64,000 nucleotides of DNA from Burkholderia sp. BCC0506 (GCF_902833145.1 NZ_CADFEN010000011.1:124001-188000), one strand, 5' to 3'. Counted from the first letter of the stretch, positions 1 to 64,000 are shown. A program made the numbers and translations. The notes: a model not told the origin generated them from the letters alone.

Positions 1-1622
1 TGCAGAAGATTCGCGCGAAGGCCGGCCCGAACGTCGAGATCATGGGCTACCAGCCGTTCGCGGTGCTGCACGACCGGATGCGGCGCGCGAAGGCGTTCGT
101 GTTCGCGGCCGAGGAGGATTTCGGGATCTCGGTCGTCGAGGCGCAGGCATGCGGCACGCCGGTCATCGCGTACGGCAAGGGCGGCGCGCTCGAAACCGTG
201 CTCGACCCGCAATCGAACCTGAACCCGACCGGCCTCTTCTTCGACGAGCAGACGCCGCAGGCGATCGTCGCGGCCGTCGACGATTTCGAGCGCGCGCCGC
301 AGCGCTTCACGCCCGATGCCTGCCGCGCGAACGCGGAGCGGTTTTCCGCCGATACGTTCCGGCGGCGCTTCCTCGACTACGTGGAGCACGCGCTGCCCGG
401 CTCGACCGCGCAGCGCGGCACGGCCGCGCCTCTGCCGGTCGTGCGCGGCCCGGCGACGCTCGTGCTCGACCAGAGCGGCGTGCTCGGCGGCGCCGAGCTG
501 TCGCTGCTCGAGATCATGAAGCACATGCGCGCGAACGCCGACGTGCTGCTGTTCGACGACGGCCCGTTCCGCGCGGCGCTCGACGAGATCGGCGCGCGCG
601 TCGACGTGGTCGACCAGGGCGCGCTCGCGGGCGTGCGCAAGCAGGGCGGCGTGTCGTTCGGCGCGGTGATGCAGCTCGTGCGGCTGGTGCGCGACGTCGC
701 CCGGCGCGCGCGCCGCGCCGAGGTGATCTATGCGAACACGCAACGCGCGATGGTGGTCGCCGCGCTCGCCGGGCGGCTCGCACGCAAGCCGGTGGTCTGG
801 CATCTGCGCGACATCGTCAGCACCGATCATTTCGGCGGCAAGCAGTTGCAGGCGATCAAGTACTGCGCGCGGCTCGGCGTCACGCGCGTGATCGCGAACT
901 CCGACGCGTCCGCGCAGGCGTTTCGTGCGCTGACGGGCTTCACGCCGCAGCACGTCGACGTCGTATTCAACGGCATTTCGGCCGAACCGTTCGATGCGCT
1001 GGAAGGCGTGAGCCAGGCCGCGCTGCGCGCGCGCCTCGGGTTGCCCGTAGACGCATGGCTGGTCGGCTCGTTCAGCCGTCTCGCGCGCTGGAAGGGGCAG
1101 CACGTGCTGCTGGAGGCCGCCGCGCGGCATCCGGACATGCATGTGGTGCTGGTCGGCGCGCCGCTGTTCGGCGAGGACGACTATGCGGCGCAGCTGCACG
1201 AATACGTCGCGCAGCACGGGATGGACGCGCGCGTGCATTTCCTCGGGTTCCAGCGCGACGTGGCCGCGTGCATGACGGCGGTCGACGTCGTCGCGCACAC
1301 GTCGATCACGCCGGAGCCGTTCGGGCGCGTGATCGTCGAGGGGATGCTCGCCCGCCGGCCGGTCGTCGCGGCGCGGGCGGGCGGCGTCGTCGAGATCATC
1401 GAGGACGGCGACAACGGGCTGCTCTGCGAGCCGGGCAACGCGGCCGCGCTGGCCGATGCGCTGGCGACGCTCAAGCGCGACGGCGCGCTGCGCGAGCGGC
1501 TCGTCGCGAGCGGGCGCGCGACCGCGGTGCGCCGGTTCGGCACCGAAACCTACGTGGAGCGGGTCGAGAAGATCCTCGCGGATACGGCGAAGGCCGCCAG
1601 GGCCGCGCACGCGAAGAAGTAA
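1..1622 (+). CDS. Glycosyltransferase family 4, tandem-domain, 5' end outside window
   Basis: The frame is open to the first base of the window, so the gene begins upstream; 540 codons are visible. Residues up to about 125 are the C-terminal half of one GT4 (GT-B) domain, with the nucleotide-sugar signature EEDFGISVVEAQACGTPVIA. From about residue 150 a second full GT4 domain follows, starting LVLDQSGVLGGAELSLLE and carrying its own EPFGRVIVEGMLARRPVVA motif near residue 430. Two-domain enzymes of this kind assemble surface polysaccharides (LPS O-antigen or exopolysaccharide) from nucleotide sugars in the cytoplasm. The neighbouring acyltransferase and galU fit a surface-glycan locus. The specific sugar transferred cannot be read from the sequence. 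Confidence 0.85.
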   Translation, partial: QKIRAKAGPNVEIMGYQPFAVLHDRMRRAKAFVFAAEEDFGISVVEAQACGTPVIAYGKGGALETVLDPQSNLNPTGLFFDEQTPQAIVAAVDDFERAPQRFTPDACRANAERFSADTFRRRFLDYVEHALPGSTAQRGTAAPLPVVRGPATLVLDQSGVLGGAELSLLEIMKHMRANADVLLFDDGPFRAALDEIGARVDVVDQGALAGVRKQGGVSFGAVMQLVRLVRDVARRARRAEVIYANTQRAMVVAALAGRLARKPVVWHLRDIVSTDHFGGKQLQAIKYCARLGVTRVIANSDASAQAFRALTGFTPQHVDVVFNGISAEPFDALEGVSQAALRARLGLPVDAWLVGSFSRLARWKGQHVLLEAAARHPDMHVVLVGAPLFGEDDYAAQLHEYVAQHGMDARVHFLGFQRDVAACMTAVDVVAHTSITPEPFGRVIVEGMLARRPVVAARAGGVVEIIEDGDNGLLCEPGNAAALADALATLKRDGALRERLVASGRATAVRRFGTETYVERVEKILADTAKAARAAHAKK

Positions 1623-1940
1623 CAGTCGGCGCGAGCCGGCGGGAACGAGCTCCCATGCGGCGTTGCGCTGCGCGGGGGCGTTGCTTTTCGGCGGGCGAGA
1701 TGTCTGTTTTGGGGCGGCGGGCGGCTGGTTTGCCGCCCACGTCCGCGTCGGGCGCGCGCGTGGCCAGGATCGTCATCGGGAACGGGACCGGGCCGTCGGC
1801 AACGTGAAGCGAGCGGGTGATGCCGCCGCAGTCGTGCCGCGGAAACCGCGTGGAGGCGGCTTACGCGGGCCGTAGCGCCGTCGGAGAGCGGCAGGCTGCC
1901 CGCCGCTTGCGAACCGGCCCGCAACCGTGTGCCGCCCATG
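1623..1940. other. Intergenic, no gene seen
   Basis: Very GC-rich DNA between two convergent genes. Long open frames here are side effects of GC skew and show no recognisable protein. Only the terminator at its right end is supported. Confidence 0.5.
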
Positions 1941-1975
1941 AAAAGCCCCCGCGCAGCGAGACGCCGCGCGGGGGC
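1941..1975 (-). terminator. Rho-independent terminator of the acyltransferase gene
   Basis: A perfect 10-bp inverted repeat (gcccccgcgc, 1945-1954, with its complement at 1966-1975) is followed on the minus strand by TTTT. It lies 27 bases beyond the stop of the minus-strand acyltransferase. Confidence 0.8.
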
Positions 1976-2001
1976 ACTTGAGCCGACCGGGCCGGCCCGC
2001 G

Positions 2002-3177
2002 TCAGACGGTCTGTTCGGGCGCCGGCGCGACGACGCGCGCGGCGCGGGCCGGCTTGAAGCTGGCCGACCACATCATCGCCGGCCGTTCGAACATCCGGTA
2101 GAACAGGTACGCGACCGGAATCGCGACGGCCATGAACGCGAACGACGGCCAGATCGACAGTTGCAGTTCGGAGTGGAACAGCACCGAGCCGAGGCAGACG
2201 AACAGCGGCAGGTGGACCAGGTACAGCGAGTAGCTGAAGTCGCCGAACCAGCCCAGCACGCGCAGCGGCGGCGTCGGGCGCGGCGGGCGGGCGAGCGCGC
2301 GGTACAGGAAGCACGCGAAGCCGGCCGACCACAGCTGGAACGCGCCGTACTGGCCGACATGGAATGCGCCGCAGCCGGCAGCCAGCAGCACGGCGGCCGC
2401 GACGTACCATGCGCGCGACGGCACGACGGCCGTGCCGCGCGACTGCTGCGCGCGCACGTCGGCGATCCATGCGCCGATCGTCCACGACAGCCAGTACGAC
2501 GTGAAGAACTGCAGGTCGTGCCGTTCGAGCAGCCACGCCGACCCGACGTTGACGAGCGCGACCGCGGCCACGACGGCCGGCATGCCGATGCGCCGGCGCA
2601 GCGCGAACAGCAGCGGGTAGACCGCGTAGAACTGCACTTCGAGCGACAGCGTCCACAACGCGCCGTTCGACCCGTACGTATAGCCGGCGACGCCCTGCAG
2701 CGAGAACAGGTTCACGAGGAACGCGACGAGCCCGACGTCGCGGATCTTGTGGCTGACGGGCTCGATCTGCAGGCTGACCGAATCGAGCGCGAGCGTGAAC
2801 AGCAGCGCGGCGAGCAGCACCGGATAGATGCGCGCGAAGCGGCGCACCCAGAAGTTCGGCGCGTCGAGCCGGTACGCGGGATTGGCCGCGAGCTTGAGCG
2901 CCGCGTTGCGGTGGATGCAGTAGCCGCTGATCACGAAGAAGATCGGCACGCCGGCGGAGCCCCATGCGAACGGGAAGGTCAGGTAGCCGGCAATCACGCC
3001 CGGGCTCAGTGCATGACCGTAAGCATGATGGAAGCTTTGCATGCCGACCCAGACGACCTGGCGGCAGTGGAAATAGGCGACGAGCAGCGCCGCGAAGCCG
3101 CGCATCGCGTCGATCACGTGTTCCTTGTGGTCGGCGACGGGCGGCGCGGCCAGAGACGATCCGCTGAAAGCTTGCAT
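2002..3177 (-). CDS. Acyltransferase family 3 membrane protein (OafA/YrhL type)
   Basis: 391 residues, typical for the Acyl_transf_3 family. The N-terminal AMRGFAALLVAYFHCRQ segment holds the conserved His of the first membrane helix, followed by GVPIFFVISGYCIHRN and about ten hydrophobic helices. Such inner-membrane enzymes O-acylate (often O-acetylate) cell-surface glycans such as O-antigen or exopolysaccharide. It lies between a glycosyltransferase and galU, which supports a role in surface-polysaccharide decoration. The acyl donor and target are unknown. Transcription converges with the glycosyltransferase and ends at the hairpin at 1941-1975. Confidence 0.88.
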   Translation of the reverse strand: MQAFSGSSLAAPPVADHKEHVIDAMRGFAALLVAYFHCRQVVWVGMQSFHHAYGHALSPGVIAGYLTFPFAWGSAGVPIFFVISGYCIHRNAALKLAANPAYRLDAPNFWVRRFARIYPVLLAALLFTLALDSVSLQIEPVSHKIRDVGLVAFLVNLFSLQGVAGYTYGSNGALWTLSLEVQFYAVYPLLFALRRRIGMPAVVAAVALVNVGSAWLLERHDLQFFTSYWLSWTIGAWIADVRAQQSRGTAVVPSRAWYVAAAVLLAAGCGAFHVGQYGAFQLWSAGFACFLYRALARPPRPTPPLRVLGWFGDFSYSLYLVHLPLFVCLGSVLFHSELQLSIWPSFAFMAVAIPVAYLFYRMFERPAMMWSASFKPARAARVVAPAPEQTV

Positions 3178-3394
3178 GCGATTCGATTCCTTGCGACGGA
3201 TGGACGGGAAGTTTCATCCAATCGTAATGCGCAAGAATTCCGTCAATGAATAAAAAAATCTCGCCCGGAAATATCGGAATTCCGCACCATGGGTTTATCG
3301 CGGCCTGATAGCGGCTCGTCGCCGGGCTTGAATTATTTGCCGATTTTTTTCTGATAGTTTGAAGCTCCAGTTGATTGATGCAAGGAGCGGCAAG

Positions 3395-3538
3395 ATGGAC
3401 ATGCATTGGATCGCGAGCGCTGCAGTACTGCTGGTCATGGCCGTTCTGTCGGCGTACCGAGAGGCGCTGAAGAACGAACCGATCCGCCCGGGCCTCGAGC
3501 GGGGCGGCGTGCCCTATATCGAGGAATTCGAATCGTAA
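3395..3538 (+). CDS. Small predicted single-helix membrane protein (47 aa)
   Basis: ATG at 3395 has a well-placed AAGGAG 9 bases upstream. The 47-residue product begins MDMHWIASAAVLLVMAVLSA, a single hydrophobic helix, followed by a charged tail containing EALKNEP and ending YIEEFES. Codon use resembles the surrounding genes. No family is recognised. It could be a small membrane protein co-expressed with surface-polysaccharide genes, or a spurious ORF; the ribosome binding site and the clear helix-plus-tail layout favour a real gene. Confidence 0.5.
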   Translation: MDMHWIASAAVLLVMAVLSAYREALKNEPIRPGLERGGVPYIEEFES

Positions 3539-3768
3539 GCATTTGTATCCGGAAAATCGGTAATTTGTTTCTGCTCCGGCAATCGGTTCGGCAATATCGA
3601 CCGGATTGAAGCGATTATATTTTTTCCGGAATAATTGGGCAATCAGTTCATATCGAAAACGAGCGGAGCGGAATTGGCAGTACCGTCGATTCTCGATATG
3701 CCGTTCGGAATACAATCGCGCCGGGTCGCGGGTCGACGCGGCGCAGTCAACGCTATCAGGATGCGAAC

Positions 3769-4656
3769 ATGTTGAAAGTCACCAAGGCCGTGTTCCCCGT
3801 TGCCGGTCTCGGCACGCGGTTCCTCCCGGCAACGAAGGCGAGCCCGAAGGAAATGTTGCCCGTCGTCGACAAGCCGCTGATCCAGTACGCGGTCGAGGAA
3901 GCGATCAACGCCGGTATCACCGAGATGATCTTCGTCACCGGGCGCAGCAAGCGCGCGATCGAGGATCACTTCGACAAGTCGTACGAGATCGAGGCCGAAC
4001 TCGAGGCGCGCGGCAAGGAAAAGCTGCTCGAGCTCGTGCGCGGCATCAAGCCGAGCCACGTGAACTGCTTCTACGTGCGCCAGCCGGAAGCGCTGGGCCT
4101 CGGCCACGCGGTGCTGTGCGCGGAAAAGCTCGTGCACGGCGAGCCGTTCGCGGTGATCCTCGCCGACGACCTGCTGCACGGCGAACAGCCGGTGCTCAAG
4201 CAGCTCGTCGACGTGTTCGACCACTATCACAGCTCGGTGATCGGGGTCGAGACGATCGCCCGCGAGGACAGCCGCTCGTACGGCGTCGTCGAAGGCCGGG
4301 AGTGGGAAGAGGACATCATCAAGCTGTCGGGCATCATCGAGAAGCCCGCGCCCGAGGATGCGCCGTCGAACCTCGGCGTGGTCGGCCGTTACGTGTTCAT
4401 GCCGACGATCTTCGATCACCTGCGCAAGCTCAAGCCGGGCGCGGGCGGCGAACTGCAGCTCACCGACGCGATCCAGTCGCTGCTCGCGAACGAGCAGGTG
4501 CTCGCGTATCGCTACTACGGCACGCGTTTCGACTGCGGCAGCAAGATCGGCTATCTGAAGGCCACCGTCGAGCTCGCGCTCCAGCATCCCGAAGTGAGCC
4601 GCGAATTCGAGGCCTATCTGCGTACCTGCTTGCCCGCGCTGGCTGCCGTCGCTTAA
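3769..4656 (+). CDS. galU: UTP--glucose-1-phosphate uridylyltransferase
   Basis: 295 residues, the normal GalU length. The N-terminal nucleotide-binding signature [20 protein letters not shown] is followed by [13 protein letters not shown], with [12 protein letters not shown] near residue 125. GalU makes UDP-glucose from UTP and glucose-1-phosphate in the cytoplasm, supplying LPS core, exopolysaccharide and trehalose synthesis. The upstream 230 bases are unusually AT-rich and hold the likely promoter. A strong terminator follows at 4700, so the gene is probably monocistronic. Confidence 0.96.
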
Positions 4657-4699
4657 GCGGCCGCGCGCTCCGTCGTTTCAGGTGGTGGTTGTTCCGTTG

Positions 4700-4736
4700 G
4701 CCCCGGCCGCTTGCGCGCCGGGGCTTTTTTGTTTTT
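4700..4736 (+). terminator. Rho-independent terminator of galU
   Basis: The inverted repeat gccccgg (4700-4706) / ccggggc (4718-4724) is followed by six T and then gttttt. Confidence 0.85.
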
Positions 4737-5030
4737 GGCGAGCGCGAGCGCGGGGTGCGCAGCGCTTGCCTGCCGGGCCGGGAAGGTGAGAAGGGCGGTG
4801 CCCCGCGACGCGCGAAATGTGCGGATGAGGGGGGATGTCGCGCGTGAAACCGGTGCCGAAGCATGCGCCGCGTGACCGGATCGGCGGATGGGTTGCACGC
4901 CGTGCACGACGCTCGCGCGGGTGGCGCGCGATGACATGACAGCGGCCGCCATGCAGCGGCCACCGCCGGGCGCTACCGGTATCGACGCGTTTCCCTTCCG
5001 GGCCCGCCGCGCGCCGCGTGCGCGTGCCGC
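4737..5030. other. Intergenic, no gene seen
   Basis: GC-rich spacer between convergent galU and an acyltransferase gene. No RNA gene, repeat or credible small ORF was recognised. Confidence 0.4.
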
Positions 5031-6149
5031 TCAGCGCGGCGATGCGCTCGCTTGCGCGGCGAAGTGCCGGGCCAGCCGCGCGGCGATCGGCTTCTTGAAA
5101 TCGAGCAGCCGCTTTTCGAGATATCGCCAGGACAGGTGCGCGAGCAGCACGGCGAGCGCGAATTGCAGCATTTCCGGCAGCGCGTCGCGGACGATGTCGG
5201 GTATCGGCACGTGCGCGAAGGACGCGGGCAGCACGCCGAAGCGCGCCGGAATCAGGTTGTGGAACAGGTAGAAGCCGTAGCTGATCGTACCGAGATAGAC
5301 GAGCGGCGCCCAGTCGAGCAGCGCGACGACGGGATGCTCCGGCTTGCTGACGATCCATAGCATCAGCGCGCCGAGCGACGCGGACAGGCCGAGATCGGCG
5401 AGCCCCGCGAGCGCATCGGGCAACGCGGTGCAGGCGGGCAGCACGAGGAAGAACGCGACGCCGGCCGCGCCGAGCCAGCCGGGCGGTATGCGGCGCGCGG
5501 CGGCGTGGCCGCGATCGGCGAGCGCCATCGCGCCGACGCCGCCGAGCGCGATCAACGCGAAATTCCACGGGGAAAACGCGTAGATCAGCACCGGCGACGC
5601 ATCCGCCACGTAGAGCGCGAGATGCGCGAGCGCGCACAGCGTGACGGCCGAGACGCCGAGCGCGACGTGTCGCGCGGCGGGCACCGCGAGCAGCGCGAGC
5701 GGTGCGATCAGATAGAACTGCTGTTCAACGGCGAGGCTCCAGAAATGCGACGTGGAGCCCGGCCACCCGTCCTTGACGACGCCGATCCAGTAATTCGACA
5801 GGAACACCGCATGCCATGCGAGCCCGAGATTGACGCCGCGCTGGTAGAACAGCGCGTGCGCGATCGCGAGCGCGGCGAGCAGCAGGTAGTACACGGGAAA
5901 GATCCGCAGCGCGCGCTTCGCGAGGAACAGTGCGAGCGCGTGGCGGCGCGTCATGGCGCCGCATTCGAGCGCCTGACGGTTGCGATGCAATTCGCCGACG
6001 ATCAGGAATCCGCTGATGAGGAAAAACGTCCACACGCCGAGCTTGCCGACGTCGATGGCAAGGACGTGACCTTTGTGGGACAGGAAAACGAGGATGACGG
6101 CGAGGGCTCGCAGGCCGTCCAGTCCTTTGACGTGTCTGACTTCGCGCAT
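5031..6149 (-). CDS. Acyltransferase family 3 membrane protein, second copy
   Basis: 372 residues from ATG 6149. The frame extends a further 127 codons upstream, but that extension is low-complexity and unlike the family, while VKGLDGLRALAVILVFLSHK directly after this ATG is the normal start of Acyl_transf_3 proteins. It has about ten membrane helices, including GVWTFFLISGFLIVGELHRN and SHFWSLAVEQQFYL. It probably transfers acyl groups to a surface glycan, as its neighbour at 2002-3177 does, but the two are only distantly similar and are not a recent duplication. No strong ribosome binding site is visible at this start. Confidence 0.85.
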   Translation of the reverse strand: MREVRHVKGLDGLRALAVILVFLSHKGHVLAIDVGKLGVWTFFLISGFLIVGELHRNRQALECGAMTRRHALALFLAKRALRIFPVYYLLLAALAIAHALFYQRGVNLGLAWHAVFLSNYWIGVVKDGWPGSTSHFWSLAVEQQFYLIAPLALLAVPAARHVALGVSAVTLCALAHLALYVADASPVLIYAFSPWNFALIALGGVGAMALADRGHAAARRIPPGWLGAAGVAFFLVLPACTALPDALAGLADLGLSASLGALMLWIVSKPEHPVVALLDWAPLVYLGTISYGFYLFHNLIPARFGVLPASFAHVPIPDIVRDALPEMLQFALAVLLAHLSWRYLEKRLLDFKKPIAARLARHFAAQASASPR

Positions 6150-6406
6150 GGAGGCATCCGGGCATTGAGCGTGCCCAGTATAGGTGCGCAAATATCGAAC
6201 GTAATTCGCGGTCGGACGTATACGTGAAGGCGTTTTTTGACGTTCGAGCGTCGATGAAGTCGGTCGCGCGCAACAAAACCTGCGGGAAACCCCGCGAAAA
6301 CGCATAAAAGTACTGCACGAAGCGTCAAGGCGCTTGTAGAATCCGGCGTTGAAGCGCGCGCGTTGCACGCTTCGTGTATCCAACGACCACACCTGGTAGG
6401 AGAAAC

Positions 6407-6856
6407 ATGGCGACTTCCGCAAAAAAGGTGGCCAAGAAGGCTGCCGCACCGGCGACCAAGAAAGTGGCTGCCAAAAAGGCTGCGCCCGCGAAGAAAGTAG
6501 TGGCCAAGAAGGCTGTCGCGAAGGCGGCACCGGCTGCTCCGACGCCGCTGAAGGACAAGTTCACGAAGGCATCGCTCGCAACGCACATCGCTGAGCGCGC
6601 GGCTGTCGAAGTGAAGGCGGTCAAGGCAGTGCTCGCCGCACTCGAGAACGTCGTGCTGGGCTCGGTTCACAAGAAGGGCGCAGGCGAGTTCACGCTGCCG
6701 GGTCTGCTGAAGATCACGGCACAAGTCGTGCCGGCGAAGAAGAAGCGCTTCGGCAAGGATCCGTTCACGGGCGAAGAGCGCTGGTTCCCGGCGAAGCCGG
6801 CCAGCGTGCGCGTGAAGGCACGTGCGCTGAAGAAGCTGAAGGACGCGGCAGCATAA
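6407..6856 (+). CDS. HU-family DNA-binding protein with Lys/Ala-rich N-terminal tail
   Basis: ATG 6407 has a GGTAGGAG ribosome binding site and gives 149 residues; an upstream in-frame start would add an unrelated leader. Residues 1-48 are almost only K, A, P and V (KKVAKKAAAPATKKVAAKKA), like histone H1 tails. Residues 50-149 are an HU/IHF fold with the beta-arm region GEFTLPGLLKI and a basic C terminus. It would bind and compact DNA, the tail adding non-specific affinity. Tailed HU proteins of this kind are known in beta-proteobacteria. It is monocistronic, with a terminator at 6909. Confidence 0.9.
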   Translation: MATSAKKVAKKAAAPATKKVAAKKAAPAKKVVAKKAVAKAAPAAPTPLKDKFTKASLATHIAERAAVEVKAVKAVLAALENVVLGSVHKKGAGEFTLPGLLKITAQVVPAKKKRFGKDPFTGEERWFPAKPASVRVKARALKKLKDAAA

Positions 6857-6908
6857 TGCCGCGCAACGACTGCCGAATGCATGTCGGCAGCCGTTGCGAT
6901 GTCCCGAG

Positions 6909-6940
6909 ATCCCCGTACGCGAAAGCGTGCGGGGATTTTT
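6909..6940 (+). terminator. Rho-independent terminator of the HU-like gene
   Basis: A 12-bp stem (6909-6920 / 6925-6936, one G-T pair) closed by a GAAA tetraloop is followed by TTTTT. Confidence 0.88.
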
Positions 6941-7135
6941 ATTGCGCCGCGCAAAGGGCGCGGCAGCGAACGGGCGGCGCGGCGATGACGGATTGCCCGG
7001 CGCACGCCGCGCGGCGAATCGCCTGCCGCCGATCTGCATCCGTATCGGTATCCGCATCGCCGAACGGCGCGCTTCATGCGCGCGAGGCGTTGTTTCGTCG
7101 CGTTCCGCTGCGAGCGCGTCGACGGGTTTGCCACC

Positions 7136-7927
7136 ATGGTTGACTGCATCCCCCACGACATCGCCGCACAGGTCGCCGCCGCACGCGCCGTGATCGAACG
7201 GCATGTCGGCACGACGCTGCAAGCGATTCACCTGTTCGGATCGGCGCTCGACGGCGGCCTGAAACCGCGCAGCGACATCGATTTGCTGGTGACGGTAACG
7301 GTGCGCCCGGACGAGGCGGTGCGACGCGCGCTGATGTCGGACCTGCTCGGCGCGTCGGCGCCGCCCGGTTGCGACGGCGGCATGCGTGCGCTGGAGGTCA
7401 CCGTCGTCGCGCACGGCGACGTGGTGCCGTGGCGTCATCCGGCGCGCCGCGAGCTGCAGTTCGGCGAATGGCTGCGCGGCGACCTCGAAGCCGGCATCGT
7501 CGAGCCGGCGCTCGTCGATCACGATCTGGCCATCCTGCTGACGAAGGTGCGACAGCACAGTGCCGCGCTGGTCGGCCCGCCCGCGGACGTGCTGTTCGAG
7601 CCGGTGCCGGCGTGCGACTTCGTCGCCGCGCTGCTTGCCACCGTCGCGCAGTGGCAGAGCGAACCCGACTGGCGTGGCGACGAATGCAACGTGGTGCTCG
7701 CGCTCGCACGTATCGGGTACAGCGCTGCGACCGGCAGGATCGCGCCGAAGGACGTCGCCGCGGCGTGGATGCTGGAGCGCGTGCCGGACGCGCATCGGCC
7801 CGTTGTGGAGGCTGCGCGTGCCGCCTATCTCGATGGCGACGCGCGCGCGGCAATCCTGTCGGGCGAACCACTGGCCGCATTCATCGGCTACGCGCGGCGC
7901 ACGATCGAATCGATGCTGTCGGCGTAG
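7136..7927 (+). CDS. aadA: AadA-like aminoglycoside (3'') adenylyltransferase
   Basis: ATG 7136 gives exactly 263 residues, the usual AadA length; upstream in-frame codons look non-coding. The nucleotidyltransferase signature FGSALDGGLKPRSDIDLLV places Asp47 and Asp49, and LEVTVV places Glu87. These are the positions of the metal-binding and catalytic residues in AadA. A C-terminal helical domain includes the conserved RGDLEAGIV and GDECNVVLALARI regions. The family transfers AMP to the 3'' hydroxyl of streptomycin and the 9-hydroxyl of spectinomycin. There is no integron context: it appears to be a resident chromosomal gene, so clinical-level resistance cannot be assumed. Confidence 0.82.
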   Translation: MVDCIPHDIAAQVAAARAVIERHVGTTLQAIHLFGSALDGGLKPRSDIDLLVTVTVRPDEAVRRALMSDLLGASAPPGCDGGMRALEVTVVAHGDVVPWRHPARRELQFGEWLRGDLEAGIVEPALVDHDLAILLTKVRQHSAALVGPPADVLFEPVPACDFVAALLATVAQWQSEPDWRGDECNVVLALARIGYSAATGRIAPKDVAAAWMLERVPDAHRPVVEAARAAYLDGDARAAILSGEPLAAFIGYARRTIESMLSA

Positions 7928-8077
7928 CAGCAGGTGACGACGAGGCACGTTACGGGCTCACGGCCGGCGTGCCGCGGATAACGAGCGCTTTGAGTCGGCG
8001 CGAATGCGCAAACCGTCGAGCCGAACGCGTGTCGGCTCGCGACGCGGCATCGCGCAAGCACAGCCCGACGCCGATCG

Positions 8078-8551
8078 TCAGCCCGCCGTGCCCGCAAACG
8101 CGGCTTTCAACGCGGCATCGTCGAACTTGGTCATCTGCATCATCGCCGCGGCCACGCGCGCCGCCTTGACCGTATCGCGGTCGGCCATCATCGGGATGAG
8201 CGCTTCCGGAACGATCTGCCATGACACGCCATAACGATCCCTCAGCCAGCCGCAGCCGTCGGCCGTGCCGCCGTTGTCGAGCAGGGCGCTCCAGTAGCGG
8301 TCGAGTTCCGCCTGGTCCGCGCAGCTGACGAGCAGCGAGATCGCGTGATTGAACGTCTCCGTGCGCGGGTGGCTCATCGCGAAGAACGGCTGCCCGAACA
8401 GCTCGAATTCGACCATTCGCGTGCCGTCGGTGCCGGGCACCGCCGTGACGCGCACGATGCGCGAATCCGGAAAGATGCCGGCATAGAAGGCCGCTGCTTC
8501 TTCGGCTTCGGTCGAATACCACAGAAAAGGCGTGATTTTCTGAATCGTCAT
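8078..8551 (-). CDS. VOC-family protein (PhnB / 3-demethylubiquinone methyltransferase-like fold)
   Basis: 157 residues from ATG 8551, which starts MTIQKITPFLWYSTEAEEAA; the 33-codon in-frame extension upstream lacks similarity. FYAGIFPDSRIV and the C-terminal KFDDAALKAAF are typical of the PhnB-like branch of the vicinal-oxygen-chelate superfamily. Despite older annotations, members are generally small metal-binding dimers of uncertain function, not methyltransferases. No operon partner helps to assign a role. Confidence 0.8.
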   Translation of the reverse strand: MTIQKITPFLWYSTEAEEAAAFYAGIFPDSRIVRVTAVPGTDGTRMVEFELFGQPFFAMSHPRTETFNHAISLLVSCADQAELDRYWSALLDNGGTADGCGWLRDRYGVSWQIVPEALIPMMADRDTVKAARVAAAMMQMTKFDDAALKAAFAGTAG

Positions 8552-8860
8552 GGCGAGTCTCCTGTCTGTATGGGTCCGGGGCAAAAACCATGTGCCGCCA
8601 TCGATACGACGGACGACGCCTGCCGAAATCGACACGCAGTGCAAGCACATCCTGCTCCGGTCGAGCCGGCGCCGCCGGCTGTGCGGATGGTAGTCGCCCT
8701 GGCGTGAAACGGCGAGCCTCCCGGATATCGGAAACGGTGTTGCGGGCGCATCGCAGCCGCCAGGTGCCGCTGCTGGCCCGCCGCCCTATGTCGGGGCCCG
8801 GCTTGGGCGCGGAGGCCGTGCGGGCGATGTCGGTTCCGTCTGCCGGCCGCAGGACGAAAA
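8552..8860. other. Intergenic between VOC gene and porin terminator
   Basis: No gene recognised. It should hold the minus-strand promoter of the VOC gene. Confidence 0.4.
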
Positions 8861-8894
8861 AAAGCCAGCCGCGGCCGAAACCGGGGCTGGCTTT
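8855..8894 (-). terminator. Rho-independent terminator of the porin gene
   Basis: A perfect 10-bp repeat, aaagccagcc (8861-8870) / ggctggcttt (8885-8894), is followed on the minus strand by a run of T. It lies 54 bases past the porin stop. Confidence 0.85.
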
Positions 8895-8947
8895 CCAGGT
8901 CGGCGCGCAAGGCGTCGGAGACGCCATGCACACCGGATACTTCGTTT

Positions 8948-10108
8948 TTAGAACTTGTGACGCAGGCCGAGTGCGACGATTTCCTGCGAGCTCTTGCCGG
9001 CGATGCCGTACGAGCCGATCGACGCTTGCGCATCGCTGCCGTCCGCGTTGTGGCCGCTTGCGTGCTGGTATGCGCCGACCAGGTACACGTCGGTGCGCTT
9101 CGACAGCGAGTAGTCCGCGCCGAGCGAAACCTGGTGGTACTTGGCGTTGTTGTCGCCGCTACCCTTCGTGTAGATGTAGCCGAGGCCGAGCAGCAGCGGT
9201 GCCGATGCCTGGTACGTGACGAAGCCGCGACCCGTGTTGTACTTCTGGTTCGTGCCGAACGTCGACGCGCCGTCAGCCTTGTACTGGGCGTTGCTGTAGC
9301 CTGCACCGACCGTCACCGGGCCGAATGCGTACTGGGCTGCCACTTGCGCGATGCCGATCGACGTCGACGACGTGAACGCGTTGTTGATGAAGGTCGTGCC
9401 CGAGTCTCCGTCGAAGATTGCGTCCGACGTACCGGTCCAGCCGCTACGCTTGCCGGCCGTGAGCGCCGATGCGTTGTTCGCGTGGAAGTAGCCGGCAGCC
9501 ACGCCGAGCGGGCCGTTGTTGTAGGCTGCGGCTGCGGCCCACGTCTGACCCTTGCCGGTCGAGCCGGCGACGCCGCCGAGTGCGTACATGCCTTCGAACT
9601 GGAGGCCGGCGAACACCGGCGACGTGTACTTGATCGCGTTGCTGACGCGCAGGCTGTTGTCGTTGTTGTCGACGTCGCCCGGCGTGGCGAACACGCTGCC
9701 GAAGTAGTTGTCAGCCGTGACTGCCTGAACCAGGTCGACCAGCGGGTCGTACTGGCGACCCAGCGTCAGCGTACCGTACTGGTCGCTCTGCAGGCCGACG
9801 AACGCCTGGCGGCCGAACATGCGCTGGCCTTGGCCCAGTGCGCCCGATGCCGAGTTGAAGCCGTTTTCCAACTGGAAGATCGCCTTCAGGCCGCCACCGA
9901 GGTCTTCCGAACCCTTCAGGCCGAAGCGGCTGCCTTGCAGGTTGCCGCTACCCATCGACCACGAATTGTTACCTTGACCGGCGTTACCGTGAACGTACGT
10001 GATCGACGTGTCGATCACGCCGTAGAGCGTCACGCTCGACTGAGCCTGAGCGGCGCCAGCGGCACCCAGCAGGGCGAGCGACAGGGTCGAGAGAGCAAGT
10101 TTCTTCAT
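8948..10108 (-). CDS. General trimeric porin (OmpC/OpcP-like, Porin_4 family)
   Basis: 386 residues. An N-terminal signal peptide (MKKLALSTLSLALLGAAGAA, cleavage near AQA-QSSV) precedes SSVTLYGVIDTSITYV, the standard first strand of beta-proteobacterial porins. The strand SRFGLKGSEDLGGGLKAIFQ follows, and the protein ends in a terminal Phe (LGLRHKF) needed for outer-membrane insertion. It would form a 16-strand trimeric channel for small hydrophilic solutes. It is single-gene, with a GGAG ribosome binding site and its own terminator. Confidence 0.93.
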   Translation of the reverse strand: MKKLALSTLSLALLGAAGAAQAQSSVTLYGVIDTSITYVHGNAGQGNNSWSMGSGNLQGSRFGLKGSEDLGGGLKAIFQLENGFNSASGALGQGQRMFGRQAFVGLQSDQYGTLTLGRQYDPLVDLVQAVTADNYFGSVFATPGDVDNNDNSLRVSNAIKYTSPVFAGLQFEGMYALGGVAGSTGKGQTWAAAAAYNNGPLGVAAGYFHANNASALTAGKRSGWTGTSDAIFDGDSGTTFINNAFTSSTSIGIAQVAAQYAFGPVTVGAGYSNAQYKADGASTFGTNQKYNTGRGFVTYQASAPLLLGLGYIYTKGSGDNNAKYHQVSLGADYSLSKRTDVYLVGAYQHASGHNADGSDAQASIGSYGIAGKSSQEIVALGLRHKF

Positions 10109-10524
10109 CGTTGAGTTTCTCCACGCAAGTGATTCATCGTTATTTGTTGCGGATTGGAGAATAGCTCAGTGCCATACACGCAAGAAAGCTTAAAAAATAA
10201 AGTGTCTCGAAAAGGTAACAGCGGGAAAAAGTCCATATATATCAAGCACATCAGCAACTGTTCCTGTTTGCGAAATAGTTGACAATTGCTGCGCTGCGAT
10301 TGTTTCAATAGTTGACGCAGATGTCGGTAGACCCCCTGTTTTGGCCCGTTGCGGCAAGGAAACGAGGGTGTGCAAACGTTTGCGGTTGCAGGTGCGTGCG
10401 CGCCGACGCGTCAAGAAAGCGCCGACGCCGCGCGAATGCGCGGCGGACGACGGGGTTGCAACGGAGCAGAGGGTGTGCCGGGCGGCGCGGGATCGATGCG
10501 CAGCCGCTTCGGAGAGTGGCTGAA
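10109..10524. other. Intergenic upstream of the porin
   Basis: The first 180 bases are AT-rich and should carry the minus-strand porin promoter. The rest is GC-rich without a recognisable gene and leads to the stop of the YihY gene. Confidence 0.45.
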
Positions 10525-11460
10525 TCAGTCGTCGTGCGGGCGATCGTCGGCGCGCGCCGCTCGAGCGGACGCGGCCGGCGCCGAATCCGCGGCCGGCCGA
10601 TGCGCGTTGCCGCGGGCCGCCGCGAACTCCGCGCCGAGCAGCAGCACGATCGCGGAGAAGTACAGCCACATCAGCAGGACCGCGAACGATCCGGCCGCGC
10701 CGAACGCACTCGCGGTGCCCGCATGCGCGAGATACAGCGCGAACAGCTTCTTGCCGCCCGAGAACAGGATCGCGGACACGATGCCGCCGGTCGCGGCGTC
10801 GCGCCATGCGACGCGCGCATCCGGCAGGAACTTCATCAGCGACGCGAACGCGGCCGCGAGCACCGCGATGCCGACGAAGAACTGGATGAGGTTCGTGACG
10901 ACCACGTACGGCGAATTGCCCAGCAGCCAGGTGCCGACGAAGGTGATCGCGGTGTCGAGCACGAGCGACACGATCAGCAGGAACGCGACGCCCAGCACGA
11001 GCCCGAACGAGATCAGCCGCACGCGTACCAGCCCGAGCATGCTCGACCAGCGGCTTTCGGTGGCCGGCCAGATCACGCTGAGCGCCGCGCTGAGCGATGC
11101 GAACGTGGCCGACGCGCCGATCGCGAGCGCGGCGAACGAGATCAGCGTGGCGAGGCCGCCGCGCTCGCCCGCGCGGTGCGCGTTCTGGACGATCGTCTGG
11201 ATGGAGGCCGCCGCGTCGTCGCCGATCAACTGGTGCGCCTGTTCGAACACCTGGCCGCGAGCGGCATCGTCGCCATAGAACCAGCCGGCCACCGCGATCA
11301 CCATCACGAGCGTCGGCGCGAGCGAGAACGCGGAGAAAAACGCGATGCCCGCGGCCATCGCGGAGCAGCGGTCGGACGAGAAGCGCTTGAACGCGGTGAG
11401 GGCCCAGTTGGCCTGCTGCTGGGCGAGACGGGTGGCTTCGGAAGTGATCGGTCGTTTCAT
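10525..11460 (-). CDS. YihY/BrkB-family inner-membrane protein
   Basis: 311 residues with about six membrane helices. Family motifs include AAGIAFFSAFSLAPTLVM, the Trp-containing ALSVIWPATESR, and GGIVSAILFSGGKKLFALYL in the fourth helix. The C-terminal 30 residues are Ala/Asp-rich and soluble. The family was once called ribonuclease BN or BrkB, but neither role holds generally; a transporter-like function is suspected. It is divergent from fdnG, sharing a 143-bp intergenic region. Confidence 0.88.
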   Translation of the reverse strand: MKRPITSEATRLAQQQANWALTAFKRFSSDRCSAMAAGIAFFSAFSLAPTLVMVIAVAGWFYGDDAARGQVFEQAHQLIGDDAAASIQTIVQNAHRAGERGGLATLISFAALAIGASATFASLSAALSVIWPATESRWSSMLGLVRVRLISFGLVLGVAFLLIVSLVLDTAITFVGTWLLGNSPYVVVTNLIQFFVGIAVLAAAFASLMKFLPDARVAWRDAATGGIVSAILFSGGKKLFALYLAHAGTASAFGAAGSFAVLLMWLYFSAIVLLLGAEFAAARGNAHRPAADSAPAASARAARADDRPHDD

Positions 11461-11554
11461 GACGGTTCGGTCGCGCGTGGAACGCGGATCATTGCAGGTT
11501 CATCGGACAAATCGGTATTGATCCGAGGATTCGATCATAGTTGCCTGAACTGTC

Positions 11555-11560
11555 TATAAT
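11555..11560 (+). promoter_or_regulatory. Candidate -10 box of the fdn operon
   Basis: A perfect TATAAT lies 44 bases before fdnG. No convincing -35 is present, so activation by a regulator would be expected. This is the only promoter-like signal seen in the gap. Confidence 0.35.
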
Positions 11561-11603
11561 TCCTTTCAGTCGTACCCCACCCCACAATAACGCCGAGACC
11601 GCC

Positions 11604-14600
11604 ATGCTACAAATGTCCCGGCGCCAGTTCCTGAAGGTGACGGCCACGTCGCTTGCCGGATCGAGTCTTGCCCTGATGGGCTTTTCTCCGTCCGAAGCGC
11701 TGGCCGAAGTCCGACAGTACAAACTGGCGCGCACCGTCGAAACGCGCAATACCTGTCCTTACTGTTCAGTAGGTTGCGGCATCCTGATGTACAGCCTCGG
11801 AGACGGCGCGAAGAACGCGCAGCCGAGCATCATCCACATCGAGGGCGATCCCGACCATCCGGTCAATCGCGGCACGCTGTGCCCGAAGGGCGCGAGCCTG
11901 ATCGATTTCATCCACAGCCCGAACCGCCTGACGCACCCCGAGTATCGTGCGCCCGGCTCGGACAAGTGGGAACCCATCTCGTGGAACGACGCGCTCGACC
12001 GCATCGCGAAGCTGATGAAGGCCGACCGCGACGCGAACTTCGTCGAGACGGCCGACGACGGCGCGAAGGTCAACCGCTGGCTCACGACCGGCATGCTGGC
12101 CGCGTCGGCGGGCAGCAACGAGGTCGGCTACCTGACGCACAAGACCATCCGCAGTCTGGGGATGCTCGCATTCGACAATCAGGCGCGTGTCTGACATGGC
12201 CCGACGGTGGCAGGTCTTGCCCCGACGTTTGGCCGTGGAGCGATGACGAACCATTGGGTCGACATCAAGAACGCGGACGTGATTCTCGTGATGGGCGGCA
12301 ATGCAGCCGAGGCCCATCCGTGCGGTTTCAAGTGGGTGACGGAGGCGAAGGCGCACCGCAAGGCGCGGCTGATCGTCGTCGACCCGCGCTTCACGCGTAC
12401 GGCCTCGGTGGCCGATTACTACGCGCCGATCCGCACCGGCACCGACATCGTCTTCCTGGGCGGCGTCATCAACTATCTGCTGACGAACGACAAGATCCAG
12501 CATGAGTACGTGAAGAACTACACGGACTTCTCGTTCATCGTGCGCGAGGATTTCGCGTTCAACGACGGCATCTATTCCGGCTACGACGCCGAGAAGCACG
12601 CGTACCCGGACAAATCGAGCTGGGACTACGAGCGCGGCGACGACGGCTTCGCGAAGGTCGACCCGACGCTGCAGCATCCGCGCTGTGTCTACAACCTGCT
12701 GAAGCAGCACTACGCGCGCTATACGGCTGACATGGTCCAGCAGGTCTGCGGCACGCCGAAGGACAAATTCCTGAAGGTGTGCGAGATGCTCGCGACCACG
12801 GCCGTGCCCGGCCGCGCCGGCACGGTGCTGTACGCGCTCGGCTGGACCCACCATTCGATCGGCGCGCAGATCATCCGCACCGGCGCGATGGTGCAGCTGC
12901 TGCTCGGCAACATCGGCATCGCCGGCGGCGGGATGAACGCGCTGCGCGGCCACTCGAACATCCAGGGGCTGACCGATCTCGGGCTGATGTCGAACCTGCT
13001 GCCGGGCTACATGACGCTGCCGATGCAGGCCGAGCAGGATTTCGACGCGTACATCAAGAAGCGCGTGCAGCAGCCGCTGCGGCCGAACCAGTTGAGCTAC
13101 TGGAAGAACTACAAGGCGTTCCACGTCAGCTTCATGAAGGCGTGGTGGGGCGACGCGGCCACCGCCGAGAACAACTGGGCGTACGACTACCTGCCGAAGC
13201 TGGACAAGCAGTACGACCTGCTGCAGGCGATCGAGCTGATGAATGCCGGCAAGATGAACGGCTACATCTGTCAGGGCTTCAACCCGCTCGCGGCCGCGCC
13301 GTCGAAGGTGAAGACGGCGGCCGGCCTCGCGAAGCTGAAGTGGCTCGTGATCATGGATCCGCTCGCGACCGAGACGTCCGAGTTCTGGAAGCCTCACGGC
13401 GACTACAACGACGTCGATCCGTCGAAGATCCAGACCGAGGTGTTCCGCCTGCCGACCACCTGCTTCGCGGAGGAAAACGGCTCGCTCGTGAGTTCGAGCC
13501 GCGTGCTGCAGTGGCACTGGAAGGGCGCCGAGCCGCCGGGCGAAGCGAGGAGCGACCTCGAGATCATGTCGGGGCTGTTCCTGCGCATGCGCAAGATGTA
13601 CCAGACGGACGGCGGCAAGTACCCGGACCCGATCGTCAACCTGACCTGGCCGTACGCGAACCCGGAAAGCCCGACGCCCGAAGAGCTGGCGATGGAGTTC
13701 AACGGGAAAGCGCTCGCCGATCTGCCCGATCCGAAGGACCCGGCGAAGACGCTCGTGAAGAAGGGCGAGCAGCTCGCGGCGTTCGCGCAACTGAAGGACG
13801 ACGGCACGACCGCGAGCGGCTGCTGGATCTTCTGCGGCGCGTGGACCCAGGCCGGCAACCAGATGGGGCGGCGCGACAACGCCGACCCGACCGGTATCGG
13901 CCAGACGCTGAACTGGGCGTGGGCGTGGCCGGCGAACCGGCGGATCCTGTACAACCGCGCATCGTGCGACACGAGCGGCAAGCCGTTCGACCCGACCCGC
14001 AAGCTGATCGGCTGGAACGGCAGCGCGTGGAAGGGCGCCGACGTGCCGGACTTCAAGGCGGACGAACCGCCCGAAAACGGGATGGGGCCGTTCATCATGA
14101 ATCCGGAAGGTGTCGCGCGCTTCTTCGCCCGTGCGGGGATGAACGAAGGTCCGTTCCCCGAGCACTACGAGCCGTTCGAGACGCCGCTCGCCGCGAACCC
14201 GCTGCACCCGAACAACCCGCAGGCGCTGAACAACCCGGCTGCCCGCGTGTTCCCGGACGACCGTGCGTCGTTCGGCAAGGCGGCGGAGTTCCCGCACGTG
14301 GCGACCACGTACCGGCTGACCGAGCACTTCCACTACTGGACCAAGCATGCGCGGCTGAACTCGATCATCCAGCCCGAGCAATTCGTCGAAATCGGCGAAG
14401 ACCTCGCGAAGGAAGTCGGCGTCGCGCATGGCGAGCGCGTGAAGGTGTCGTCCAAGCGCGGCTACATCGTCGCGGTCGCGCTCGTCACGAAGCGGATCAA
14501 GCCGCTGATGATCGAGGGCAAGAAGGTCCAGACGGTCGGCGTCCCGTTGCACTGGGGCTTCAAGGGTCTGACGAAGCCCGGCTATCTCGCCAATACCCTG

Positions 14601-14675
14601 ACTCCGTCCGTGGGCGACGGCAACTCCTATACACCGGAATTCAAGTCGTTCCTGGTGAAGGTCGAAAAGGCGTAA
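11604..14675 (+). CDS. fdnG: Formate dehydrogenase-N alpha subunit, selenocysteine at UGA 12192-12194
   Basis: 1023 residues when the in-frame TGA is read as selenocysteine (residue 197; E. coli FdnG has it at 196). The TGA sits in the exact family context QARV-U-HGPTVA, and similarity continues without a break. Start [13 protein letters not shown] carries a Tat signal, so the protein is exported folded. CPYCSVGC...LCPKG binds the first 4Fe-4S cluster, and the remainder is the bis-MGD molybdopterin domain ending in a molydopterin_binding segment (VHWGFKG-type). It oxidises periplasmic formate and passes electrons through FdnH and FdnI to quinone. First gene of fdnGHI; depends on SelA, SelB, selC and FdhE encoded just downstream. 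Confidence 0.95.
12192..12239 (+). promoter_or_regulatory. SECIS element for selenocysteine insertion in fdnG
   Basis: Directly after the UGA the sequence closely matches the E. coli fdnG/fdhF SECIS region. A minihelix ggca/tgcc (12209-12212 / 12218-12221) encloses the loop ggtct, the GGUCU apical loop recognised by SelB. Lower-stem GGCC pairing lies at 12198-12201 and 12231-12234. Confidence 0.85.
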
Positions 14676-14685
14676 GGGGGAAGAG

Positions 14686-15600
14686 ATGGCATTGCAATCG
14701 CTGGATATCAAGCGCGTCTCGGCCACCACGACGCCACCGCCCACGGTGCGCGAACCGGTGACCGGGAGCGTCGCGAAGCTGATCGACGTATCGAAGTGCA
14801 TCGGCTGCAAGGCGTGCCAGACGGCATGCATGGAGTGGAACGACCTGCGCGACGAAGTCGGCACCAACGTCGGCGTGTACGACAACCCGGCCGACCTGAG
14901 CGAGCATTCGTGGACGGTCATGCGGTTCTCCGAATACGAGAACCCGGCGGGCGACCTCGAGTGGCTGATCCGCAAGGACGGCTGCATGCACTGCGAGGAT
15001 CCGGGCTGCCTGAAGGCGTGCCCGTCGCCGGGCGCGATCGTGCAGTACAACAACGGCATCGTCGACTTCCACGAGGAGAACTGCATCGGGTGCGGCTACT
15101 GCGTGACGGGTTGCCCGTTCAACGTGCCGCGGATCTCGAAGAAGGATCATCGCGCGTACAAGTGCACGCTCTGTTCCGACCGCGTCGCGGTCGGCCAGGA
15201 ACCGGCCTGCGTGAAGACCTGCCCGACGGGCGCGATCGTGTTCGGCACCAAGGAGGACATGAAGCAGCACGCGGCCGAGCGGATCGAGGACCTGAAGGAG
15301 CGCGGCTTCGAGCATGCGGGGCTGTACGACCCGCAGGGCGTCGGCGGCACGCACGTGATGTACGTGCTGCATCACGCGGACAAACCGTCGCTGTACCACG
15401 GGCTGCCCGACAACCCGTCGATCAGCCCGATGGTGAAGCTGTGGAAGGGCATCGCGAAGCCGCTGGCGGTCGCCGGCCTCGCACTGACCGCGCTGGCCGG
15501 GTTCTTCCACTACACGCGGGTCGGTCCGAACGAGGTCACGGACGACGAGGAAGCCGCCGCTCGCGACGAGGCGCGACGCATCAAGGAGGACGCGAAATGA
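14686..15600 (+). CDS. fdnH: Formate dehydrogenase-N beta subunit (4x4Fe-4S, membrane anchored)
   Basis: 304 residues. Four ferredoxin-type Cys groups are present: [11 protein letters not shown] at 38-48, [14 protein letters not shown] near 101, [12 protein letters not shown] near 134 and CTLCSDR...CVKTCP near 161. A C-terminal membrane helix ([20 protein letters not shown]) anchors the protein facing the periplasm. It wires electrons from FdnG to the haem protein FdnI. It starts 11 bases after fdnG with a GGGGGAAGAG ribosome binding site, and its stop overlaps the fdnI start (ATGA). Confidence 0.95.
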
Positions 15601-16223
15601 ACCACGACGACCCCAACCTGATCGTCCGCTACACGCCGAACGAGCGCACGAACCACTGGATTACCGCGATCACGTTCGTGCTGCTCGCGCTGTCCGGGCT
15701 CGCGCTGTTCCATCCGTCGATGTTCTGGCTCACCGCGCTGTTCGGCGGCGGCCAGTGGACGCGGATCCTGCATCCGTTCGTCGGTCTCGTGATGTTCGTG
15801 TCGTTCGCGATTCTCGTGGTGCGCTTCTGGCACCACAATGCGCTCGACGCGGACGATCGCCAATGGCTCAAGCAGATCGGCGACGTGCTGACCAACCAGG
15901 AAGACAAGCTGCCGCCGGTCGGGCGCTATAACGCCGGGCAGAAGCTGCTATTCTTCACGCTGGTGGCATGCCTGCTGTTGCTCCTGCTGTCGGGAATCGT
16001 GATCTGGCGGCGCTACTTCTCGTTCTACTTCCCGATCGGGGTGATCCGCGCGGCCGCTGTCGTGCATGCCGTGGCGGCCTTCGTGCTGATCGCGAGCATC
16101 ATCGTGCACATTTACGCGGCGTTGTGGGTGAAGGGCTCGATCGGCGCGATGGTGCGCGGCACCGTCACGCTGGGCTGGGCCCGCAAGCATCACCCGAAGT
16201 GGTTCCGTGAAAGCGTGAAGTAA
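15597..16223 (+). CDS. fdnI: Formate dehydrogenase-N gamma subunit (cytochrome b556)
   Basis: 208 residues (E. coli FdnI 217) with four membrane helices. The start overlaps the fdnH stop by four bases. [20 protein letters not shown] in helix 1 and the His-rich helix 4 ([20 protein letters not shown]) supply haem-b ligands. It carries electrons across the inner membrane to menaquinone or ubiquinone. The C terminus is [15 protein letters not shown], as in other family members. Last gene of the fdnGHI run before the inverted-repeat region. Confidence 0.94.
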
Positions 16224-16286
16224 CGCAGCGGAGCGGGGCGGTACGCCGATTGCGGCGCGCTGCTCCGCCAACCGCAGGAATCGCCC

Positions 16287-16310
16287 GAAGCGCCGATTCG
16301 TCGGCGCTTC
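16287..16310. repeat. Perfect 10-bp hairpin after fdnI
   Basis: gaagcgccga (16287-16296), loop ttcg and tcggcgcttc (16301-16310). A UUCG tetraloop makes it very stable in RNA. No T run follows, so it may block 3' exonucleases rather than terminate. Confidence 0.7.
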
Positions 16311-16313
16311 GTT

Positions 16314-16597
16314 GGGGGCTGTTTGCGCATGGAACGCGCATGCGAATGCCCGAAATCGCCCGCAGGGCAAGGAGTGAGGAGCGCCGTTTGGCCGAGCCAA
16401 ACAAGTGACGAGCGACGCCGCCATGTGGGCGATTTCGGGCATTCCCCTAAAATAGATAATTAGACACGGGTTGCCACGAGACGGGCCGCTCGCCACGTTG
16501 CGCTCCTTACGAATACGTCAGTATTCGCTGCGTCGCGCGCCTCGCGAGCGGCCCGTCTCGTGGCAACGCATGCGCGTTCCATGCGCAAACAGCCCCC
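16314..16597. repeat. 284-bp nested inverted-repeat element (three-way junction)
   Basis: A perfect 31-bp inverted repeat (16314-16344 / 16567-16597) encloses two further perfect pairs set side by side: 17 bp (16345-16361 / 16427-16443) and 23 bp (16470-16492 / 16545-16567). Each inner pair again holds a small hairpin: gtttggc/gccaaac at 16386-16402 and cgaatac/gtattcg at 16510-16527. The arms abut with no gaps; only 16444-16469 is unpaired and it is AT-rich. The last arm ends one base before the ttggaag ribosome binding region of fdhE. It looks like a mobile MITE/REPIN-type element or a structured regulatory RNA. No open reading frame of note lies within it. Confidence 0.9.
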
Positions 16598-16612
16598 TTG
16601 GAAGATATTTTC

Positions 16613-17548
16613 GTGACACAACGCATTCTGGAGCCGACCGAGATCTCGGCACTCGATCATTCGGCCATTCCGCGCTTTCGCCTGCCGGAGCGCGCGACCG
16701 CGTTCGCGGCGCGCGCCGCGCGGCTGCGCAAGCTGGCCGACCTGAACCCGATCAGCGGCTACCTGCGGCTGATGGCCACCGTCGCCGACGCACAGCACGC
16801 GACGCTGCAGACGCTGGAGCTGCCGCTGCCGTCGAAGGAAGCGATCGCCCGCGCGCAGGAACATTCGATGCCGGTCGTGCCGGCGCTCGACGGCGAGCGC
16901 GATGCGCGCTGGCGCGCCGTGCTGTATGAACTCCTCGACCGCGTCGAAGGCGCCGGGCTCGTCAATCCGCAGCTCGCGAAGCTGCTCGACCGGCTGCGCC
17001 TGATGGCGCCGGCCGAGCTCGACGCGCAGGCCGACGCGATCCTCGCGCTGCGCTTCGCCGAGGTCGATCCGGCCACCGCGCCGTTCCTGACGGCCGCGCT
17101 GCAGGTCGCATGGACGGACCTCGCGAGCCGCGTGACGCCGACCGACGTCCCGTATCTCGACCAGCCGGGGCTGTGCCCGGTATGCGGCACGCATCCGGTC
17201 GCGAGCGTCGTGCGGGTCGGCGGCCAGTATCAGGGCTACCGTTTCCTGCAGTGCGGGCTGTGCACGACCGAGTGGCACATGGTGCGCACCAAGTGTTCGC
17301 ACTGCGATTCGACGAAGGGCATCGCATATCACGGGGTCGAAGGCGGTAGCGAAGCCATCAAGGCCGAATCGTGCGACGAATGCAAGACCTACCGCAAGAT
17401 CGGCTACCAGGAGAAGGACTACGAGTTCGAGCCGCTGGCGGACGATCTCGCGAGTCTCACGCTCGACCTGCTGATGAACGAGGCCGGCTACCAGCGCAGT
17501 TCGCCGAACCCGCTGCTGTGGCCTGACGTCTCGCGCGAAGCGGACTGA
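16613..17548 (+). CDS. fdhE: Formate dehydrogenase accessory protein FdhE
   Basis: GTG 16613 gives 311 residues and has GGAAG 10 bases upstream; a TTG 15 bases earlier is also in frame but would sit inside the ribosome binding site. Four CxxC motifs (CPVCGT, CGLCTT, CSHCDS, CDECKT, residues about 185-260) form the rubredoxin-like iron site of FdhE. FdhE binds the folded catalytic subunits of formate dehydrogenases in the cytoplasm and is needed for their activity before Tat export. It follows fdnI after 389 bases containing the nested inverted repeats. Confidence 0.93.
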   Translation: MTQRILEPTEISALDHSAIPRFRLPERATAFAARAARLRKLADLNPISGYLRLMATVADAQHATLQTLELPLPSKEAIARAQEHSMPVVPALDGERDARWRAVLYELLDRVEGAGLVNPQLAKLLDRLRLMAPAELDAQADAILALRFAEVDPATAPFLTAALQVAWTDLASRVTPTDVPYLDQPGLCPVCGTHPVASVVRVGGQYQGYRFLQCGLCTTEWHMVRTKCSHCDSTKGIAYHGVEGGSEAIKAESCDECKTYRKIGYQEKDYEFEPLADDLASLTLDLLMNEAGYQRSSPNPLLWPDVSREAD

Positions 17549-17622
17549 CGGCACGGGGCCGGGGCGGCGCGCGAGCGCCGGCCCCGGCCGACCGAGAAGC
17601 ATGAGACTGGAGCCATCACTAC

Positions 17623-19062
17623 GTGACCGAACCCGGTGTGAATGAATTGAACGCGGTACTGGCGCGCGTGCCGTCCGTCGAGCGCGTGTTGTCGTTGGCG
17701 CCATTGCAAGCGCTGATCGCGGACTATGGCCGCACGCGCGTGCTGAACGCGGTGCGCGCCGAACTGGAGCGCTGGCGTACCGCCGCCCAGCACGATCCCG
17801 CCGCGGCCGAGCCGCTCGACGAGCCGCGCATCGCCGCTGCCGTCGCGCGTGCGTTGGCCGCGCAGAGCGCGGGCGCCGTGCGCACCGTGTTCAACCTGAC
17901 CGGCACCGTGCTGCACACGAACCTCGGGCGCGCGCTGCTGCCCGACGACGCGGTGCGAGCGGTGGTCGACGCGCTCACGCGCCCCGTCAACCTCGAGTTC
18001 GATCTCGCGACCGGCCGCCGCGGCGATCGCGACGACCTGATCGACGCGCTGCTGTGCGAACTGACGGGCGCGGAGGCCGCAACCGTCGTCAACAACAATG
18101 CGGCGGCCGTGCTGCTGACGCTGTCGGCGCTCGCGACGAAGCGGGAAGTGGTCGTGTCGCGCGGCGAGCTGGTCGAGATCGGCGGGGCGTTCCGCATTCC
18201 CGACATCATGAGCCGCGCCGGCGCGAAGCTGCGCGAGATCGGCACGACCAACCGCACGCATCTGCACGACTACGCGGACGCGATCGGCCCGCGCACGGCG
18301 CTGCTGATGAAGGTGCACTGCAGCAACTATGCGATCAGCGGCTTCACGAAGGAGACGACGCTCGCCGAACTCGCGCCGCTCGCGCGCGAGCACGGCGTGC
18401 CGGTTGCCGTCGATCTCGGCAGCGGCACGCTGGCCGACCTGTCGCAATGGGGCTTGCCGCACGAGACGACCGTGCAGGAGACCGTCGCGGCCGGTGCGAA
18501 CGTCGTCACGTTCAGCGGCGACAAGCTGCTTGGCGGCCCGCAGGCCGGCCTGATCGTCGGCGACCGCGCACTCATCGCGAAGATCAAGAAGCATCCGCTC
18601 AAGCGCGCGCTGCGTGTCGGCAAGCTGACGCTCGCGGCGCTCGAACCCGTGCTGCGCCTGTACCAGTCGCCCGAATTCCTGCGCGACCGGCTCACGACGC
18701 TGCGCCTGCTGACGCGTTCGCAGCGCGAGATCGCCGACGCCGCCGAACGCGTGCGGCCGGCGCTGCAGGCCGCGCTCGGCAGCGGTTTCGACGTGAGTGT
18801 CGAACCGATGTTCAGCCAGATCGGCAGCGGTGCGCTGCCGGTCGATCAGTTGCCGAGCGCCGGGCTCGTCGTGCGCTCGGCGGACGGCAAGCGCAGCGGT
18901 CGCGCGCTCGCGCAGCTCGAGAAACGGCTGCGCGCATGGCCGCGCCCGGTGATCGGCCGCATCGCCGACAACGCGCTGCGGCTCGACCTGCGCTGTCTCG
19001 AAGCGGCCGACGAAGCGGCGTTCGTCGTGCAATGCGTGCCGCTCTCGGGGCCTGCCGCATGA
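17623..19062 (+). CDS. selA: L-seryl-tRNA(Sec) selenium transferase
   Basis: 479 residues from GTG 17623, with GGAG 11 bases upstream. This PLP enzyme of fold type I converts Ser-tRNA(Sec) to Sec-tRNA(Sec) using selenophosphate and acts as a decamer. [19 protein letters not shown] near residue 90 and the PLP-lysine motif [18 protein letters not shown] (Lys301) are both intact. Its last four bases overlap the start of selB, as usual for selAB. Selenophosphate synthase (selD) is not in this window. Confidence 0.95.
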
Positions 19063-20983
19063 TCGTCGGGACCGCGGGACACATCGACCACGGCAAGACC
19101 ACGCTCGTGCGCGCGCTGACGGGCGTCGATACCGATCCCTGAAGGAAGAGAAGGCGCGCGGCATCTCGATCGAACTCGGTTATGCGTATACGCCGCTCGA
19201 CAACGGCGACGTGCTCGGCCTGATCGACGTGCCGGGCCACGAGAAGCTGATTCATACGATGGCGGCCGGCGCGTGCGGCATCGACTTCGCGCTGCTCGTG
19301 ATTGCCGCCGACGACGGTGTCATGCCGCAGACGCGCGAGCATCTCGCGATCCTGCAACTGCTTGGTGTCGCGCATGGCGCCGTCGCGCTGACGAAATGCG
19401 ATCGCGTCGATGCCGCGCGCATTGCCGAGGTGCGCGAAGAGATCGCCGCGTGGCTGCATGACTCGACGCTGGCCGGCGCGCCGCTTTTCGAAACGCGTGC
19501 GACGGCGGCCGACGATCCGGGCGTCGCCGCATTGAAGCAGCACCTCGCGGAAGCCGCGATCGCGTGGCGTGCGCGTCGCGACGACGGACTGTTCCGGCTC
19601 GCGGTCGATCGCGTGTTTACGCTTGCCGGGCAGGGCACCGTCGTGACGGGGACCGCGTTCGCGGGCCGCATCGCGACCGGCGACACGCTCGCGATCGTGC
19701 GCACCGGCGATGCGGCCCGCGTGCGCAGCATCCATGCGCAGAACCGGCCAGTCGATGCCGGCCGCGCCGGCGAGCGTTGCGCGCTGAACCTGGCCGGCAT
19801 CGACAAGGCCGACGTCGAGCGAGGCGACACCGTCGCCGATGCGCGGCTCGTCGCGACGTCGCCGCGCCTGGACGTCGAGCTGACCTTGCTCGCGGACGCC
19901 GGGCTCACGCTCACGCACTGGGCGCCGCTGCACGTGCATCTCGGCACGCTGCATCGCGTGGCTCATGTCGCGCTGCTCGACGGCGACACGCTTGCGGGCG
20001 GCCAGCGGATGCGCGTGCAACTGGTATTCGACGAGCCGGTGTTCGCGCTGCCGGGCGACCGCTTCATCGTCCGCAATCCGCAGGCGACGCGCACCATTGG
20101 CGGCGGCCGGGTGCTCGATCCGTTCGGGCCGGCACGCAAGCGCCGCACGCCCGCGCGCCGCGCGTGGCTCGATGCGCTCGCGGCATGGCTCGACGAGGGG
20201 CGCCTCGATGCGTTGCTCGCGCAGGCGCCGCTCGGCATTGCGCGCGCGACGCTCACGCATCTGACGGGGTTCGCGCCCAACGCACTGGCATTGCCGGACG
20301 ATGCGCTGTCGATCGGGCAGCGCGATGCCGCGGCGAACGAAGGCGCGGTGATTGCGCGTGCGCACTGGCGTGCATTGCAGACGCGGGCGGTCGATACGCT
20401 GCGTGCTTACCATGAGCGTATGCCCGACGAGCAGGGGCTCGACGCCGCACGCCTGCGGCGCATGGCTGCGCCGCTCGTCGGCGATGCGCTGTGGCGTGCA
20501 CTCGTCGATGCGCTGGTGGCAGGCGGCGACGTCGCGCGCAGCGGGCCGTGGCTGCATCTGCCGTCGCATTCGGTGAGCCTCGACCCGCGCGAGGAAGCGC
20601 TGGCGCAGCAACTGCTGCCGCTGATCCACGCAGGGCGCTTCGATCCGCCGTGGGTGCGCGACCTGGCCCGCGACACGGGTGTGGCCGAGGACGCGGTGCG
20701 CACGCTGCTGCGCAAGCTCGCGCGGCGCGGCGACGTGCACCAGATCGTGCGCGACCTGTTCTATCACGCGGACATCGCACGCGAGCTGGCGGAACTGGTC
20801 GCGCATCTCGCGCCGTCGCGCGGCGGCGGCCTCGATGCCGCGACGTTTCGCGACGCGACGGGGCTCGGTCGCAAGCGCGCGATCCAGATTCTCGAGTTCT
20901 TCGATCGGGTTGGGTATACTCGCTTCCACCGCGATCTTCACTACCTGCGGCCTGACAGCGGTTGGGTGGGTATTCAGGCGTAG
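19059..20983 (+). pseudogene. selB: Selenocysteine-specific elongation factor SelB, frameshifted at about 19137
   Basis: ATG 19059 overlaps the selA stop. The first 27 codons give [20 protein letters not shown] (the G1 loop of a translation GTPase) and then GVDTDP followed by TGA at 19140. The family reads GVDTDRLKEEKARGI here: restoring one base (CGC instead of CC) reopens the frame, which then runs intact to 20983. That gives about 641 residues in total (E. coli SelB 614), including DVPGHEKLI (G3), TKCD (G4) and the C-terminal winged helices that bind SECIS RNA. Either a one-base sequencing deletion or a true loss of function. If real, FdnG could not be completed. Confidence 0.9.
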
Positions 20984-21015
20984 GCGCTCGTTGTTCTCGT
21001 GATTCTTTTCCCCAC

Positions 21016-21111
21016 GGAAGGCATTCGTATCCGGTGGTACGGCCGGGCTTCAAACCCGGTTGGGGGTGTCAGACACTCCCGGGTAGGTTCGACTCCTGCT
21101 GCCTTCCGCCA
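21016..21111 (+). tRNA. selC: tRNA-Sec (anticodon TCA)
   Basis: 96 bases closely matching E. coli selC: acceptor stem ggaaggca...tgccttcc, anticodon TCA at 21050-21052, long variable arm, TpsiC loop GGTTCGACTCC and encoded 3' CCA. It lies 32 bases after selB. It delivers selenocysteine to the UGA of fdnG. selC is a well-known integration site for genomic islands, and the accessory region begins right after it. Confidence 0.95.
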
Positions 21112-21244
21112 GTCATGGCTTCCCGCGCGCTCTGGCGACTTCCGTCAACGCACCGTAGGTCGCTGATTTCAAAGCGATTTGTGGGTAACGGCGTGCTTGC
21201 CGCTTCCGCTCGCGTCCCGCGCAATTTCCGCACAAAGTATGGGT

Positions 21245-21660
21245 ACTGTTCCAGCAGGAAGCCTTGGATCTCGCGTACGGTCATGCCTCGGGCATACATG
21301 GCGACGATCTTGTCGTCGAAGCCCGTGAAGCGCCGTTCGTGCTTGGGAATCAGGATGGGTTCGAAGCTGCCGTCGCGGTCACGCGGCACCTCGATACGGA
21401 TCGGACCGTCTTCGGTCAGAACCGTCTTGGTCCCTTTGCCGTTGCGCTGATTCGTGGCGTTGGCCGGCTTGGCAGCACCGGGAGGGTAGCCGAGATGATG
21501 GTTCATCTCGCCGCCCAGTGCCCGTTCGATCAGCGCCTTCTTGAGCGCCAGCGTCGCGATTGATGGCTTCAGCCGTCATCGGACCGTTGCCGAACTGCTC
21601 AAGCAGCTCGGCCGGAATCGTCGGCAGAGCCGCCGGCTGGGCTTTCGGTTTGCGAGGCAT
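21245..21660 (-). pseudogene. IS256-family transposase fragment, frameshifted and truncated
   Basis: On the minus strand, an AGGAGAATTT ribosome binding site precedes MPRKPKAQPAALPTIPAELL, a typical IS256-family N terminus. The frame breaks near 21570 and resumes as MNHHLGYPPGAAKPAN, then PRDRDGSFEPILIPKHERRF, GFDDKIVAMYARGMTVREIQ and so on. Similarity stops at about 21245, so only about a third of the transposase remains, without the DDE catalytic part. It is the first accessory feature downstream of selC. Confidence 0.8.
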
Positions 21661-21713
21661 AAATTCTCCTTGGGAGCATGTTATGCCTTAAACACAAAAT
21701 TCCTGACAGGCCC

Positions 21714-22545
21714 CAGCGAGTTCGGACACGCCGTCAAGCTGATCTCTCCACAATTCGTGCGCCCGTTCGTCAAGAGTAACAAGAACGACTTCGTTGATGC
21801 CGAGGCAATATGCGAAGCCGCGTCTCGCCCATCGATGCGATTTGTAACGCCAAAGACGGAATCGCAACAGACACTTTCCGCGCTCCATCGAGTTCGCCAA
21901 GCTCTAGTTCGCGATCGAGTATGCACGACCGACCAGATGCATGGATTCCTGCTTGAGTTCGGAATCAGCCTTCCTGTCGGCCACGCCGTTGTAAGGCGCC
22001 TGCCCGCGGTACTGGCCGAGTATCGACTGCCGCCGCGTCTCGTCGCGATCCTCGATCGGTTGCATGAGCACTTCAAATATCTTACTGAGCAGATTCGCGA
22101 TATCGAGAAAGAACTCGAGCGGCCACTCGCCGATGACTCCCTTGGCCAGCATCTGATGACGATTCCCGGCGTTGGAACGATCACTGCCAGTCTTCTTGCC
22201 TCGGAACTCGGCGATGGCAAGCAATACCGATGCAGCCGTGATCTCGCCGCTGCCGTCGGGCTGGTGCCGAGGCAATACAGTACTGGTGGGAAGTCAAATC
22301 TGCTCGGAATCTCCAAGAGAGGTGACAAGAATATCCGCCACTTGCTGGTCCAGTGTGCTCGAGCATTTATGCTCCGACTGGACAAGCAGTCGGGCCGGAT
22401 GGCCGACTGGGGCCGCTCGCTGCTGGCGCGACGACATTCCAGCGTGGTTGCTTGTGCCTTAGCGAGCAAGCTTGCCCGAATCGCATGGGCGATCGTGAGC
22501 CACAACACTGTATTCGAGCAACGAGCGGCCGTCACGGCTGCATGA
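21714..22545 (+). pseudogene. IS110-family transposase, N-terminus missing
   Basis: Clear IS110 similarity starts at GPSEFGHAVKLISPQFVRPF and runs through KNDFVDAEAICEAA and the transposase_20 motif IPGVGTITASLLASELGD to the C terminus. The N-terminal RuvC-like half with the first catalytic Asp is gone. The open frame continues about 58 codons upstream, but that part is antisense to the IS256 remnant and not transposase. The fragment abuts the IS256 fragment, so one insertion or deletion probably truncated both. Confidence 0.8.
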
Positions 22546-22771
22546 CGAGGTGTCATCATTCTTTTACCGAAGTCAACTCATCTGGTTTTGCGACTGCTGA
22601 TTATTGATGACGTGAACGGCAAACCGGCCTGGCGGACACCCTGAAAGGTTAACGAGCTTCCTGAAGCTGCAGTTGTTATCAGGATCGCCGGGCGCGATTC
22701 TCATCGTGGCGCGAGGAGCGTTCCTCACAACGACGCCGGATAGATTTGTGCAAAGCCATCACATATCAACA

Positions 22772-23670
22772 TCAGTGTTGCAAAAACGGGGGTGACCATA
22801 GATCAACCTCGGGCATCGGAGCAACCGAGGCCGAGGAGATGGGCAAGCCGACCATCGACGACGAATTGTGGACACTGATCGAGCCGTTACTGCCGCCATC
22901 CAAGCCGCGGCGCAAGAAGAACTCGGGCCGTCTGCCTGTTTCGAATCGCGCCGCGCTGACCGGCATCTTGTTCGTTCTCAAGACCGGACTACGCTGGCGC
23001 GACCTGCCTGTCGAGATGGGTTGCGGCTCGGGCGTGACATGTTGGCGGCGGCTGCGCGACTGGCAGGCGGCCGGCGTGTGGGACCGCTTGCACGAGCTGC
23101 TGCTCGCGAAGCTTCGAGCAGCAGAGCAGATCGACCTCCCGCGAGCCGCTGTCGATTCATCATCGATTCGCGCCGTTGGGGCGGGCCAAAAACTGGGCCA
23201 AACTCTACCGATCGCGCTCGACCCGGTTCGAAGCACCACATCGTCACCGATGCCAACGGCACGCCGCTTGCCGCGATCCTGACCGGCGCGAACGTCAACG
23301 ACGTCACGCAATTGCTGTCGCTGATCGACGTGATTCCACAGATTCGCGGATTGCGCGGCCACCCACTGCAGAGACCGCGTGTGGTCTACGCCGTCCGCGG
23401 ATACGACTCCGAGCGACATCGAAAAGCGTTGCGCAATCGTGGTATCGAACCGGTGATTGCCGAGCGTCGTACCGAACACGGCAGCGGCCTTGGAAAATAT
23501 CGCTGGGTCGTTGAACGCACGCATGCTTGGCTGCATTACTTCCGTCGCTTCCGTATTCGTTTTGAACGCCGTGCCGACATTCACGGCGCGTTCCTCAAAC
23601 TCGGTTGCTGCCTGATCTGCTGGAATACGCTCCGGCGCGCCGAGCAGCTTTTATGAAACCGTCTCTTAAG
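22772..23670 (+). mobile_element. IS5-family (IS427-group) insertion sequence
   Basis: An about 0.9-kb element around the two-frame transposase. The outer ends are approximate: the right end near gaaaccgtctctt (23655-23667) and the left end near gtgttgcaaaaac (22773-22785) are only partly complementary, and no target duplication was found. Confidence 0.65.
22839..23656 (+). CDS. IS5-family transposase made by -1 frameshifting
   Basis: The first frame starts MGKPTIDDELWTLIEPLLPP with GAGGAG upstream and contains the DDE-type VDSSSIRAVGAGQK segment. The second frame, one base back, continues TGPNSTDRARPGSKHHIVTD through YDSERHRKALRNRGI to WNTLRRAEQLL. The switch falls at CAAAAAC (23187-23193), a plausible slippery site, giving about 272 residues, normal for the IS427 group. 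The element may therefore be intact and active. A reading as ordinary inactivating frameshift is possible, but the position is the usual one for this group. Confidence 0.8.
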
Positions 23671-23716
23671 ATTTGTGTGATGTGTCGCTCGTCGTTATCG
23701 GCTTGCTTGCTGGAAG

Positions 23717-24901
23717 TCAGGCCTCGACGTGGACTTTCCTGCCCGCGAGCAACCCGGCCCATGCCCCGAGGAGCGCGACACCTGCTGCCATGAGTAGCGC
23801 AACCGACCAGCTTCGTTGCCAGTCGTGGATTGCACCGACGACCATCGGGCCAGCCGCCGCCATCAGATATCCGATGCATTGCGCCATGCCGGAAAGCGCC
23901 CCCGCCCCCTCCGCGGAGCGGGTGCGCAGGCCGACGAAGGTCAGGCCGAGAATCATGCTTGCCCCACTTCCGAAGCCCAGCAGCGCAGCCCAAACCACGG
24001 CTAGGCCCGGCAGGTAGATCAGCCCGAGCAGCGACGCGGCGGATATCAAGCTGACCGACACAGCCGCCGGTCGCTGATCCGGCATGCGTCGAATGACGGG
24101 CGCGAGAATCAGTCCAGGGATGGCTGTCGCGAGTTGCAGCACGCCGTGCATGGAGCCGGCCTCGGCAGGCGGCAAGCCCTGGTCGATCAGGATGGTGGGA
24201 AGCCAGCTGACGGCGATGTAGAAAATCATGGCGTTGAAGCCCATGAACAGGGTCACCTGCCACGCCAGGGAGGACCGCCAGACGTTCGTTGGTTGTGCTG
24301 GCCGAGCGCTTCGGGCCACGGCCTCGTTCCGATGCGCATGACGTCGAGGCGCCCACACGGCCAACGCGATGCCGGGCAGCAGAATGAATGTGGCAAGAGC
24401 GGTTTGCCATCCATAGGCCTGTGCCAGAGGGGTGACCAATGTTGATCCGAGTGCGCCGCTGGCGCCCATCGTCAACGCGTAAGCGCCTGTGAGTGAGGCA
24501 ACGCTGCCCGCGAAGTCGCGCTTGATCAGGCTGGGCAGCAGCACGTTACCGAAAGCAATGCCGACACCGATCACCGCTGTGCCGAAATACAGCAGCCACG
24601 CCGTGCCGGAGGAGCGCAGCGCAATACCCAGCGCAACGAGCGCCAATGCTCCGACGATGGTCCGCTCGAGTCCCACCTTACGGGCTATCGCCGAACTGAT
24701 CGGCGAAAAGGCAGCGAACGCGAGCAATGGCAGTGACGAGAGTGCACCGACTGCCACTGTGCTCAGGCTGAAGTCTCTCTGAATAAGGGCAAGTACGGGA
24801 GCCAGCCCGGTAAATGGAGCCCGGAGATTCACCGCGAGAAGCAGGATGCCGGCAATCAGGGCGAGGTCCGAAGGCGCCCGGCGGATGGTTGAAAAGGTCA
24901 C
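23717..24901 (-). CDS. nimT: MFS transporter, CynX/NimT family
   Basis: 394 residues with twelve membrane helices, starting SDLALIAGILLLAVNLRAPF as in CynX/NimT proteins. LSSLPLLAFAAFSPISSAIA and the second-half GMAQCIGYLMAAAGPMVVGA are typical. Family members move cyanate (CynX) or export 2-nitroimidazole (NimT). It is divergent from an AraC regulator of the NimR type, the same arrangement as nimT/nimR in E. coli. Substrate is inferred only from family and context; an aromatic amine or nitro compound would fit the neighbouring catabolic island. Confidence 0.8.
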   Translation of the reverse strand: MTFSTIRRAPSDLALIAGILLLAVNLRAPFTGLAPVLALIQRDFSLSTVAVGALSSLPLLAFAAFSPISSAIARKVGLERTIVGALALVALGIALRSSGTAWLLYFGTAVIGVGIAFGNVLLPSLIKRDFAGSVASLTGAYALTMGASGALGSTLVTPLAQAYGWQTALATFILLPGIALAVWAPRRHAHRNEAVARSARPAQPTNVWRSSLAWQVTLFMGFNAMIFYIAVSWLPTILIDQGLPPAEAGSMHGVLQLATAIPGLILAPVIRRMPDQRPAAVSVSLISAASLLGLIYLPGLAVVWAALLGFGSGASMILGLTFVGLRTRSAEGAGALSGMAQCIGYLMAAAGPMVVGAIHDWQRSWSVALLMAAGVALLGAWAGLLAGRKVHVEA

Positions 24902-24992
24902 GAAGAAAGCGATTCTTTGATGGGGGAGCCTCCGACTTTACGGATTCTTCGAACGAACTAATATAGAAGACGTGACCAATGATCTCTAAAAT

Positions 24993-25811
24993 ATGACAAT
25001 GCCATCCAGGATGCGGGTCACCTCTCCCGAGCAGTTCAACTCAGACGATTTCAAGCAGCCCGCAGTCGCGATACGGGTGCACTTGGAAGGGGAACAATCC
25101 GAGCATCCTCAACACAGCCATCGCAAGGGACAACTGATCCTGATGATCCAGGGCTGGGCGACCTGCGAAGTCCCGCAGGCTTTGTGGTTCGTGCCGCCTC
25201 AGCATGCTGTCTGGATCCCTGGGGGAACACCCCATAGCAGTCGCGCATCTCCCGATGCTCAGCTTTACTTCCTCTTCATCGAGCCAGGCGCTGTCCGGAT
25301 GCCGGATTACTGCTGCACGCTGGCCATCACACCGCTGTTGCGTGAACTGATTCGCCACCTGGCTCGCGGAGAACCGGCTTACCAGCGTGGAAGCAAAACT
25401 GAAAAAGTGGTGGCCGTGTTGCTGGACCAACTGGCAGAGGCACCTGTCCAGCAATTGCATCTGCCTATTTCGCAGGCGCCGGCCATCAGACGCATGCTGG
25501 AGACCTTCTCTGTGGACCCGTCTGACCGCACAACGCTTTCCCAGTGGGGTGCCCGACTTGCGATGAGCGACAGAACCCTGGCCCGGCTCGTAGTTCGCGA
25601 GACGGGCTTGACGTTCGGACGGTGGCGTCAGCAACTGCATCTCATCGTCGCCCTTCGGCAACTGGCCGACGGGACGTCGGTGCAGCAGGTGGCCGGACTT
25701 CTGGGCTACGACTCGGTGACGGCGTTCATCACCATGTTCAAAAAGGCGCTGGGCAAGTCGCCAACCCAGTATTTCGCCAGTCTGCGCAACCGCGACCCTG
25801 AAGCCCCATAG
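24993..25811 (+). CDS. nimR: AraC-family regulator, NimR-like
   Basis: 272 residues. An N-terminal cupin (EHPQHSHRKGQLILMIQGWA, then WIPGGTPHSSRA) carries the His-rich sensor fold, and the C-terminal AraC helix-turn-helix pair occupies about residues 170-265 (LAMSDRTLARLVVRETGLTF and GYDSVTAFITMFKKALGKSP). E. coli NimR represses nimT; the divergent 91-bp spacing here fits control of the adjacent transporter. An ATG at 25011 (MRVTSPEQF) is an alternative start. Confidence 0.82.
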   Translation: MTMPSRMRVTSPEQFNSDDFKQPAVAIRVHLEGEQSEHPQHSHRKGQLILMIQGWATCEVPQALWFVPPQHAVWIPGGTPHSSRASPDAQLYFLFIEPGAVRMPDYCCTLAITPLLRELIRHLARGEPAYQRGSKTEKVVAVLLDQLAEAPVQQLHLPISQAPAIRRMLETFSVDPSDRTTLSQWGARLAMSDRTLARLVVRETGLTFGRWRQQLHLIVALRQLADGTSVQQVAGLLGYDSVTAFITMFKKALGKSPTQYFASLRNRDPEAP

Positions 25812-25876
25812 GCATCCCCGCTCTGCATCCAGCGAATGAGCGGGTTTTCACCTACAGGTGGGTATTTTTGTATTCC

Positions 25877-25939
25877 TTGACAGCGGTTCTGCGGCGCACC
25901 TAAGATTGGTTCACATAAAGTACGTGTACGTATTTTATG
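25877..25939 (+). promoter_or_regulatory. Sigma-70 promoter with palindromic operator (site 1)
   Basis: TTGACA (25877-25882), 18-base spacer, TAAGAT (25901-25906). The operator 25914-25939 is a near-perfect 26-bp palindrome with core AGTACGTGTACGTA flanked by CATAAA/TTTATG. It covers the expected transcription start, so a bound repressor would block initiation. It drives the MBL-fold hydrolase gene at 26146. Confidence 0.8.
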
Positions 25940-26145
25940 CCGACGCAACTGCCGGCCGCTGATGGACGGAACCGAGTGCCTTGACGTTCCCGCAACCCCA
26001 TACGAATTCGTAAGGTCCTGGAGCGCTACGCCTGCTCGGCAAGCGGGTCTTGTCGGGCGATTGGGTTCCGTGCGAGAGTCGTCCAATAGACATATTAATT
26101 CGGTATACGAAATTTCACATACATCATTCATATCAGGAGACTCAC

Positions 26146-27081
26146 GTGAGCGCCCCATCTATCATCGGCTCCCAACCTATGCGAGACACGGATTACTCGA
26201 TCTGGGCGCTCGCATATTGCCAGGCAGATATGCCGCAGGACTTTTTCGGCGGCGCCGGCATCTACAGCAACGCCGGCACCATCCGGATTCCCATGATCTA
26301 CACATTGCTGGTCGGGGGCGAAGTCGGTGGCAAGCAGCATGTTGCGCTCGTCGACTGCGGATTTCGCAATGACCATTGGCTGACGCGCTACCCGTTCTCC
26401 AGCTGGGAAGAGCCGCGAGACGTATTGGGACGCATCGGTTTTGCGCCGGAGGACGTCGATACGATCCTGGTGACGCACATGCACTTCGACCATATGGGAA
26501 ATTTCGAAGCCTTCCCGAACGCCAAGCTGTATGTGCAGCTCGACGAGTATCTGGGCTGGTCACAGGCGGTCTGTGCGGTCCATCAGCACGAAACCGAGGA
26601 AGAGAAGGCGTGGGTGTTCTCCTCGTTCGATCCGATGGATCTGATCCGTGCGGCGCAGGGCGTTTCGGAAGGTCGGATCAAGTTCATCCGCGGCGACGAA
26701 GAGGTCTTGCCGGGCATCACGGCCCGCCTCGCCAAGGACAGTCATACGTTCGGCTCGCAGTGGTTCGAGGTGAATACACGTAACGGTCCATTTGTTGCCG
26801 CCGGCGACATTGTCTACTGGTACTCGAATATCGACCGCATGTGGCCGCCCGGCTATCACCAGGGTAACGCGTTCAATCAGATTCACGTGTACCGCCAGAT
26901 GCGCGAACTACTCAAGCAGAAGACGGAGCGAGTCATCCCCGGTCACGATCCGGAGGTCTGGAACCGCCACTCTTCTTGGGAAGCACCTCCGAACGGGAAT
27001 CAGATTGCCGAGGTCAATCTGAAAGAAGGGGATACGTCACGGCGCCCCGACGTAACCGCGTCGAAGATCATCAGTATCTGA
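26146..27081 (+). CDS. Metallo-beta-lactamase-fold hydrolase (AHL-lactonase/BxdA-like)
   Basis: 311 residues from GTG 26146 with a CAGGAGA ribosome binding site; the upstream in-frame ATG would place translation through the leader. The dizinc signature HMHFDH occupies residues 111-116, with DCGFRNDHW before it and VIPGHDPEVW near residue 282. The family includes N-acyl-homoserine lactonases and the bacterial benzoxazolinone hydrolase BxdA, enzymes that open cyclic esters or carbamates. As the first gene behind operator 1 and next to an aminophenol pathway, it could release 2-aminophenol from benzoxazolinone. AHL lactonase activity is the main alternative. Confidence 0.85.
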   Translation: MSAPSIIGSQPMRDTDYSIWALAYCQADMPQDFFGGAGIYSNAGTIRIPMIYTLLVGGEVGGKQHVALVDCGFRNDHWLTRYPFSSWEEPRDVLGRIGFAPEDVDTILVTHMHFDHMGNFEAFPNAKLYVQLDEYLGWSQAVCAVHQHETEEEKAWVFSSFDPMDLIRAAQGVSEGRIKFIRGDEEVLPGITARLAKDSHTFGSQWFEVNTRNGPFVAAGDIVYWYSNIDRMWPPGYHQGNAFNQIHVYRQMRELLKQKTERVIPGHDPEVWNRHSSWEAPPNGNQIAEVNLKEGDTSRRPDVTASKIISI

Positions 27082-27197
27082 ACCCGGTGCGTTTCGCGGG
27101 CGGGAGCGCGGCACTCGGAACCCGTCCGCCTGCCGGTGCTGACATCGCGGCCGCGGCAGATGATCGAATCCAAAACCTGCAAACTTTCAGGGTAACC

Positions 27198-27596
27198 ATG
27201 CATCGCGAAATTGTTTCGTCGAACGTTCTGCCAACGCCACGTTTTCGTTATAGCCCCGTCGTGCGGGTCGGCCCTTTTGTTTTTGTCTCTGGCCTCGTTG
27301 GGCTGGACCCGTCGACCGGCAGTCTCGCTGATGGCGGGGCATATGGGCAGACGGCGCAAATTCTCGGAAACCTGAAGCGGCTATGCGATGAACAGAGCTG
27401 GACGCTTTCTGACCTGGTCGTGGCGCGGGTGTTCTGTGCGAACACGGCAGACGCCGCAGCGGTGAATGAAGCGTGGGAGGAAGCGTTCGAACATGTCGAG
27501 CCGCCCGCCAGAACATTTGTGACTGTCAGCAGATTGCCGCTTGGGGCTGCCGTGGAGATCGAATTTCAGCTCTTGCCAGGGGAGCGGCGGAGTTGA
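27198..27596 (+). CDS. RidA/YjgF-family protein
   Basis: 132 residues from ATG 27198. The RidA fold shows in YSPVVRVGPFVFVSGLVGLD, and in NLKRLCDEQSWTLSDLVVAR; the terminal VEIEFQLLP replaces the more usual VEIE(A/M)VA end. RidA proteins hydrolyse reactive 2-aminoacrylate-type enamines/imines, and some relatives deaminate 2-aminomuconate. It is probably co-transcribed with the MBL-fold gene 116 bases upstream. It is clearly different from the dedicated 2-aminomuconate deaminase at 33890, so a protective or accessory imine hydrolase is likely. Confidence 0.82.
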   Translation: MHREIVSSNVLPTPRFRYSPVVRVGPFVFVSGLVGLDPSTGSLADGGAYGQTAQILGNLKRLCDEQSWTLSDLVVARVFCANTADAAAVNEAWEEAFEHVEPPARTFVTVSRLPLGAAVEIEFQLLPGERRS

Positions 27597-27617
27597 GCGC
27601 CGTCGTCGTGAGAGATG

Positions 27618-27648
27618 CATCGGGAGCACGTCCAGCGTGCCCCGATTT
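27618..27648. terminator. Possible bidirectional terminator between ridA-like gene and marR
   Basis: atcggg-agcacg / cgtgccccgat forms a hairpin with one bulge in the 74-bp convergent gap. The T run is short (ttt). Confidence 0.4.
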
Positions 27649-27670
27649 CCGATGCGTGCAAGGACTGCGG

Positions 27671-28201
27671 TCACAAACCCGCTTCGGGCTCCGATTCGAC
27701 GATCAGTTTCAGGCACTTCACAAAAAGCGGCCGGTATTCTTCCGGTAGTTTATCAAGCAGCTTTTTCTCGACTCCGGCGTCTCGCGGCAGCACACGGTTC
27801 AGCGTCTCGATGCCGTTCTTGGCGATGTGCAGGCGATAAGCTCGCTGGTCGTCTTCCGAAGGACTCCGTACGAGCATCTCGTTCGCGCAGAGCCTTTTCA
27901 CCATCTCCGCGATCGTGTTTCGGTCCATGTGCAACTGATCGGCCAACTCGCTTTGCTTCAGACCGGGGTGTTGAGCAACCACCACGAGGGCGGCCTTTTG
28001 CCTCGGCGTCAACGATTCGGATGCGAACTCCCGGCTGAATATGTCTTCTGCAATGAAGTGTGCTCGCCTCAGCAGGTGAGAGGCCACCTCTTCCAGGCGG
28101 AAGTGATCCAGAGCATGTTGCGCTTCCTTTGACAGGCCGATCGAGCTGGAACCCGCCGACTTGTTCTTTGCGGGTTTGTCGTTCTTCTTGGGTGAAGGCA
28201 T
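27671..28201 (-). CDS. MarR-family transcriptional regulator, candidate island repressor
   Basis: 176 residues from ATG 28201 (MPSPKKNDKPAKNKSAG, a basic N-terminal arm). The winged helix lies at about residues 65-130: LTPRQKAALVVVAQHPGLKQ, then LADQLHMDRNTIAEMVKRL and the wing SEDDQRAYRLHI. MarR dimers bind palindromes and release them on binding aromatic ligands. It is transcribed away from the amn operon; a copy of the island palindrome overlaps a TATAAT in its own upstream region (28474-28497), which would allow autoregulation. It is the only MarR gene in the window and the best candidate for the protein that reads the six operators. Confidence 0.9.
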   Translation of the reverse strand: MPSPKKNDKPAKNKSAGSSSIGLSKEAQHALDHFRLEEVASHLLRRAHFIAEDIFSREFASESLTPRQKAALVVVAQHPGLKQSELADQLHMDRNTIAEMVKRLCANEMLVRSPSEDDQRAYRLHIAKNGIETLNRVLPRDAGVEKKLLDKLPEEYRPLFVKCLKLIVESEPEAGL

Positions 28202-28473
28202 AGGAAAGAAGACAGTCAAATGAGAAAGAGGTCGTTCGGGTAATCGGGCTCCAGACGTGAGACGAAGTGAAAGGAACACGAATACGGTGAAAGGAAACAG
28301 TTGCCATTATCGATGGTTCGGCTGCGCGGTTCAACTGGCATGGGACCGCGATCGGGAGCCGGCGCACGACTGGTCACCGTGCATGGGAGGAGCCATTTCG
28401 GCTGCGCGCGGTTCGATGGCGGCGGTGTCGCTCATCGACACGTCGGCGGTTCTCCGCCGCTCGAGAACACGCC

Positions 28474-28497
28474 CATAACGTACGCACACGTATTATA
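28474..28497 (-). promoter_or_regulatory. Operator copy overlapping a -10 box of marR (site 2)
   Basis: CATAACGTACGCACACGTATTA is a weaker version of the shared palindrome. On the minus strand TATAAT (28497-28492) overlaps it. No good -35 was found, and the leader to marR would be about 280 bases. Confidence 0.55.
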
Positions 28498-28723
28498 TTG
28501 AATAAATGACATGTTGCGGTGGTTCATTGTGGTGCGGCAAAAACGGCGATCATGTCCGTTGCTTCATCGTGGGACCCCTGGCGGGCTCGCACGGTGCGCG
28601 AAATGCCTTTTAAAAGTGCAGGAATCCCCGTGTTCTCATGAGCAGGCGCCACGGTTCTCGAACCGACTGGATTGATGGGCCGTCGGCAGGGTTTGTACCT
28701 ACACCGTATGCAAATTTGAACCC

Positions 28724-28785
28724 TTGACACCATGGCGACACGGCTCCTATTATCGAATCAACAAAGTACGTATACGTACATTTGT
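28724..28785 (+). promoter_or_regulatory. amn operon promoter with palindromic operator (site 3)
   Basis: TTGACA (28724-28729), 18-base spacer, TATTAT (28748-28753). The operator 28761-28785 has the perfect 14-bp palindrome GTACGTATACGTAC (28766-28779) flanked by ACAAA/TTTGT. It covers the expected transcription start, the same layout as site 1. The leader before amnB is about 200 bases. Confidence 0.85.
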
Positions 28786-28929
28786 GATTCGAGAGAAAGG
28801 CGCAGGTAGCGGAGAAGGTGCAAGACGGGTAAGCGGTTTTCAAACCATAAACCGGTCATGGACGAGCGTCCGATTTGAAGGGTGACGTCAACGGAAGAAG
28901 CCAAAGGGCGGCGGCCGTGATCAACATGA

Positions 28930-29877
<948 letters not shown>

Positions 29878-29928
29878 TGGCAGGCGCGCAAACGAGCTTC
29901 CCTGGTCCCTTTCTAGAGTGTGAACATC

Positions 29929-30744
29929 ATGTCTATTGTTTCCGCGTTCATTGTTCCCGGTAGTCCGCTGCCCGAGCTTCGTTCCGACGTGCCGGGATGG
30001 CACCAATTCAAGCTGGCCATGCAACAGGCCGGCACTGCATTGAAAGCGTCCAAACCCGATGTCGTGCTGGTGTACTCGACGCAATGGTTTGCCGTGCTCG
30101 ACGAGATCTGGCTGACCCGAAGGCGCAGCCAGGACGTACACGTCGACGAGAACTGGCACGAGTTCGGCGAGCTGCAGTACGACCTCTATAGCGACGTGGA
30201 CCTCGCGACGCTGTGCATTCAGTCTTGCCAGAGCCAGGGTATCAACGCACGCGGCGCGGATTACCAGAACTTCCCGATCGACACGGGCACGATCGTCGCC
30301 AGCAGCGGCCTGGGGATCGGAGGGGAGGATCTGCCGCTGGTGGTGGCGTCCAACAATCTCTACGACAACGGCGAGGCGACGGCAAAGCTGGCGTCTATCG
30401 CGGTCTCCAGCGCGCAGCAGCAGGGGAAGAAGGTCGCCGTCGTGGGTGTGGGAGGACTGTCCGGAAGCGTTTTCACGAAGGACATTGATCCCAGTACCGA
30501 TCACATCGTCAAGCCGGAGGAAGACGAGTGGAACCGGCGGATGCTGGCGCTGTTTGAAGCAGGCGATGCCGACTCGATTCGCGAACTGTTCCCCGCCTAC
30601 GCCAAAGGCGCGCGTGTCGACATGGGCGGCAAGCACTTCAGCTGGGTGCTCGGTGCGCTCGGCGGCACTTTCGCGGGCGCCAAGGTTCACCACTACGGCC
30701 CGCTGTATGGGAGCGGTGCTGCGGTCATTGAATTCCGGATCTAA
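29929..30744 (+). CDS. amnA: 2-aminophenol 1,6-dioxygenase, alpha subunit
   Basis: 271 residues from ATG 29929, the usual AmnA length; a GTG nine bases earlier is also in frame. It is homologous to AmnB but has lost the metal ligands: FIVPGSPLPELR and VLVYSTQWFAV stand where AmnB has its His residues. In the known enzyme this subunit is structural, forming an alpha2beta2 tetramer. The 51-base gap from amnB has no strong ribosome binding site. A long hairpin follows the stop. Confidence 0.92.
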   Translation: MSIVSAFIVPGSPLPELRSDVPGWHQFKLAMQQAGTALKASKPDVVLVYSTQWFAVLDEIWLTRRRSQDVHVDENWHEFGELQYDLYSDVDLATLCIQSCQSQGINARGADYQNFPIDTGTIVASSGLGIGGEDLPLVVASNNLYDNGEATAKLASIAVSSAQQQGKKVAVVGVGGLSGSVFTKDIDPSTDHIVKPEEDEWNRRMLALFEAGDADSIRELFPAYAKGARVDMGGKHFSWVLGALGGTFAGAKVHHYGPLYGSGAAVIEFRI

Positions 30745-30748
30745 TGCC

Positions 30749-30778
30749 GGGGCCGAACGGGGCTGCCCGTTCGGCCCC
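30749..30778 (+). repeat. Perfect 13-bp hairpin inside the amn operon
   Basis: ggggccgaacggg (30749-30761), loop gctg and cccgttcggcccc (30766-30778), five bases after the amnA stop. It lacks a T run, so partial termination or protection of the upstream amnBA transcript is likelier than full termination. Confidence 0.75.
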
Positions 30779-30850
30779 GTCCGAACCCGAAGCTAAACAG
30801 TTCGACATGCGCGGCGAAAGTCGCGAGTCGGCGTAATCAAGGTAAAACGG

Positions 30851-32326
30851 ATGAAGCACTATCGAAATTTTGTAGATGGCCGATGGGTCGAAAGCACGCG
30901 TACGTTCGAAGATATCAGCCCTGTCGACGGTTCTCTGGTTGCGATAGTCCATGAGGCAAGCCGGGATCTGGTGGATCAGGCGGTCAAGGCCGGGCACCGG
31001 GCAGTCGCGGGCGAGTGGGGGCGCACCGGAACGGCGGAGCGGGTCGCCATGCTGCGCCGTATCGCCGACGAGATGGAACGCCGCCAGGACGATTTCCTTG
31101 CCGCCGAGATGGCGGATACCGGCAAGCCCCTTGCGATGGCGTCGAGCATCGATATCCCGCGGGGCATCGCAAACTTTCGCGCGTTCGCCGATATGCTCGC
31201 CACCGCGCCGCTCGACAGCCATCGGCTGGATCTCGCCGACGGCGGCTACGCGCTCAACTACGCTGCCCGCAAGCCACTGGGCGTCGTGGGCGTGATTTCC
31301 CCATGGAACCTGCCGCTGCTGTTGCTGACCTGGAAGGTCGCGCCGGCGCTGGCATGCGGTAACGCGGTCGTGGTGAAGCCTTCCGAGGAAACGCCGGGTA
31401 GCGCGACGTTGCTCGCCGAGGTCATGGAAGCCGCCGGCGTACCGCCCGGCGTGTTCAACCTGGTCCACGGTTTCGGGCCGGACTCCGCCGGCGAATTCAT
31501 CTCGCGTCATGAGGACATCAGCGCCATCACGTTTACCGGGGAGTCGCGCACGGGTACGACGATCATGCGTGCAGCGGCAGAGGGGGTGAAGCCGGTCTCA
31601 TTCGAGCTTGGCGGCAAGAATGCGGCGATCATTTTCGCCGACTGCGATTTCGACAAGATGCTCGACGGCATGATGCGTGCGCTATTCCTCAATAGCGGCC
31701 AGGTGTGCCTGTGTTCGGAACGCGTGTATGTCGAGCGGCCGCTCTTCGATCGATTCTGCGCGGCGTTGGTCGAGCGGATCAAAGCGATGAAGATCGACTG
31801 GCCCAACGACCCGAATACGCACATGGGGCCGCTCATTTCGGCCAAGCATCGCGACAAGGTGATGAGCTACTTCGGCCTGGCGCGCGACGAAGGGGCGACC
31901 TTCCTGACCGGCGGCAAAGCGCTGCGTTTCGGCGATGAGCGTGACGACGGCGCGTGGGTGGAGCCGACGGTGATCACCGGCCTGCCGGACGATGCGCGAT
32001 CGGTGCGCGAGGAAATCTTCGGGCCGATCTGCCATGTTGCACCGTTCGACAGCGAGCGCGAAGTGATCGCCCGCGCCAACGATACGCGGTACGGCCTGGC
32101 CGCGACGATCTGGACGTCGAACCTGAGCCGTGCGCATCGCGTGAGCGAGTCGATGCGTGTGGGTATCAGCTGGGTCAATACCTGGTTCCTGCGCGACCTG
32201 CGCACGCCGTTTGGCGGGGCGGGCCTGTCCGGTATCGGACGCGAGGGCGGGATGCATTCGCTCAATTTCTATTCGGAGCTGACCAACGTTTGCGTGCGCG
32301 TTGACGAGGAGATCGAGCATGTCTGA
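30851..32326 (+). CDS. amnC: 2-aminomuconate 6-semialdehyde dehydrogenase
   Basis: 491 residues of the NAD-dependent aldehyde dehydrogenase family. [20 protein letters not shown] and [11 protein letters not shown] form the cofactor site, [12 protein letters not shown] holds the general-base Glu, and [12 protein letters not shown] holds the nucleophilic Cys. It oxidises the ring-cleavage product to 2-aminomuconate. Position third in amnBACFEDHG supports the substrate; relatives act on 2-hydroxymuconate semialdehyde (DmpC/XylG). Its stop overlaps the start of amnF by eight bases. Confidence 0.92.
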
Positions 32327-33104
32327 ACGAGTCCAACACGTGGCCGACCTGCTCGACCGGGCGGCCAGAACGGGGCAGCCGATTGCGCCGGTGCGTGAGC
32401 ACTTCACCGGTGGCGTCGCCGAGGCGTACGCGGCACAAGACCTGAATACGCAGCGTCAGGTACGCGAAGGGCGCCGTGTGACCGGCCGCAAGATCGGACT
32501 GACTTCGCTCGCCGTGCAGAAGCAACTGGGCGTCGATCAGCCCGACTTCGGAACGCTGTTCGACTCGATGGCGGTCAACGACAACGAGGAGATGGCCTGG
32601 TCTCGGCTGATGCAGCCGAAGTGCGAGGCCGAGGTGGCGCTGGTGCTCGAGCGCGACCTCGACGGCCAACACATCGTCATGACCGATCTCCTGGCGGCGA
32701 CCGCTTACGTGCTGCCCGCCATCGAAGTGGTCGGAAGCCGCATCGCGAACTGGGACATCAATATTCTCGACACCATTGCGGACAATGCATCCGCGGGCCT
32801 CTACGTGCTGGGGCAGCGTCCGGTCAAGCTTGCCGATCTGGACCTGCGGCTGGCCGGCATGATCATGGAGCGCAAGGGGGACGCCGTGTCGCTCGGCGTG
32901 GGTGCCGCGTGTCTCGGTCATCCGCTGAACGCAGCGCTCTGGCTTGCGCGGACCCTCGTCGACATGGGGACGCCGCTACGCGCCGGCGACGTGGTGCTGA
33001 CCGGCGCCCTCGGGCCGCTTGTCACGGTTTCCCCCGGCGACGTCATCGAGGCGCGCATCCAGGGTCTCGGTAGCGTACGTGCGCGCTTTGCCGAGGCCGG
33101 TTGA
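32319..33104 (+). CDS. amnF: 2-keto-4-pentenoate (2-oxopent-4-enoate) hydratase
   Basis: 261 residues from ATG 32319, overlapping amnC by eight bases. The fumarylacetoacetate-hydrolase-like fold shows in [37 protein letters not shown] (metal-binding acids) and the C-terminal [15 protein letters not shown]. It hydrates 2-hydroxypenta-2,4-dienoate to 4-hydroxy-2-oxovalerate. It is paralogous to the next gene; such hydratases and decarboxylases usually form a complex that channels the unstable dienol. Confidence 0.92.
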
Positions 33105-33113
33105 GGAGATTTC

Positions 33114-33884
33114 ATGAAAATTCAACGTATTGCCAAGCGTCTCGACGATGCTGCAGTGAGCGGGCAGGCCACGCCGCAATTGACCGGTGACGATGCCGTG
33201 ACGCTTGAAGAAGCCTATGCCGTGCAGCGGGCGCTGGTAGGCCATCGTCTGGCGCGTGGGGCGCACCAGATCGGCATGAAGATGGGTTTCACGAGCCGGG
33301 CCAAGATGGCGCAGATGGGCGTCTCCGATCTGATTTGGGGCCGGCTCACATCCGACATGTGGGTCGAGGAAGGCGGCAGCATCGCACTGTCGGACTACGT
33401 TCATCCGCGAGTCGAGCCGGAAGTGTGCTTTCTGCTGGGCAAGCGGCTCGAAGGCAAGGTTACGCCGCTGCAGGCTCTCGCTGCAGTAGAGGCGGTGGCG
33501 CCCGCGCTCGAAGTGATCGATTCGCGCTACCGCGACTTCAAGTTCTCACTGCCCGATGTCGTGGCCGACAACGCTTCGTCGTCCGGCTTCGTGGTGGGTC
33601 AGTGGCACGCACGGGACACCGATGTGGGCAATCTGGGGCTGGTGATGTCCTTCGATGGTCGCCCCGTGGAAATGGGGACTACTGCTGCCATCCTCGGCGC
33701 GCCGATTCGTGGATTGGTCGCTGCCGCGCGTCTGGCGGCGCAGCAAGGCGAGGCGCTCGAAGCAGGAAGTCTCGTTCTGGCAGGGGCGGCAACTGCAGCT
33801 GTCGCGTTGCGCCCAGGCGTGGCGGTGAGCTGCGAGTTTCAGAACCTGGGCAAGGTGGTGTTCAACGTCCGGCGCGAGGAGTGA
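33114..33884 (+). CDS. amnE: 4-oxalocrotonate decarboxylase
   Basis: 256 residues of the DmpH/XylI family, homologous to the adjacent hydratase. [38 protein letters not shown] and GALRPGVAV-like C-terminal strands are typical. It decarboxylates 4-oxalocrotonate, with metal-dependent release of CO2, to 2-hydroxypenta-2,4-dienoate. It starts nine bases after amnF with a TTGAGGAGAT ribosome binding site, so the two are translationally linked. Confidence 0.92.
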
Positions 33885-33889
33885 ATCGT

Positions 33890-34321
33890 ATGACAGAGAC
33901 AGTCCAAAAGCACGCGGCGGTCGTGGAGGGCAAAGCCCGGCCCCTCGGGGCGTACCCGCACATCAAGCGTGCAGGGGATTTCCTGTTCGTATCGGGCACG
34001 AGCTCCCGGCGCGCCGACAACACCATTGCCGGCGCGGAACTCGATGCGTCGGGCAGGGCACGACCGGATATCGAGGTACAGACGCGAGAGGTCATCCAGA
34101 ACATTCGCGACATCCTCCGCAGCGCCGGCGCCGACCTGAAGGATGTGGTCGAAGCGTGCAGCTATCTGGTCAACATGAACGACTTCCCCCTGTACAACCA
34201 GGTCTACTCGGAATTCTTCGATGTGGACGGGCCGACGCGCACGACCGTGGCCGTGCATCAGCTGCCGCATCCTCATCTCGTCATCGAAATGAAGGTCGTG
34301 GCATACAAGCCAATCAGTTGA
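33890..34321 (+). CDS. amnD: 2-aminomuconate deaminase
   Basis: ATG 33890 gives 143 residues, the length of AmnD/NbaF. It belongs to the RidA superfamily ([20 protein letters not shown], then [20 protein letters not shown]). It removes the amino group of 2-aminomuconate as ammonia, yielding 4-oxalocrotonate, which is the step that separates aminophenol from catechol meta-cleavage. It begins only five bases after amnE. The presence of this gene is the strongest single reason for calling the pathway 2-aminophenol rather than catechol. Confidence 0.93.
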
Positions 34322-34406
34322 AGTGAAGGGGGGACTCCACGACGTTCGCGGCGGCCGGCATGGCGCCGCGCCCGTGGTACTTCCCACAAGCGAAAGGAAG
34401 AATATC

Positions 34407-35348
34407 GTGTCAGCGAATCGCGTACTAGCGGCGATCATCGGGTCGGGCAACATCGGCACCGACTTGATGATCAAGATCCTGCGTCATGGCAAGTCCCTGA
34501 AAATGGGCGCCATGGTCGGCATCGATCCACAATCGGACGGCCTGGCGCGCGCTGCGCGTCTCGATGTACCGGTGACGGCCGGCGGCATCGACGGCCTCCT
34601 CGCGATGCCAAATTTCAGCGACATCCGCATCGTGTTCGACGCGACGTCGGCAGGTGCGCACAAGCGTCACAACGAACTGCTGCAAGCAAAGGGCGTCCAG
34701 GTGATCGACCTCACGCCGGCTGCGATCGGCCCGTACGTGATTCCGGCGATCAATATCGACGAGCATCTCGATTCGCCGAACATCAACATGGTGACGTGCG
34801 GCGGGCAGGCCACCATTCCGATGGTGAAGGCCGTTTCGCGCGTGGCGAAGGTGCATTACGGCGAAATCATTGCATCGATCTCGAGCAAGTCGGCCGGCCC
34901 CGGCACGCGGGCTAACATCGACGAGTTCACCGAGACCACGTCGAAGGCGATCGAGGTGATCGGGGGCGCCGCGCGCGGCAAGGCCATCATCATCCTCAAC
35001 CCGGCCGAGCCGCCGCTCATCATGCGCGACACCGTGTTCACGCTATCGGAAATGGCGGATACGAAGGCTATCGAGAAAAGCATCGCCGAGATGGTGGAAT
35101 CCGTGCAGGGCTATGTGCCCGGATACCGGCTGAAGCAGCGTGTCCAGTTCGAGGAAATCTCCGCGGCGAACCCGTTGAACGTGCCGGGCCTCGGAAAGCT
35201 GTCGGGCTTGAAGACCACGGTCTTTCTGGAAGTCGAAGGCGCTGCGCACTACCTTCCTGCTTATGCGGGCAATCTCGACATCATGACCTCCGCCGCGCTT
35301 GCGTGTGCCGAGCGTTTCGCGCAGACGCGCCTGGTAGAAGCCACCTGA
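34407..35348 (+). CDS. amnH: Acetaldehyde dehydrogenase (acylating)
   Basis: 313 residues from GTG 34407 with AAAGGAAG upstream; an upstream in-frame start would add a 28-residue low-complexity leader. The Rossmann motif [15 protein letters not shown] and the nucleophile in [12 protein letters not shown] (Cys131) match DmpF/MhpF/BphJ. It turns acetaldehyde, CoA and NAD into acetyl-CoA and NADH. It normally forms a heterotetramer with the aldolase encoded next, channelling acetaldehyde between active sites. Confidence 0.95.
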
Positions 35349-35358
35349 GGACCGCATC

Positions 35359-36396
35359 ATGAGCAAGAAGCTTTACATTTCCGACGTCACGCTGCGTGAC
35401 GGCAGCCATGCCGTGCGTCATCAGTACAGCATCAAGAGCGTTCGCGAGATCGCGCAGGCGCTGGATGATGCGCGGGTGGACAGTCTGGAAGTCGCCCACG
35501 GCGACGGCTTGTCCGGTTCCAGTTTCAACTACGGCTTTGGCGCACATACCGACGTCGAGTGGATCGAAGCCGTGGCCGATACGGTCCAGCACGCGAAGGT
35601 CGCGACGTTGCTGATTCCCGGTGTCGGCACTGTGCACGACTTGCGCAATGCCTATGACGCCGGCGCTCGCGTGGTACGCGTCGCCACGCACTGCACCGAA
35701 GCCGACGTCTCGAAGCAGCACATCGAATTTGCCCGCAATCTGGGGATGGACGCTGTCGGGTTCCTGATGATGAGCCACATGAACACACCGCAAAAGCTCG
35801 CGGAGCAGGCGAAGCTCATGGAGAGCTATGGCGCGTCGTGCGTGTATGTGGTCGATTCGGGCGGCGCATTGAGCATGAACGACGTACGCGATCGCTTCCG
35901 CGCGTTCAAGGATGTGCTGAAGCCGGAAACGCAAACCGGCATACATGCCCACCACAATCTCAGTCTGGGTGTAGCAAACTCCATCGTTGCCGTGGAGGAG
36001 GGGTGCGACCGTATCGATGCCAGCCTGGCGGGAATGGGCGCCGGTGCAGGGAATGCACCACTGGAGGTCTTCATCGCCGCGGCAGAACGGATGGGCTGGA
36101 ACCACGGTTGCGATCTGTACAAGCTCATGGACGCCGCGGACGACATCGTCCGTCCGTTGCAAGACCGGCCGGTGCGCGTCGATCGCGAAACGCTCGCGTT
36201 GGGCTATGCCGGCGTGTACTCGAGCTTTCTGCGCCACGCGGAAGCTGCCGCAGCCCGATACGATCTGAAGACGGTGGACATTCTCGTCGAGCTCGGGCGC
36301 CGTAAGATGGTCGGCGGCCAGGAAGACATGATCGTCGACGTCGCGCTCGATCTTCAGAATGCGCGATCCAGTTCAGCGGCCGCGGCCGATCGCTGA
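35359..36396 (+). CDS. amnG: 4-hydroxy-2-oxovalerate aldolase
   Basis: 345 residues of the DmpG/BphI/MhpE family (DRE-TIM metallolyases). The start [17 protein letters not shown] carries the catalytic Arg-Asp pair, and [13 protein letters not shown] provides the metal-binding His residues. It splits 4-hydroxy-2-oxovalerate into pyruvate and acetaldehyde and works as a complex with AmnH, encoded ten bases upstream. This closes the path to central metabolism. Confidence 0.95.
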
Positions 36397-36423
36397 CCCA
36401 GCCTTACTCTCGGAACCCGGAAA

Positions 36424-38739
36424 ATGAGCGATTCGAAGTGGATTCAGACTGCGTCGCACTGGGGCGTCTATGACGTTCACCTGAAGGACGGTGAAATCTC
36501 GGGCGTGACTGCGTTCAATGAGGATCCGGGCCCACCTGCTCTGATTCAGGCACTGCCGCAGATGGTGCGCAGCCCGCTGCGCATCGATCAGCCATACGTT
36601 CGCGCCGGGTATTTGAAGAGCCGGGAGGGGTCTCGAGCGGGGCGCGGCGCGGAACCATTCGTTCCGGTCACGTGGGACGTCGCAATGGATCTGGTCGAAG
36701 ACGGGCTGCGCAGAGTCAAGTCCGAGTTCGGCAATGAAGCGATATATGGCGGCTCCTATGGTTGGGCTAGTGCAGGGCGGCTGCACCATTCCCCCAGCGT
36801 TCTGAAGCGATTCCTGGGGCTGTTCGGCGGCTACGTCGACAAACGGGGCAATCACAGCTTTGGCGCGGCGATGCACATCGCGCCGTATGTGATCGGTTCG
36901 TCCGACGTCACGTCGATGGCTGTCCCATGGGTGCACATTGCCGAACATACCGAACTCGTCGTCATGTTCGGTGGCGCCCACGTCAAGAACATGCAGATCG
37001 ACGCAGGAGGTGCCGCGGTCCATGAGGCCGAGCAGTGGATCGCGCGCATCGCGCGCTCGAACGTCGAGTTCGTCAACATCAGCCCGGCCCGCGACAACGT
37101 GTCCGAACCGCTGAAGGCAGACTGGCTCCCGATCGTTCCGAACACCGATACGGCGATGATGCTGGGGCTTGCGCATGTGCTGGTGAGCGAGAACCTGCAT
37201 GACAAGCGATTCCTCGACGTCTACTGCGAGGGATTCGAGCCGTTCAGGCGTTATCTGCTTGGGGAAACCGACGGCGTGCCGAAGGATGCGGCATGGGCCT
37301 CGCGCATCTGCGGCGTGGCCGCGGACACGATTCGCGATCTTGCTCGCAGGATGGCGGCGCATAAAACGCTGATTGCGACAGCCTGGTCGGTCCAGCGCGC
37401 CGATCACGGCGAGCAGCCGGTATGGATGACGATCGCTCTGGCCAGTCTGCTCGGGCAGATCGGCGAGCCGGGTTGCGGATTCAGTTTCGGTATTGGCGCC
37501 GTTGCGGGGATTGCCGTCCGCCGGCCTCGCGACATTCCGCGTCCGACCTTTCCTCTTGGCCCCAATCCCGTGCGCGCTTACGTACCGGTCGGACGCGTGG
37601 CGGACATGCTGCTCGAGCCGGGCTCCGAGCTCGAATACGACGGGTCGACGATCCGGATGCCCGATATCAAGCTGATCTATTCGGTTGGCGGCAACCCGTT
37701 CCATCACAACACGAATCTCAACCGGTTCGTGCGAGCGTGGCGCCGGCCGGATTTCGTGGTCGTGCATGAACCGTGGTGGAGCCCGCCGGCCAGATATGCC
37801 GATGTCGTGTTGCCGGCGACGACGACCATGGAGCGCAACGACATCCTTGCGACGGAATTGCAGCGTCACTGGATCGCGATGCATCAGGTGATTCCGCCCG
37901 TGGCACAGTCGCGGAACGATTTCGATGTATTTGCGGAGCTGTCGGAACGGATGGGCTTCGGGAACGCTTATACCGAAGGACGTAACGAGATGGAGTGGCT
38001 GCGCCATATGTATGCTCAAGCTTGCGAACGCGCGATCGGCTTGGGATATGCGCCGCCGGATTTCGATTCGTTCTGGGAGCAAGGGTCGTATGAATTCCCA
38101 TCCAGCGACGAGTATCTGGAGCCGGCGCTGTTGGCGGATTTCCGCGCCGATCCCGCGGCACATCGCCTCAAGACGCCCTCTGGAAAGATCGAACTCTTTT
38201 CGCAGCGGATAGCGGAGTACGGGTATGACGATTGCCCACCGCATCCGACTTGGCTGGAACCGGCTGAATGGCTCGGTGGCGAAAAGGCGGCAAGATTTCC
38301 GCTGCATCTGCTATCGAATCAGCCCGCCGGCAAGCTGCACAGCCAGCTCGATCCGAGCCCGGTCAGTGTTCAGTTCAAGCGCAATGGCAGAGAGGTGTTG
38401 AATCTCTCGCCGCGGGACGCCGCCGAGCGCGGTATCGAAGACGGCGATATCGTCCGCGTCTATAACGATCGCGGGGCATTTCTCGCATCGGCGCGGGTGA
38501 GCGGGGATTTGATGAACGGCGTCGCACAGATTCCGACAGGCGCATGGTTCGACCCTGAAGACCCCGGCGCCGATTGCTCTCTCGAGAAGCACGGCAATCC
38601 CAACGTAGTGACGCTCGACAAGGGGACATCCCGGTTGGGGCAGGGATCGGTCGCGCAAACGGTGCTGATCGAGGTCGAGAAGTTCGCGCAGCCGCCGCGC
38701 GTCACGGCGTTCGACCTTCCCGTGTTTTCCTCGGAGTAA
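36424..38739 (+). CDS. DMSO-reductase-family molybdoenzyme (BisC/TorZ-like), cytoplasmic
   Basis: 771 residues. YGGSYGWASAGRLHH carries the Ser (residue 111) that ligates molybdenum in DMSO, TMAO and biotin-sulfoxide reductases. There is no N-terminal Cys cluster and no Tat signal, so it should be a soluble enzyme with bis-MGD only. The C-terminal molydopterin-binding domain is present (LLSNQPAGKLHSQLDPSPVS). Relatives reduce S-oxides, N-oxides and N-hydroxylated compounds, or transfer hydroxyl groups on phenols. It lies 27 bases after amnG in the same operon and is not part of the classical amn set. Reduction of an N-hydroxy or N-oxide substrate feeding the pathway is a reasonable guess; no reductant partner gene is adjacent. 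Confidence 0.85.
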   Translation: MSDSKWIQTASHWGVYDVHLKDGEISGVTAFNEDPGPPALIQALPQMVRSPLRIDQPYVRAGYLKSREGSRAGRGAEPFVPVTWDVAMDLVEDGLRRVKSEFGNEAIYGGSYGWASAGRLHHSPSVLKRFLGLFGGYVDKRGNHSFGAAMHIAPYVIGSSDVTSMAVPWVHIAEHTELVVMFGGAHVKNMQIDAGGAAVHEAEQWIARIARSNVEFVNISPARDNVSEPLKADWLPIVPNTDTAMMLGLAHVLVSENLHDKRFLDVYCEGFEPFRRYLLGETDGVPKDAAWASRICGVAADTIRDLARRMAAHKTLIATAWSVQRADHGEQPVWMTIALASLLGQIGEPGCGFSFGIGAVAGIAVRRPRDIPRPTFPLGPNPVRAYVPVGRVADMLLEPGSELEYDGSTIRMPDIKLIYSVGGNPFHHNTNLNRFVRAWRRPDFVVVHEPWWSPPARYADVVLPATTTMERNDILATELQRHWIAMHQVIPPVAQSRNDFDVFAELSERMGFGNAYTEGRNEMEWLRHMYAQACERAIGLGYAPPDFDSFWEQGSYEFPSSDEYLEPALLADFRADPAAHRLKTPSGKIELFSQRIAEYGYDDCPPHPTWLEPAEWLGGEKAARFPLHLLSNQPAGKLHSQLDPSPVSVQFKRNGREVLNLSPRDAAERGIEDGDIVRVYNDRGAFLASARVSGDLMNGVAQIPTGAWFDPEDPGADCSLEKHGNPNVVTLDKGTSRLGQGSVAQTVLIEVEKFAQPPRVTAFDLPVFSSE

Positions 38740-38741
38740 GC

Positions 38742-38760
38742 GCCGGAACGTCGTTCCGGC
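38742..38760 (+). repeat. Short hairpin after the molybdoenzyme gene
   Basis: gccggaa (38742-38748) / ttccggc (38754-38760), directly after the stop codon, no T run. Confidence 0.5.
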
Positions 38761-38804
38761 CGCCGCGCAGGCAACTCGAAAACCATCGAATCAAGGAGAG
38801 GACC

Positions 38805-39020
38805 GTGCCTTTGATACAGGTCATGCTCGTCGACGGTCGGACGACGGCAGAGAAAACAGCGTTGATCGCCGGTTTGACCGAAGCAGCTGTGACTGCGCTG
38901 GGTGCACCGAGAGAGTCGGTACGGGTCATCCTGCAAGAGGTGCCGCCCGCACACTGGGGCGTGGGCGGTGTACCGAAGTCTTCAGTCGCCGCCGCCTCGC
39001 CACCAGGCAAGGGCGCATAG
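38805..39020 (+). CDS. 4-oxalocrotonate tautomerase-family protein
   Basis: 71 residues from GTG 38805 with an AAGGAGAGG ribosome binding site. After Met removal the catalytic Pro is N-terminal (M-PLIQVMLVDGRTTAEKTALI); VTALGAPRESVRVILQEVP and WGVGG are the usual 4-OT features. It would interconvert the enol and keto forms of 4-oxalocrotonate made by AmnD before decarboxylation by AmnE. Not part of the classical amnBACFEDHG order but functionally expected. Last gene of the operon started at site 3. Confidence 0.9.
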   Translation: MPLIQVMLVDGRTTAEKTALIAGLTEAAVTALGAPRESVRVILQEVPPAHWGVGGVPKSSVAAASPPGKGA

Positions 39021-39077
39021 CGTCGACCTGATTCCGAAAGCGGATGCGGAACGGCGCTTCGAGGGTTTCCGATAGTC

Positions 39078-39136
39078 TTGACACTGAAATTTGCGGTGAT
39101 TAAATTCAAAGAAAAATGCGACGTACACGTACTTAG
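39078..39136 (+). promoter_or_regulatory. Sigma-70 promoter with palindromic operator (site 4)
   Basis: TTGACA (39078-39083), 17-base spacer, TAAATT (39101-39106), then the operator core GACGTACACGTACTTA (39120-39135) over the expected start site. It drives the AraC/XylS gene at 39263. Confidence 0.75.
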
Positions 39137-39262
39137 TCGGGCGTACCTATGCATGCTTTGATGTGGTTGTGACGGTCGGGAACTGCATTCTCTGAGCGAC
39201 ATCCGGGCCGGGGAGTCTCTGGAAGCGGTGCTCCCGTCCGTCCCCGGGAAGCTGAGGATGTC

Positions 39263-40339
39263 ATGAACACTTATCCGAGTTTGTACAACGGCACGCGGGA
39301 CGCCTTCGAGCATTTTGGCGTTCACTTCGAAGGCAGGATGAATCGAGAAAGCGTGATCGACCTGGTAGGGCAAGCAATCAAGCCGCACGAGATGTCGGTT
39401 GCCGGAGGTCGCGGCGAAATCGACGCAGCGCTGCGCTCACTCAAGATCGGTAGTTTGCGCGTCTTCTATCTGCAGTACGGAGCGGAAGTCCAGGTTGACT
39501 GTGACGAGCTGGAAAGCTTCACGCTGGTTCAGATGCCCGTTCGCGGCACCTCGCTCTACTCGGTCGGAAAGCAGCTGGTGTCGGGCAGTCCCGATGTTGC
39601 TGCCATCCTGTCGCCTCAAGAGGCGATACGGCTGCAATTTTCGGCCGAGTTGGAACAAATCGTTGTCCGTATAGAACAGAAGGCGCTGGAGCGCGCGTGC
39701 ATGGAGCATATCGAATCGCTTCCCAGGCAAGGTTTGCGCTTTCAACCGAAATTGTGTCTTTTCGGGCCAGCCGGCCAGGCGTGGCTGGCTACGCTGTCTT
39801 ACATTCTTCAGGTCAGTGCGGCGTGTCCCGACTTGCTCGCGCGCCCCGCCTATTGCGAACGCTGGGAACGTCTGCTGATCGATACGCTGTTGCTCGCGCA
39901 ACCCAGCAACTGGTCGGAAAACCTGAATGACATGTGCGACCGCAGGACGGTCAGGCCGGCCTACGTGAAGCGCGCCGAGGACTATATGCGGGCGCATCTC
40001 ACTGAGGCGACCTCGGTGGAGCAGATTGCCCGTGCCGTCGGAGTGAGTCCGAGGGCGCTTTTTTATGCGTTCCGCCAGACGCACGGTCAGTCGCCGATGT
40101 CGTTTTTGCGTGACCTGCGCCTGAAGGCCGTTCACGCGGAACTCACCGCGGGCGATCCGGCGACGACGCGTCTGACGGAAGTGGCGTTGCGTTGGGGTTT
40201 CGAACATTACGGTCACTTCACGTCGCACTATCGCCGTCGATTCGGTGTACGCCCTCAGGATACGCTGAAGGACGTGGGGCGCTTTGGGCCTGCGGCGCAC
40301 GATGGTCGGATCGAACAGATCGAGGCTTTCGCAGGCTAG
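39263..40339 (+). CDS. AraC/XylS-family regulator
   Basis: 358 residues. Residues 30-220 match the AraC-binding-like domain of XylS, FeaR and AndR relatives (VYSVGKQL-type SLYSVGKQLVSGSPDVAAIL). The C-terminal double helix-turn-helix (residues 245-345) includes EQIARAVGVSPRALFYAFRQ and ALRWGFEHYGHFTSHYRRRF. These proteins activate aromatic degradation genes on effector binding. Its own promoter carries the island operator, so a MarR-to-AraC cascade is likely. Its targets within the island are unknown. Confidence 0.88.
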   Translation: MNTYPSLYNGTRDAFEHFGVHFEGRMNRESVIDLVGQAIKPHEMSVAGGRGEIDAALRSLKIGSLRVFYLQYGAEVQVDCDELESFTLVQMPVRGTSLYSVGKQLVSGSPDVAAILSPQEAIRLQFSAELEQIVVRIEQKALERACMEHIESLPRQGLRFQPKLCLFGPAGQAWLATLSYILQVSAACPDLLARPAYCERWERLLIDTLLLAQPSNWSENLNDMCDRRTVRPAYVKRAEDYMRAHLTEATSVEQIARAVGVSPRALFYAFRQTHGQSPMSFLRDLRLKAVHAELTAGDPATTRLTEVALRWGFEHYGHFTSHYRRRFGVRPQDTLKDVGRFGPAAHDGRIEQIEAFAG

Positions 40340-40397
40340 CGAGGGCATGCTTGCGACGCGTACGAGAACCGGTTTTTCAAGTGACATGGAGCAAGCA

Positions 40398-41264
40398 ATG
40401 ACCGAACCGCACGAGGCGCCCGATCTCGCCGGATACTTCAAGCGTATCGGCTATCAATCGGCCGAGCCGCCGTCGGGACCTACCCTCGACACGTTGTGTT
40501 CACTGCACCGGTTGCATCCCGAGGCAATCCCTTTCGAAAATCTCGACGTATTGCTCGGCCGACCGGTGCGAATCGACCTCGCATCGATCCAACGGAAGCT
40601 GGTGCAAGCCGGTCGGGGTGGTTACTGCTTCGAGCACAATCTGCTGTTTCGGCACGTGCTCGAACTGCTGGGTTATACAGTCCGAAGCTACGCCGCGCGT
40701 GTGCTTTGGGGCCATGACGCATCACTCGGCATGCCGCCGCGTACGCACATGATCCTGGTTGTCGAGGTCGACGGGGAGCGCTATCTGACCGATGTCGGCT
40801 TCGGCGGGATGACGCTGTCCGCCCCGCTCTTGCTGCAGACGAATCTCGAACAGACGACACCGCACGGCGTATTCCGGATTCAGGATTCGCCCTTTGAAGT
40901 CGGCGCCGATCGTGCAGGCCTACCGGCCTTCGTGCTGCAGGTCCAGCTCGAGGATCAGTGGAAGTCGGTGTACCGCTTCGATTTCGACCCGCAGTACCCG
41001 GTCGACTACGATATGTCGAATCACTTCGTGTCGACATATCCGAGCTCGGTGTTCGTGAGCAACCTGCTTGGCGCGCGCCTTGCACCGGGCAGGCGTATCG
41101 GACTTTTCAACCGCACGCTGCATATTCACGATCAGCAAACCGGAACGCACAAGCGGGAGCTGTCGGATGTGCAGGAACTGCGCAGCGTCCTTCATGGTGA
41201 ATTGGGCATCACTTTGCCCGAGGAGTCCGCCGCACTCGACGCGGCGCTCGCACGCCTTCCGTGA
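40398..41264 (+). CDS. Arylamine N-acetyltransferase
   Basis: 288 residues from ATG 40398 (GGAG seven bases upstream; an earlier in-frame ATG at 40386 is possible). The catalytic triad is clear: Cys77 in RGGYCFEHN, His117 in RTHMILVVEV and Asp132 in LTDVGFGG. NATs transfer acyl groups from acyl-CoA to arylamines; 2-aminophenol and related compounds are good substrates for some members. In this island it would protect the cell from aminophenols and their autoxidation to phenoxazinones. It follows the AraC gene by 58 bases and may share its transcript. Confidence 0.93.
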   Translation: MTEPHEAPDLAGYFKRIGYQSAEPPSGPTLDTLCSLHRLHPEAIPFENLDVLLGRPVRIDLASIQRKLVQAGRGGYCFEHNLLFRHVLELLGYTVRSYAARVLWGHDASLGMPPRTHMILVVEVDGERYLTDVGFGGMTLSAPLLLQTNLEQTTPHGVFRIQDSPFEVGADRAGLPAFVLQVQLEDQWKSVYRFDFDPQYPVDYDMSNHFVSTYPSSVFVSNLLGARLAPGRRIGLFNRTLHIHDQQTGTHKRELSDVQELRSVLHGELGITLPEESAALDAALARLP

Positions 41265-41561
41265 AGGGGCGGTAACGCGACACACCATCTCGGCCAGTAC
41301 GGCCGCGCCGCGAGTGCATCGTGCGCCCCGCTGGCGCGGTAAGGCCGTCAATACCCAACCAGTTGTTACTGGTAACGCGGGCTACTGAATCTCTCTTTCG
41401 CTCACGGGATTTATGTTGCCGAAACCGGATGGCGGCGCGATTTGTGTCGCCAGACGATAGGTTCAAGCGGGTCCCGTGTTCGACGCCATTTTCGCGCCTA
41501 CCCACCCCATACCGTTCCACGGCGTGGTACCGCGCGCTGAAACATCTGGAGAGAAACGAAG

Positions 41562-41966
41562 GTGCAAAGAAAGTCTGTTTTGACCGTCGCAGAGGTTGAA
41601 CGAATCATGGATGCGGCACATGCCGAGGCCGAATCGAACCAATGGCCGGTAGCGATCGCCGTGGTCGATGACGGTGGTCATCTGCTTGGCTTGCTTCGGC
41701 TCGACGACTGCGCGCCGATCGCCGCCGAAATGGCCATTGGCAAAGCACGTACGTCGGCGCTCGGACGCCGCGAGTCGCGGATGTACGAGGAAATGATCAA
41801 CGCCGGCAGAACGGCATTTGTCAGCGCGCCTCTCGTCGCGACGCTGGAGGGTGGCGTGCCGGTCGTTGTCGACGGGCAGGTGGTCGGCGCCATTGGTGTC
41901 TCGGGTGTCAAGCCTAGTGAAGACGCCCGGATTGCGAAGGCGGGAGCGAATACGCTCGGCCATTGA
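41562..41966 (+). CDS. GlcG/HbpS-family small protein
   Basis: 134 residues from GTG 41562. WPVAIAVVDDGGHLLGLLRL, then AIGKARTSALGRRESRMYEE and GGVPVVVDGQVVGAIGVSG are the standard GlcG/HbpS (DUF336) sequence. Members bind haem or small molecules, and many sit in aromatic and glycolate operons; some are isomerase- or cofactor-like. No precise function can be given. It is preceded by 297 bases without a recognisable gene. Confidence 0.85.
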   Translation: MQRKSVLTVAEVERIMDAAHAEAESNQWPVAIAVVDDGGHLLGLLRLDDCAPIAAEMAIGKARTSALGRRESRMYEEMINAGRTAFVSAPLVATLEGGVPVVVDGQVVGAIGVSGVKPSEDARIAKAGANTLGH

Positions 41967-42084
41967 TGCAGGTTGTCGGTATCACCGTGGTACCGGCTGC
42001 CAGCGAACAGGCGAAGCCCGCCGCGTGTTTCGCCTTCAATCGCGGTGGGCCTGAACGCCGATTTGATTCAGCATGGATTGACTG

Positions 42085-42699
42085 ATGAACGCTACAAATT
42101 TGCTTCTGCTTGATTGCAGCCCGCGGAACGACAACTCGACAAGCCGGTACTTCACCGAGCATTTGTTGCCAACGTTGATGGCCCGCACCGAACGAAACAT
42201 TCAGGTGACACGGCGCAAGATCGGCACTGAGCCGCTGCCGCCTCTTACAGCCGAATATGCCGAATCCCTGCTTTTACCTGCCGCGGAGGCAAGAGAGCGG
42301 TATGGCGCGGCGCTTGCTGTTTCCGATCAACTGATACAGGAGCTCGACGCAGCGGACGTACTGTGGATCTCGACCCCCGTGCATAACTTCACGGTGCCAG
42401 CTGCACTCAAGACCTGGATCGACCTTGTCGTTCGCCGCGACGTAACGTTCGTGGCAACGGAAAAAGGCAAGGTGGGCTTGTTGCGCGATCGTCCTACGTA
42501 TATTGCGGTTACATCCGGCGGCGCGATGTTTCACGAGCCGCCTCGCCAGCCGGATTTCTTTCGTCCTTACCTGACCACCGTGTTGGGCGTCATTGGTATC
42601 AAAGACATTACCTTCGTGCATGCCACCGGCCTTGCTTTTGTTGAAGAGCCGCTTGCTGTGCTCGAAGAAAAAGCAGCGCAATGGACTATCCGCGATTGA
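42085..42699 (+). CDS. FMN-dependent NADH:azoreductase/quinone reductase-like flavoprotein
   Basis: 204 residues with a flavodoxin-like fold. LLLDCSPRNDNSTSRYFTEH is the FMN phosphate loop, ISTPVHNFTVPAALKTWIDL and YIAVTSGGAMF complete the AzoR signature. AzoR enzymes reduce quinones, azo bonds and nitro compounds with NADH. Here it could reduce quinone imines formed by aminophenol oxidation, or process an azo/nitro precursor. The ribosome binding site is weak. Confidence 0.85.
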   Translation: MNATNLLLLDCSPRNDNSTSRYFTEHLLPTLMARTERNIQVTRRKIGTEPLPPLTAEYAESLLLPAAEARERYGAALAVSDQLIQELDAADVLWISTPVHNFTVPAALKTWIDLVVRRDVTFVATEKGKVGLLRDRPTYIAVTSGGAMFHEPPRQPDFFRPYLTTVLGVIGIKDITFVHATGLAFVEEPLAVLEEKAAQWTIRD

Positions 42700-42952
42700 A
42701 GCAACCGTGATCGCATCGATGCGAGACGACGACCATGTCGACACCGCGGTTTGTGGGTCGGCACCGGGCGATGCTTTGCGATTGAAAGGCGGGACGTATT
42801 GCATGCTGAACGCTGTTGTAATGGGTAGGAATACGAAGGATATAAGTATTTAGCGGGGTCCATTTCTGCCTAGTTGAGCGACAGAGGCAGCCGATATGAG
42901 CATGATGGATTTGCCGTTTAACGTCGTTTGATCCGAATTGTGGTTTCCCCTA
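42700..42952. other. Intergenic, no gene seen
   Basis: Spacer between the azoreductase-like gene and promoter site 5. Short open frames show no family resemblance. Confidence 0.4.
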
Positions 42953-43007
42953 TAGACAGCATTAAATCGGCCGACTACTTTCCATATAGTACGTACACGT
43001 ACATATA
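42953..43007 (+). promoter_or_regulatory. Sigma-70 promoter with palindromic operator (site 5)
   Basis: TAGACA (42953-42958), 17-base spacer, TACTTT (42976-42981). The operator 42985-43007 has the core AGTACGTACACGTAC with TATA/TATA flanks and covers the expected start site. It drives the NCS1 permease gene. Confidence 0.75.
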
Positions 43008-43071
43008 TATTGGATGTGACGTTCGAGCCATCGGGCCAGCGAGTGACTAGCGGTATCAACAGGAGCGAGAA

Positions 43072-44508
43072 ATGAAGGAAGAAAGTTTGAGCGTGAAGAT
43101 GGAGGATCACGCACTGGAACCCGTGCCGGACGATGCTCGGCAAGGATGGTTGTCTTTGACCTGGAGTACGGCTGGCATCGTCGTATCCCTGGTTCAACTA
43201 TTTTTCGGTGCGTTGGTTACGTTCGTGGCCGGTATCAAGATCGGCTTGCTTGCCGGGGTCGTTGTGACCATTGTCGGCGCGCTGCTTGGCTGGGCATGCG
43301 GCCATGTCGCGTATCGATCGGGTCTGTCCAGCACCGTCATGTCCCGTTACTTCGGGTTCGGTCGCAGAGGGTCGATCGTCTCTTCGCTGATTTTTGCGTT
43401 CATGATCATCGGGTTTCTAGCGCTCGAGAATGCGCTGTTGTACAAGGGCTTCATCTTTTATCTGGGGATCGCGGATACGCTCACTGCCCGAATCGTCATT
43501 TATGGCTTGATGACGATCCTCTGGGTGTTCCTCACGGCATATGGATTCAAGCTCGTTGCCCGTGTCTCGTCGATCGCTCTGATTCTGTCGCTGATCGTGC
43601 TGGCCTACATCATGGAAGTGGTCATTTCCAGCAGTCCGCATACTGCAGCCGACCTGTTTTCGTTTGGATCGCAATTTCCGGTCGATACGCTCAAGGCGAT
43701 GGGTGCAGGCAGCGACATGCACAAGTTCATCTTCGCCGTGAACGTCCTGATCGGGTCCGCGGGCGCGCTTGCATTGTTCGACGCCGATCTCGGTCGGTAT
43801 GCTCGCCGCTCGCGAGATATTGGAATCGCCGCGTTGCTGGGTAATCTGTCAATGGATGTGCTGATGCTCGTGCTCGGCGGTGTGATCATGTACGCGGGTA
43901 TCCCTTCGCTCGTGGATTTCTACATGCATACGGCCGGTATGACGCGGGAGGCCGCGATGCACGCGTCGCTGCAAAGCCCGGACAGCATTACCGCCGCATT
44001 CGTGGTCTTCGGTGGTGTGATGGGGGCTTTGCTGATGGTCCTTGCACAGGGCAAGACGCAGGTGCTGAACACGTACAGCGCGTCCTTGTCGCTTTCCAAT
44101 CTTTTCGACGCACTCAACTTCCGTCCCGGCCGACTGACGTTCGTGGTTCTTGCCAACATCGTTGGATTGCTGATGCTCTACGGGCAAATTCTTGCGCTGG
44201 TCAATTCCTGGATCACGATCCTCGGGGTGCTGACGACGGCGTTTGCGGGCATTGTCGTCGCTGACTTTTTCATCGTCAGGCGTGTCTCGAAGGAAGAGCT
44301 GGATTTGAAGGCGCCGGCGGAGAATGTCAATTGGGCTGGGGTCGTCACGCTGATCGTTGCGGTGATCACCTCGCACTATCTGCTCGCACAGATCATTCCC
44401 GTGGAAGCAATCACGACCGTTGTGATTTGCATCGTGGTTTATCCCGCATTGCGCCTGACGGTTCTCAAGCCGAACCGGGCGGGGCGCCCAGCAGCAGCGA
44501 TGCTCTGA
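43072..44508 (+). CDS. NCS1-family permease (purine-cytosine permease-like)
   Basis: 478 residues with twelve hydrophobic helices; GKIGLLAGVVVTIVGALLGWACGHV-type helix 2 region and LAQGKTQVLNTYSASLSLSN match the CodB/cytosine-permease branch. NCS1 carriers are sodium- or proton-driven importers of nucleobases, hydantoins and related heterocycles. Its own copy of the island promoter/operator suggests it imports the inducing substrate or an intermediate; a small nitrogen heterocycle such as benzoxazolinone would suit the family. The ribosome binding site is AGGAGCGAGAA before ATG 43072. Confidence 0.88.
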   Translation: MKEESLSVKMEDHALEPVPDDARQGWLSLTWSTAGIVVSLVQLFFGALVTFVAGIKIGLLAGVVVTIVGALLGWACGHVAYRSGLSSTVMSRYFGFGRRGSIVSSLIFAFMIIGFLALENALLYKGFIFYLGIADTLTARIVIYGLMTILWVFLTAYGFKLVARVSSIALILSLIVLAYIMEVVISSSPHTAADLFSFGSQFPVDTLKAMGAGSDMHKFIFAVNVLIGSAGALALFDADLGRYARRSRDIGIAALLGNLSMDVLMLVLGGVIMYAGIPSLVDFYMHTAGMTREAAMHASLQSPDSITAAFVVFGGVMGALLMVLAQGKTQVLNTYSASLSLSNLFDALNFRPGRLTFVVLANIVGLLMLYGQILALVNSWITILGVLTTAFAGIVVADFFIVRRVSKEELDLKAPAENVNWAGVVTLIVAVITSHYLLAQIIPVEAITTVVICIVVYPALRLTVLKPNRAGRPAAAML

Positions 44509-44700
44509 CCGGCATCGTTCACGAAGCGATATCGCGGCAAGCGTATTGCAGTTGACGCGGCCACCGTGTTTTATGCTCGACGAGACCATGAGCCGGCGCG
44601 CGGCATTGCGCTGCTCGATGAGGAGTCGGGCACACCATCGATGGCTACGTCGGAACTGATTTTCAAGCCGTAACAAAGAGAGAGTGAAGGAGTACTACGT

Positions 44701-45480
44701 ATGAGCAATATCCTGAAGCAGTTTTCGGAAGCGATCGCACAGGGCGCGATCGAGGTCATTGACTTGAGCCATACCTTGCAGGCGCGCACGCCGATCATCG
44801 GACTGCCGCCGCAGTACGGTCAGACGGCCCCGTTCCGCCTGGACGAGATCTCGAACTTCGACGAGCGCGGGCCGAATTGGTATTGGAACAACTTCTCGTG
44901 CGGCGAACACACCGGTACGCACTTCGATGCGCCGGTGCACTGGATCACTGGCAAGGACTATCCGGACGGTGCGACGGATACCATCTCGGTGCAGAAATTC
45001 ATCGCGCCGGCGTGTGTGATCGATGTCTCGGATCGGGTGAAGGAAAACGAGGATTTTCTGTTGACCGTTGCCGATGTCGAGGCATGGGAGAAGGACTACG
45101 GGCGGATTCCTGCCGGCGCGTGGGTGTTGATGCGAACGGGCTGGTCGTCGCGCAATTTGACCGACGGCTTCTTGAATACGCGTGAGGACGGTGGTCATTC
45201 GCCGGGACCGTCGGAAGATCTGCCGCAATTTTTGGCCAAGGAGCGCGATGTGATCGGTTTTGGTACGGAACCCGTCGGCACCGACGCCGGACAGGCCTAC
45301 GCGTTCGCGAAGCCGTTCCCGTGTCATCACACGATGCACGGCAGCAACAAGTTCGGCCTGTCGAGCCTGGCGAACCTGGACCGCTTGCCGCCCACCGGAT
45401 CGATGTTGATTACGCCGCCGCTGAAGATCAAGCGCGGTTCGGGTAGCCCGTGCCGGGTACTCGCGCTGGTGGAGCGTTAA
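44701..45480 (+). CDS. Cyclase-family metal-dependent amidohydrolase (kynurenine formamidase/isatin hydrolase-like)
   Basis: 259 residues with an AAGGAG ribosome binding site. The metal-binding signature HTGTHFDAPVH (His70, His74, Asp76, His80) is intact, and HHTMHGSNKFGLSSLANLDR supplies the later conserved His residues. The family (Pfam Cyclase) hydrolyses N-formylkynurenine, isatin and similar cyclic or aryl amides. In this setting it might open a lactam or deacylate an N-acyl aminophenol. It follows the NCS1 permease by 192 bases and may share its transcript. A short hairpin (45496-45521) follows the stop. Confidence 0.85.
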   Translation: MSNILKQFSEAIAQGAIEVIDLSHTLQARTPIIGLPPQYGQTAPFRLDEISNFDERGPNWYWNNFSCGEHTGTHFDAPVHWITGKDYPDGATDTISVQKFIAPACVIDVSDRVKENEDFLLTVADVEAWEKDYGRIPAGAWVLMRTGWSSRNLTDGFLNTREDGGHSPGPSEDLPQFLAKERDVIGFGTEPVGTDAGQAYAFAKPFPCHHTMHGSNKFGLSSLANLDRLPPTGSMLITPPLKIKRGSGSPCRVLALVER

Positions 45481-45495
45481 GCATCCAGTTAGGTT

Positions 45496-45521
45496 GGGGG
45501 CACGGTTGGCTCGGTGCCCCC
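45496..45521 (+). terminator. Possible terminator after the cyclase gene
   Basis: Perfect 8-bp stem gggggcac (45496-45503) / gtgccccc (45514-45521); no T run follows (gaattctat). Confidence 0.45.
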
Positions 45522-45974
45522 GAATTCTATAACCCGCATTTACTCCTCGCTCCTGGGATATCTATCCCGGACACGCCTTCCTCGGGCGTTATCGCTTCTG
45601 CCGGCTTCGATTTCCGGCACGAGGCGGAACCGTCGCCGATAGCAGACATGCCGGCGCTCCATCTCGAATCCTCAGTTCGCGATCTCGAGTCACACGACAT
45701 TCCGACGTCAAGCATCTCCGATATCTCGCCATGTTGTGGTCCGCATACCGTGATCACGCTGCGTCGCCCGGCGCCCCAATTGCAGCGCAAAGAACATCTA
45801 GATCGATGTCGATGATGTAGGTGTACTCATCTTCGTCATTCGGATTAATCGTGCACAAATTGGATGGCTGGACGACTTTTGGACTTCGATGATCGAGTCG
45901 TGCCCGGTCGTGGATGACACCGAATCGGGTGCGGCTAGCGAAGTTCAATCTTGATCGGCGAGAGGAGAGCAGGG
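45522..45974. other. Intergenic between cyclase and porin genes
   Basis: About 450 bases with short open frames on both strands, none recognisable. It could be a decayed gene. The porin promoter should lie in the right part, but no copy of the island operator is present. Confidence 0.4.
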
Positions 45975-47078
45975 ATGAAGGGGGAGGCAATCAAGTGCAG
46001 GACGGCCGCGTTGACTGTTGCGGTTGCAGCATCGTTCGGATGCTTTGCGATCGCTGCACATGCGCAAAGCAGCGTCGAAATATACGGGGTGCTGGATACA
46101 GGCCTCGATTACGTCAGCAACGTCGGCGGGAAGAGGCAGTTCTCTTTCGGTAGTGGTGTGATGGCGCCGAACTTGTTCGGATTTCGCGGCAAGGAGGACC
46201 TGGGCGGAGGGTTGTCGGCGACGTTCGTGATCGAAGGGCAATTCAACGAAGGAACGGGCGCCTCAATCGGAAACACGTTCGGTCGACTGACTTATTTGGC
46301 GCTGGCCGACCAAAAATGGGGCCGCGTGACCCTGGGTAATCAGTATGACTTCATGTTCACGTCGCTGGCGATTCGGCGTTACGGCCCAGCGTTCCCGGTC
46401 GTTACGCTTCAGAACCTGCGGCAAGGCCCCTTCAACGCGTTGAACGTTCCCAATCTGCCGGCCGGCGGATTCGATTTCGACCGCGTCTCCGGTCAACGTC
46501 TCGCCAATGCGATCAAGTACGAGAGCCCGGATATCAAGGGATTCAGCTTTGGCGCCATGTACGGGTTCGGCGGCGTTGCGGGCGCATTCTCGCAAAATAG
46601 CTCGCAGAGCTTCGGTATCGACTATGGCAATAGTCTGTTCAATCTTGACGCTGCCTACACGTATGTCCGTTACCCGACCATGAACAACGGGAATTCCGGC
46701 ATCCGGACCTTTGGCCTCGGTGGCGGTGTGTTTGTCGGGCCGGCCTATGTCGACCTTCTCTATACAAATACGAGAAATACGGCAACTGGCGGAGCCGTGA
46801 ATGTGTACGAGGTCGGTGGCATGTATCCCGTCAACCCGTTCCTGCGTATCGAAGTGGCTTATCAGTTCATGGACGGAAACGCGGTACTTAATGGAAACAA
46901 GGCGCAGCAAGTCAATACGACGTTCGACTATTCCCTTTCCAAGCGAACGGACATATACGCGACCGCTGCGTTCCAGCGCACGTCAGGCAACGGCGCGCAA
47001 GCGCAAATCACATTGTTCGGTCCTTCGTCCGGACGGAACCAACTGGCGCTGCGGGTCGGCATGCGGCACATCTTCTGA
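45975..47078 (+). CDS. Porin (Porin_4 family), island copy
   Basis: 367 residues from ATG 45975 (GAGAGCAGGG upstream). The signal peptide ends near AAHA-QSSVEIYG, the first strand is SSVEIYGVLDTGLDYV, and the protein ends LALRVGMRHIF with the terminal Phe. It is clearly different from the general porin at 8948 (about 40% similar by eye) and belongs to the specific porins often found in aromatic-degradation clusters. It probably lets the substrate or its glucoside cross the outer membrane. Confidence 0.92.
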   Translation: MKGEAIKCRTAALTVAVAASFGCFAIAAHAQSSVEIYGVLDTGLDYVSNVGGKRQFSFGSGVMAPNLFGFRGKEDLGGGLSATFVIEGQFNEGTGASIGNTFGRLTYLALADQKWGRVTLGNQYDFMFTSLAIRRYGPAFPVVTLQNLRQGPFNALNVPNLPAGGFDFDRVSGQRLANAIKYESPDIKGFSFGAMYGFGGVAGAFSQNSSQSFGIDYGNSLFNLDAAYTYVRYPTMNNGNSGIRTFGLGGGVFVGPAYVDLLYTNTRNTATGGAVNVYEVGGMYPVNPFLRIEVAYQFMDGNAVLNGNKAQQVNTTFDYSLSKRTDIYATAAFQRTSGNGAQAQITLFGPSSGRNQLALRVGMRHIF

Positions 47079-47542
47079 TCTGGTCGCCTGCGTTGACGGA
47101 GACGTCTCGGCTCGTTTCGACGATATCCAGGCGAGCAAAGGTCGACGGGGCTGAAGTTCGTGCTCTCTGCGCAGGATCTCGACGTCCATAAACAGCTCGT
47201 CAACGCGTCGCACGGCGTCATCGAGCCGTACTTGGAGCGGATCGGTGGCGCGTGTCTTCCGGCGTGCCTCCATGCCGGCAAGTGCCTCGTCGCCCTCGGC
47301 GATTGTCACACCGACTTCGCGCGACACGGTGTCGACGGGTTTGGCAGGCGGCAGGCGAAGGGGCCCGCACGCTTGACACCAGTCGACCAGCGTTTGACAT
47401 CGCCCGCGCCAGGGGCGCTTCCAGTCGCGCTACGCGCGCCTTCCGGAACCTCTGCGCAATCGCATTTGTATCAGCTTTCACTTCACGACCATCTGATCCC
47501 ATTTGATTCGTGATGTTAAATAATTAACCAGTCGAGGACATA
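47079..47542. other. Intergenic between porin and GH3 genes
   Basis: 464 bases. Minus-strand open frames (for example 47218-47502) are rich in Arg and show no clear family; a decayed small gene cannot be excluded. The 40 bases before 47543 are AT-rich. Confidence 0.4.
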
Positions 47543-49793
47543 ATGAAGAATAAGAATTTTCCGGGTCTCGTTGCAACACTGTTCTTGTGCGGCGCGGCTG
47601 CGGTGATCGTGTCGGCATGTGGTGGAGATGACATCGTCGGATCCAGCGATCCCGACTCGGTTGCCGACGCGCGTGCTGCTGCGCTCGTCGCTCAGATGAC
47701 GAGACGAGAAGATTCAACTGGTGCACGGCACGGGCGATCCATTTGCGAGCTTTGGCGGGCCGTTTCCGCCAGGGATTAATGGCGCTGGGTACATCCGCGG
47801 TATCCCGCGACTCGGAATTCCGGCATTCGCAATGGCCGATTCGACCAGCGGAGTCAACGTGCGCGATGCCGGTGCAACTGCACTGCCTGCGCCAATTGCT
47901 CTTGCCGCGAGCTGGGATACCGACCTTGCAGACGAGTACGGCGCGCGTATCGCGACGGAACTGCGCACGCTCGGCTATGCAGAGGGCCTCGGTGGCGGTG
48001 TCAATCTGGCGCGCGAGCCGCGCGGAGGCCGCACATTCGAGGATCCGGTTCTGAGCGGTACGATGAGCGCGGCACGAACCACGGGGACGCAGTCGCGCAA
48101 CGTTATCGCGACGATCAAGCACTTTGCGATGAACGGCCAGGAAACGAACAGGACGACGAGCAACTCGATCGTCGACGAACGGACGATGCGTGAAACGGAA
48201 TTGCTTGCGTTCGAAATCGGAGTCAAGCAAGGTCGGCCCGGGAATGTCATGTGCGGATACAACCTGGTGAACGGTACATATTCGTGCGAGAACGCGTATT
48301 TGTTGACCGATGTGCTGAAGAACGAGTGGCGATTCGAGGGCATCGTACAGTCGGATTGGACCGGAAACCACAGCACGGTCGCTGCCGCACTCGCGGGTCT
48401 CGACGAAGAAGAGCCGGGCGATATTGGCGATCGTCCCACCGGCATCCCGGGCTTTACGCTAACTCCGTACTTCAGTTCCGGGTTGAAAGCCGCGGTGACC
48501 GCAGGCACGGTGCCTATGACGCGCTTGAACGATATGGTCCATCGAAAATTGCGCACGATGATCCGGTACGGGGTTTTCGATTCGCCGCCGACGCCAGGCG
48601 GCACGATTGATCAGGCTGCAGGCAATGCGCTTGCCTTGCGGGTTGCACAGCAATCCGCGGTGTTGCTGAAAAATGCTGCACCGTCCGGTTCCATTCAGCC
48701 GGTACTTCCTCTCGCCTCGAACAGTCTCTCCTCAATCGTGCTAATCGGTGGGCATGCGGATGTCGGTGTGATGTCGGGTGGTGGCTCCGGTACCGTACCT
48801 CCGGTCGACGGCAATGCAGTCACCACTTGCAAGCCGGCCAATGCATTCGATAGCAGCTGTGCGAACTGGTACAAGTCGGCACCGCTCGCGACGATCCGGC
48901 AGAAAGCGCCTAACGCGCAAGTTACATATTTTGATGGCACGGACGCAAACGCGGCAGCCGATGCCGCAGCACAGGCGGATGTCGCGATCGTGTTCGCGAC
49001 CCAATTCGAGCACGAGGATACCGACTTGCCGAACCTCAGTTTGCCGAACAAGGCGGCAGACCCAGCTAACGAAAGTTACGACCAGAATGCGCTGATCACG
49101 GCCGTCGCCGCAAAGGCGAAACGCGTGGTCGTGGTTCTCGAAAACGGGAGCCCCGTCGTGATGCCGTGGCTTGCCGAAGTGCATGGCGTGCTGGAAACCT
49201 GGTACCCGGGCGTGCAAGGTGGACAAGCGATTGCCGATCTGCTGTTCGGCGATGTCAATCCGTCAGGCAAGTTGCCGATCACATTCCCGATGCAGGAGTC
49301 GGATCTGCCGCAGCCGACGATTTCCGCAACGAATCTGAACGTCGACTATAGCGAAGGCCTGCTGATTGGATACCGCTGGTACGACGCGAAGCAAATCCGT
49401 CCGCTGTTTCCGTTCGGGTTTGGCTTGTCCTACACGACGTTTGCCTATTCCGCATTGAGCGCGAAGGTAGACGGCGCCGGCAAGGTGACCGTTACGTTCT
49501 CGGTTCTGAACAGCGGCGCTCGTGCCGGAGCTGAAACCGCGCAGGTCTATGCAGTGTTGCCCGCCGGGCTTGGTGAGCCGCCTCAGCGACTTGTCGGCTG
49601 GCAGAAAGTTTCGCTCCAACCTGGGGAGTCACGGCAAGTGAGCATTACCGTGCCGTCTCAATTGCTGTCGACTTGGGACGCGTCGAAGCATGCGTGGAAG
49701 TTGAATAGCGGGACCTATCACATGATCGTCGGTTCATCGTCGCGTGACACCAATGCGTTGAGTACATCAATGACCGTGACAGGTCAGTTGTGA
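47543..49793 (+). pseudogene. Glycoside hydrolase family 3 beta-glucosidase, secreted, frameshifted near 47702
   Basis: ATG 47543 (GAGGACATA upstream) gives a lipoprotein-like signal peptide (LVATLFLCGAAAVIVSACGG) and the start of the mature protein up to ALVAQMT. The family continues LDEKIQLVHG here, but the reading resumes in another frame as DEKIQLVHGTGD from 47703, as if two bases were lost. The rest is intact to 49793: KHFAMNGQETNRTTSNSIVD, the nucleophile in IVQSDWTGNH, a second alpha/beta domain and a C-terminal fibronectin-III-like domain. About 750 residues if repaired. GTG 47721 could start the body alone but without signal peptide. GH3 enzymes split beta-glucosides, including plant secondary-metabolite glucosides. 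Confidence 0.88.
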
Positions 49794-50015
49794 CACGATC
49801 GGCCCTCGTCGTGGCAGCTATTGAAACCACTTCGTTTCAGTGAAGATGAACGACGCGTCTGTGGCCCTACTGACTGCCGCGACTCTGGCTGCCGGCAGAG
49901 TTGGACTGGTCCAAGATCATGCCCTTGCCTCCGCTTTTCGCCTTCCCGGCGGGTTGTGACGATGTGTCGCGATTTGCGGATAGCTCTGATACGCGCCATG
50001 CATCGAGCCGGTATC
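49794..50015. other. Intergenic upstream of promoter site 6
   Basis: No gene, RNA or repeat recognised in this stretch. Confidence 0.4.
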
Positions 50016-50071
50016 TTGACGCCCGAGCACCCGTCCACCTACACTTGCTTATAGTACGTGTACGTTCAAAA
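50016..50071 (+). promoter_or_regulatory. Sigma-70 promoter with palindromic operator (site 6)
   Basis: TTGACG (50016-50021), 18-base spacer, TACACT (50040-50045). The operator 50051-50071 has core AGTACGTGTACGTT. An additional GTACGTAC half-palindrome lies at 50088-50095. It drives the alpha/beta hydrolase-SDR pair. Confidence 0.75.
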
Positions 50072-50215
50072 TGCGGGTTGCATCGATGTACGTACCGGGA
50101 ATTGTGACAGCGCGAGGCGTTTGCCTGCCTATAGGCAGGAGCGCTGATGACCAGGACTGTCCTGCCCGGAAAAAGCAAGCAGTTGCCGTGCATGTTCATC
50201 ACCATGGGAGGGGAG

Positions 50216-51205
50216 ATGCGGAGAGTTGTCGATGCGGGCCGCAGGAGGGTTTTATCAGGCGCTATCGCGGCAACGGCCGCCGCGCTTGCGAGTAAAGTTG
50301 GCGCCCAACAGAGCGCACAGCATGGCAAGCCCGTGTGGCTGGATTTCGATCAGGCATCGTTGGACAGGGCTTATGACCAGGAGGCTTATGCCCCCAACCT
50401 GGACACCGTGATCAAACGTTGGGAGACCAATAGCGACGATGCGCGTACCCGGCTGGGCGCACCCAGAAAACTTCAGTACGGGCCGACGTCTGTTGAAACG
50501 CTGGACTTGTATCCGGCCAATGCGAAAAAGGCTCCGATTCACGTTTTTGTTCACGGAGGAGCTTGGCGCGCCGGCTCGGCAAGTCAGTTCGGTTTCATTG
50601 CCGAGATGTTCGTGCAGCGAGGCGTGCATTTTATTGCTCCGGATTTCATCAACGTGATCGAGGCCGGGGGAAACCTGATGCAGATGTCCGAGCAGGTCAA
50701 TCGATGCCTGGAGTGGGTTTACAGGAATGCAGCATCGTTTGGCGGCGACCCTGACCGGATCTATCTATCCGGTCACTCCTCGGGGGCGCACCTGGCGGCT
50801 GTTGCGCTCACCACGAACTGGGAGAGGGACTTCCGGCTGCCGGGCGATTTCATCAAGGCCGCGACGCTGGTCAGCGGGATATACGATCTGAAGCCTGTGC
50901 GCCTGTCGTCACGGAGCAAATACGTGAAGTTTACCGACGAGGCGGAGGAGCGTCTGAGCCCTCAGCGCCATCTCGATCAATTGCGGGTACCGCTGGCGTT
51001 GGTGCACGGAACGCTCGAGACGCCCGAGTTCATGCGGCAAAGCGACGATTTTGCGGCGGCCGTTCGGAAAGCGGGCAAGCCTGCGAGTCTGGTCATTGGA
51101 CGAGGCTATAACCACGTCGAGATACTGGAAACGCTCGGCAACCCATACGGAGTTGCCGGGCGCTATGCGCTCGCGCAGCTTAACGGTGAAGCATTCAACT
51201 CGTGA
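50216..51205 (+). CDS. Exported alpha/beta hydrolase (arylformamidase/esterase-like)
   Basis: ATG 50216 gives 329 residues beginning MRRVVDAGRRRVLSGAIAAT, a twin-arginine-like signal peptide ending near KVGAQ; an in-frame ATG at 50147 would bury this signal. HVFVHGGAWRAG forms the oxyanion hole, GHSSGAHLAA carries the nucleophilic Ser, and YNHVE the catalytic His. The closest families are kynurenine formamidase-like BD-FAE hydrolases, which cleave N-formyl or N-acyl arylamines. Export would place hydrolysis in the periplasm, before uptake of the released arylamine. First gene behind site 6; the SDR follows after seven bases. Confidence 0.85.
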   Translation: MRRVVDAGRRRVLSGAIAATAAALASKVGAQQSAQHGKPVWLDFDQASLDRAYDQEAYAPNLDTVIKRWETNSDDARTRLGAPRKLQYGPTSVETLDLYPANAKKAPIHVFVHGGAWRAGSASQFGFIAEMFVQRGVHFIAPDFINVIEAGGNLMQMSEQVNRCLEWVYRNAASFGGDPDRIYLSGHSSGAHLAAVALTTNWERDFRLPGDFIKAATLVSGIYDLKPVRLSSRSKYVKFTDEAEERLSPQRHLDQLRVPLALVHGTLETPEFMRQSDDFAAAVRKAGKPASLVIGRGYNHVEILETLGNPYGVAGRYALAQLNGEAFNS

Positions 51206-51212
51206 GGAAAGT

Positions 51213-51959
51213 ATGGCTAGTCTTGAAGGAAAGGTCGCACTGGTAACCGGTGCGTCGAAAGGAATCGGGGCTGCAATAGCCAAGGCGTTCGCAGCGCATG
51301 GCGCTGCAGTAGTCGTGGCCTATGCATCCAGCAAGTCCGGCGCGGATGCCGTGGTGGACGAAATCACTGGGCAAGGCGGAAAAGCAGTGGCCGTCACAGG
51401 AGATGTATCGAAAGAGACCGATGCTGCCAATCTGGTCCAGGCGGCCATTGATGAATTCGGGCGCCTCGACATCTTGGTGAACAATTCCGGCGTCTATGCG
51501 TTTGGCCCCATAGAAGAGGTGTCGGCAGCTGAGTTCCACCGGCAGTTCAATACCAATGTGCTTGGACCTTTATTGGTCACGAAAGCTGCAGTGAAGCATC
51601 TTGCCGAGGGCGCGAGCATCATCAATATCGGGTCGGCCGCGTCCCACGTCCCGCGAGCGGGGAGCGTGGTTTACACAGGCACCAAGGCCGCAGTCGATGC
51701 GATTACCGGTGTTCTGGCTCAAGAGCTGGGTTCGCGAAAAATTCGCGTGAACTCGATCAACCCGGGCTATGTGGTGACTGAGGGGACACATAGCGCCGGC
51801 TTTCCCGGTTCGGATGCCGAGGCCGACATGATTGCCAGAACGGCCCTCGGACGTGCTGGGCAGCCCGACGACGTCGCAGACATTGCTGTCTTCCTTGCTT
51901 CCGATCAGGCTCGTTGGATCACGGGCGAAATTCTTCTGGCTACCGGCGGCATGCGTTGA
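51213..51959 (+). CDS. Short-chain dehydrogenase/reductase
   Basis: 248 residues from ATG 51213 (GAGGAAAG upstream). VTGASKGIGAAIAKAFAAHG is the NAD(P) glycine motif, LVNNSGVYAFG the NNAG-type motif, and YTGTK carries the catalytic Tyr and Lys. LATGGMR at the C terminus is usual for FabG-like SDRs. The substrate is unknown; co-transcription with the hydrolase suggests an oxidation or reduction of its product. Confidence 0.9.
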   Translation: MASLEGKVALVTGASKGIGAAIAKAFAAHGAAVVVAYASSKSGADAVVDEITGQGGKAVAVTGDVSKETDAANLVQAAIDEFGRLDILVNNSGVYAFGPIEEVSAAEFHRQFNTNVLGPLLVTKAAVKHLAEGASIINIGSAASHVPRAGSVVYTGTKAAVDAITGVLAQELGSRKIRVNSINPGYVVTEGTHSAGFPGSDAEADMIARTALGRAGQPDDVADIAVFLASDQARWITGEILLATGGMR

Positions 51960-52197
51960 CGGCCGTGCACGCTGATGGCAGACGGTAAAAGTGGCCCGTG
52001 AACGGGACCATTCCGGTGTTTTCTCTCCCCGGTCTGAAAGTGAGGGCCTCAGGCGCATCGCCGACCACGACCTTGTCAGCGAGGGCTGCCGGTCGGCGCG
52101 GTTGTTGGGTAGAAGTTATGTGAATCAGTTGATGTGGACCGGCCAGCCTTTCGTAGACATCTTCGAGCCACAATTTATGGCGACCGAGGAGGTTAGC

Positions 52198-52470
52198 ATG
52201 AGCGGCAAGCGGTACACGGATGAGTTCAAGATCGAGGCAGTCAAACAGGTAACCGAACGGGGTCATTCGGTGACAGAGGTGGCCCAGCGTTTGGGCATCA
52301 CGACCCACAGCCTTTACGCATGGAAACTGAAGTTTGGCAGGCCCGAGGTCGTGCGGCAGGCGGAGCTGGATCAGAGCGCCGAGGTTCGGCGACTGAAGGC
52401 CGAGCTCAAGTGCATGACTGAGGAACGCGACATTTTAAAAAAAGCCGCCGCGTACTTTGCAAAGGGATAA
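52198..52470 (+). CDS. IS3-family OrfA (helix-turn-helix protein)
   Basis: 90 residues from ATG 52198. KRYTDEFKIEAVKQVTERGH and VAQRLGITTHSLYAWKLKFG form the HTH_Tnp_1 domain, followed by a leucine-zipper stretch (AEVRRLKAELKCMTEERDIL). An A7 run at 52437-52443, before GCC, is the usual -1 frameshift site for making the OrfAB fusion. Confidence 0.88.
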   Translation: MSGKRYTDEFKIEAVKQVTERGHSVTEVAQRLGITTHSLYAWKLKFGRPEVVRQAELDQSAEVRRLKAELKCMTEERDILKKAAAYFAKG

Positions 52471-52487
52471 CGGCAGGGTACGCGTTC

Positions 52488-53338
52488 ATGCGATCCCATC
52501 TCGGCGAGTTCCACCTGCACTCGATGTGCCGAGTCCTTGGCGTGCATCGCAGCGGCTATTACGTCTGGCAGCGGCAGATAGTTGAAGCCCGCAAGCGCGA
52601 GGATGATCGATTGCTCGGTTTGATCAAGCATTCCTGGCTAGCCAGCGGCGGCGTCTATGGCTACCGCAAGGTCACGGTGGATTTGCGTGAATCGGGCGAA
52701 ACGTGCACCCGTCACCGCGTCCATCGCCTCATGAAAGGCGAAGGTCTGCGGGCAGAAGTGGGCTATGGCAGCAAGCCGCGCTATCGGGGTGGTCCGGTCG
52801 GCGTAATCGCCAACGTGCTGAACCGTGAGTTCGCACCAACCGCACCGAACCGGGTCTGGGTAACGGACATCGCGTACTCCGGACTTACGAGGGCTGGCTG
52901 TATCCGGCGGCTGTTATGGATCTGTGCTCGCGCCAGATCGTCGGTTGGGCTACGCGCTCGACGATGACCAGCGATCTGGTTTTACAGGCGTTGTTGGCTG
53001 CGGTTTGGAAACGCAAACCGGGACCCGGTGTCATGGTGCATTCCGATCAGGGCAGTCAATTCACGAGCGATGACTGGTGGTCATTCCTGAAGGCGCACCA
53101 TATGGTGCCAAGCATGAGTCGGCGTGGTAAATGCCACGACAATGCCGTGGCCGAGAGCTTCTTCAGCGCCCTAAAAAAGGAGCAAATCAAGCGGCGTATC
53201 TATCCGAGTCGGGCGACCGCGACCTCGGACCTGTTCGATTACATCGAAATGTTTTATAACCCGGTTCGTCGGCATCGTTCCGCCAGCGATCTTTCGCCGA
53301 TTGAGTTTGAGCGGCGCTACGCGCTAAACGGCTCGTGA
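52488..53338 (+). pseudogene. IS3-family OrfB integrase, frameshifted near 52877
   Basis: The first part runs SHLGEFHLHSMCRVLGVHRS to NRVWVTDIAYS; the family then reads IRTYEGWLY, which needs one extra base after TAC at about 52876. Downstream the correct frame gives MDLCSRQIVGWATRSTMTSD, HSDQGSQFTSDDW and AVAESFFSALKKE, so all three DDE residues exist but are split between two frames. Confidence 0.88.
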
Positions 53339-53427
53339 GTGTCTATGAAACTCTGGCCAGTCCAGTGGTTTACATCCGCGGTAAGTCAGCGACTGCAAAG
53401 CACGTCCGACAGGCTTCCAAAGAAGCG

Positions 53428-54351
53428 CTATTTCGCTTGCGTCTCGCGGTTCCAGACTTTCAGATGCTCAACGAGAAATTGCGCGAAACCAGCCGCAGAT
53501 GGCGACAACGCCCGGGTCACAGGCCGGTAAATGCATACCTCGCGGATCGTCTCCGGTTCGACCACTCGGCGCATCGTAAGACCGAAGGTGCGTGCTAATG
53601 GTTTCACATAGTCGGGTGTCAGCGTAACAGCGAGTCCTTGTGCGGCAAGACCGAACGCAGTTGTGACGTTGTCGACAACCTCCATCGGAGCAATTCGGGA
53701 GTGAGTGGGCCGGTCAGCAAGCATTTGATCGACACTCGCCTCATGGTCGCGACTAGTCGCGATTATTGGTAGACCACGGAGATCTTGCCAAAGTATCCGC
53801 CGACGACGTGCAAGCGGATGGCTCGGTGCACACCACAGGACCCACGGACTAGGGAAGAGCGGTTCGCGTTCAACGCGCTCGCCGGTAGCTTTGTCGGGGC
53901 CCACGGCCAAGTCAACGTCGCCATTTGCGACGCGATCTACCAACTGGTCGACACTGGTATCGATCAGCCGCACGACGACCTTCGGCTGTTGGTTTCGGTA
54001 GTCTGCAATGGCAACCGGCAATGCCGTACTCGCCAGAACGAGCGGTGCGCCAACACGGACGATGCCAGCTGCGCGGTTGCGAATATCGCTTGCGGCTTGC
54101 TCGGCAGAATGCAGGTGGCGAAGTACGGATTCGGCAGACGGTAGGAAGTCTCGGCCCGCAGACGAAAGCTCCACGCGCCGTGTCGTGCGGTCGAAAAGCC
54201 GAAAGCCGAGTTCGCGCTCTAATTCCGCTAACAATTGGCTTACGGCCGAAGATGTCAGGCCTAGCCTTGTCGCTGCACCGGCGATGCTGTTCAGATCGAC
54301 AATGGCGAGAAACGCCTCGAATTGTCTGACGGTAACGCGCGTAAGAGCCAT
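53428..54351 (-). CDS. LysR-family transcriptional regulator
   Basis: 307 residues from ATG 54351 (MALTRVTVRQFEAFLAIVDL); the 53-codon in-frame extension upstream is not family-like. The helix-turn-helix is SIAGAATRLGLTSSAVSQLL, and residues 90-300 are the periplasmic-binding-like effector domain (GIVRVGAPLVLASTALPVAI). No divergent target gene is adjacent, since an H-NS-like gene follows after 500 bases. It may act on itself or on genes removed by the nearby IS. Confidence 0.9.
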   Translation of the reverse strand: MALTRVTVRQFEAFLAIVDLNSIAGAATRLGLTSSAVSQLLAELERELGFRLFDRTTRRVELSSAGRDFLPSAESVLRHLHSAEQAASDIRNRAAGIVRVGAPLVLASTALPVAIADYRNQQPKVVVRLIDTSVDQLVDRVANGDVDLAVGPDKATGERVEREPLFPSPWVLWCAPSHPLARRRRILWQDLRGLPIIATSRDHEASVDQMLADRPTHSRIAPMEVVDNVTTAFGLAAQGLAVTLTPDYVKPLARTFGLTMRRVVEPETIREVCIYRPVTRALSPSAAGFAQFLVEHLKVWNRETQAK

Positions 54352-54650
54352 CGAAACATTATAAAGGGAAGCTAACGAATCGCCAAAAATTGACTGATTG
54401 TTGTTCGGTCGTCGTTGGCTGACACTAAGATACCGCCAAATTGTAGCGGCGACGATTCGCAAACAAACACCGTAGTCATATGTGGAGGTCTTCTCGAGGG
54501 TCGCAACCACTATAAGCAGTACCGATTTTCCGGACTGTAAGATGCCCGGTCAGTTTCAGCAGGTTTCGGCCGTCGATCAAAAATCAATTCGGGGTTGTTC
54601 ATATCAACGTATATGTATTGCTTGAGCTGCTATTGGTCACCCTCAGCAGC
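54352..54650. other. Intergenic upstream of LysR gene
   Basis: AT content rises here compared with the left part of the window. It should hold the minus-strand LysR promoter; no gene seen. Confidence 0.4.
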
Positions 54651-54781
54651 ACCTTAAAACAAAATTGACGTTCATGCCCGATTGTGGGGCAATTTCGTGA
54701 CAAGAATTCAGTGTTGGATATGGTGATTTCCATGAGAATACTTCCTTATTGACGGATTGTTGCATTTGTATTGCTGTTCGT
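54651..54781 (+). repeat. Conserved upstream element, copy 1 (before H-NS-like gene)
   Basis: About 130 bases shared with 55551-55682 and 57136-57262. The best-kept blocks are ATGCCCGAnTnTGGGGCA and GTGACAAGAATTCAGTG. The small hydrophobic frame open in copy 2 is interrupted here by TGA. Confidence 0.85.
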
Positions 54782-54852
54782 GAAATCGATATCGATACGC
54801 TTTGATCGTTGTTTGATAATGGACCGGAATATATCAGGATTGAGGTCGACTT

Positions 54853-55161
54853 GTGACTATGATGGAGTCTTGGAAAAATTACCAGGAGATGAAGGCAAGA
54901 CTGGAATTGCAGCTGGACTTGGAAAGAAGGCGACTGTTTGATTCGGTTCTTGCCGAGATCATAGAGTGCGTCATGGTTTTTGGAATCACGGAGCGCGACA
55001 TATTCCAGTCGGATCTGACGAGGACCAGAAAGCGTAGAAAGGCGAAATACTTCGATCCCATCACGGGCAGTACATGGTCCGGAGTAGGGCGTGAGCCGCA
55101 CTGGATCAAGGGGCGGGACAGGGCGGAATTTGTTATAGACGAAGCCGACTCGGAACAATGA
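54853..55161 (+). CDS. H-NS-family nucleoid protein
   Basis: 102 residues from GTG 54853, with TGAGG at a good distance; ATG 54859 is an alternative. The N-terminal half is a predicted coiled-coil oligomerisation region (YQEMKARLELQLDLERRRLF). The C-terminal half carries the DNA-binding motif KYFDPITGSTWSGVGREPHW. Such proteins silence AT-rich acquired DNA. It begins the adhesin locus and may control the autotransporter. Confidence 0.88.
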   Translation: MTMMESWKNYQEMKARLELQLDLERRRLFDSVLAEIIECVMVFGITERDIFQSDLTRTRKRRKAKYFDPITGSTWSGVGREPHWIKGRDRAEFVIDEADSEQ

Positions 55162-55550
55162 GAGGGATGGATATTCGGCGCGTAGAGTTAATAGGTGCAT
55201 TGCATTCGCAATGATTTAAGAATATGAGAATTTCGTCGATTGACGGTGACGGAAATGGACGTGCTCGTGAAAGAACGCGGATGTGAGGCAACGGCGGTGC
55301 AGGGTGGGGGGCGCCGTACCGTCACTTCAGTATCCGTTGATTCGGGAAACAATTTCAGACGTCGAGTTCAATTCTACAAATGCTCGGATGAGAGCTAAGC
55401 AAGATGAGCCCCGGAGGGAAGCTTCAGCTTCGCAATTTGAGGGTCCGCTGTATCCAGCAGGATTGCTCCGTCCGATTTTTTCGTCAGTTCCTAGGGCCAA
55501 TCGTGTATCGATCTATACGCGTTGCTGGGGCTGTCTGTGGACGTGCTCGA
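55162..55550. other. Intergenic between H-NS-like gene and upstream element copy 2
   Basis: AT-rich relative to the window average. No gene recognised; 55470-55560 again resembles sequence before copy 3 only weakly. Confidence 0.4.
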
Positions 55551-55682
55551 CAGCGCTTTAAACAAAAGGAACGCTTATGCCCGAGTATGGGGCAATTCCG
55601 TGACGAGAATTCAGTGTTGGCTATCGTGATTGCCATGAGAATACTTCCTCATTGGCGGATTGTTGTACTCGTATTGCTGTTC
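55551..55682 (+). repeat. Conserved upstream element, copy 2 (before response regulator)
   Basis: About 80% identical by eye to copy 1. It contains an open 19-codon frame (55635-55694) for MRILPHWRIVVLVLLFVLV, ending five bases before the regulator start. Confidence 0.85.
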
Positions 55683-55698
55683 GTACTGGTTTAAAGGC

Positions 55699-56379
55699 AT
55701 GAGAATTTTGGTGATTGATGGTGGCAGAGCGAGCGGTCTTATACCGGCCATTTTGCGAGAACAAGGGTGTGAGGTGACGGCTGTGGAGAGCCGAGAAAAC
55801 GCCGTGCGTCTGCTGCAACAGACGATGTTCGATTTCGTAATTCTGGCATGGGTTTTCCCGAATGGATCGGCATCCAACTTGCTTCATTGGATTCGCGCGA
55901 ATCTTGGCCCTCATATGCCGGTCGCTGTTTTGGTAGACGACTCTACGGGCGAGAAAATTGCGGAGGCGCTAAATTCTGGTGCTGACGATGTGATAGCGAA
56001 ATCGGTTGGGCGAACCGAACTGGTCGCCCGGGTGAATGCGCTTGTGCGACGGACGTTTCTCGCCCGGGGGGATGGTCTCGCAATTCGCGCCGGCGGGTAT
56101 CTCATACCCAATACCGGGACTTGTATATACATTAATGGGAATCCCGTTCGGATGACAAGAAAGGAAATGGATATTATTGTTCTATTGTTCCAGAATATCG
56201 GAAAAATCGTGCCGCGGAAGTATTTGATCGAGGCCGTATGGGGGCGGGGTGGAGATATGGTGTCGCGATCATTGGATACTCATATGTATCGCGTTAGAAA
56301 TAAGTTGAAATTGAATAATGAAAATGGACTGATGCTGAGGTCGGTATTCTCGGTTGGGTATAAGCTTGAGAGCTGCTGA
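55699..56379 (+). CDS. OmpR-type response regulator with degenerate receiver
   Basis: 226 residues from ATG 55699 (AAAGGC upstream). The receiver (1-118) keeps the fold and Lys101 (VIAKSVG), but the phosphoacceptor position is Ala50 (FDFVILAWVFP instead of ..LDW..), the acidic pair is DGG (7-9) and the Thr/Ser switch is Val. The C-terminal winged helix (130-226) is intact: MTRKEMDIIVLLFQNIGKIV, RSLDTHMYRVRNKLKL, SVFSVGYKLES. It therefore should work without phosphorylation; no sensor kinase is adjacent. It lies between the H-NS-like and adhesin genes and is the obvious candidate to control the adhesin. Confidence 0.9.
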   Translation: MRILVIDGGRASGLIPAILREQGCEVTAVESRENAVRLLQQTMFDFVILAWVFPNGSASNLLHWIRANLGPHMPVAVLVDDSTGEKIAEALNSGADDVIAKSVGRTELVARVNALVRRTFLARGDGLAIRAGGYLIPNTGTCIYINGNPVRMTRKEMDIIVLLFQNIGKIVPRKYLIEAVWGRGGDMVSRSLDTHMYRVRNKLKLNNENGLMLRSVFSVGYKLESC

Positions 56380-57135
56380 TTTGGTCATTATGTGGTGGGT
56401 GTGAGGCGGTCGCGAGGCTTGGTTCCGTTGGTGCTGGGTGAGGCGATAGTAAAAAATTTCCATTGAAATCGAGATATTTGATGTTGCGGTAAGTGCATAT
56501 TTTTAATGGATGTCGCCAAGCAGTCATCAGATTGTAAGTCTGCACGATGCGGCTCGCTTGAATCTTGCCGGGTCAGGACTACGTGGGGCCTTTCCCGTGC
56601 ATCGAGTGCCGCACATAAATTATCATCGTTCTGATGTTCAGTCTCCAGCGTAGGCCCAATATCGGCCGCCTGGACGCATGCTCGTGGTTGGCAGTCGTTC
56701 GCGCGTTCGCCCGAGATGGTGATCATTGGCTCAGCTTGCACTGCATCGTTAATGGAAAAGTTGTCTGCGCGTGCTTCTTGAGCCCGAACATGCTGCTTGT
56801 CATCGCTGCGGTTCCCAGATCGATTCTTATGCCAAACCCTCTCGATACTGAAAACTCGTGCTGGAATATCGCGAGACGAATGTGAGGTGGGCGCTTCATC
56901 CCACTCGATAGCAGACGCCTCTATGTCAGGCTGGATGGTTCGGTCTGTTCGAGAGAGCGTGCCTGAGGTTTTCAGATAATTCGTCTTGCCGAAAGAGTTG
57001 TCGCGATGCAAGCGTATTCGAGTGTCTCGCCAGCACGAGCATCACTTCGATGCGTTGCTATTACACTCCCCATTTATACGACGTGGTTTTCCATTCATTG
57101 GTCGCTAGCAGCGACCAATGTCGCTTGGCCCTCTC
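56380..57135. other. Intergenic between response regulator and adhesin
   Basis: About 750 bases. The longest open frame is a 207-codon minus-strand stretch (56388-57011) with no recognised domain and no good ribosome binding site. I see no convincing gene; it may be decayed coding DNA or a long regulatory region. Confidence 0.45.
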
Positions 57136-57262
57136 AACATTGCTTTAACCAAAAATGACATTCCCGCCCAGTTATGGGGCGGTTTCGTGACAAGAATTCA
57201 GTGCCGGCTACGGCTATCGCCGGGAGAATACTTCGTAACTGGTGGGTTTCGATCGCGCTTTA
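57136..57262 (+). repeat. Conserved upstream element, copy 3 (before adhesin)
   Basis: Shares TTTCGTGACAAGAATTCAGTG exactly (as 20-base core) and GGAGAATACTTC with copies 1 and 2, about 65-70% identical overall by eye. It ends 100 bases before the adhesin start. Confidence 0.8.
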
Positions 57263-57361
57263 CTCACCGTTGGTTCGTCAAGTCCGCTACATGTTGTTTG
57301 TCTAATAAATATGGAGCCGGACTATGGCGGTGATTTTTATGAAATAACGGTGGGTAATTAA

Positions 57362-60300
57362 ATGAATAAGAGTTATAGAACAATCTGGAATGAGGCGCTC
57401 GGAGCCTGGGTCGCTGCCTCGGAAATTGATTTGGCACGGGGAAAGCCGAGTAAGCGTGCGGCAGTCGCGATATTGGCGATGCCGTTGATGTTAGCGTCCC
57501 AGGTAGCATTTGCGCAGTATTCGGGGGGGACGACGTCTTATGCTCAGGCATTTGGTAGTATTGCGATTGGTGGTGGGGGCGGAGGCCCTACCACAATTGC
57601 GCAGGGACAGCAGGATGTGGCAATTGGCTCTCAGGCTAATGCTGATTCTCGGCTGGCTTCCGGTGGTCCTCAGCCCGCTACTGCTGTCGGGTATGCGAGC
57701 TATGCGGTTGTCTATGGGACTGCGCTGGGATCCCAATCCTCAGCTTCCGCTACGAACGCTACCGCGATTGGCGCGCATTCCACAGCGACTGCGTCGAACG
57801 CTACCGCGATCGGCTACGGATCTAGTGCCGGGAACAGCAACGCTGTTGCTCTCGGATCGGGATCGGTGACGTCCGCTGCGGTTGCTACGACGGGTGTTAC
57901 GCTTGACGGAACGACGTATAGCTTCGCCGGAACAACGCCCAGTTCGACGGTGAGCGTAGGCGCAGTTGGCGCAGAAAGAACAATTACTAATGTCGCTGCT
58001 GGGCGGATTACCGCTGCGAGCACTGATGCAGTCAATGGATCTCAGCTTTTCGCTACAAATCAGGCGTTAACAGCAATCGGATCGAATGTGACCAGCCTTT
58101 CTACGGCTGTGGTTACGGCTGTGGCCGCCTCCACTGCTGCGACTAGCTCGGTCACATCACTTTCTACATCGATCAATAGCACAAATAGCTCGGTCTCGTC
58201 GCTGTCGACCGGCCTGAGCGCGACCAACAGCACGGTGAGCTCGCTGTCGACGTCGGCGTCGACGGGGATCAGCACGGCACAAAGCGGGGTGATGTCGCTG
58301 TCGACCGGCCTGAGCGCGACCAACAGCACGGTGAGCTCGCTGTCGACGTCGGCGTCGACGGGGATCAGCACGGCGCAGAGCGGTGTGACTTCGTTGTCGA
58401 CTGGGCTGAGCACGACCAACAGTACGGTGACGTCGCTGTCGACGTCGGCGTCGACGGGGATCAGCACGGCACAAAGTGGCGTCACGTCGTTGTCGACCGG
58501 CCTGAGCACGACCAACAGCTCGGTGAGTTCGCTGTCGACGTCGGCGTCGACGGGCATCAGCACGGCCCAAAGCGGGGTGACGTCGCTGTCGACCGGCTTG
58601 AGCACGACGAACAGCTCGGTGAGTTCGCTGTCGACGTCGGCGTCGACGGGGATCAGCACGGCACAAAGCGGGGTGATGTCGCTGTCGACCGGCCTGAGCA
58701 CGACCAACAGCACAGTCACGTCGCTGTCGACCTCGACGGCATCCAGCGTGGGCTCGCTGTCGACGGGCTTGAGCACGACGAATAGCAATCTGGATTCACT
58801 GTCGACGTCCACGTCGTCGGGTCTGTCGACGGCCAACAGCTCGATCACGTCGCTGTCGACGTCGGCGTCGACGGGGATCAGCACGGCGCAAAGTGGGGTG
58901 ACGTCGCTGTCGACCGGCCTGAGCACGACCAACAGCACGGTCACGTCGCTGTCGACCTCCACGGCATCCAGCATGGGTTCGCTGTCGACGGGCTTGAGCA
59001 CGACGAATAGCAATCTGGATTCACTGTCGACGTCCACATCGTCGGGTCTGTCGACGGCCAACAGCTCGATCACGTCGCTGTCGACGTCGGCGTCGACGGG
59101 GATCAGCACGGCGCAAAGCGGGGTGACGTCGCTGTCGACCGGCCTGAGCACGACCAACAGCACGGTCACGTCGCTGTCGACCTCGACGGCATCCAGCGTG
59201 GGCTCGCTGTCGACGGGCCTGAGCACGACGAACAGCACAGTCACGTCGTTGTCGACCTCGACGGCGTCGAGCGTGGGCTCGCTGTCGACGGGTCTGAGCA
59301 CGACGAACAGCAACGTGGCGTCGCTGTCGACCTCGACGGCATCCAGCGTGGGCTCGCTGTCCACTGGCTTGAGCACGACGAACAGCAACGTGGCGTCGCT
59401 GTCGACCTCCACGGCATCCAGTGTGGGTTCGCTGTCGACGGGCCTGAGCACGACGAACAGCACGGTCACGTCGCTGTCGACCTCGACGGCATCCAGCGTG
59501 GGTTCGCTGTCGACGGGCCTGAGCACGACCAACAGCAATCTGAAGTCGCTGTCGACCTCGACGGCATCCAGCGTGGGCTCGCTGTCGACCGGCTTGAGCA
59601 CGACAAACAGCACCGTGACGTCGTTGTCGACATCAACCTCAAGCAGTGTCAGCTCATTGTCGACGGGCTTGAGCACTACGAACAGCAATGTGGCTTCGTT
59701 GTCTACGTCCACATCGACCGGTCTCAGCTCGACGAATAGCAGCGTTACATCGCTCTCGACGGGCTTGAGCACGACGAATAGTAGCGTTGCCTCGCTTTCG
59801 ACCGGGCTGTCCACAACGGACAACGCCCTGGCATCCCTTTCCACGGCTGTGGCGCCGCTGACGTCGATCAAGACCCAGACCACCGACGGTAGCACTGCGA
59901 TCGGCGCTGGGGCATCAGCCACGCCGAACTCCACCGCGGTGGGCCAAGGTGCCAGCGCCTCGGGGGCAAATTCGACCGCGCTGGGACAGGGAGCAACTGC
60001 ATCCGGGGAAAACTCGACGGCTGAAGGGCAAGGCGCGATTGCCTCCGGGAAAAACTCCAAGGCGAATGGTCAGGCTGCTGCCGCAACCGGCGACAACTCA
60101 ACCGCGTTGGGCCAAGCGGCAACGGCTTCCGGTCTCAACACGTTGGCAGTGGGGCAAGGCAGTACGGCCAGCGCGCCGAATTCCGCTGCAATTGGTGCAG
60201 GTTCGGTAGCTTCACAGCCGAACACCGTTTCCTTCGGCTCCACTGGCCATGAGCGTCGTTTGACAAACGTGGCACCTGGGATCGATGGAACGGACGCCGC

Positions 60301-60577
60301 CAACATGAACCAACTGTGGCGTGTCCAGTCGAGCGTCAACGAGGTGGCACGTCGAGCGTACTCGGGTGTTGCTGCGGCAACCGCGTTGACCATGATTCCG
60401 GAGGTTGATCCTGGAAAAACGATCGCCGTCGGGATTGGGACCGGGAGTTACCAAGGTTACGGGGCAACTGCACTGGGCGTATCGGTGCGATTCAGCGACA
60501 ACCTGAAGGCGAAGCTTGGCGTCGGGATCAGCAGTAGCGGCAGTACGTACGGGGCAGGTGTCTCGTACCAGTGGTAA
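57362..60577 (+). CDS. Trimeric autotransporter adhesin (YadA family)
   Basis: 1071 residues. The extended signal peptide (ESPR) MNKSYRTIWNEALGAWVAAS leads to a cleavage near VAFA-QYS. Residues 55-170 are YadA-like head repeats (TAIGAHSTATASNATAIGYG), with a neck at TDAVNGSQLFATNQAL. Residues about 265-830 are a Ser/Thr-rich stalk of SLSTGLSTTNS units. A second head segment (TALGQGATASGENSTAEGQG) follows, then the C-terminal YadA anchor (about 95 residues) that makes a 12-strand outer-membrane barrel as a trimer, ending VSYQW. Such proteins mediate host-cell or surface adhesion, serum resistance and biofilm formation in the B. cepacia complex. Next to an atypical regulator and DUF2827 proteins. 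Confidence 0.95.
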   Translation: MNKSYRTIWNEALGAWVAASEIDLARGKPSKRAAVAILAMPLMLASQVAFAQYSGGTTSYAQAFGSIAIGGGGGGPTTIAQGQQDVAIGSQANADSRLASGGPQPATAVGYASYAVVYGTALGSQSSASATNATAIGAHSTATASNATAIGYGSSAGNSNAVALGSGSVTSAAVATTGVTLDGTTYSFAGTTPSSTVSVGAVGAERTITNVAAGRITAASTDAVNGSQLFATNQALTAIGSNVTSLSTAVVTAVAASTAATSSVTSLSTSINSTNSSVSSLSTGLSATNSTVSSLSTSASTGISTAQSGVMSLSTGLSATNSTVSSLSTSASTGISTAQSGVTSLSTGLSTTNSTVTSLSTSASTGISTAQSGVTSLSTGLSTTNSSVSSLSTSASTGISTAQSGVTSLSTGLSTTNSSVSSLSTSASTGISTAQSGVMSLSTGLSTTNSTVTSLSTSTASSVGSLSTGLSTTNSNLDSLSTSTSSGLSTANSSITSLSTSASTGISTAQSGVTSLSTGLSTTNSTVTSLSTSTASSMGSLSTGLSTTNSNLDSLSTSTSSGLSTANSSITSLSTSASTGISTAQSGVTSLSTGLSTTNSTVTSLSTSTASSVGSLSTGLSTTNSTVTSLSTSTASSVGSLSTGLSTTNSNVASLSTSTASSVGSLSTGLSTTNSNVASLSTSTASSVGSLSTGLSTTNSTVTSLSTSTASSVGSLSTGLSTTNSNLKSLSTSTASSVGSLSTGLSTTNSTVTSLSTSTSSSVSSLSTGLSTTNSNVASLSTSTSTGLSSTNSSVTSLSTGLSTTNSSVASLSTGLSTTDNALASLSTAVAPLTSIKTQTTDGSTAIGAGASATPNSTAVGQGASASGANSTALGQGATASGENSTAEGQGAIASGKNSKANGQAAAATGDNSTALGQAATASGLNTLAVGQGSTASAPNSAAIGAGSVASQPNTVSFGSTGHERRLTNVAPGIDGTDAANMNQLWRVQSSVNEVARRAYSGVAAATALTMIPEVDPGKTIAVGIGTGSYQGYGATALGVSVRFSDNLKAKLGVGISSSGSTYGAGVSYQW
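58155..59845 (+). repeat. Tandem coding repeats of the adhesin stalk
   Basis: About 1.7 kb built from SLSTGLSTTNSTVT (14 residues) alternating with SLSTSASTGISTAQSGVT (18) and SLSTSTASSVG (11). At DNA level GTCGAC recurs every few dozen bases (tcgctgtcgac). Near-identical units make copy-number change by slippage or recombination likely. Confidence 0.93.
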
Positions 60578-60589
60578 ATCGGTGATTGA

Positions 60590-60626
60590 CTCTCCGGGCG
60601 TGGCTTTCATGCTGCCGCCTGGAGAG
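60590..60626 (+). terminator. Possible terminator of the adhesin gene
   Basis: ctctccgggcg (60590-60600) and cgcctggagag (60616-60626) pair with one mismatch, 13 bases past the stop; the T run is absent. Confidence 0.45.
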
Positions 60627-60791
60627 CCGAAAATCGACATTTCGAGAGATGTCCTTTGTGAAAGGTGAGGGGAGTCGGGCACGTTCCGACATCCCATCGT
60701 ACATCGTTTGCTAATTTTCCTAGTGCGTAGTCGTAGAAACCGGCGCTGCTCTCAGGGGCAGTGATCCGGTATCTAAGCTACGAGAGAATTC

Positions 60792-61943
60792 TTGATGCAG
60801 TCAATGATCGGTCCGCGCTCCAGCAGAAATCGCGATGACCCGTGCCTGGCCGTGGGCATCTCGCTGTTTGCGCGCGATGGTCAGATGATCTGGGAAAACG
60901 GCATCCACCAGAACATCGCGTACCTCGCGATGATGCTCAAACGCTCGGATCGCATCGGCCCCGTCTATTTCCTTAACGGCGGTGACGCCAACGCGCTACC
61001 GGCCGGGCTCGAACTCGACGGCCTCGACATCCCGCTCGTGAAACCTGTCGACGTCACGTACGAGCTCGACGTCGTGATCGAGATGGGCGCGCAATTGCCG
61101 GTCGAATGGATGCGGCACATAAAGGCACTTGGCACGAAGCTCGTTGCATGCTACGTCGGCCATACTTACAGCGGTCTCGCCGAAACTCCGATCTTCGTTA
61201 AGCCGTCGGGACACATCTTCAACGGCACGCAGTTCGACGAAGTGTGGGTACTCGAGAAGTCGCAGAAGATCGACGTGCCCCTCTTGCGCACGCTCACGCG
61301 CGCGCCGGTCTACACGATTCCGCATCTGTGGTCGCCGTACTTCCTCGATCGCCGCATCGCCGCGCTGGCGAGCGAAGGCGTGATGTTCGGCTATCGGCCT
61401 GGCCACCGCTCATGGCATCTCGCTACACTCGAGCCGAACATTTCGGTCGTGAAGTCCTGCCACTATCCGATGCTTGTGTGTGACGAGTTCTATCGTGCGC
61501 ATCCGGATGCGGTGCAACATCTGTTCGTGGTTAACTCCGTGCACATGAAGGCGCATCCGACGTTCGTGCACTTCGCGAACAGCCTCGATCTGGTGCGCCA
61601 ACACAAGGCGACGTTCGAGCAGCGCATGGACCTGCCGGGCTTCATGGCGCTTAACGCGGACGCGGTAGTGTCACATCACTGGGAAAATCCGCAGAACTAT
61701 CTCTATTACGACGTGTTGTATGGCGGGTATCCGCTGATCCACAACTCGACACTGCTGGGCGATGCCGGCTATTACTACCCGGACTTCGATTCCGTCAGTG
61801 GCGCCCATGCGCTACATGATGCGTGGCTGCATCACGACGAGCGGTTCGACGACTATCGCGCGAAAGCGGACCGGTTGCTGCATTCGGTCTCGATCGACAA
61901 CCCCGCGAACCTGGACGCGTTCGTCGCGCGTCTTGTGGCCTGA
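60792..61943 (+). CDS. DUF2827-family protein, glycosyltransferase-like
   Basis: 383 residues (ATG 60792; ATG 60795 also possible). VGISLFARDGQMIWENGIHQ, VVIEMGAQLPVEWMRHIKAL and YDVLYGGYPLIHNSTLLGD are typical of DUF2827; the last segment resembles the donor-site region of GT-B glycosyltransferases. The family is repeatedly found beside trimeric autotransporters in Burkholderia, so modification of the Ser/Thr-rich adhesin stalk is a natural guess. A second member starts at 63207. Confidence 0.82.
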   Translation: MMQSMIGPRSSRNRDDPCLAVGISLFARDGQMIWENGIHQNIAYLAMMLKRSDRIGPVYFLNGGDANALPAGLELDGLDIPLVKPVDVTYELDVVIEMGAQLPVEWMRHIKALGTKLVACYVGHTYSGLAETPIFVKPSGHIFNGTQFDEVWVLEKSQKIDVPLLRTLTRAPVYTIPHLWSPYFLDRRIAALASEGVMFGYRPGHRSWHLATLEPNISVVKSCHYPMLVCDEFYRAHPDAVQHLFVVNSVHMKAHPTFVHFANSLDLVRQHKATFEQRMDLPGFMALNADAVVSHHWENPQNYLYYDVLYGGYPLIHNSTLLGDAGYYYPDFDSVSGAHALHDAWLHHDERFDDYRAKADRLLHSVSIDNPANLDAFVARLVA

Positions 61944-62031
61944 ATTGGAGCTAACGCATGTTGGACTCCAATGCCCGGCAAGCGCCCTGCGGGGCAGGTC
62001 GATCGTCGCCACCCAGCTCTAGGGAGGCGGC

Positions 62032-63144
62032 ATGAGTCACTGCGTAAAGGCGCTGATGCAACCTGCTCTAGAGCCGAATGTAACGTGTCACGCGGATTCG
62101 GACATCAGGACCGCCGGCATGGTGCTGGCGGCGATCGCTCGAGGCAGGGTGATACTGTGTGCTCAGCCGATTGTGAGCGTGCAGGACGATGAACAGGTGT
62201 TGTATCACGAATGCTTGGTACGTATCGTCGGCCCGGACGAATGTCCAATCGCCTATCCATCAGCGTTCATACCTGGTCTGGAACGTCTTGGTCTCATGCG
62301 ATTCCTCGATCGCTATGTCGTGGGCATGGCCATCGAATTCATGGAGTCGAATGTCGATCTGAGCTTGGGCGTCAATATTTCCGCGCAAAGCGCCAATGAT
62401 ATTCAGTGGTGGGAATCAATCCTCCTGCGACTCGAAAGCAGGCCGGAAGTTGCTAGTCGCCTGGTCGTGGAGATTACCGAGACCACGCAACTGTCGTCGG
62501 TGTCAGGGCATATGTTTGTCGAGCGCCTCCAGCGCATCGGTTGCGGTATCGCCGTGGATGACTTCGGTGATGGATTCAGCGTCGAGAATTGCTCCCGAAT
62601 CCCAGCCCCCGATATCGTCAAGATCGCGGGCCGCATGGTACCGACCGATGCCGATGACGGGGTGGCGCACAATCGGTTCAGAAAAATGGTGGCCTGTGCC
62701 CTAAACCATGCAAGGCAAGTGGTGGTAGAGGGTATAGAAAGCGTTGACGAGTTGCGTATGGCCGCGTTCTATGGGGTGCAATGGGTGCAGGGTTACCACA
62801 CGGGCCGGCCCGGGCGATTACGAATGGCGGAATGCTCCGCCGTCGGACCGATAGAAGAATCGATGCGTCAGTTCGAGCGTCTCGCAGATGCATTGATGGA
62901 TCGGCAGGGCGAAAAAAAATCCCGTGACGATGCGAGGCGCGCCTATTCGTTTGGACTGTCATGCAGTTTGTATGGAAGACATTCCGCCATCGCCAAAGGC
63001 TTGCACGATGACCTTATCGATGAGATGCGAATGAACTCAGGTCATTCGAATATATCGGTACCGTTGCTTCAGTGTTTTGTGGTGCTTGGCCGGCTCAATG
63101 GCCGGACATTGGCCGGTTCGTTCGGCCCGGGAGCTTCTTCGTGA
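62032..63144 (+). CDS. EAL-domain c-di-GMP phosphodiesterase-like protein
   Basis: 370 residues from ATG 62032 (GGGAGGCGGC upstream). The signature glutamate is in ECLVRI (variant of EALLR), with LGVNISAQS (Asn), VVEITETTQ (Glu), VDDFGDGFS (Asp-Asp), DIVKIAG (Lys) and VVEGIES (Glu), then VQGYHTGRP. All residues normally required for c-di-GMP hydrolysis appear present. No GGDEF or membrane part; the C-terminal 90 residues are unassigned. It lies between two DUF2827 genes, linking c-di-GMP turnover to the adhesin locus. Confidence 0.88.
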   Translation: MSHCVKALMQPALEPNVTCHADSDIRTAGMVLAAIARGRVILCAQPIVSVQDDEQVLYHECLVRIVGPDECPIAYPSAFIPGLERLGLMRFLDRYVVGMAIEFMESNVDLSLGVNISAQSANDIQWWESILLRLESRPEVASRLVVEITETTQLSSVSGHMFVERLQRIGCGIAVDDFGDGFSVENCSRIPAPDIVKIAGRMVPTDADDGVAHNRFRKMVACALNHARQVVVEGIESVDELRMAAFYGVQWVQGYHTGRPGRLRMAECSAVGPIEESMRQFERLADALMDRQGEKKSRDDARRAYSFGLSCSLYGRHSAIAKGLHDDLIDEMRMNSGHSNISVPLLQCFVVLGRLNGRTLAGSFGPGASS

Positions 63145-63206
63145 CACAAGGCGCCATCGAGGCTGAGTACTGCAATCGCGCGAAGTCGCTCAAACTTGAG
63201 GAAAGC

Positions 63207-64000
63207 ATGGCAAGGTTAAATACTCGCGCAGCGCCGGCTGCCGGGAAAGGTCTCGTCGTCGGCGTGTCGCTGTTCGTGCGCGGCGTAGGCCAGTCGCTGT
63301 GGGAAAACGGCATTTTCCAGAACTGCCTGCTGCTGATCCTGCTGCTGCGCCAGTCGCCGCTCGTCGCGGATGCCGTGATGGTGAACGGCGGGGAACAGGT
63401 CGCCGATCCGCAGATGATGCTCGGCGAGTGGAACGTGCCGCTGCTGTCGATGGACGAAGCGCTCGAGCGCTGCGACGTGCTGATCGAAATGAGCGCGCAG
63501 TTCGGCGCGGACTACCTGCGCGCGTTCCGCGAGCGCGGCGGCAAGGTCGTCACGATGCGGGTCGGCAACGACTACGTGATCGACATCGAACGCGCGATGT
63601 TCGACAAGCCGTCGGGCTTCCTGTTCTCCGGTGCGCCGTACGACGCGGTGTGGACGATTCCCGAGTTCGAGCGCTCGTGCCTGCACTACTACCAGACGGG
63701 CCTGCGCGCGCCGGTCACGATCGTCCCGCACATCTGGCATCCGATGCTGTTCGACAAGGCGCGCGCGACGCTCGGCGACGGTTTGTCGTTCGGCTATCAG
63801 CCCGGCAAGCCGCGCTGGCGCGTGACGATGTTCGAGCCGAACATCTGCATGGTGAAGACGAGCATCATTCCGATGCTCGTGACCGAGGAAGCGTATCGCG
63901 CGAAGCCCGGCTTCCTCGAGTTCGTGCGCGTATGCAACACGCTGCACCTGAAGGAACACGCGACGTTCGTTCACTTCGCGAAGAGCCTCGACATCGTGAA
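63207..64000 (+). CDS. DUF2827-family protein, second copy, 3' end outside window
   Basis: ATG 63207 with TTGAGGAAAG upstream; 264 codons visible. VVGVSLFVRGVGQSLWENGI aligns with the start of the protein at 60792, and VWTIPEFERSCLHYY, IVPHIWHPMLF, and MFEPNICMVKTSIIPMLV follow the same order. Identity with the first copy is moderate, so the duplication is not recent. This copy has the higher GC content of the backbone, unlike the AT-richer adhesin genes. It continues past the window edge. Confidence 0.85.
   Translation, partial: MARLNTRAAPAAGKGLVVGVSLFVRGVGQSLWENGIFQNCLLLILLLRQSPLVADAVMVNGGEQVADPQMMLGEWNVPLLSMDEALERCDVLIEMSAQFGADYLRAFRERGGKVVTMRVGNDYVIDIERAMFDKPSGFLFSGAPYDAVWTIPEFERSCLHYYQTGLRAPVTIVPHIWHPMLFDKARATLGDGLSFGYQPGKPRWRVTMFEPNICMVKTSIIPMLVTEEAYRAKPGFLEFVRVCNTLHLKEHATFVHFAKSLDIV

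Follow-up and report, generated by a model that had tools for sequence, protein, structure and literature searches.

A mobile-looking Burkholderia gene block that may turn benzoxazinoid-type plant defence chemicals into food by way of 2-aminophenol

Analysis of a 64,000-nt stretch of DNA from Burkholderia sp. BCC0506 (the window) points to a mobile-looking gene block, at 25877..51959, which may convert benzoxazinoid-type plant defence chemicals into 2-aminophenol and then into food, with one genetic switch over all of it. A complete amn operon is joined there to an MBL-fold hydrolase, a permease, an arylamine N-acetyltransferase (NAT), a molybdoenzyme and two further hydrolases (Table 1). The 2-aminophenol portion is an already known pathway, while the entry steps from plant chemicals are a strong prediction. 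NCS1 uptake, opening of benzoxazolinone (BOA) by the MBL, degradation by the amn enzymes, shared AmnR control and an isatin-hydrolase-like second ring-opener would together form the best explanation, to which we assign a probability of about 0.7. The linkage noticed in a preliminary description of the block is confirmed as real, and the reading given to it is supported in part, being mostly right. As substrates, benzoxazinoids appear to fit best, with man-made benzoxazolinones and isatin-type lactams as the alternatives.

Table 1. Features of the gene block and its flanks, in window coordinates
Feature	Position	Strand	Evidence
AraC-family regulator AraC1	24993..25811	+	PF12833, PF02311; 98% in B. 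cenocepacia island
Putative AmnR operator before MBL	25919..25934	+	1 mismatch to AGTACGTNNACGTACT; TTGACA-18-TAAGAT promoter end 12 nt upstream
MBL-fold hydrolase, proposed BOA lactonase	26146..27081	+	PF00753; 82% to PDB 8X78; metal motif HMHFDH intact
RidA protein, AmnJ type, second gene after MBL	27198..27596	+	PF01042; 54-58% to RidA upstream of amnB in CNB-1, P. veronii, B. hinzii
MarR-family repressor, AmnR type	27671..28201	-	61% P. veronii, 59% CNB-1 MarR of amn/cnb clusters; 60% MarR adjoining P. poae amn
Putative AmnR operator, marR side	28479..28494	-	3 mismatches to 16-nt core
Putative AmnR operator before amnB	28765..28780	+	1 mismatch to 16-nt core; TTGACA-18-TATTAT end 11 nt upstream
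amnB, 2-aminophenol 1,6-dioxygenase beta	28963..29877	+	PF02900; E=1.3e-185 to PDB 8IHG; 81% to CnbCb
amnA, 2-aminophenol 1,6-dioxygenase alpha	29929..30744	+	PF02900; 62% to CnbCa
amnC, 2-aminomuconic semialdehyde dehydrogenase	30851..32326	+	PF00171; 76% to CNB-1 homolog
amnF, 2-oxopent-4-enoate hydratase	32319..33104	+	PF01557; CNB-1 DmpE best, 43%
amnE, 4-oxalocrotonate decarboxylase	33114..33884	+	PF01557; CNB-1 DmpH best, 37%, narrowly above DmpE 33%
amnD, 2-aminomuconate deaminase (RidA fold)	33890..34321	+	PF01042; 77% to P. veronii downstream RidA
amnH, acylating acetaldehyde dehydrogenase	34407..35348	+	PF09290
amnG, 4-hydroxy-2-oxovalerate aldolase	35359..36396	+	PF00682, PF07836
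BisC/DMSO-reductase-type molybdoenzyme, proposed N-hydroxy reductase (DIBOA to HBOA)	36424..38739	+	TIGR00509 931.6 bits, below cut-off 1017.55
4-oxalocrotonate-tautomerase-like small protein	38805..39020	+	Read from translation
Putative AmnR operator before araC2-NAT	39118..39133	+	3 mismatches to 16-nt core (2 in B. cenocepacia copy); TTGACA-17-TAAATT end 11 nt upstream
AraC-family regulator AraC2, AndR-like	39263..40339	+	PF14525; NF041686 AndR 165 bits, below cut-off 350
Arylamine N-acetyltransferase, proposed 2-aminophenol detoxifier	40386..41264	+	PF00797; E=2.6e-78 to NAT1 2BSZ
HbpS/GlcG-like protein	41562..41966	+	PF03928; 58% homolog located after BisC in P. poae
FMN-dependent NADH azoreductase/quinone-reductase-like protein	42085..42699	+	PF02525; azoreductase models below cut-offs
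Putative AmnR operator before NCS1 permease-cyclase pair	42988..43003	+	1 mismatch to 16-nt core; promoter weak by consensus
NCS1-family permease, proposed benzoxazinoid uptake	43072..44508	+	PF02133; 72% homolog among N. humi amn genes
Isatin-hydrolase-family cyclic amidohydrolase, proposed HBOA (lactam) hydrolase	44701..45480	+	PF04199; 57% to 5NMP, 55% to 5NNB isatin hydrolases
Porin, doubtful member	45975..47078	+	PF13609; present in B. cenocepacia island; without operator
GH3 glycosidase, rejected as member	47721..49793	+	PF00933/PF01915
Putative AmnR operator before alpha/beta hydrolase	50053..50068	+	2 mismatches to 16-nt core; TTGACG-18-TACACT end 7 nt upstream
Alpha/beta hydrolase (abH), arylformamidase/esterase-like	50216..51205	+	PF20434, PF07859; weak match to kynurenine formamidase 4E11
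Short-chain dehydrogenase, membership unsure	51213..51959	+	PF13561

The amn operon and its operators

The amn genes were claimed to run in the order B-A-C-F-E-D-H-G, and they do so: all are present by family matches, and the LigB-type dioxygenase pair AmnBA, the ALDH, deaminase, hydratase, decarboxylase, aldolase and acetaldehyde dehydrogenase form a single run. The preliminary description equates this order with that of Pseudomonas sp. AP-3, for which the excerpt of PMC3790839 gives only that amnD sits inside amnFEGH. AmnF and AmnE are both FAH-fold proteins, and their names were taken from the annotation order of Comamonas CNB-1, hydratase and then decarboxylase.

The divergent MarR gene is accompanied by an operator fitting TAG(G/T)ACGTATACGTACTA, the published consensus of amn clusters (PMC3790839, excerpt). 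Six copies of one palindrome matching this AmnR/MarR operator lie ahead of the MBL, marR, amnB, araC2-NAT, NCS1-cyclase and alpha/beta hydrolase genes. The pattern AGTACGTNNACGTAC, with up to two mismatches, gives ten matches in the window (six sites, four of them on both strands) against 0.69 expected, and none of 100 shuffles reaches ten; individual sites were scored against the 16-nt core AGTACGTNNACGTACT. Genome-wide, at no more than one mismatch, ten matches were obtained, seven of them on four sites in the block and three elsewhere. Since the pattern read backwards gives nine matches at the same tolerance, the genome-wide count is not raised, whereas the clustering in the block is. At four of the six operators a sigma70-like promoter (score of at least 8.5) comes to its end 7-12 nt upstream, an arrangement seen at 1.3% of 2000 randomly chosen places; the search next to the marR-side site found no good one. 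All six operators recur in the B. cenocepacia copy. The proposal of one shared operator stands for these six sites across the block and fails for the GH3 and porin genes, at which none was found; AraC1 likewise has no amn operator upstream.

The GH3 glucosidase, earlier counted within the island, was rejected, having no operator and no counterpart in the B. cenocepacia island (L030), where synteny otherwise holds. Its frame is apparently broken, with 697 aa open against 722-1178 aa in the other rows listed and a signal-peptide-like segment upstream in another frame, and the family is common in the genus (relatives at E<=1e-100 in 60 of 65 genomes). The porin, called a specific one earlier and counted with the island, is present and kept in B. 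cenocepacia; its membership is unproven. The short-chain dehydrogenase is absent from the B. cenocepacia stretch examined.

The MBL-fold hydrolase

A tie between the MBL and 2-aminophenol catabolism is supported by operator, operon and co-occurrence. Amn genes lie within 10 kb in all six proteobacterial MBL carriers other than the window (L029, L030, L033, L034, L035 and L039; five without the near-identical B. cenocepacia). In Telmatospirillum the MBL gene sits inside the operon, between amnD-like and amnE-like genes, and in Bordetella hinzii it is directly behind amnG; the PDB entry 8X78 matches the P. poae protein at 100% identity over 296 aa. No amn genes appear in the stretches read from the five actinobacterial carriers found. 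Among 65 genomes of the genus, only the strain's own encodes an MBL above 40% identity, and in the Herbiconiux family relatives at E<=1e-40 occur in 3 of 398 genomes.

That the MBL is instead a quorum-quenching AHL lactonase, a neighbour of amn by chance, is scarcely credible. It does share its fold and the HxHxDH metal motif with AHL lactonases (BxdA presumably has this motif too, to judge from its fold), the NCBIfam models that score highest on it are those for pyridoxolactone and AHL lactonases, and automatic annotation places two 32% relatives in the AHL lactonase family. However, these best scores reach at most 67.6 bits against lactonase cut-offs of 325-475, and those with the AHL lactonase models AiiA, AttM, AhlS, AidB and YtnP at most 60.3 bits against equivalog cut-offs of 360-475. 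The 14-row MBL clade, which includes the two distant auto-annotated proteins, excludes an AiiB-named protein at 100/100, in a tree that holds no assayed AHL lactonase. Clear placement among AHL lactonases only, the outcome that the preliminary description had set against its own reading, was thus not observed, and operator and operon bind the MBL to amn.

At 67-71% to the window MBL, its actinobacterial relatives fit the published range of about 60% or more similarity to BxdA of Microbacterium LMB2, the comparison with BxdA being by description only. By description, size and narrow range, the MBL clade appears to hold the actinobacterial proteins that best fit this benzoxazolinone lactonase.

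The same enzymes and route would also serve xenobiotic benzoxazolinones, such as chlorinated BOA of herbicide, insecticide or drug origin, had these been the selecting substrate. Pollution does mark the origin of some amn/cnb relatives, namely P. veronii (an aniline-contaminated site), N. humi (a military shooting range) and Comamonas CNB-1, which we take to be a chloronitrobenzene degrader. We nevertheless consider such selection unlikely, as the BxdA literature ties these lactonases to benzoxazinoid-producing plants (PMC11297187, excerpt).

The cyclase, the molybdoenzyme and accessory genes

The cyclase-type amidohydrolase of the preliminary description is present and can be defined more sharply: judged by its sequence, it is an isatin-hydrolase relative. 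Its motif HTGTHFDAPVH conforms to the metal motif of isatin hydrolases, HxG[T/A]HxDxPxH (PMC6117287). Gln219 of LaIHA and RsIHA is Ser at the aligned place, which marks a subtype and not the family, because LaIHB also lacks Gln219 (PMC6117287). The 192-bp gap before the gene holds no operator of its own. In N. humi the ortholog lies with NCS1 and amnBA; in P. poae its neighbours are BisC and HbpS.

One could suppose two arms under one operator: an MBL arm for BOA, and an NCS1-cyclase arm whose substrate is isatin or a different lactam derived from indole. The 57% identity to isatin hydrolase 5NMP favours this, as do cyclase relatives in G723, SZAS-87, N. humi (copy 2) and the Burkholderiales locus L098, all adjoining indolepyruvate-oxidoreductase-like genes (presumably so, from their POR and TPP domains); G723 carries the closest non-linked cyclase (76%) and has no MBL at E<=1e-10. 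Isatinate, however, leads to anthranilate and not to 2-aminophenol, so AmnR control of an isatin arm would make little sense. Furthermore, three amn-linked cyclases share the residues CHH and GLSSL, found in none of 24 other tree rows, although their grouping has a weak bootstrap (52/99). An isatin arm therefore seems somewhat unlikely.

The molybdoenzyme was likewise found; with its TIGR00509 score under the cut-off, it would at most act like a BisC-family S/N-oxide reductase. Relatives at E<=1e-100 occur in two of ten carriers searched (P. poae, 68%; B. hinzii, 44%), N. humi being represented by its plasmid only. The P. poae ortholog adjoins the isatin-hydrolase ortholog; operator-like sites (3 mismatches) lie in that genome between marR and amnJ-amnB, and none at up to 3 mismatches was seen in the 20 kb surrounding the cyclase-BisC pair. 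The chemistry of the cyclase and the BisC-type reductase next to its P. poae ortholog suggest a second entry, by which DIBOA would yield HBOA and then 2-aminophenol and glyoxylate. The HBOA lactam is an alpha-oxo-acid anilide, like isatin.

The NCS1 permease and NAT named earlier both stand behind AmnR-type operators, the latter via araC2-NAT. NCS1 at E<=1e-30 was found in one of ten carriers searched, N. humi being covered by its plasmid. The NAT scores 231 bits against a PF00797 cut-off of 22.8 and has C81, H121 and D136 in its motifs, Cys-His-Asp being the NAT triad. Homologs of the alpha/beta hydrolase occur next to the MBL in B. hinzii (63%) and in P. poae (38%); the protein is probably exported, its N-terminus being of RR type by eye. 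The divergent marR, the AmnJ-type RidA, this hydrolase with its own operator and a gene that we take to be tautomerase-like are additions to the earlier gene list.

The flavin reductase-like gene within the block could point to 2-aminophenol arising from nitrobenzene, its classical source (PMC3790839, excerpt), or from 2-nitrophenol through the azoreductase-like and molybdenum enzymes, the MBL taking a side product. We hold this to be very improbable, given that a search covering the block genes returned no hydroxylaminobenzene mutase among their family matches.

In the benzoxazinoid reading that we prefer, NCS1 would import the heterocycle, and the MBL would release 2-aminophenol and CO2 from BOA by hydrolysing its cyclic carbamate. 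The next steps follow from close homology: AmnBA opens the ring, and AmnCFEDHG carry the product to pyruvate, acetyl-CoA and ammonium. NAT would acetylate excess 2-aminophenol. The six operators, of which four closely follow the -10 box, would be bound by AmnR (MarR) until 2-aminophenol or a metabolite releases it, and entry steps and central pathway would therefore be induced together. For the isatin-hydrolase-like enzyme, the probable role is that of an additional ring-opener, acting on a benzo-fused lactam for which HBOA is the simplest candidate.

Tentative, and as a whole rather doubtful, is a fuller scheme in which one AmnR regulon would achieve complete, two-armed benzoxazinoid mineralisation. 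A BxdA-type MBL would convert BOA to 2-aminophenol and CO2; the BisC-type enzyme would reduce the N-OH of DIBOA to give HBOA, whose lactam an isatin-hydrolase derivative would open to 2-aminophenol and glyoxylate. Both arms would burn via amn, and NAT would be an aminophenol-acetylating enzyme of the kind left unidentified in a maize study (mSphere 2025, PMC12483121, excerpt).

Comparison with known systems

CbaA of Pigmentiphaga DL-8 converts (chloro)benzoxazolinone to aminophenol by hydrolysis and belongs to another hydrolase family, not MBL. Its similarity to BxdA is given as 42.6% (PMC11297187, excerpt). BxdA of Microbacterium LMB2, an MBL lactonase annotated as AHL-lactonase family, is similar in size to the window MBL and was likened to it by description; unlike the window, its bxd cluster is described with ALDH, VOC and NAD(P)-dependent oxidoreductase genes and no amn genes. 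In the Fusarium FDB1/FDB2 clusters (MBL1, NAT1, DLH, AMD), also likened by description, the MBL is needed for BOA opening and NAT acylates 2-aminophenol, whereas these clusters are fungal and end in malonamic acid detoxification (PMC4726666, excerpt).

The isatin hydrolases RsIHA (5NMP) and LaIHA (5NNB) share the HxGTHxDxPxH motif and an Asp-His pair with the window cyclase, which differs in its LaIHB-like Ser and its amn/AmnR genomic context. Finally, the amn cluster of Burkholderia xenovorans LB400 (amnRJBACDFEHG) has the same enzymes, divergent marR, RidA (AmnJ) and operator consensus as the window; the excerpt of PMC3790839 describes no MBL with it, and places a 'putative esterase' and transfer genes after it. 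In the window, by contrast, amnJ follows the MBL, with additional copies of the operator before the MBL, araC2-NAT, NCS1-cyclase and abH.

Aminophenol genes, shared operator and setting

The 2-aminophenol meta-cleavage (amn) genes follow one another as amnB, amnA, amnC, amnF, amnE, amnD, amnH and amnG, bearing out both the order and the families claimed from the first inspection, which was confirmed as an observation. AmnB matches the solved 2-aminophenol 1,6-dioxygenase 8IHG (E=1.3e-185) and shares 81% with CnbCb. The divergent MarR gene upstream shows 59-61% to its counterparts in the clusters of Comamonas CNB-1 and P. veronii. The RidA gene behind the MBL-fold hydrolase gene (MBL) is of the AmnJ type (54-58%), and the molybdoenzyme gene is followed by a tautomerase-like gene. 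The presence of a 2-aminophenol pathway in the block can be considered secure. Related arrangements were observed on two plasmids. In N. humi, two amnBA sets flank NCS1 and cyclase genes (L075 3417-5188, 11741-13479). Ensifer adhaerens plasmid pC (L032) has an amn operon with two RidA genes, an amidase, a nitroreductase and a pyruvate carboxylase, and MBL is not among the annotations of that stretch.

Features of the window and their coordinates
Feature	Position	Remark
tRNA-Sec	21016-21111	behind selA-selB, one flank of the block
Operator palindrome AGTACGTNNACGTACT	25919	ahead of MBL-RidA
MBL-fold hydrolase	26146-27081	
Operator palindrome AGTACGTNNACGTACT	28479	ahead of marR
Operator palindrome AGTACGTNNACGTACT	28765	ahead of amnB
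Operator palindrome AGTACGTNNACGTACT	39118	ahead of araC2-NAT
Operator palindrome AGTACGTNNACGTACT	42988	ahead of NCS1-cyclase
Cyclase	44701-45480	isatin-hydrolase family
GH3 region	47543-49793	
Operator palindrome AGTACGTNNACGTACT	50053	ahead of alpha/beta hydrolase
IS3-type transposase	51991-53338	opposite flank of the block
Trimeric autotransporter adhesin, large	57362-60577	YadA head, stalk, anchor; response regulator gene nearby

The preliminary description placed the amn pathway and the genes proposed to feed it under the same operator. This holds for six sites, including those of MBL, amnB, NCS1-cyclase and araC2-NAT, but not for the GH3 and porin genes, which have no operator. The window contains 10 operator matches against 0.69 expected (at most 2 mismatches, first 15 bases). 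Genome-wide, 10 matches were found at no more than 1 mismatch, 7 of them on 4 block sites; since the reversed pattern gave 9, this count is by itself ordinary, and what is unusual about the operator is its clustering and its promoters. Four of the six operators start 7-12 nt behind a -35/-10 pair scoring at least 8.5, a score that 1.3% of 2000 randomly chosen places reached; no such pair occurs at this score and distance for the operators of marR and NCS1. The sequence TAG(G/T)ACGTATACGTACTA is described as the site of MarR ahead of amnJ for five bacteria given by name, and LB400 has a near form (PMC3790839). The interval from marR to RidA-amnB holds similar sites in P. veronii, CNB-1 and B. 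hinzii, as it does in P. poae when 3 mismatches are allowed. For N. humi, Telmatospirillum and SZAS-87, the stretches read around the amn genes contained no operator with up to 3 mismatches, nor did the stretch around the cyclase-BisC pair of P. poae.

The block (~24.9-52 kb) lies in a genome of 7.29 Mb, with all genes except marR on the same strand. A B. cenocepacia island corresponds to 23671-47078 of the window at 95.3% DNA identity and retains all six operators; MBL and amnB are 99.7% and 100% identical, respectively, to those of B. cenocepacia CMCC(B)23006. Four of the five relatives examined matched, and their similarity reaching tRNA-Sec stops at 21111, 21111, 21121 and 21202, resuming in one of them at 22805-23668; the stretch of the fifth (L110) starts past the tRNA and hence gave no match. 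In these four relatives tRNA-Sec thus marks the junction at which conserved DNA gives way to variable, probably acquired DNA. The first and last 14-18 bases of tRNA-Sec have no second exact copy in the window as an attachment-site repeat, and the ends of the block were not located.

The MBL-fold hydrolase and its carriers

MBL is 82% identical to PDB 8X78, which in turn is identical to the P. poae DSM 14936 protein (296/296 residues) and has the molecule name glyoxylase, beta-lactamase superfamily II, and nothing further; a full-text search found the code in no paper. It appears very unlikely that MBL is an AHL lactonase, as the NCBIfam lactonase models score at most 67.6 bits against cut-offs of 325 to 475, and the tree sets it apart from an AiiB-named protein. 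In this tree, MBL and ten other rows of at least 66% form one group (86/88), which is joined by a Solirubrobacter protein (92/83) and then by two proteins of ~32% identity (100/100), the AiiB-named protein and the genus's own 29-34% proteins falling outside; the two 32% proteins are automatically annotated as AHL lactonase family, and the rows included no assayed AHL lactonase. The metal-site histidine-aspartate motif occurs in every row of the 100/100 clade, as HAHFDH in the two 32% proteins.

Scanning species genomes recovered 20 loci, and seven of these share 67-82% identity with MBL (those of P. poae, B. hinzii, a Telmatospirillum MAG, the proteobacterial MAG SZAS-87, an Arthrobacter and two Herbiconiux). 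Of 218 matching plasmid records, 2 (B. cenocepacia and N. humi) reach at least 60%. In the Herbiconiux family, relatives at E<=1e-40 occur in 3 of 398 genomes, including one that was known before. The amn genes lie within 10 kb of MBL in all six proteobacterial carriers besides the window, representing five independent carriers because the B. cenocepacia copy is nearly the window's own. For the five actinobacterial carriers (L036, L037, L038, G394, G446), the stretches read contain no amn genes.

Two further arrangements were observed. At several of the actinobacterial loci L036, L037, L038, L067 and L069, the MBL gene is beside RidA, flavin reductase and acyl-CoA-dehydrogenase-like flavoprotein genes, which may represent a different aminophenol route. 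Sphingobium sp. EP60837 plasmid pEP1 (L053 9127-21389) bears three MBL genes amid aminomethyltransferase-family, dioxygenase and maleylacetate reductase genes.

The cyclase and other proposed members

The cyclase belongs to PF04199 and carries the metal motif described for isatin hydrolases (PMC6117287). Its best solved relatives are isatin hydrolases (5NMP, 57%; 5NNB, 55%). Isatin is an alpha-oxo acid closed to a lactam, and HBOA is a glyoxylic anilide in cyclic form. Owing to this chemical resemblance, the same cut, if made by the cyclase on HBOA, would yield 2-aminophenol and glyoxylate. Endophytic fungi are reported to degrade HBOA as well as BOA, with 2-aminophenol and 2-acetamidophenol as products (PMC9330447). 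Among the listed open-access papers, we found no bacterial HBOA hydrolase or DIBOA N-reductase. A 2-aminophenol microcompartment has been described in actinobacteria, in a paper whose main text contains none of the terms benzoxazin-, benzoxazol-, lactonase, amidohydrolase and isatin.

Cyclase orthologs above 60% are present in five of the six proteobacterial MBL carriers (99, 76, 65, 65 and 62%), B. hinzii having none at E<=1e-20. By comparison, a sample of 399 genomes of the window's order contained them in two, the window's own genome and G723. Since the taxa differ between these counts, the co-occurrence with MBL is suggestive only. The N. humi cyclase has NCS1 (72%) on one side and amnBA on the other, and that of P. 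poae adjoins BisC (68%) and HbpS (58%) on a contig separate from MBL-amn. CHH and GLSSL are common to the three amn-linked cyclases and occur in 0 of 24 other rows; as a group these three have a support of 52/99, which is not secure. Membership proven by co-occurrence is weakened by G723, in which a 76% relative lies beside indolepyruvate-oxidoreductase-like genes and no MBL was found at E<=1e-10. The same context surrounds cyclase relatives at SZAS-87, the second N. humi copy and the Burkholderiales locus L098. There is thus no fixed link between the cyclase family and amn, and the cyclase may have been recruited. Isatin-hydrolase relatives beside indolepyruvate-oxidoreductase-like genes were seen at L116 (15623-19901), L117, L073 and L076, where an isatin to anthraniloyl-CoA route is possible in three genomes.

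The molybdoenzyme scores 931.6 bits against TIGR00509, under the cut-off, and may act as an N-hydroxy reductase. The second arm, from DIBOA through HBOA to 2-aminophenol, is plausible. NAT has the motifs of its family and is a candidate for the aminophenol-acetylating enzyme, stated in PMC12483121 as still to be identified. A separate operator precedes the alpha/beta hydrolase gene, homologs of which adjoin MBL in B. hinzii (63%), P. poae (38%) and Arthrobacter (43%). The GH3 glucosidase, previously counted as an island member, was rejected as such and as the deglucosylation step: it lacks an operator and its frame appears broken, with a signal-peptide-like segment and the catalytic part in different reading frames. 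Relatives with longer open frames occur in the same genus and also in the same genome, and the break is possibly a sequencing error. The claimed porin gene is present without an operator, and its membership, like that of the SDR, is doubtful.

Implications and proposed likeness to BxdA

The proposed interpretation is retained in part: the aminophenol pathway stands, MBL is strongly linked to it, the second arm is plausible and the glucosidase is dropped. If true, a single regulon would hold a BxdA-like opener, a lactam opener, an N-oxide-type reductase, an acetyltransferase and a complete aminophenol pathway, supplying named genes for every step. The AmnR operator would then serve as a ready reporter, and the regulon as a marker for bacteria potentially able to remove cereal defence chemicals without leftover allelopathic aminophenoxazinone.

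The opening of (M)BOA by bacterial BxdA is known, and the roles of the remaining bxd genes are called open in the same account (PMC11297187). In the actinobacterial carrier G394 (Herbiconiux family), the genes near MBL include a glyoxalase(VOC)-type gene and those of an M24 peptidase, an NAD(P)-dependent oxidoreductase and an acyl-CoA-dehydrogenase-like flavoprotein. This set is in partial agreement with the published bxd gene list, but the 14 proteins scanned from G394 include no aldehyde dehydrogenase. The name, size and rarity of BxdA, as described in PMC11297187, fit the MBL clade, and our claim is restricted to the prediction that MBL works like BxdA.
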